21,891 nt of DNA from Scenedesmus sp. ARA3 (lineage: Eukaryota > Chlorophyta > Chlorophyceae > Sphaeropleales > Scenedesmaceae): contig RWJK01001924.1 of assembly GCA_004335835.1 (NCBI GenBank), positions 2,608 through 24,498 on the forward strand, in the 5' to 3' direction. Shown piece by piece: positions 1 through 21,891 of this stretch. How positions within the stretch are numbered: the first letter of the stretch is position 1; every line of letters starts with the position of its first letter. The notes below the pieces were generated by a model. It worked only from the letters and a program-made list of their open reading frames with translations, was not told the origin of the DNA and did no database searches. Both the position numbers and the translations under genes were made by a program.

Positions 1-12
1 ACACCCTCGCAC

Positions 13-184
13 CTCCCGTGGTGAAGCTGCGGCCGTCAGGCGCGAAGGCCACGCTGTTGATGGGCCCAAAGTGGCCGCGCACGTTGCCAAACTCCTCCGC
101 GTACACCTTGTGGTAGAAGCGCGCCTCAAAGCCGCCAGCCTTGGCAGACGTGGTCGTCACCTGGTGGCGGTTTAGGGTTTAAAG

Positions 185-221
<37 letters not shown>

Positions 222-1533
222 CAGGGCCGTGAGGTAGCATCAGCAATGAGATACACATCGACAGTACAGCAGCAGCACAGGGCACCAACCAGACAGCACC
301 AACGCACAGGCTCAGCAGGCTCTGACTGCGTGCCGTCCAGGTGCATTAGCAACATGCTGCACATGCTACCACATGCATGCCGCTTGCCGTCACCTAGCCT
401 GCTGATATACAGCAGCAATTACCCCTCAATCACCCGCCATGTAGCAGCACCAGAGCTGCTGTTTACAAGCGCACCTGCAATACGCCCTGGCTGTCTTCAG
501 CAGCACATGACCGCATTGACACCATCCCACCCAATCAAACCAATGCCCAGCAGAAACAACACGGATGTACGACACTACAAAACACATTGGTTGGTCGACT
601 CGAATAATAACCCAGAATCTAGAAATGCTGCCGCACCTGTGAAGCGTCCTGGCCTCTGCCCAGCAGCACGTGGTCGTACAGCAACCATAATCCGGCCTAA
701 TCAAACATAACTACACCAAAAACAAATTGACAGCAACCACGCCAGCAGCACAGTATAACCATATGCCGCACCTGCGACGCGTCCTGGCCTCCTCCCAGCA
801 GCACGTGGTCGTACAGCGGGCTGATGGCTGCGCTCTGCACGAAGCGGCCTGTCTTGTACGTCTTGAGCGTCTCCAGGCTGGCGATGTCCACCAGCTTGGC
901 AGTCTTGTCCAGGCTGGCGGTGATCACGTAGCTGCCGTCAGGGGACACCTGGCGAGGCAGAAGGCGGGACAGCAACAAAGACAGCAACAAAGGCAGCAAC
1001 AAACAGTGAGTGGGGCGCAAGGGCTGTACAGGTGGCGACAGGCGGGTCTTGTCCAGGCTGGCGGTGATCACGTAGCTGCCGTCAGGGGAGACCTGCGGAC
1101 AGCAAGGCAGATACAAGAGGTGTGTGAGGGCAACGTAGGTGGTGGAGCAGCACAACATGGCAGCGACAGAGGCGCAGCAGCAGATTTTCAAGGTGATCAG
1201 GTCCGCCGAGTCTAGCGCTACTGCACTGCGCAGCCGCAGCACACGCCTCACACCTAAACGCGTGCAGGCAATGCTTGCAACTGTCCGCATCTGCTGGGTT
1301 CCAGTCCAGCCAGGGTTCAGGACAGCCTTGCGCTGCCCGCACCTGCATGTCCTGGATGGCGTCCTCATGCACACGACACCCATGAACACAGACGTGTAAG
1401 GTTCAGCTAACGTCTGTGTCACAATTCAGGCCATCCCAAGCCCCCACCTGCATGTCCTGGATGGCGTCCTCGTGCACCTGCACCTCCTGCAGCATGTCGC
1501 CGGTCTCAGTGTCCCAGCGCCGCACCTGAGGGC

Positions 1534-1573
<40 letters not shown>

Positions 1574-2063
1574 CGCGGCATGGTAAGCAGCAGTGCAAGA
1601 GGGCCAGGAGGCCAGCAGAAGAGCCATCCACACTGCAGGTGGCTGTAGCAGTAGGAAGGCAAGCATACTCAAGCAGCTGCTGGGAAGAGACTGTGCACCG
1701 GGACAGCTGCTGGTGCTGACCATGGTGTGGAGTTGAGCTGCTGCTGCTGCCGCTGCTGTTGTTGCTGCTGCCATTGCTGCTGCTACGGCTGCAGCCACTG
1801 CGACTGCTGCTGCTCCTGTGCTACTGTGGCACCAGCACTCTTGAACCACAAGCTGCTGCTGCAGCCTGTACCGTGCTGCCGCTGCTGCTGCTGCTGCTGT
1901 CATTCAGCCTGCAGCGCGCCGCGCCTCACCCATCCTCCGTCGTGGCTGGTGATGAGCTGCCTGTTGCAGTCTGTGAAGAAGACGCGCGTGATGCGGCCCT
2001 TGGGGGCGGTGTAGCTGGCCTTGGGCGCGCTGCCCTGGCGCTCACCAAAGTCCTGCAAGCGGC

Positions 2064-2100
<37 letters not shown>

Positions 2101-2475
2101 CACAGGTCTGCAATGAGAGGAGGGTGGCAGGATACGGGCAAGGAAACAGCGCAAGAAAAGATCAGCATCACACAGCCCGGCTCTTGGGAAGCTATGCTAT
2201 TTTTATCACTGCACGTTGTGCGAGTCACGTTGGCGGCATCACTGCGTCCACCAGGTGCAGCTGTGGCGGGCTGCCCATGAAGCTGTATGTTCTACATGTC
2301 ACTATTCATGACATGTTATTGTGTCGTATTAATTTGACATGTTATTATGACATGTCACTTGTTTGAGCTAGCACACCTGCAGGTCCATGTCCACCAGGTG
2401 CAGCTGTGGTGGGCTGCCCATGAAGCTGTCAGTGGTGAACGCCAGCAGCTGCTCACCCACCGACAGGTGGCACGC

Positions 2476-2520
<45 letters not shown>

Positions 2521-4224
2521 GGCAGTGTTGACGTGAGCAACGCCCTTGACTGCGTTGCAGCCGCTGCTGGGGAGACGTCACAGTAGGATTTGCAGGCAGG
2601 TGCTACTTGCCATAGCTGGCGCTGCTGCTGCTTCTGTTGGCACGCTGGGCTGGCTGCTGGCCACGTCACTGCTGCCACAAGCCACACGTGTAGCACCAGC
2701 TGCTATGAACATATGCCCACAACAGCACACAGACTGCAATGAACATATGCCCACAACAGCACACACACTGCAATGAACATATGCCCACAACAGCACACAG
2801 ACTGCTGCTCTGCCGGCTGTTCATCTGCTGCCACTGACTGCCGGCTGCACACCACCCCCACCCGACTGCGCCGCTGCAAGCACAGCTGTGGTCGTCCCTC
2901 CGCCCAGCCACCTGTGCCCCGCGCCACCAGCCGTCAGCTGCTGTGCTCACCTGCAGGGCTCGTTCAAGCTAAGCTGCAGCCACCCTAAAACCCACAATTA
3001 CTGCTGCATTCATCAGCGCTTGCACCAGCTGCCACCAGCTGCGTGCCTCGTTCACGCACATTTGCAGCACGATGAACCCCACAGCTGCTGCATGCTTCGT
3101 CGATCCCCAGCCACCAGCTGCGTCCCTCACCTGCATGGCTCGTTCATGCGGATCTGGTGCAGCTCCTGGCCGGTGGGCAGGTTCCACACGCGCACCGTCT
3201 GGTCCGCTGAGCTGGTGATCAGCCGGCTGCTGTCCAGCGTGAAATCGCAGGTCCACACCGCACCGTTGTGGCCCTCATAGGTGCCCACACGCCGCCCGTC
3301 ATCCGCATACCACAGGCATGGCTGCAGGTTCTTGGCGCAGGACACGAGCAGGTCTCCCTCTGCATTGTACTTGACCTGCGTCAGCGGGCGCTCGTGGCCC
3401 TGCAGGGGGCAGGACAATGCAGCAGAGCAATGCAGCGGAGCAAGGGGGTGAAGGGCGTGGGTGCAGTGTTGGTGGTAGAGCAGTAGTAGAGGGTGTGAGC
3501 GCGCGCTGGTGGCCCTGCAGGGGGCGGAGGAGGTCGAGGGCCGGTGCCGAGGGATGTGTATCTATCCACTGCTGTGCGCCATGCTTGTGCAGTGGCAGGT
3601 TGCTATGAAGCTGCGGCTGCATGCTGCTGCTGCTGTGTGGGCGACGCTGGGGTGGGTTCGGCTGACAGTGGCTAGCTGCATGGCATGCAGTGCCAGGCAA
3701 CAGCCACGCTGCTGCAGTGCCAAACCAGGTGCTGCTGCTGTTGCTGCTGCCAGACAATCATGCACTGAGTTAAGTGAATCACACTGGCAAGTTCTATGGG
3801 CATGCCGCTGCAGTGGCGTCGTGTTGTGTGGTGTGGCGTATGGGGATGTTTGAGCTGCGTCTTCATGCTGATGGCGTGCCACGTGTGCAGCTGCTGCTAT
3901 TGCTGCTGTCAGCAGATCAACATGTATGCAGTCTGCGCTCAACGCTGCTAGCTCGGCAGCTTGGAGGAGCCAGTTTCAGTTCAGGCTGCTCAGCTGAATG
4001 GTGCAGGCCCGTCACTTGCTGGCTGGCACTGCTTGCTGCTGCTGCCAGGCCTTGACACGTGTGCATGGCTGCAAGGCTGCATACGTTTGTTACGTGACTG
4101 ACATCAGCAAACAAGCTGCAACATTAGACGGCAAGCTGCTGCATGCTGCTGTGCACTAGGGAGAGCCCACCACCTGCTGCTGCAGCTGCCATACCCAACC
4201 CACCTTGAGCAGGTAAGGCCGCAT
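13..4224 (-). CDS. EIF3I: Translation initiation factor eIF3 subunit i (WD40 protein), 3' end off window
   Basis: Scaffold subunit of cytosolic eIF3, which promotes 43S pre-initiation complex assembly; a WD40 beta-propeller. Exons in transcript order: 4224-4204, 3399-3131, 2476-2377, 2052-1930, 1525-1448, 948-772, 160-13. Their phases join without a frameshift to give 305 residues; the family is usually about 325, so only the last blade end is missing beyond the left edge, where a GTGCGAG donor follows. The protein begins MRPYLLK then [12 protein letters not shown], the family's typical start. Other matches are FTTDSFMGS (about 112-120), [19 protein letters not shown] (198-216), [13 protein letters not shown] and [16 protein letters not shown] near the end. 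The 21-nt first exon was chosen because it supplies the conserved MRP..LLK and splices in phase 0. Four acceptors follow sense CTG tracts. Copies of exon edges lie in several introns. It is divergent from RRP46. Identity is near certain; exon edges are inferred. Confidence 0.94.
187..219 (-). repeat. CTG tract (sense), 11 units, before eIF3i exon 7
   Basis: Lies 26 bp upstream of the acceptor at 161-163. Between them is a telo-box-like AAACCCTAA. Confidence 0.9.
631..682 (-). repeat. Echo of eIF3i exon 6 3' end
   Basis: 52-bp copy of 766-817 with about four mismatches, offset 135 bp, lying downstream of exon 6 in transcript sense. It covers the donor and the codons for [14 protein letters not shown]. 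Confidence 0.9.
1046..1095 (-). repeat. Echo of eIF3i exon 6 5' end
   Basis: 50-bp copy of 902-951 with one mismatch by eye, offset 144 bp, lying upstream of exon 6 in transcript sense. It carries the CAG acceptor and [16 protein letters not shown]. Confidence 0.93.
1341..1372 (-). repeat. Echo of eIF3i exon 5 3' end
   Basis: 32-bp copy of 1446-1477 with one mismatch, offset 105 bp downstream in transcript sense; reads HEDAIQDMQ followed by GTGCGG, so a donor is present. Confidence 0.9.
1536..1571 (-). repeat. CTG tract (sense), 12 units, before eIF3i exon 5
   Basis: Ends about 10 bp upstream of the exon 5 acceptor. Confidence 0.9.
2066..2098 (-). repeat. CTG tract (sense), 11 units, before eIF3i exon 4
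   Basis: Ends 13 bp upstream of the first base of exon 4. Confidence 0.9.
2246..2286 (-). repeat. Echo of eIF3i exon 3 3' end
   Basis: 41-bp copy of 2389-2429 with one mismatch, offset 143 bp downstream in transcript sense. The last exon bases and donor are not kept. Confidence 0.9.
2481..2519 (-). repeat. CTG tract (sense), 13 units, before eIF3i exon 3
   Basis: Runs almost directly into the CCAG acceptor. Confidence 0.9.
2705..2804. repeat. 34-bp tandem repeat, three copies
   Basis: Unit begins ATGAACATATGCCCACAACA; copies start at 2705, 2739 and 2773 and are nearly identical. It lies in intron 2 of eIF3i. Confidence 0.93.
2940..3069 (-). repeat. Two echoes of eIF3i exon 2 3' end
   Basis: 2946-2970 copies the donor junction at 3126-3150 (CTCACCTGCA-GGCTCGTTCA, offset 180). 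A more diverged copy is at about 3041-3069. Confidence 0.75.
3501..3530 (-). repeat. Echo of eIF3i exon 2 acceptor
   Basis: GTGGCCCTGCAGGGGGC at 3509-3525 repeats the exon 2 acceptor region at 3394-3410, offset 115 bp upstream in transcript sense, with further partial match on both sides. Confidence 0.8.
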
Positions 4225-4644
4225 CCTAAAGATGTGTATTAAACTAACAAGCTATCTGCAAGATCCTCCTCTCCGCAGCTGCACTAGACGAGAGCGGTGG
4301 CTGTTCTGCGCAGGGATGGATGGAGCGAAGTTTGAAGCGTGGCAGTGGCGGCTGCGTAGCGGATCCCTGCAAATTTGCAACTTTCAGCTCGCAGATCGAA
4401 CGGTTCCTCTGCGCGGGGATACAGTACTGTCAGTATTGCAGTGTTATGACCTAGCACCCTTCAAAAGGCCTGTGCGGCAACTGCTTGTTCGTTCATTACC
4501 TTTACGTCCATATAGTAGTACAAATTTGTTTGGATTCCACTTCGCTGCCTAAGTGAGAGTTCTGCTACAGCAGCAGCAGTCACTGCGGCAAACCCTCTTC
4601 AACTGGTTGCATTGTGCTCCGTCGCCGTGACAACCTGTAACAGC
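4225..4644. promoter_or_regulatory. Divergent promoter region between eIF3i and RRP46
   Basis: This 420-bp gap separates the start codons of two genes transcribed away from each other, so it must hold both 5' UTRs and both core promoters. It is richer in A+T than the flanking exons in its first 330 bp. I see no convincing TATA box. An open reading frame on the plus strand (4232-4552) has no recognisable family and is treated as chance. Confidence 0.6.
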
Positions 4645-5718
4645 ATGCAGCAGCATCAATTGGTTGGTCAGGATGGCCACAGAGCCAAGGGCAGGCTGCC
4701 CAGCCAGATGAGGTGCGGCCACTGCCAGCAGCAGCAGAACAGCAGCTGAGTAGACCACCTGGCACCACCTCACTGTCAGACACCACTCATCATCAGTAAC
4801 CCCTGAACAAGCGCACAGCAACGATACTTTAACCTCTCAGCGCAGCAATATCGAAAGTACACAACAAACTCGCGCTTTCTGCTGCGCCTGCTGCGCCTGC
4901 TGGCGCTGCCGCCTCACCTTCCTGCAGGCCGCTGCTGTGTGAGCGCTCCGTGCTGTCCCGCGCGGACGGCTGCGCCAAGTGGGCCCAGGAGGGCAGCGCG
5001 GTGCTGGCAGCGGTGCACGGGCTGCACCAGGCCGGGCAGCGGCGCGAGGACGCGGAGCGGGCCGTGATTGAGGTGCTGGTCAAGCCGCGCAACGGGCTGG
5101 CAGGTGCGGGGCAGCTCCAGCTGGGTGGTTGGCGGGTTCTAGCGTTGAGGTCTGGCAGCGCCAGAGGGTTGTGTTTGTCATGGGCTGATGAGCTGCTGCT
5201 GCTGCTGCTGCTGCTGGGTGGTGCATGGGCTGACGCGCGCTGGACAACAGTGTGCGGCTGAGCAGCTGCAACGCCAGCTGCCGTCCCTCTGCGCACTCAC
5301 CTAAGCTACTCGGTACTGTGCTGCTGCTGCTGCTGCTGCTGGCTCAGGCCCTGCTGAGCGCGAGGCTGAGGAGATGCTGCGTCAGCTGCTGGAGCAGGTG
5401 CTGCTGACAGCACACCACCCGCGCACACTCATCCTGGTGGTGGTGCAGGTGCGCGGCTTGTTGTCGGAATGTGGTCAACACACAATGCAAATGGCCGTCC
5501 TGGCGGTGAGCCAGGGCTGAGGCAGCCTAGTGCTGGCAGCAGCTGCGTGGCAACTTCAGGATGCAGCGCAGACTGTTCTCCAAGCAGCAGGATGCCAGCT
5601 GCGTGGCAGTCCCTGATGTGCATGCAGCGCCAAGTGCATGCATTTCCTGCAGTACAGGCTGTTGCAGAGACGGCGATGCCTTTGCACCAATGTACAGCAA
5701 CATGCTTGTGATACGAGC

Positions 5719-5776
<58 letters not shown>

Positions 5777-6724
5777 AGGTGCTGCAGGCTGACGGGTCGC
5801 TGCTGGCTGTGGCCATCAACGCAGTGGCAGCTGCACTGGCTGATGCAGGGCTGCCGATGCGCTCCATGTTTGGTGAGGGCACACGCAGCAGCAGCAGCTG
5901 CAACAGCAGCAGCACTTTGAATGTGCGGGTCGTGTCGTGCGCTGCGTGTACGATGAAGGGGTGAAGTGGACGCGATGCATGCGCCAGGTGTCGCCAGTGA
6001 GTGGGCATAAGGCATACCGACAGCTGCCTCTGGGTGCAGGCTGCAGCCATGCGGCACGCCCGCCTCTTCTGCTGCTGACTGAGGGGTTCCCTTGGTGCTG
6101 CATGCTGTTTGTTGCGTCCGCTGCCGCTGCTGCTGCTGTAGCTGGCGTGTGCTGTGCGTTTGGAGCTGACGGCACGCTGGTCATCGACCCGGATGCAGCA
6201 GAGGAGGCGGCAGCCGGCAGCGTCATCACCGCTGCCTTCCCCTGCAGCCACACCCTGACACAGCAGCATGGCAGCAGCAGCAGCAGCGCTGCAGTGCCAG
6301 CCCTGTCCCTGCCTGAGGCCAGCCTGCTGCTGCACTGCAAGGGCCGGCTGGGCGCGCCGCAGCTGGCGTCTGGGCTGGAGGGCTGCAGGAGGGGCTGCCA
6401 GGGCGTGGCCAAGTTTGTGGCGCTGGCACTGACCAATAGCTTCAAGGTGCGTGCGTTATGAACAGGCTGACTGAAAAGCAGCGTGATGTGCAATAATGGC
6501 TGGCGCTGAGGTGGACTACTTTCTGACTTGATTTTCTTGTGGGGGTCCAGAGTTCTTCAGATCGCATGCCAAGGCATGGTGAAAGGGAAGGTGGCTGGCG
6601 TTGCTGCTGCCGGCAAGCAGCGTGCAGTTGGTGTGCGGCTTATGCATGGATGCATGGTGATGTTGGTTGGCGCAGCGTTTTTGTGTGCTCAAGCAATGGC
6701 ATGGTACAGCACATGCATGAGCTG

Positions 6725-6762
<38 letters not shown>

Positions 6763-6815
6763 GGCGCTGCTGCTTGCAGGACGCCATGGTCAAGAGCTTC
6801 GACCCAGCAGTCTGA
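4645..6815 (+). CDS. RRP46: Exosome complex core subunit RRP46 (RNase PH family)
   Basis: Ring subunit of the RNA exosome (human EXOSC5), acting in nuclear and cytosolic 3'-to-5' RNA processing and decay. Eukaryotic members are normally catalytically inert and structural; that is family knowledge. Exons: 4645-4712, 4928-5103, 5348-5448, 5779-5872, 6142-6446, 6780-6815; the phases close exactly into 259 aa plus TGA. Landmarks: QDGHRAKGRLPSQMRPLLC (9-27, counterpart of the usual R-DGR--NQLRPL), RADGCAKWAQEGSAVLAAVHG, IEVLVKPRNGLAGPAERE, VLQADGSLLAVAINAVAAAL (116-135), and GVCCAFGADGTLVIDPDAAEE. The start at 4645 was chosen because it opens the frame leading into DGH...QMR and splices with AG|G to restore Arg-Pro. 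His replaces the usual Arg of the DGR motif. Residues about 180-200 hold a Ser/Gln-rich insertion from CAG/AGC codons. Two introns end in long CTG tracts. Exon 1 is the least certain part. Confidence 0.9.
5193..5216 (+). repeat. CTG tract (sense), 8 units, RRP46 intron 2
   Basis: Mid-intron, not next to the acceptor used. Confidence 0.9.
5321..5341 (+). repeat. CTG tract (sense), 7 units, before RRP46 exon 3
   Basis: Followed directly by GCTCAG and the exon. Confidence 0.9.
5722..5775 (+). repeat. CTG tract (sense), 18 units, before RRP46 exon 4
   Basis: Runs straight into the CAG acceptor with no spacer. Confidence 0.92.
6726..6761 (+). repeat. CTG tract (sense), 12 units, before RRP46 exon 6
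   Basis: Followed by a GC-rich spacer and TGCTTGCAG. Confidence 0.9.
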
Positions 6816-8049
6816 ACAGTCCCATTGTTATCAGCCACAGCTGTGGACAAACATGGCAGCTGCAGGGGCACCAGCACAGCAGTGTACAAGCAAGCGAGCT
6901 GTGTGCAGCAGCCGGGGGCACGCCTCCAGCCACAGCTGCAGCTGGCCGCCATGCAGCCAAACCGTGTGCAGGCGCTCTCAAAGCATTGGCAAGGGGCCCG
7001 CGCAGCGCTGGGCAGCCAGCGCAGCAGCCGCGGTGTACGCGGCGCCAGCTGTCAAGCGCCCCACACAGCCTCAGCATCATCCGCCATCAGCATGCGCCAC
7101 CCGGCCCGGCCGCCACCCCTCCCGGCTTCCAGCCTCCAGCAGCAGCTGCTCGCATGTGTTCGGGAGCGTGCATGGCAGCTGGCGAGCGATGCGCCGCTGC
7201 CGGGCTGTGGTGCCTTATTGCTGTCAGCCTGTCAGGAAGCAGCTGTCCAGAAGGCTGGTGCGCCGTGCACTGCAGCTGCTGATGTGGGGGCGCATTACTG
7301 AGCGCGATCATGGCCGCACACCCACTCCTTGGCACCCCTGTGCGCCATTGGTCAAACGTCCAGCAGGCTCATAGTACAGAGCAAGTGCATTCACTGCGGT
7401 TCTGCAGCGTCTGGGGGCGACTGCCGCATCAGCCCGCATCACTGCTGCTTGTCGTGTTCGCCTCATGTCAGGTGCACCTGCCACCTCCAGCAGAGCATGC
7501 GCCCCTGGTTTGTGCAGTCATGTGACAGTGTTGCCGTCTCGGTTGGTGTTGTTACCAAACTTCGTGTAGTGCATGCTTGCAAGCCGGCAGTCTTGTGAGT
7601 TCGGCAGGAAGCTTAAGGCGCTGGGCTTGCAAGTGTGCAGTTGCAGGAGAGGGCGCTTATAAAGGCGCTCGTGCTGTCGCATTAGTGTGCTGAGGCAGGC
7701 ATGTGGCTGTACAATTGGCCTGCTTGTGTTGCACACGTCCAACTCTGCGAACTCCATGTTAACACCACCAGTTCAAGCGGTGGGGCAGGTCTTTGCTGTT
7801 ATTTAGTTGTTCAGTATTGGCTGGGTGCAGGTGCATGGTGTATGCAATGCACTGGCGGCCTGCCCCTGCATCGCAGCTGTTGTGCTCGCAACTTATGTTC
7901 ATGAACATCTGCATATGCATGTGTTGGTCGCGCAGCGCCGATTGTGAACTTTCGGCCAGCAGCAGGGGCAGTCTTGCATGGATGGAGTCGCCACATGTGG
8001 TCATCTGTGCAGATGTTCATCATGCCCTGATTAATTGCTCGATAACTTG

Positions 8050-8083
8050 CTGTGTTTCCGTCGTGTAACACACAAATTGTGAT
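8050..8083 (+). repeat. 34-bp 3'-end element, copy 1
   Basis: Matches the reverse complement of 12460-12493 at 32 of 34 positions by eye. It contains CGTCGTGTAACACACAAAT, with TGTAA in the centre. Confidence 0.75.
8064..8068 (+). terminator. TGTAA polyadenylation signal, RRP46
   Basis: TGTAA is the usual poly(A) signal of chlorophycean algae, with cleavage about 10-15 nt downstream. It sits inside a 34-bp element (8050-8083) that recurs on the opposite strand at the inferred 3' end of the Psb27-like gene. Confidence 0.6.
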
Positions 8084-8085
8084 TG

Positions 8086-8581
8086 CAGAGAGATGGCTAC
8101 AATCAGGCTGACACAGCCCGGTGCATGAGGCACAAATGCTCGCATGTGCATTGTGCATATTGAGTTTCTGGAGATCTATCCCTTTGAACGATGCTCACAT
8201 TGCACGGTCAGGGACACATGACTGCAATAACGTATCTTTGAAGTTCACTCTCCAATGTTTGAAGCTCGAAGTGTATACGCTCTCTTAAAGGAAGCGACTC
8301 GGAGCAGAAAACCTGAATGTGTGCAATCCGTGGGCGAATGTTCGTGACTCGGGGCTCTCAGGTTATGCCGCAGCTGCGGCTGCAGCCCACAGAGCCCAAG
8401 CATGATGCTTCCACAACCAGACCATGCACTACGCATAATTCCCGCAGCAGTTTCGTTTTGTAATCGATGACCTTTATAGTATCAACTCTACTTTTTTCTT
8501 CACCGTAGGTTCCGTGTAGTCAAGTCACGGGACTCGACTGCAATGCACCGAGACCGCAGTTGAGGGCCAAGCCAGCTGTAA
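8086..8581 (+). promoter_or_regulatory. Upstream region of the BTB gene
   Basis: About 500 bp between the inferred RRP46 poly(A) site and the BTB start codon. It is AT-richer than surrounding exons and has no gene-like frame. It should hold the BTB promoter and 5' UTR. A weak TATA-like TTTATAG occurs at about 8471-8478, roughly 110 bp before the start codon; its function is unproven. Confidence 0.4.
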
Positions 8582-11529
8582 ATGGCCGAGCAATCCTTCG
8601 TGCCTGACTTTAGTGAGTTCTATAACCAGTATGAACTGTCTGACGTGAACCTGTTCATACAAGAAGAGGAACATGCTGCGCCATGCAGCAGCAGCAGCAG
8701 CGGCATCATGTCAGGAGAGGAGGAGGAAGAGGAGGCGTGTGAGCCAGTTGCGGAGCAGGGCCCGAGCAAGCCACGGAGAAAAGCTCTTCCTGGGCACAGC
8801 ATGGTGCTGGTGGCCTTCTCAGCGTTCTTCAAGGCCAAGGTGAGGCCCAGCAGCTGCCTCTGCATGCACACGCAGCAGCGTGGCAAGCTGGCACAGCACC
8901 CAGCACAGCACCACTACCACTACTAGTGTTGTGCCACAGCTCAGCAGCAGAGTGTTGTGCCACAGCTCAGTGAGCTGGCACAGCACTGGCTGCAGCACCG
9001 AGCAGAGCACCACTGCCTGCCTGGCAGGCAGGGCTTTCCCAACACATGCTGCCGTTCTGTCGTATTGCTTGCTATGGCCATTGACAGCCATGTAGCCCCA
9101 AACTGCTGCTCTGAAGATGTGCTGCACCGTCGCAGCTGAAGAGCTGGGCTGCTGGGCCGTTCAACAGGCCAGAGATCCTGCTGTCAGTTCCTGCAGGTGA
9201 GGCAGCAAGCCTTGCTGGAAGCTCACTAAGACTCAGCCAGGGACCAGCTGCTGCTGCTGTATGCCAGATGCAGCAAACCTTAAGATTTGATTTTTGAACA
9301 CATGTGCCATACAGCCTTGCAGGAAGCAGACAGGAAGCTCTTGTCATTGTGTAGCACTCACTCTCCCTGCAAGCAAGGCTGGGCAGCAGTGCGCTGCCGC
9401 TGTTGGTAATGCTGCTCTGCAATGCTGCTGACAACACTCAAGCACTCGAGTCAAGCATATATGCATGCTGAGGTAACGATCATCAATCCAGCTGGTCGCC
9501 TGCTGCTCTGCGGCTGGCCCCTGTGCTTGCAGGACAGCTGGAGCTAGGGGAGCTGCTGCCGTGCTGCTCTGCATTGCTTCCTGTTACACATCAACACAAG
9601 CATGTGGAGAAACCTATGCGCAGTTTGTACTGGCCACCTGCCCCCTGTGCTTGCAGGGCAGCTGGAGCTGGGCGAGCTGCTGCTGCAGGCCATGTACCAG
9701 TGCACGCCAGACCTGGGCAGCACCAGCCAGCTGCAGCTGCTGCAGCTGCTGGCACTTGCAGACAGGTACGGCGTGAACAAAGTGCTGAGCGCAGCAGTGG
9801 CGGCGCTGCAGGCAGTGCCGCAAGCAGAGCTGCAGTGGGAGACGGTGATTGGCGTGTACACGCTGCCACCGGGCTGCACAGATGCCTGCAAGCCACTGAT
9901 GCCGGCTGTGCAGCAGCAGCTGCAGCAGCAGCTGGGTGACCTGGAGCTGGCACTGGCTCACAAGCGGAAGCGGCAGCGGCTGCTGGTGCTGCCGCACACG
10001 GTGCTGCTGCTGCTGCTGCAGGATGAACAGACCAAGGTGGCTGCAGAGAACACAGGTACAGGTGGCTGCTGCGGCTGAGGGCGCAATGCCTGCATGTAGC
10101 TCGCATACAAGCTGCAGGCTTGTGATCAGTTGGCATCAGTAATCCGATTACTTGGCAAGGACACAGGATTTGCCGGCTGCAGATGTCGGTGTGCTTGTGT
10201 ATTCACCGCAATGTTGCAACGCAGGTCCAGCAGCCATGCCAGTACAGCCAGCGCTGCTTGAGCGTGGCAATGGCTTTTGCTCGTCCAGGCAGGCACTGCT
10301 GGAGCAGCTTCCGCTGTATCTGCTGGCAACAGGAACAATATGTAGGGTGTTCATACAGCACTGTAGATGACTTCTTCGCTGCACTGCTGGCTCCGATGCC
10401 GTGCTGCTTGCAGTGTTCCGCGTCATTGAAGTGTGGCACAGCCACCAGCAGCAGCACAGCAGCAGCAGCAGCGATGAGGAACTGACCCAGCTGCTGCAGC
10501 AGATCCGCATGCAGCACTGCAGCCAGCCGTTTGTGGCCACTGTGCTGTGCGACAGCCCGCTGGTGGCGCAAGCCTTCAGCCCGCGTGAGCTGCGCCTGGC
10601 CTGCCTCTGCAGCAGCGCCGGCGGGGTGCAGCCCGATGCTGAGGCTGCTGTCGCCGCAGCAATGCAGAAGGTGCAGTGCCCAGTGCTTGCCCGCTTCCCG
10701 GCCTGGGTGAAGCCGAAGCGGCTGGCATCAGCAATGACCAAGCTGAGCATGGCGCGGCAGGTGGGCGGCTGTGTGGGTGATGCCTGGATCGCTGCTGCGG
10801 GCCGTGCTTATTGGCTTGCTGGTTGTTGACGTCCATAGGACAAGCAACTGGGATCACAGCATGCAACATCCAGGATGCCGTGCAATATCTGTTCCTTTAT
10901 GATGTCATCGTCTGCGGCATGCACACATTTGCTGACTGTGAGAAGAGAAGAAGCGGCTGGCAAACTACATCTTACAGGGTGCTGCTGCTGCCTGTGTATG
11001 CGCGTGGGTGCAGCTGAGCCTTGCGGACCTGCAGCAGCAGCTGGAGGCGCTGCAAAAAGCAGGCACGACCAACTCCTACACAACACTTGTATCGGGCTCG
11101 TGGCAGGGCGAAACATTTCAGGCGCGGCTGTGCGTCACGGCTGCAGCTCAGCCGGCTGACGCGGCTGCCGATGGCGCGCAGCTGGCAGCAGCCAACAGCA
11201 GCATGCCTTTCACTGTGGGGGTATACTTTGGTCCCCAGCATAGCAGCGTGGATGTGCTGCGCCTCGTCAGCTTCAGCGTCACGGCAAGTGCAACAGCGCC
11301 AGCGCTCGCGCGCCGCGGCAGCGGCAGCGCGTGGGTGCCCTCAGCTAAGGACATCACCTGCCACCTGGTGCGGCAGGGCTTCAGCTCTACCGAGTGGGGC
11401 TGGGTGGATCTGTTCAGGTATGGTGCGGTGGACGGCTGGGCTGCGTTTGAGGCGAAGTTGCGTGCCGGCAGCCTGGTGCATGCGGGCGACTGCCTGCACC
11501 TCAAGGTGGAGGTCACGGAGGTGCTGTAG
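8582..11529 (+). CDS. BTB/POZ domain protein with BACK-like middle region
   Basis: BTB proteins usually dimerise and often act as CUL3 ubiquitin-ligase adaptors; that role is inferred from family only. Exons: 8582-8839, 9136-9196, 9657-10055, 10414-10760, 11014-11529; phases close exactly to 526 aa plus TAG. The BTB fold starts with LSDVNLFIQ (19-27), is interrupted by a Ser- and Glu-rich insertion (about 36-53), resumes with PGHSMVLVAFSAFFKAK, then EILLSVPAGQLELGELLL and LLQLLALADRYGVNKVL. A BACK-like helical region follows (about 160-340), with LPHTVLLLLLQ, AAENTVFRVIEVW and FSPRELRLACL. The last exon encodes a strand-rich domain ending CLHLKVEVTEVL, which could be TRAF/MATH-like, but that is weak. 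The start codon is the only in-frame ATG before the conserved SDVNL. A partial copy of the exon 3 start lies upstream in intron 2. Confidence 0.85.
9519..9558 (+). repeat. Echo of BTB exon 3 acceptor and 5' end
   Basis: Copy of 9643-9682, offset 124 bp upstream, with a few mismatches. It includes the CTGTGCTTGCAG acceptor and the codons for GQLELGELL. The frame remains open after the copy, so it might act as a competing acceptor. Confidence 0.85.
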
Positions 11530-11538
11530 CTGCAGCAT

Positions 11539-11580
<42 letters not shown>
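11539..11580 (+). repeat. CAG tract (sense), 14 units, BTB 3' UTR
   Basis: Ten bases after the BTB stop; reads CAG, not CTG, in the gene's sense. Confidence 0.9.
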
Positions 11581-11581
<1 letters not shown>

Positions 11582-12295
11582 GCTTACTGGTAGCTGGGCT
11601 TTGCACAGCAAGCAAGGCACCATGTTGCCAATGAAGTGCTGCATGTTTGGGCGGCGTTGAAGTGCAGCAGCATCAGCTCGGAAAGCGCAGCAGGGGTTGA
11701 GCAGACACCATTGATGGGCTGCTGGCTGGCTGCCAGGCAAGCCTTGTTTTCTACACTGCCTTGTGATGCACATGCACGCAAATTGATGTGTATGGTAGTG
11801 CGTGCGTCTGCTTGTTTTCGTGCATGATCCGCGCAGCACTGAAACCAGCGCTGCCGCAGCTAGGCTAGGAGCGTTGGCAGGCTAGGCTACCCAACCGTTG
11901 ACTGTGGAAGAATAGCTTACTTCTACCCCATTTGTGATCCATATGGATCCATGCATGGACCTGCCATCATGGCAAATGATTATTTGCATGCAGCCGTATG
12001 CGCTGATCTTACACCTTTCTTGTTCATCTCGTACGAGCAGTGCCACTGCTCCCAGAAAGGCATGTGCAGCCAGTGGCTTCTGCCAACCCAAATTCAGCGC
12101 CGGCGCAATGACATTGCCAAAGCGTCCTGCAAGCGCTTGCATCATGCTAGCAGGCAATTGTGCTGTGGCTTTCATCGTCACCATGGCCCATGTTAGTAAC
12201 GTGCTGACGCTGGTGGACAGCAGGTGGCCGCCGCCACCAGCCCAGGGCACACCCAAATGCTACAGTTGCCAAGGGTGACTTTGCTGATGACAACA

Positions 12296-12300
12296 TGTAA
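12296..12300 (+). terminator. TGTAA polyadenylation signal, BTB gene
   Basis: The first plus-strand TGTAA I see after the BTB stop. It lies about 175 bp from the oppositely oriented signal of the Psb27-like gene, as expected for convergent genes. Confidence 0.5.
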
Positions 12301-12459
12301 GCAGTGGGTTAAAGCTGATGCTGGAAGCTGAGTTTTGAGATTCAGATGCAGCGACCTTGTCACATGATATACTGTATCCCTTATGACATCACACCACTGC
12401 CGCCACTGGCAGGCCTGCCTCGCTGCACAATGCCACCACGGTTGGTTGTCGAGAAGCCC

Positions 12460-12493
12460 ATCACGATTTGTGTGTTACACGACGGGAACACAG
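12460..12493 (-). repeat. 34-bp 3'-end element, copy 2 (inverted)
   Basis: Reverse-complement copy of 8050-8083 with two mismatches. It contains TGTAA of the minus strand at 12475-12479. Confidence 0.75.
12475..12479 (-). terminator. TGTAA polyadenylation signal, Psb27-like gene
   Basis: Plus-strand TTACA, read as TGTAA on the minus strand, about 615 bp after the stop of the Psb27-like gene. Confidence 0.55.
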
Positions 12494-12780
12494 CCCACTT
12501 TCGAGCCAATGACAGGCTCATTGGGCAACCACTACATCAAGCATCCTGGATTTCATCATGCTACAGGCTCGCCGCCTGTGCTGCCAGCATAGCACAGTGG
12601 CAGCAAGCTAGTAGCCACCATTAAATGGGCAAGTTGCCCTCGCATTCTGCCGCTGCTGCCGCGGCGGCGGCCGCCATCTCGTGAAGGGGCGCCTGGTCAC
12701 CAACCCAGCAGGCTCATCCTCGCCTGCAGTCATGTAAAATGACGAATTGATGTTCTCCGACTGGCTCTATGCGGCATAAA

Positions 12781-13093
12781 AAGCCCAGCAGGCTCTTCTC
12801 CTGCTCAGGCAGTGCTACCTCCAATGCTTGCAAGCGCGCCAGCATGTCGCCCTTCACAGCGCCGCTCAGCCTGCTGCGGGGCCCCACCGCTGCCACTGCT
12901 GCCGCTGCCTTAAGTTGCTTCTGCCCATCAAAATCCTAGCAGGCTCTTCTCCTGCTCCGGCAGCGCCGCCTCCACCGCTTGCAAGCATGCCAGCATGTGG
13001 CCCCTCACAGCGCCGCTCAGCCTGCCGTCGCCTCTGCTGCCGCACTGCTGCCGCCACGCTGCTGCTGCTGCTGCCTCACAAAGCTGCTGCCCA
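12781..13093 (-). repeat. Two degenerate copies of the Psb27-like C-terminal exon in its 3' UTR
   Basis: The coding end at 13097-13200 recurs twice downstream in transcript sense, at offsets of 166 and then 151 bp. The nearer copy still reads LSGAVRGHMLACLQAVEAAL, then LPEQEKSLLGF and TGA. The farther copy keeps SLLGF but has lost the stop and reads on. Confidence 0.88.
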
Positions 13094-13922
13094 TCAAAAG
13101 CCCAGCAGGCTCTTCTCCTGCTCTGGCAGCGCCGCCTCCACTGCCGCCAAGCGTTGCAGCACGCGGCCCTTCACCTCCGCGCTCAGCCTGCTGCGCGGCC
13201 CTGCGCTTTGGTAGAAGCGGCCCAGCTCGCTCAGCACGCCTGCAGGCGGCAAACAGCAGCAGAAAGAATGTGTCAGGTGTAAAGCAAACATAATTATTAG
13301 TTGTAGCTGAAAACGGCCTCAGGCAAACAGAGAGAAGCAGCCTACCTGAGACAGCGCGTGTAAGGAGAGAGCATGGCGGCAGGGGCAGCAGCGCATCAAG
13401 GGGCTGCGCCACAGCCACCAGCTCACGGCGTGCGCCCTTCAAGGCAAGTCCTGGAAGATAGTGTGCACAGACGTGTGCGCAGCAGCGGAGGCAAGCCGTG
13501 CTGCTGTTCAGCGGCGGCAGCTGCATTCGTGCAGCCAGCAGTGTGCCAATTAGGCATGCCGCCCACGGTTTCGGGACCGCCGCTGCTTGCAGCTCATGTC
13601 CAGCCCCACCCTCTTTCAGCCAATACCAGCTGTCCCGCCCTCTAGGATACAATGCATATCCGCCCTCTGGGATACTATGAGTATCACTCACCCCGCATCT
13701 CGGTGTGTGAGGGGTCCCCCGCCACTGCCGGGTTGTCCTGCCACTTGCCCACAAACTCCCTCACCAGCTCCTTGGCGGGGTCGGCCTTGCGCCGCACCTG
13801 CAGCAGGAGGCAGTGCAGCAGCAACACACACTGAGAAGGGGCCTCTTGAACAGGCGCTCAGCAGACTCCCTCACCAGCTCCTTGGCGAGGTCGGCCTTGC
13901 GCCGCACCTGCAGGGGGGCAGT

Positions 13923-13964
<42 letters not shown>

Positions 13965-14175
13965 CACACACTGAGTAGGGGGCTGTTGAACAGGCGTTCG
14001 GCACACTCCCTCACCAGCTCCTCGGCGGCATCAGCCTTGCGCCGCACCTGCAAGGGGGGAGTGTGCCGCAGTGATTTGAAGTGATGCGTATTCATATTAC
14101 GCTATTCCCCGGCTAGTTTTCAGCTGCTGGTGTTGGACTGCTGCTGCCGTGCTGCTTATGGAGTCATCAATGTGA

Positions 14176-14218
<43 letters not shown>

Positions 14219-14910
14219 CGTGCTGCTGCTGCTGCTGTGGTGGTGCTGCTGTTATTGCTGTTACTGCTGTTGCTGCTGCTGCTGCCGCACCTCTGCCTCC
14301 TTGGCGCCGTCCGCCTCCGCCTCAATGGAGGCCCGCAGCGCATCCACCAGCTTATGCATGGTGCGGCTGTACGCTGCACCAGCAGCAGCAGCAGCAGCAC
14401 GATGAGCATAGCTTCAGCAAGCTAGGAGAAGCATCTGTGAACGCAGTAAGGGCGAGTGGGACAGGGCGCGTGCTGCTGCCTGCAGTGTTGTACAGCCAGC
14501 TGGCTCCGCCCAAGGTCGGCGTAGCGACACCAGTGACTGACTGGGGCAAATGTGTGGCAGGTGGTAGTATTAAAGAAGCGCGCATAGGTGCAGGAACGCT
14601 GTTTGCGGCAGACAGACCCCTTATGCAACGCACCTTTTGGCAGCTCCACTGCTTGCTGCCCTGCAGGTAGCCCGGGCAGCTGCCGCTCCAGATCCTCCGC
14701 TACATTTGCTGCTGCCTCGCCAGCTTGTAACAGCACCAGCAACGCTGAGGACTGCAGCAGCTGCTGCCTCCTGCTCTGCTGCTGTTGCTGCTGCGCTGCT
14801 GGTTTGCTGCTGCTGCTGCTGCTCCTGCTGTGTGAACATCTGACGACCAGGCGCTGCTGCTGCGACCGGACATGGCGCACACACGTTCTTTTAAAGCTTA
14901 GAGACTGCAT
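13094..14910 (-). CDS. PSB27: Psb27-like photosystem II assembly protein, thylakoid lumen
   Basis: Psb27 proteins bind CP43 on the lumenal side and assist assembly and repair of photosystem II. Exons: 14910-14634, 14373-14291, 13797-13692, 13239-13094; phases close to 203 aa plus TGA. The N-terminus is basic and Ser/Gln-rich (chloroplast transit type). It is followed by SRRQQLLQSSALLVLLQAG and an Ala-rich cleavage region, which looks like a twin-arginine lumen signal (about 46-68). The mature part fits the family: AYSRTMHKLVDALRASI, AKELVREFVGKWQDNPAVAG, DPSHTEMRGVLSELGRFYQ, VKGRVLQRLAAVEAAL. Residues about 39-44 are a Gln run encoded by CAG repeats. Two copies of the exon 3 start lie in intron 2 and two copies of the last exon lie in the 3' UTR. 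The H1 or H2 (LPA19) type cannot be decided. A different lumenal four-helix protein is the main alternative. Confidence 0.74.
13862..14054 (-). repeat. Two echoes of Psb27-like exon 3 in its upstream intron
   Basis: The exon 3 start (13751-13800) recurs at 13865-13912 and 14004-14052, offsets 120 and 130 bp. The intervening intron sequence (GCAGTG, CAG tract, CACACACTGAG, TTGAACAGGCG) is copied too, so this is a tandem array of three units. Both copies read VRRKAD-A-EL in frame after a CAG acceptor, and each contains GTGAGG as a possible donor after 33 nt. Confidence 0.9.
13924..13962 (-). repeat. CTG tract (sense), 13 units, Psb27-like intron 2
   Basis: Sits inside the tandem echo array, upstream of an echo acceptor rather than of the exon itself. 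Confidence 0.9.
14176..14282 (-). repeat. Impure CAG-rich tract (sense) after Psb27-like exon 2
   Basis: Plus strand is mostly CTG and GTT/ATT variants. In sense it is CAG/AAC-rich and begins just inside the intron donor. Confidence 0.8.
14380..14397 (-). repeat. CTG tract (sense), 6 units, before Psb27-like exon 2
   Basis: Runs into GTGCAG, the exon 2 acceptor. Confidence 0.85.
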
Positions 14911-15104
14911 TTGGAGCGGTGGTGCTGGCCAATGAAGCTTCGATCAAGCCGGTGCGACAGCCGAAGTGGTGACGGGCAAGAACAGCAGTGGCTCCAATAT
15001 CTACAAGGTCTTCAATGCGCGTAACGTTGAACGACGAGTTCATGTAAGCATGACAGCACTGTTGCATCTGGTGTTTGGACCCGTGAGACCCCATCACTGG
15101 ACTG
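14911..15104 (-). promoter_or_regulatory. Upstream region of the Psb27-like gene
   Basis: About 190 bp between the Psb27-like start codon and the TGTAA of the upstream DCC gene, so promoter and 5' UTR must be compact. No clear core element was recognised. Confidence 0.4.
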
Positions 15105-15109
15105 TTACA
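15105..15109 (-). terminator. TGTAA polyadenylation signal, DCC gene
   Basis: Plus-strand TTACA. On the minus strand GTGTAACA is followed by GTGATGGG, resembling the flanks of the 34-bp element at 12460-12493. Confidence 0.5.
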
Positions 15110-15776
15110 CATGGTCAAAAGTTCAGTACTGCTACCAGAGCCGACTGCTGAAGCATGCATGCACGCCTCCTATCGCAAAATCCAGCTTATCAAAAACACA
15201 GGCAGCAGCAAGGCCTGCAGCAACTGCCTGCAGCATTGGTGCATGCCTGGACTTGCTGCCCAAACCTTGGCACAGCCTGCTGCGCTGGTCAACTGTGGCA
15301 TGGAGACATTATGTATGTGCTATGCTAGCGTAAGCTGTATCAAACAAACATAGCTGTATACAGGTGCTTATTGCAGCACCTAAGTTTTAACTGCGCCAGG
15401 CAGTGCCAGTGGCAGTGGCACATCCAGCACTGGGCCAACACGCAGCAAGTGAGCCACAGCCAGTCTCGGACACCTAGCTGCTGCTTCTGCTCTACTTGCC
15501 CCAGCGCTACCAGCGGCACTTGTGCTGCCCCTGCCACACCCCACTATTCATCACACTGCTGCTGCTGCAGATGCTGCTGCTGCAGATGCTGCTGGCGCCC
15601 GCGCACGCCTGCTTGCCCCAGCACTGCCAGTGGCGCTGCTTGCCCCACCTGCTGCTGCTGCTGCTGCCGCCGCCAGCTTGTGGAGCGCTACTTGCCCCAG
15701 CGTTGCCGCAGGCGCTCGCGCTCTCTCCGTTCCACACACCCCACCCCCGCAGCACACTGCTGCCCAGCTGGTGGCG
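15110..15776 (-). other. 3' UTR of the DCC gene with copies of its coding end
   Basis: No separate gene is seen. Three degenerate copies of the last coding bases (real copy 15774-15815) occur at about 15684-15728, 15609-15640 and 15491-15520. The nearest still reads ERERLRQRWGK then TAG. Confidence 0.7.
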
Positions 15777-15914
15777 CTACTTGCCCCAGCGCTGCCAGTG
15801 GCGCTCGCGCTCCTCCTTCCACGCGTCATCCGCCATGGCCTGCTCCCTGCAGCGGCCCAGCACCAGGTCCTCCGCATCAAGGAAGCGCTCCAGCACGCTA
15901 GTGTCCGGCACCTG

Positions 15915-15950
<36 letters not shown>

Positions 15951-15992
15951 TAAGAGAGCGTCAAGGAAGCGCCAGCACCGATGTGTGCGGCA

Positions 15993-16032
<40 letters not shown>

Positions 16033-16086
16033 CTTTTAGCAGTCATAGAGCGTCAAGGAAGCGCTCCAGCACCGATGTGTCTGGCA

Positions 16087-16124
<38 letters not shown>

Positions 16125-17771
16125 CAGCGTCAGAGAGCACCAAGGGAGCGCCTCAACAGAGACGAGTCAGGCACCTGCAGCAGCAGCTTCAGCTTACACC
16201 AGCATACAAGTGTGCGGCCATAGGCAGCGCCTGCGCGCCACATGAAGCTGTGCCGGCAATGCAGCGCTTGTTTCAGCCATTTGCTGAGAAAACGCAGATG
16301 GACCCGAGTGTGTTGTGGCTGTAGGCGTGGCGGCAGCCCAGCCCCTCACCTGGCAGACCTTGCTGCGCCCGAACCAGCTGTAGCGGTTGGCGGCCACGAT
16401 GTCGTACACAGCCTCACGCACGGGCAGCGGCACCTGCAGCAGCAGCAGCAGCAGCAGCAGGGGCGGCAGCAGGGGCGGCGTTGAGCGTGAGCACTGATGG
16501 CATGCCACGCGGCTCTGGGCTGCACAGTGGCAGCTGCTGCCTGGTGAGCCTGCCGACACTGACGGCCAGCACACAGCATTGCTTGCAGGTAAACGGTTGT
16601 GCAATTACCATGCCTAAAACTGTCATATTACACTCCTGGGCTGCTCTGTCTGGCCAGGACACCCCTGGGCTGCCCTACCCAGGGACCCCAATCAAGTGTG
16701 CCCTTGGCGCAGACATCACACGGAGAGGCATCTCCTGGGTCGGCGCTCTGGTTTTGTAGGCGGTGGCAACATGCTGTCAAGGCCGCAGCAAGCACGCATT
16801 GCACTGCTGCTGCTGCTGCGCTACTCCGTATGTACAAATGCCATCAATGCTACAGCTGCTGCTGCTGCTGCCGCTGCTGCTGCTGCTGCTGCACGCCGTA
16901 CCTCCAGCGCTGCGGTGCTGCCCTCGCTCCAGCGGTCCTCCTGGATGAAGATAAAGCGCTTGAGCGCGTCACCGCGGCTGAAGCCCAGCCTGGCGCAGCA
17001 GCAGCAGCGGCAGCAGGCGCGTGCAGCAGGTGTGAGCGGCTGGTGTTGTATTGTAGATGGCCCACCATGGGCGACAGCTCCTGCAGGACACACTGCTGCT
17101 GCTGCTGCTGCTGCTGCTGCCGCTGCTGCTGTCTGTGCTGCATGCCAGATTCTGTATGCGGCGATGTCGACTTACACAGCAGCCGGCACACATAGATGAG
17201 ACAGCGTGCAGTGCCACTGCAGCAAGAAGGTATGCAAACAAGGCAGCGTGCTGCCATCCAAGGCTGGTGCTGCTGGTGCTGCTGCTGCTGCTGCTGCCTG
17301 GCTCACCCCCGCAGGTATGGCTCTGCCTTGGGGCTCTGCACGCTGCAGAAGAGCAGGTTTTTCTGCGGGTCCCGCTTGATGATGAAGCGTACAGCGGCAT
17401 TACACAAGTTGCACACGCCTGGAAGGGACACAACAAGCGGAAGTCAACAGGCACCAGCACAGTGCTGCAGAGGGTGGGCAAACCCACTCCCGCTATTGCC
17501 CACAGTACTAGCAATGTACTGCTAGCAGTGCGGGCCCATGCGTACCCTGCACAGTGCTAGCAGTGCGGGCCCATGCGTACCCTGCACAGTGCCGCATGAA
17601 AAATTTCACGCTTGAGGCATACCAGGTCAAAAAAGGGCATCTGCTGCTGACGCACCAGGCCCTTGCAGGAGCTGCTTCTCGCACCATCTGCTCACCATCG
17701 TACATGATCACCCTCCCAGTGGCTGCTAGTTGGTGAGCCATGTTGCCGGTTGCTCCAGCTGCTCCCGCCAT
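15777..17771 (-). CDS. DCC-family (DUF393) thiol-disulfide oxidoreductase-like protein
   Basis: DCC proteins carry a conserved Asp and a CxxC pair and are thought to be thioredoxin-like; biochemical roles are poorly known. Exons found: 17771-17696, 17418-17307, 16989-16902, 16433-16350, 15911-15777. They encode 164 residues. Features: GRVIMYDGVCNLCNAAVRFI (19-38, with CNLC), FIIKRDPQKNLLFCSVQSP, FIFIQEDRWSEGSTAALE, VPLPVREAVYDIVAANRYSW then FGRSKVC, and a terminal acidic/basic helix ending HWQRWGK. Between ALE (92) and VPLP the family usually has about 17 more residues, so one short phase-0 exon in 16434-16901 was probably missed. A weak candidate ends at 16679 (reads TLDWGPW). The start is the first ATG after an in-frame stop (TGA at 17843-17841). 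No strong targeting signal. The last exon has multiple echoes on both sides. Confidence 0.85.
15916..16185 (-). repeat. Tandem array: CAG tract plus echo of DCC last-exon 5' end, three extra units
   Basis: The real exon start (about 15870-15911) is followed upstream in transcript sense by three copies at 15957-15997, 16047-16092 and 16135-16182. Each is bordered by a CAG tract (15916-15948, 15998-16030, 16092-16121). Each copy preserves GTGCC or similar after a CAG acceptor; the first two copies keep the SVL--FLDA-like codons, the third is most diverged. Confidence 0.92.
16437..16460 (-). repeat. CTG tract (sense), 8 units, before the DCC VPLP exon
   Basis: Joins the CAG acceptor directly. 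Confidence 0.9.
16856..16891 (-). repeat. CAG tract (sense) just after a DCC donor
   Basis: Interrupted tract starting about ten bases after the GTACGG donor of the exon at 16902-16989. Confidence 0.85.
17093..17119 (-). repeat. CAG tract (sense), 9 units, DCC intron 2
   Basis: Mid-intron, CAG in the gene's sense. Confidence 0.85.
17279..17296 (-). repeat. CAG tract (sense), 6 units, just after a DCC donor
   Basis: Begins about ten bases after the GTGAGC donor of the exon at 17307-17418. Confidence 0.85.
17521..17590. repeat. Perfect 35-bp tandem duplication
   Basis: 17521-17555 and 17556-17590 appear identical. It lies in intron 1 of the DCC gene and includes GCGGGCCCATGCGTACC. Confidence 0.93.
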
Positions 17772-19076
17772 TGCTGTGATTGTGGGGACTGCTGCTGTCC
17801 TGCTATGTTCCACGCCTGTAGTGCTTGTCACAGCCGACCATCAACGGATCCATATAGAGTGGTCAATACTACGTGCTTCGGCTGCAATGGTTCGTGTGGA
17901 GCTCAGCATACAGGACAGCACAGCTGCCGATACGTTTGTCAGGAGTGGTGTCGGAAATATTCCAACAGCCGTTGCGTAAGCCAAGCAGATGAAGGAACAA
18001 CCGAAAGTTACGGCTACAATTCTCACCCATTGCCTTTCAATGGACAGCACGGCAGGTGCTGGCTGTAGTTTAGGGTTTGAAAGTGAGGTATTTTCAAAGA
18101 CCTATCAGTGGTTCTCATCCTGTGTAAATCGCACGACGAGGTCCGCCACACTCTGTGATGAAGTCTACATGTAGACATCCACTGGGGCTGAGCTCAAAGG
18201 AGCTTTTGGGCCTCTCTAAAATCCCAAGAGGGTCTCTCGTGATGCCATGACCACTAAAACATAACAGATCAGAATTTGATATACGCGCCTGAGTATGCCT
18301 GTCAATCAGCCTGGCAGGCTGTCTCTGGCAAGTGAAGTGCTTGTGCTGCCTGAGTCCCCGTCAGTTGAACAGTCCAGCAACGCACTTGATTGTCAACTGG
18401 CTATTCTATCACACATTGTTGCTGAGCTGTACTGCAAGCGGTTAGTCATGTGTGTTGTCAAAAAACCCAGGTGCCGCAGCCATCTGCAGCTGCAACACAT
18501 GAGCAGACTCGCACACTGCTAGCGAGCTGAGCTTGCAGGAAACGCTGACAGAGGTGCTACAGTTGCAGACCATAACCTCTCAGGGAGCGTGAGCAGCTAG
18601 GCAGGCGCACCATTCATTGCTTGACAACACATTGGGCCGCCTACCCTGAGTGTTGTGACGTTTGCCAAGAACAAACAGCGCTGCGGAGGTGCATGATCAG
18701 CCATGTTACAATAAAAATGCAACAGAAAGTTCAGTTCATCCATTCTCAGCCCCAGAAACCCAGCACACAGCACTGGTCACATGCCATCTGCTCTGCTGCG
18801 CGGCATAGTGTCGCTTTGGCGCAGAGCAAGCGTGGCAGTAGCTGTGTCGCCCGGCAGCGGCTGCCACCTTCTGTGGATGCGGCGAGACAGCAACAGAACC
18901 GGCACACCAGCATGGAGCCCCGATACGACTGTCAGCCAATAATGTCAACTTGCAACCTTGTGCGTTCTCTTTGTGCGTTCTGGTCACACTACGACATTGC
19001 ACTGTGGGCCTGCTAGTTGCGGCTGTGGTGTCTCAACTGCAACATGCGGCCCTGAGCAAAAGATAAAATAGGCCGT

Positions 19077-19156
19077 GAACTGTCATCACATCAACGCCGA
19101 TGGCGTTGATGCTATGGCTTGATGAGTAACATGATGATGATGAACTGTCATCACAT
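19077..19156. repeat. Hairpin between direct repeats
   Basis: CATCAACGCC (19089-19098), loop GAT, GGCGTTGATG (19102-19111) is a perfect 10-bp stem. GAACTGTCATCACAT occurs at about 19077-19091 and again at about 19142-19156. Confidence 0.75.
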
Positions 19157-19602
19157 GCTGCAACTCACGCGTACATGTGCCGCTACCCACCATTCAACAT
19201 AACAGCCAACTTTGTGTGTGCTGTAGCAGACAACAACCCAAGTTTTTATGTGTGCAGAGTGCAACTACTAACAAACACAATATTGTGTTCTGCCCCCCTC
19301 CCCCCACCCCAACATCAACACCCACCTCACCAAGTCCATGTCATGGCAGGCCTGCGGCAGCCACCCAGGTGCATCCGAACGGCTCATTTTGTTATGCGCC
19401 ACTGCAAGGCTGGCAGGTAGGCAGCCGCCATATGCTGCCACGCACACAGCAGTGCTCCCGCACAGTGTGATGGTGCCTCTGACAATCAGGGCAACGGGCT
19501 GTTGCCGCACAGCCACATGTAGGAGGCAGACAAACTGCAAGCAGCTGACAAACAGCAGCATGCTGGCGACCTTGCGTCAAGCAACCGCATGGCATGTCAG
19601 TT

Positions 19603-19697
19603 ATGACAGTCAGCTGTCATGTTATGACAGTCAGACGTTCCCCCGCCTCATACACCAGCCCCTGCAGGCCGCATACAGCCCCTGCAGGCCGCATACA
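19603..19697. repeat. Short tandem duplications
   Basis: TTATGACAGTCAG occurs twice near 19604-19633. GCCCCTGCAGGCCGCATACA occurs twice in tandem within 19658-19698, leading directly into an ATTAC run. Confidence 0.8.
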
Positions 19698-19712
19698 TTA
19701 CATTACATTACA
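19698..19712 (-). terminator. Triple TGTAA, probable poly(A) signal of the TmcB-like gene
   Basis: Plus-strand TTACA three times in a row, read as three contiguous TGTAA pentamers on the minus strand about 550 bp past the stop. It may equally be a chance pentanucleotide microsatellite. Confidence 0.5.
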
Positions 19713-20136
19713 TGCTCCACTCAACGAGGAGTGGGAACCCCAGTCAGGAGCCAACGAGAGGCTCATAGGGGGATACAACAGCTGAGCCTGCAGGCAAACA
19801 AAACGTGCAGCAAATGTGCACAAGCATGCTCGTGCAGTGTCCCCCCTAGTCAAGTGTTCACGCCCAGCGCACATCCCACAGCTGCCAACAATGACAGTTC
19901 TTGCGCCCCCTCCCCTTCGCCGCCAACTCAGGTCAACACCTGACGATTAGTGCAGCGCTGCTGACAGCGTGTTGCGGTGCTGCCTCGTCACATGCCTCTG
20001 GCAAGGCGCACAACAATCAGGCACGCTGTCGAAGCAAACTTGATTAAATCAAAGCACCCGTCAAGTCGGATTGTATATCTGCTAATGTAAGCACCAGCAG
20101 CACACTCCCCTCCCCTTCCCCCTTCACCCCAGCCCC

Positions 20137-20207
20137 CTCACGCATTGTCCTCCCACTGACCACCACCGCCGCCCCCATCCATGCCACCCATAGCCATGCC
20201 AGGCCTC
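20137..20207 (-). repeat. Echo of the TmcB-like coding end in its 3' UTR
   Basis: Degenerate copy of 20264-20328. It still reads GMAMGGMDGGGG, then QWEDNA and TGA on the minus strand; the real end reads QWEDDA and TAG. Confidence 0.88.
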
Positions 20208-20263
20208 TGAAACATCGCCCTCGCAACTTCTACGCATTCAAACAAAAGCAAGCCTCCCTGCGT

Positions 20264-21823
20264 CTACGCATCGTCCTCCCACTGACCGCCGCCGCCATCC
20301 ATGCCGCCCATGGCCATGCCAGGCCCACTGCCGCGCCCACCACCCCCGTAGTGCCCCGCCAGCGCCAGCACACCCCCACCCATACCACCCCCACCCATCT
20401 TGCCACCTGGCGGAGGCGGCAGCAGCATGCCAGGCATGGACCTGCGCCCCGCATCCATCCCTCCTAACCCCATCCCCATGCCGCCGATCATGCTGCTGTT
20501 GCCGGCCCCTCCAGGCTCCCCCATGGATCCCATGCGCAGGCTGGCGCCCCCATCACGCCGCAGCCCCAGCACGTGCTGCTTCACGTGGCCCTCGATGTCC
20601 ACCTCGGCCGGCAGCTGGCTCATCATGCCGGCCATGGCTTTGGATTCGGCGTGCAGCCGAGCCACGTGCGGGCGGAAGACCTTGGTCACGAAGAGCAGCA
20701 CCGCCACCAGCGTGCACACCAGCAGGATGATGTGCAGCTGCTTGACCTCCTCGAAGCGGGAGATGGTGAAGTCCACAAAGAGCCCGGCAGCAGTCTGCAA
20801 GTGTGTACAGCAGGAGATTTCGAATGGCACAGGAATGGTTAAGGAGGTAGCAGCAGTGTATCGCAGCAGGGGAGGCAGGGCTGCACTGTGTGAGGGGCTG
20901 CGTCCGCGCATGCAGCTTGATGCGGTTGCTTTTGCAGGTTGTGCTGTTTTGCAACAAGCTCAGCAACCTGGGCATTCAAGAATAACATCATATAGCTGCT
21001 AAGCTGTGTGTGGGCTGCAGCAGCAGCTCTCAAAACGCCGCAGCAGCCATGCCACTTGGATGGCTGGCAGCACGAGCTAGTCTGGCAGCACAGTCAGCAG
21101 CACCGCGCTGCACCTGCAGGCTGTCACTAATTTCTGCTGCTCAATATATAAACTCATCAGTCTGGATGGAAAAAGAAGCTATGAGGCTGCTGTGCTGCAT
21201 GTGGGCTGCCGCAGCAGCCATGCCATCGTGCCGCACCTGCAGGCCGTCGTACATGTCCATCGCGGCCACCGCCGTCACGTACTGGTAGCTGCGGGCGGAC
21301 GCAAAAGACACAGCAGCAGCAGGGTGTCAAGCAGGTGTGTGTCGAGCAAGCCACGCTGACGCAAGTGCAAGTCATGTGCTGGTAGCTATAGGCGCAGACA
21401 CCTAAACAGGGCTGTGCTGCAAGGTTATGCTGCTGCCAGCCACGTTGTGTGCAATTACCAAGCTGTAACCAAGCTGTCTCATCTCGCGCAAGCTGATGAT
21501 GAGGTTTGCGCATGTGGGCAGGGTTCTGCCCGCCACACATTGTACCGCCACCCACATTAACATCACCCCTGGGCCACGCACCTGGTGTGGTTGGGGAAGG
21601 CCAGGTCGTTGCTCAGCGCCGCGAACACCGTCATCTGGTCAATGTAACGCGACACCATGGCGTCCAGCCCGGAGTGCGTGATGTCGTAGTATGGGTCGCC
21701 CTTGGGCAGGCAGGTGGACTTGTCGGCCCTCAGGCAGGCCTGCGTCTTGAAGAAGAGGTTGGAGAAGTCCTCGTTGGCAAACGCGGCCGCGGGCGTGCGC
21801 GGGTCAAAGCTCAGGCCCTCGGC
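20264..21823 (-). CDS. Membrane protein C-terminus, TmcB ('tiny macrocysts')-like; 5' part off window
   Basis: Exons in the window: 21823-21582, 21288-21237, 20794-20264, in phase, giving about 274 residues plus TAG. The first exon encodes a probably non-cytosolic domain (LFFKTQACLRADKSTCLPKG, YYDITHSGLDAMVSRYIDQM), then YQYVTAVAAMDMYDGLQ. The last exon holds a clear membrane span, LHIILLVCTLVAVLLFVTKV, followed by basic FRPHVARLH, the juxtamembrane AGMMSQLPAEVDIEGHV, and a Gly/Met-rich tail ending GQWEDDA. The set 'YDIT-GLDAM ... span ... SQLP-E-D-EG-V' recalls large algal proteins annotated as tiny macrocysts B-like, which often carry PAS or cyclase domains; none is visible here. Function is unknown. 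The acceptor of the first exon follows a CTG tract that runs off the edge. Confidence 0.7.
21107..21130 (-). repeat. Possible echo of the TmcB-like 52-nt exon end
   Basis: GCACCTGCAGGC-GTC resembles the donor side of the exon at 21237-21288, about 125 bp downstream in transcript sense. Short, so only moderately supported. Confidence 0.5.
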
Positions 21824-21832
21824 CTGCGGCGC

Positions 21833-21833
<1 letters not shown>

Positions 21834-21890
<57 letters not shown>
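21834..21890 (-). repeat. CTG tract (sense), at least 19 units, at the right edge
   Basis: Ends about ten bases upstream of the acceptor of the first visible TmcB-like exon. The window stops inside it, so true length is unknown. Confidence 0.9.

Positions 21891-21891
<1 letters not shown>

What the first reader, a model, noticed from the sequence alone, without database searches (positions are those of the whole stretch)
631..21130. Exon 'echoes': partial copies of exon ends beside their own exons in five of six genes
Copies of 25-70 bp from an exon's 5' end lie only upstream of it, and copies of its 3' end only downstream, in eIF3i (exons 2, 3, 5, 6), BTB exon 3, Psb27-like exons 3 and 4, the DCC last exon and the TmcB-like end. 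That polarity is what tandem duplication of segments spanning a splice junction or stop codon would produce. Identity ranges from about 98% to barely recognisable, so the process looks ongoing. It would enlarge introns and 3' UTRs and scatter decoy splice sites. I know of no standard feature class for this.
Basis: partly seen in the sequence, partly recalled or inferred. Interest (0 to 1): 0.9.

Follow-up and report, generated by a model that had tools for sequence, protein, structure and literature searches.

The report
Exon-end copies stud an alga's introns
In a freshwater green alga, about a quarter of the tested exon edges have partial copies of themselves, usually with the splice signal, about 100-150 bases away in the neighbouring intron; this looks like repeated local DNA duplication kept in check by selection on the protein, and it can mislead gene annotation.

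Summary
The genome is Tetradesmus obliquus or a very close relative (eIF3i 100% identical over 306 aa). In the window 13 of 104 exon-end/flank searches hit, 0 of 624 controls. In a 190 kb sample, 5' exon ends have an upstream copy at 48 of 163 acceptors and 3' ends a downstream copy at 36 of 154 donors; wrong-side 14 and 11; controls 4 of 4130. Copies are direct (213 versus 1 inverted), offsets peaking at 100-150 bp; they mostly keep AG or GT and carry frameshifts. Misassembly is unlikely: an OLA1 model from another assembly repeats an echo's peptide. Tandem duplication across coding edges plus purifying selection explains polarity, spacing and orientation. A position-blind version does not explain why duplicates favour exons about sixfold, or why homology often stops at the splice motif. 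Exon-templated homogenisation is my unproven addition. Stop-codon ends echo as often as donors (3 of 13), so splicing is probably not the cause. Single junction-spanning duplications are in print; my searches found no report of this scale.

The parts
772..948 (-). eIF3i exon 6 (real exon), with echoes on both sides
   Evidence: the spliced eIF3i containing it is 100% identical over 306 aa to OEZ85_004795
629..682 (-). echo of the 3' end of eIF3i exon 6, with donor motif GTGCGGC, downstream
   Evidence: 93% over 54 bp to 764-817; exon part 637-682
1046..1095 (-). echo of the 5' end of eIF3i exon 6, preceded by CCGCAG, upstream
   Evidence: 98% over 50 bp to 902-951, offset 144
1448..1525 (-). 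eIF3i exon 5 (real exon)
1335..1372 (-). echo of the 3' end of eIF3i exon 5, downstream
   Evidence: 95% over 38 bp to 1440-1477, offset 105
2377..2476 (-). eIF3i exon 3 (real exon)
2246..2286 (-). echo of eIF3i exon 3 that stops 12 nt before the donor, downstream
   Evidence: 98% over 41 bp to 2389-2429, offset 143
2927..2969 (-). weak copy around the 3' junction of eIF3i exon 2, about half intronic
   Evidence: 81% over 43 bp to 3107-3149; below the cut-off
3495..3525 (-). weak copy around the 5' junction of eIF3i exon 2
   Evidence: 90% over 31 bp to 3380-3410; below the cut-off
9657..10055 (+). BTB gene exon 3 (real exon)
   Evidence: open reading frame across my five-exon model; BTB and BACK domains in the spliced product
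9514..9559 (+). echo of the BTB exon 3 acceptor and 5' end, upstream
   Evidence: 91% over 46 bp to 9638-9683, offset 124
13692..13797 (-). Psb27-like internal exon (real exon)
13862..13913 (-). first upstream echo of that exon's 5' end
   Evidence: 96% over 52 bp to 13752-13803, offset 110
14002..14063 (-). second upstream echo, in a 140-bp period array
   Evidence: 86% over 64 bp to 13752-13815, offset 250; tandem array
13094..13239 (-). Psb27-like last exon, through the stop codon
12926..13025 (-). copy of the last exon's 3' end, stop region included, downstream
12775..12884 (-). second copy of the last exon's 3' end
   Evidence: 82% over 110 bp to 13092-13201
15777..15911 (-). DCC-like last exon, through the stop codon
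15955..16088 (-). two upstream echoes of the DCC-like last exon 5' end, with CAG tracts
   Evidence: period-87 array at 15916-16187; pairs; 0.82 and 0.87 identity to the exon
15489..15735 (-). three downstream copies (15489-15537, 15609-15637, 15685-15735) of the DCC-like coding end and stop region
   Evidence: 82-93%
20177..20205 (-). copy of the TmcB-like 3' coding end, downstream
2692..2805 (.). tandem repeat inside an intron with no exon part, for contrast
   Evidence: 34 bp x 3.4

Best explanation
Echoes are the remains of repeated short local tandem duplications, typical unit about 100-150 bp and nearly always direct, whose breakpoints straddle the edge of a coding segment (acceptor, donor or stop codon). 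The copy joined to the exon body stays in use; the other lies in the intron or 3' UTR, usually with its splice site. Duplications inside an exon are removed by purifying selection on the reading frame, and that produces the polarity. Shown in the sample: locality, orientation, spacing, polarity, splice-site retention, and that echoes are mostly non-coding. Inferred: that some founders grew into arrays by later exchange between copies; that splicing tolerates echoes because they lack a complete exon (exon definition); and that the exon repeatedly re-templates its echoes (gene conversion), which would explain why exon-anchored copies outlast intron-only ones and why homology ends at the splice motif.
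For: Direct versus inverted pairs within 300 bp at 40 bits or more: 213 versus 1, with 0.03 expected from inter-locus matches; offset histogram peaks at 100-159 and again near 220-259. Polarity 48/163 and 36/154 versus 14/163 and 11/154; controls 4/4130. Stop-codon ends 3/13, like donors. Intron part of the unit still homologous in 40 of 72 nearest echoes. In 30 exon-echo pairs with homologous intron flanks, divergence looks neutral: codon positions 0.077, 0.058, 0.152; intron 0.172. Indels: 23 of 26 not multiples of three, in 63 pairs. AG kept 61/66, GT 45/52. At 31 junctions with two or more echoes, sites where all echoes agree and the exon differs fall on codon positions 1, 2, 3 as 3, 5, 35, as expected of a coding exon and non-coding echoes. 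For homogenisation: L018 exon 2126-2226 has three echoes 98-100% identical over 41-44 nt while its intron flanks are far more diverged.
Against: A position-blind tandem model fails on several counts. Opportunity for junction-spanning (exon part >=20) versus intron-only units is 7854:18738, with simulated detection 158-204/400 versus 202-227/400 (56 of 234 unduplicated flanks also score), yet observed families are 87 exon-anchored to 28 not. Homology ending 0-10 nt past the junction: observed 38/78; simulated 0.09-0.15 for neutral echoes, up to 0.34 for slowed ones. Beyond 30 nt: observed 11/78, simulated 0.28-0.58. Exon-echo and intron divergence do not correlate (rho 0.08, P 0.38), and exon-anchored and unanchored families do not rise together across loci (rho 0.07, P 0.79). 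The echo of eIF3i exon 3 lacks the junction and its flank does not align, which a contiguous duplication would not give. Wrong-side copies occur at 25 of 317 junction tests. Gene conversion was not observed directly; the codon-position ratio in the 93 pairs with unalignable flanks (3.1) is higher than my expectation from conversion alone (about 1.8-2.5).
Confidence: 0.65

Rival explanations
1. Exon-biased copying: short coding-edge segments (about 25-100 bp) are pasted about 125 bp away by a template-switching or break-repair process that prefers coding DNA, leaving unrelated spacer between the copies.
For: Homology often confined to exon plus splice motif; exon-anchored families 87 of 115; median aligned length about a third of the offset in 30 pairs at 95% identity or more (triplet repeats masked); intron flank not detectably homologous in 25 of 72 nearest echoes.
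Against: Intron flank homologous in 40 of 72; complete tandem arrays exist (for example in L008, L012, L014); only 1 inverted copy, whereas template switching often gives both orientations (general knowledge); three spacers searched in the genome matched only themselves, so no filler source was seen.
Confidence: 0.22
2. Echoes are functional elements of splicing (alternative or decoy splice sites, or stepwise intron removal), kept by selection.
For: AG and GT mostly intact; 27 echo acceptors whose flank does not match the real one position by position still have pyrimidine-rich tracts, 0.63 versus 0.67 real and 0.456 at random GCAG; an annotated OLA1 model repeats an echo's peptide.
Against: Frameshifting indels dominate; offsets are not biased to multiples of three (20 of 72); retention is only modestly above the neutral expectation summed (about 53.5 of 66 and 41.9 of 52); the pyrimidine comparison was ungapped, so modest decay plus indels can explain it; stop-codon ends echo too.
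Confidence: 0.07
3. Assembly artefact: allelic or repeat sequence mis-joined.
For: The assembly is fragmented (87.3 Mb in 1567 contigs).
Against: The OLA1 model OEZ85_012320, from a 7.56-Mb contig of another assembly, contains an echo's peptide in tandem, and a near-identical protein from contigs no longer than 1.7 kb lacks it (that assembly's DNA was not seen); echoes are diverged and carry frameshifts; copies favour one side of their exon.
Confidence: 0.02
4. Insertion of introner-like or other mobile elements with long target-site duplications.
For: Two direct copies flanking unrelated sequence resemble a target duplication.
Against: Almost no similarity between loci at 40 bits or more (9 plus-strand and 5 minus-strand hits among all locus pairs); three spacers unique in the genome; copy length varies from about 20 to 150 bp.
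Confidence: 0.02

Closest known systems
Junction-crossing tandem genomic duplication in the potato RdRp gene (PMC4974935; abstract and section list seen)
   Same: A tandem duplication crosses an intron-exon boundary and the copies carry splicing signals.
   Different: There a new intron was gained, in one gene. Here copies lie inside longer introns or past stop codons, at about a quarter of tested junctions, often in arrays.
Tandem repeats modifying gene structure in human segmental duplications (PMC2812944; start of abstract and section list seen)
   Same: Internal tandem repeats alter exon-intron structure.
   Different: Attributed there to minisatellite expansion in paralogues (section heading); here units are mostly diverged, few in number, and anchored to exon ends across unrelated genes.
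Mutually exclusive or tandemly duplicated exons (recalled)
   Same: Exon copies beside the exon with splice sites.
   Different: Here typically only one exon end is copied and copies carry frameshifts.
Introner elements (recalled)
   Same: They shape introns genome-wide in some algae.
   Different: No shared element seen between sampled loci.
Short direct duplications from adjacent nicks or staggered-break repair in plants (recalled; a paper search, did not list the primary papers)
   Same: Short, direct-only local duplications, sometimes with filler.
   Different: I know of no preference for exon ends there; mechanism untested here.

Membership tests
Tandem repeats (minisatellites) spanning an exon-intron boundary | copies direct and local | tested here: met
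   213 direct versus 1 inverted within 300 bp
Tandem repeats (minisatellites) spanning an exon-intron boundary | head-to-tail contiguous units (homology as long as the offset) | tested here: inconclusive
   met in some arrays; only 2 of 30 pairs at 95% identity or more align over 0.8 of the offset (triplets masked); intron flank homologous in 40 of 72
[quoted passage not shown]
   in eIF3i the coding sequence passes from exon to exon across introns that contain the echoes well inside them; whether those introns are new was not tested
Mutually exclusive or duplicated exons | whole exon copied with reading frame kept | tested here: not met
   partial copies; 23 of 26 indels shift frame
Introner elements | similar sequence at many unrelated loci | tested here: not met
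   (190 kb sample and three spacers)
Staggered-break or paired-nick repair duplications | arise as single events with defined break geometry | not testable with these tools
   needs strain or mutation-accumulation data

The most novel reading that the evidence does not exclude
Coding exons act as conserved master templates that keep re-copying their own edges into neighbouring introns (concerted evolution of an exon with its non-coding echoes), building arrays of near-perfect decoy splice sites at about a quarter of junctions, so that correct splicing must always pick the outermost sites of each intron.
Probability: 0.3. Interest if true: 0.82.

Novelty: new variant of a known kind. Interest (0 to 1): 0.6.

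Why it matters
If it holds genome-wide, it is a natural experiment on how introns grow and how the spliceosome tells a real exon edge from near-identical decoys with intact AG or GT. It also predicts annotation errors: one public T. obliquus OLA1 model contains a 19-residue repeat that matches an echo. Echoes may also record older exon states, which would help date the process.

Tried and rejected
Whole-exon duplication followed by decay: rejected by reasoning, because polarity would not follow. Splicing-coupled or RNA-templated copying: disfavoured, because stop-codon ends echo as often as donors (3/13 versus 36/154; small number). Coding constraint on echoes: rejected on frameshifts. Strong selection on echo acceptors: the first sign weakened because that comparison was ungapped. 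A general slow-echo claim: the codon-position ratio of about 3 suggested it, but echo-echo pairs and pairs with homologous flanks look near neutral, so it is left open. A separate class of echoes without intron homology: weakened, since simulated neutral duplicates also fail the flank test in 0.40-0.49 of cases. Recursive splicing: exons start with GT in 14 of the 48 listed starts with echoes and 21 of the 109 listed without, so not general. Spacer origin elsewhere in the genome: three spacers, only self matches. Relatives' genomes could not be searched here. Papers searched without finding the phenomenon: (listings; PMC5966456, PMC4974935 and PMC2812944 opened in part).

Limits: exon calls outside the window come from my own small HMM, self-trained on the same 190 kb, which also calls some echoes as exons; I used exons >=80 or >=100 bp to reduce this, and some remain (for example part of L006 8662-9121), which inflates exon-anchored counts. 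The other way, at least one of the 28 'unanchored' families (window 1335-1477) is an eIF3i exon 5 echo, missed because that exon was split below 80 bp. Exons of L006 (OLA1) and L019 (P450) were checked against independent proteins; L018 and L020 only against Pfam domains; the rest not. The sample left out L001, L002 and L009. Observed flank homology counts all echoes per junction, simulated only one. One search failed (N in a template) and was repeated; one search failed midway and was repeated. One search read one protein alignment row as DNA by accident (no exons called); one search left it out.
Full report
Where it is. The window is G000:C1500:2608-24498 of an 87.3 Mb genome in 1567 contigs. 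My spliced eIF3i (exons located) matches T. obliquus OEZ85_004795 at 100% over all 306 query residues, so the genome is T. obliquus or very close and the eIF3i exon model is right. A species table (PMC5966456, passages seen) gives T. obliquus a mean intron length of 462 bp, the longest of the five algae listed.

The observation. Repeats at the stated places are clear. With six gene models, 13 of 104 exon-end/flank searches hit at score 36 or more, against 0 of 624 control searches; ten have the stated polarity and the other three reflect 5' queries that overlap sequence copied downstream. RRP46-like has none, so five of six genes is correct. eIF3i exon 2 is weak.

Genome sample. 19 stretches plus the window gave 190,031 bp. 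I trained a small exon HMM on three window genes, then on the sample itself. Exons >=100 bp: 177, of which 158 lie outside the window. Upstream copies of 5' ends 48/163, downstream copies of 3' ends 36/154; wrong side 14/163 and 11/154; mid-exon 50-mers 8/81 and 5/81; stop-codon ends 3/13; other genes' flanks 4/4130 at the cut-off set from that null. Intron 50-mers have a local copy on any side in 214/1668, intergenic in 22/500. Local pairs at 40 bits or more within 300 bp: 213 direct, 1 inverted; 0.03 expected from inter-locus density. Offsets peak at 100-159 bp with a second peak near 220-259; nearest echoes have a median offset of 129.5.

Anatomy. 149 echoes at 89 junctions. Introns often run: donor, spacer, upstream-exon echoes followed by GT, then downstream-exon echoes preceded by AG, spacer, acceptor (six loci shown). 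AG kept 61/66, GT 45/52 among echoes that reach the junction within 3 nt. Indels between exon and echo are 23 of 26 frame-shifting in 63 pairs. At 31 junctions with two or more echoes, sites at which all echoes agree and the exon differs fall 3, 5, 35 on codon positions 1, 2, 3; sites at which only some echoes differ fall 71, 53, 110: the exon evolves as coding, and the third-position excess in the second class is at least partly, I infer, older exon changes.

Independent checks. OLA1 in L006 is matched exon by exon by P0122, a protein from contigs no longer than 1.7 kb (the gene spans over 5 kb, so I infer a transcript), while the annotated OEZ85_012320 (P0121) repeats ALRKRAAEENCEVVVVSAK, the peptide of echoes upstream of that exon in our genome; that the repeat stems from an echo in the other assembly is inferred. 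The P450 model in L019 agrees with OEZ86_008649 (99%), which has no such repeat. At three sites read by eye where our exon differs from its echo, the echo agrees with the other strain (OLA1 GANNV and AEEAK; P450 AVLGG), which suggests those echoes predate the strain split; other echo differences match neither strain (for example P450 FRNRA, where both strains have K and a Scenedesmus relative has R). L018 holds an RRM exon and L020 a MutS gene.

Mechanism. Tandem duplication across a coding edge gives direct copies, and selection on the frame removes all but those whose extra copy falls outside the coding sequence; that is the polarity. Intron parts of the unit remain homologous in 40 of 72 nearest echoes (z>3) and not in 25 (z<=2), much like simulated neutral duplicates (0.43-0.51 and 0.40-0.49). 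Three results go against a position-blind version. First, exon-anchored families are 87 of 115, though intron-only placements outnumber junction placements 18738 to 7854 and are detected about as well; by my arithmetic, after allowing for background, that is roughly a six- to sevenfold excess, subject to the exon-calling errors listed under limits. Second, homology past the junction ends within 10 nt in 38/78 (simulated 0.09-0.15 for neutral echoes, up to 0.34 for slowed ones) and exceeds 30 nt in 11/78 (simulated 0.28-0.58). Third, anchored flank homology is 30 of 123 (simulated 0.34-0.51). I therefore add exon-templated homogenisation, in which the constrained exon and splice motif keep rewriting the echo. 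It is inferred. L018 exon 2126-2226, with three echoes at 98-100% over 41-44 nt and much more diverged flanks, is the best single case; but echoes in other arrays drift freely (L018 8649-8805: 4-11 differences in 40), so it cannot be universal.

Patchiness. Echo rate differs strongly among 15 loci with 10 or more junctions (chi-square 76.6, 14 df, P 1e-10): L018 14/20, L006 14/25, L020 14/30, but L007 0/18, L013 0/17, L014 0/14, L016 0/27. The cause is unknown; it did not track predicted intron length (rho 0.09, P 0.74) and exon-anchored and unanchored families did not rise together (rho 0.07, P 0.79).

Comparison. The potato RdRp case (PMC4974935, abstract) shows a single junction-crossing duplication that created an intron. 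Human internal tandem repeats (PMC2812944, section list) alter gene structure by minisatellite expansion. I found no report of exon-end copies as a genome-wide feature in the searches listed under Tried and rejected; that library lacks most subscription papers.

Noticed in passing
L006:7329-8033 and P0121 (OEZ85_012320): A public T. obliquus OLA1 model carries a 19-residue tandem repeat that matches echoes in our genome; a near-identical, apparently transcript-derived protein lacks it.
   Followed up: yes
L007, L013, L014, L016: Loci with 14-27 predicted splice junctions and no exon echo, beside very echo-rich loci.
   Followed up: partly
window 4928-6814: An unlisted plus-strand gene with an RNase PH domain (RRP46-like, name recalled) and no echoes.
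   Followed up: partly
window-wide: CAG/CTG runs are frequent in introns and inside some echo units; 6.4% of the window was masked as simple repeats.
   Followed up: no
L012:5296-5569: Several copies of a 27-bp intron motif at about 90-100% identity with uneven spacing and no exon anchor.
   Followed up: no
L006 and L019 echoes versus P0121 and P0139: Some echoes keep residues found in other strains where our exon has changed; they may serve as fossils of the exon.
   Followed up: partly
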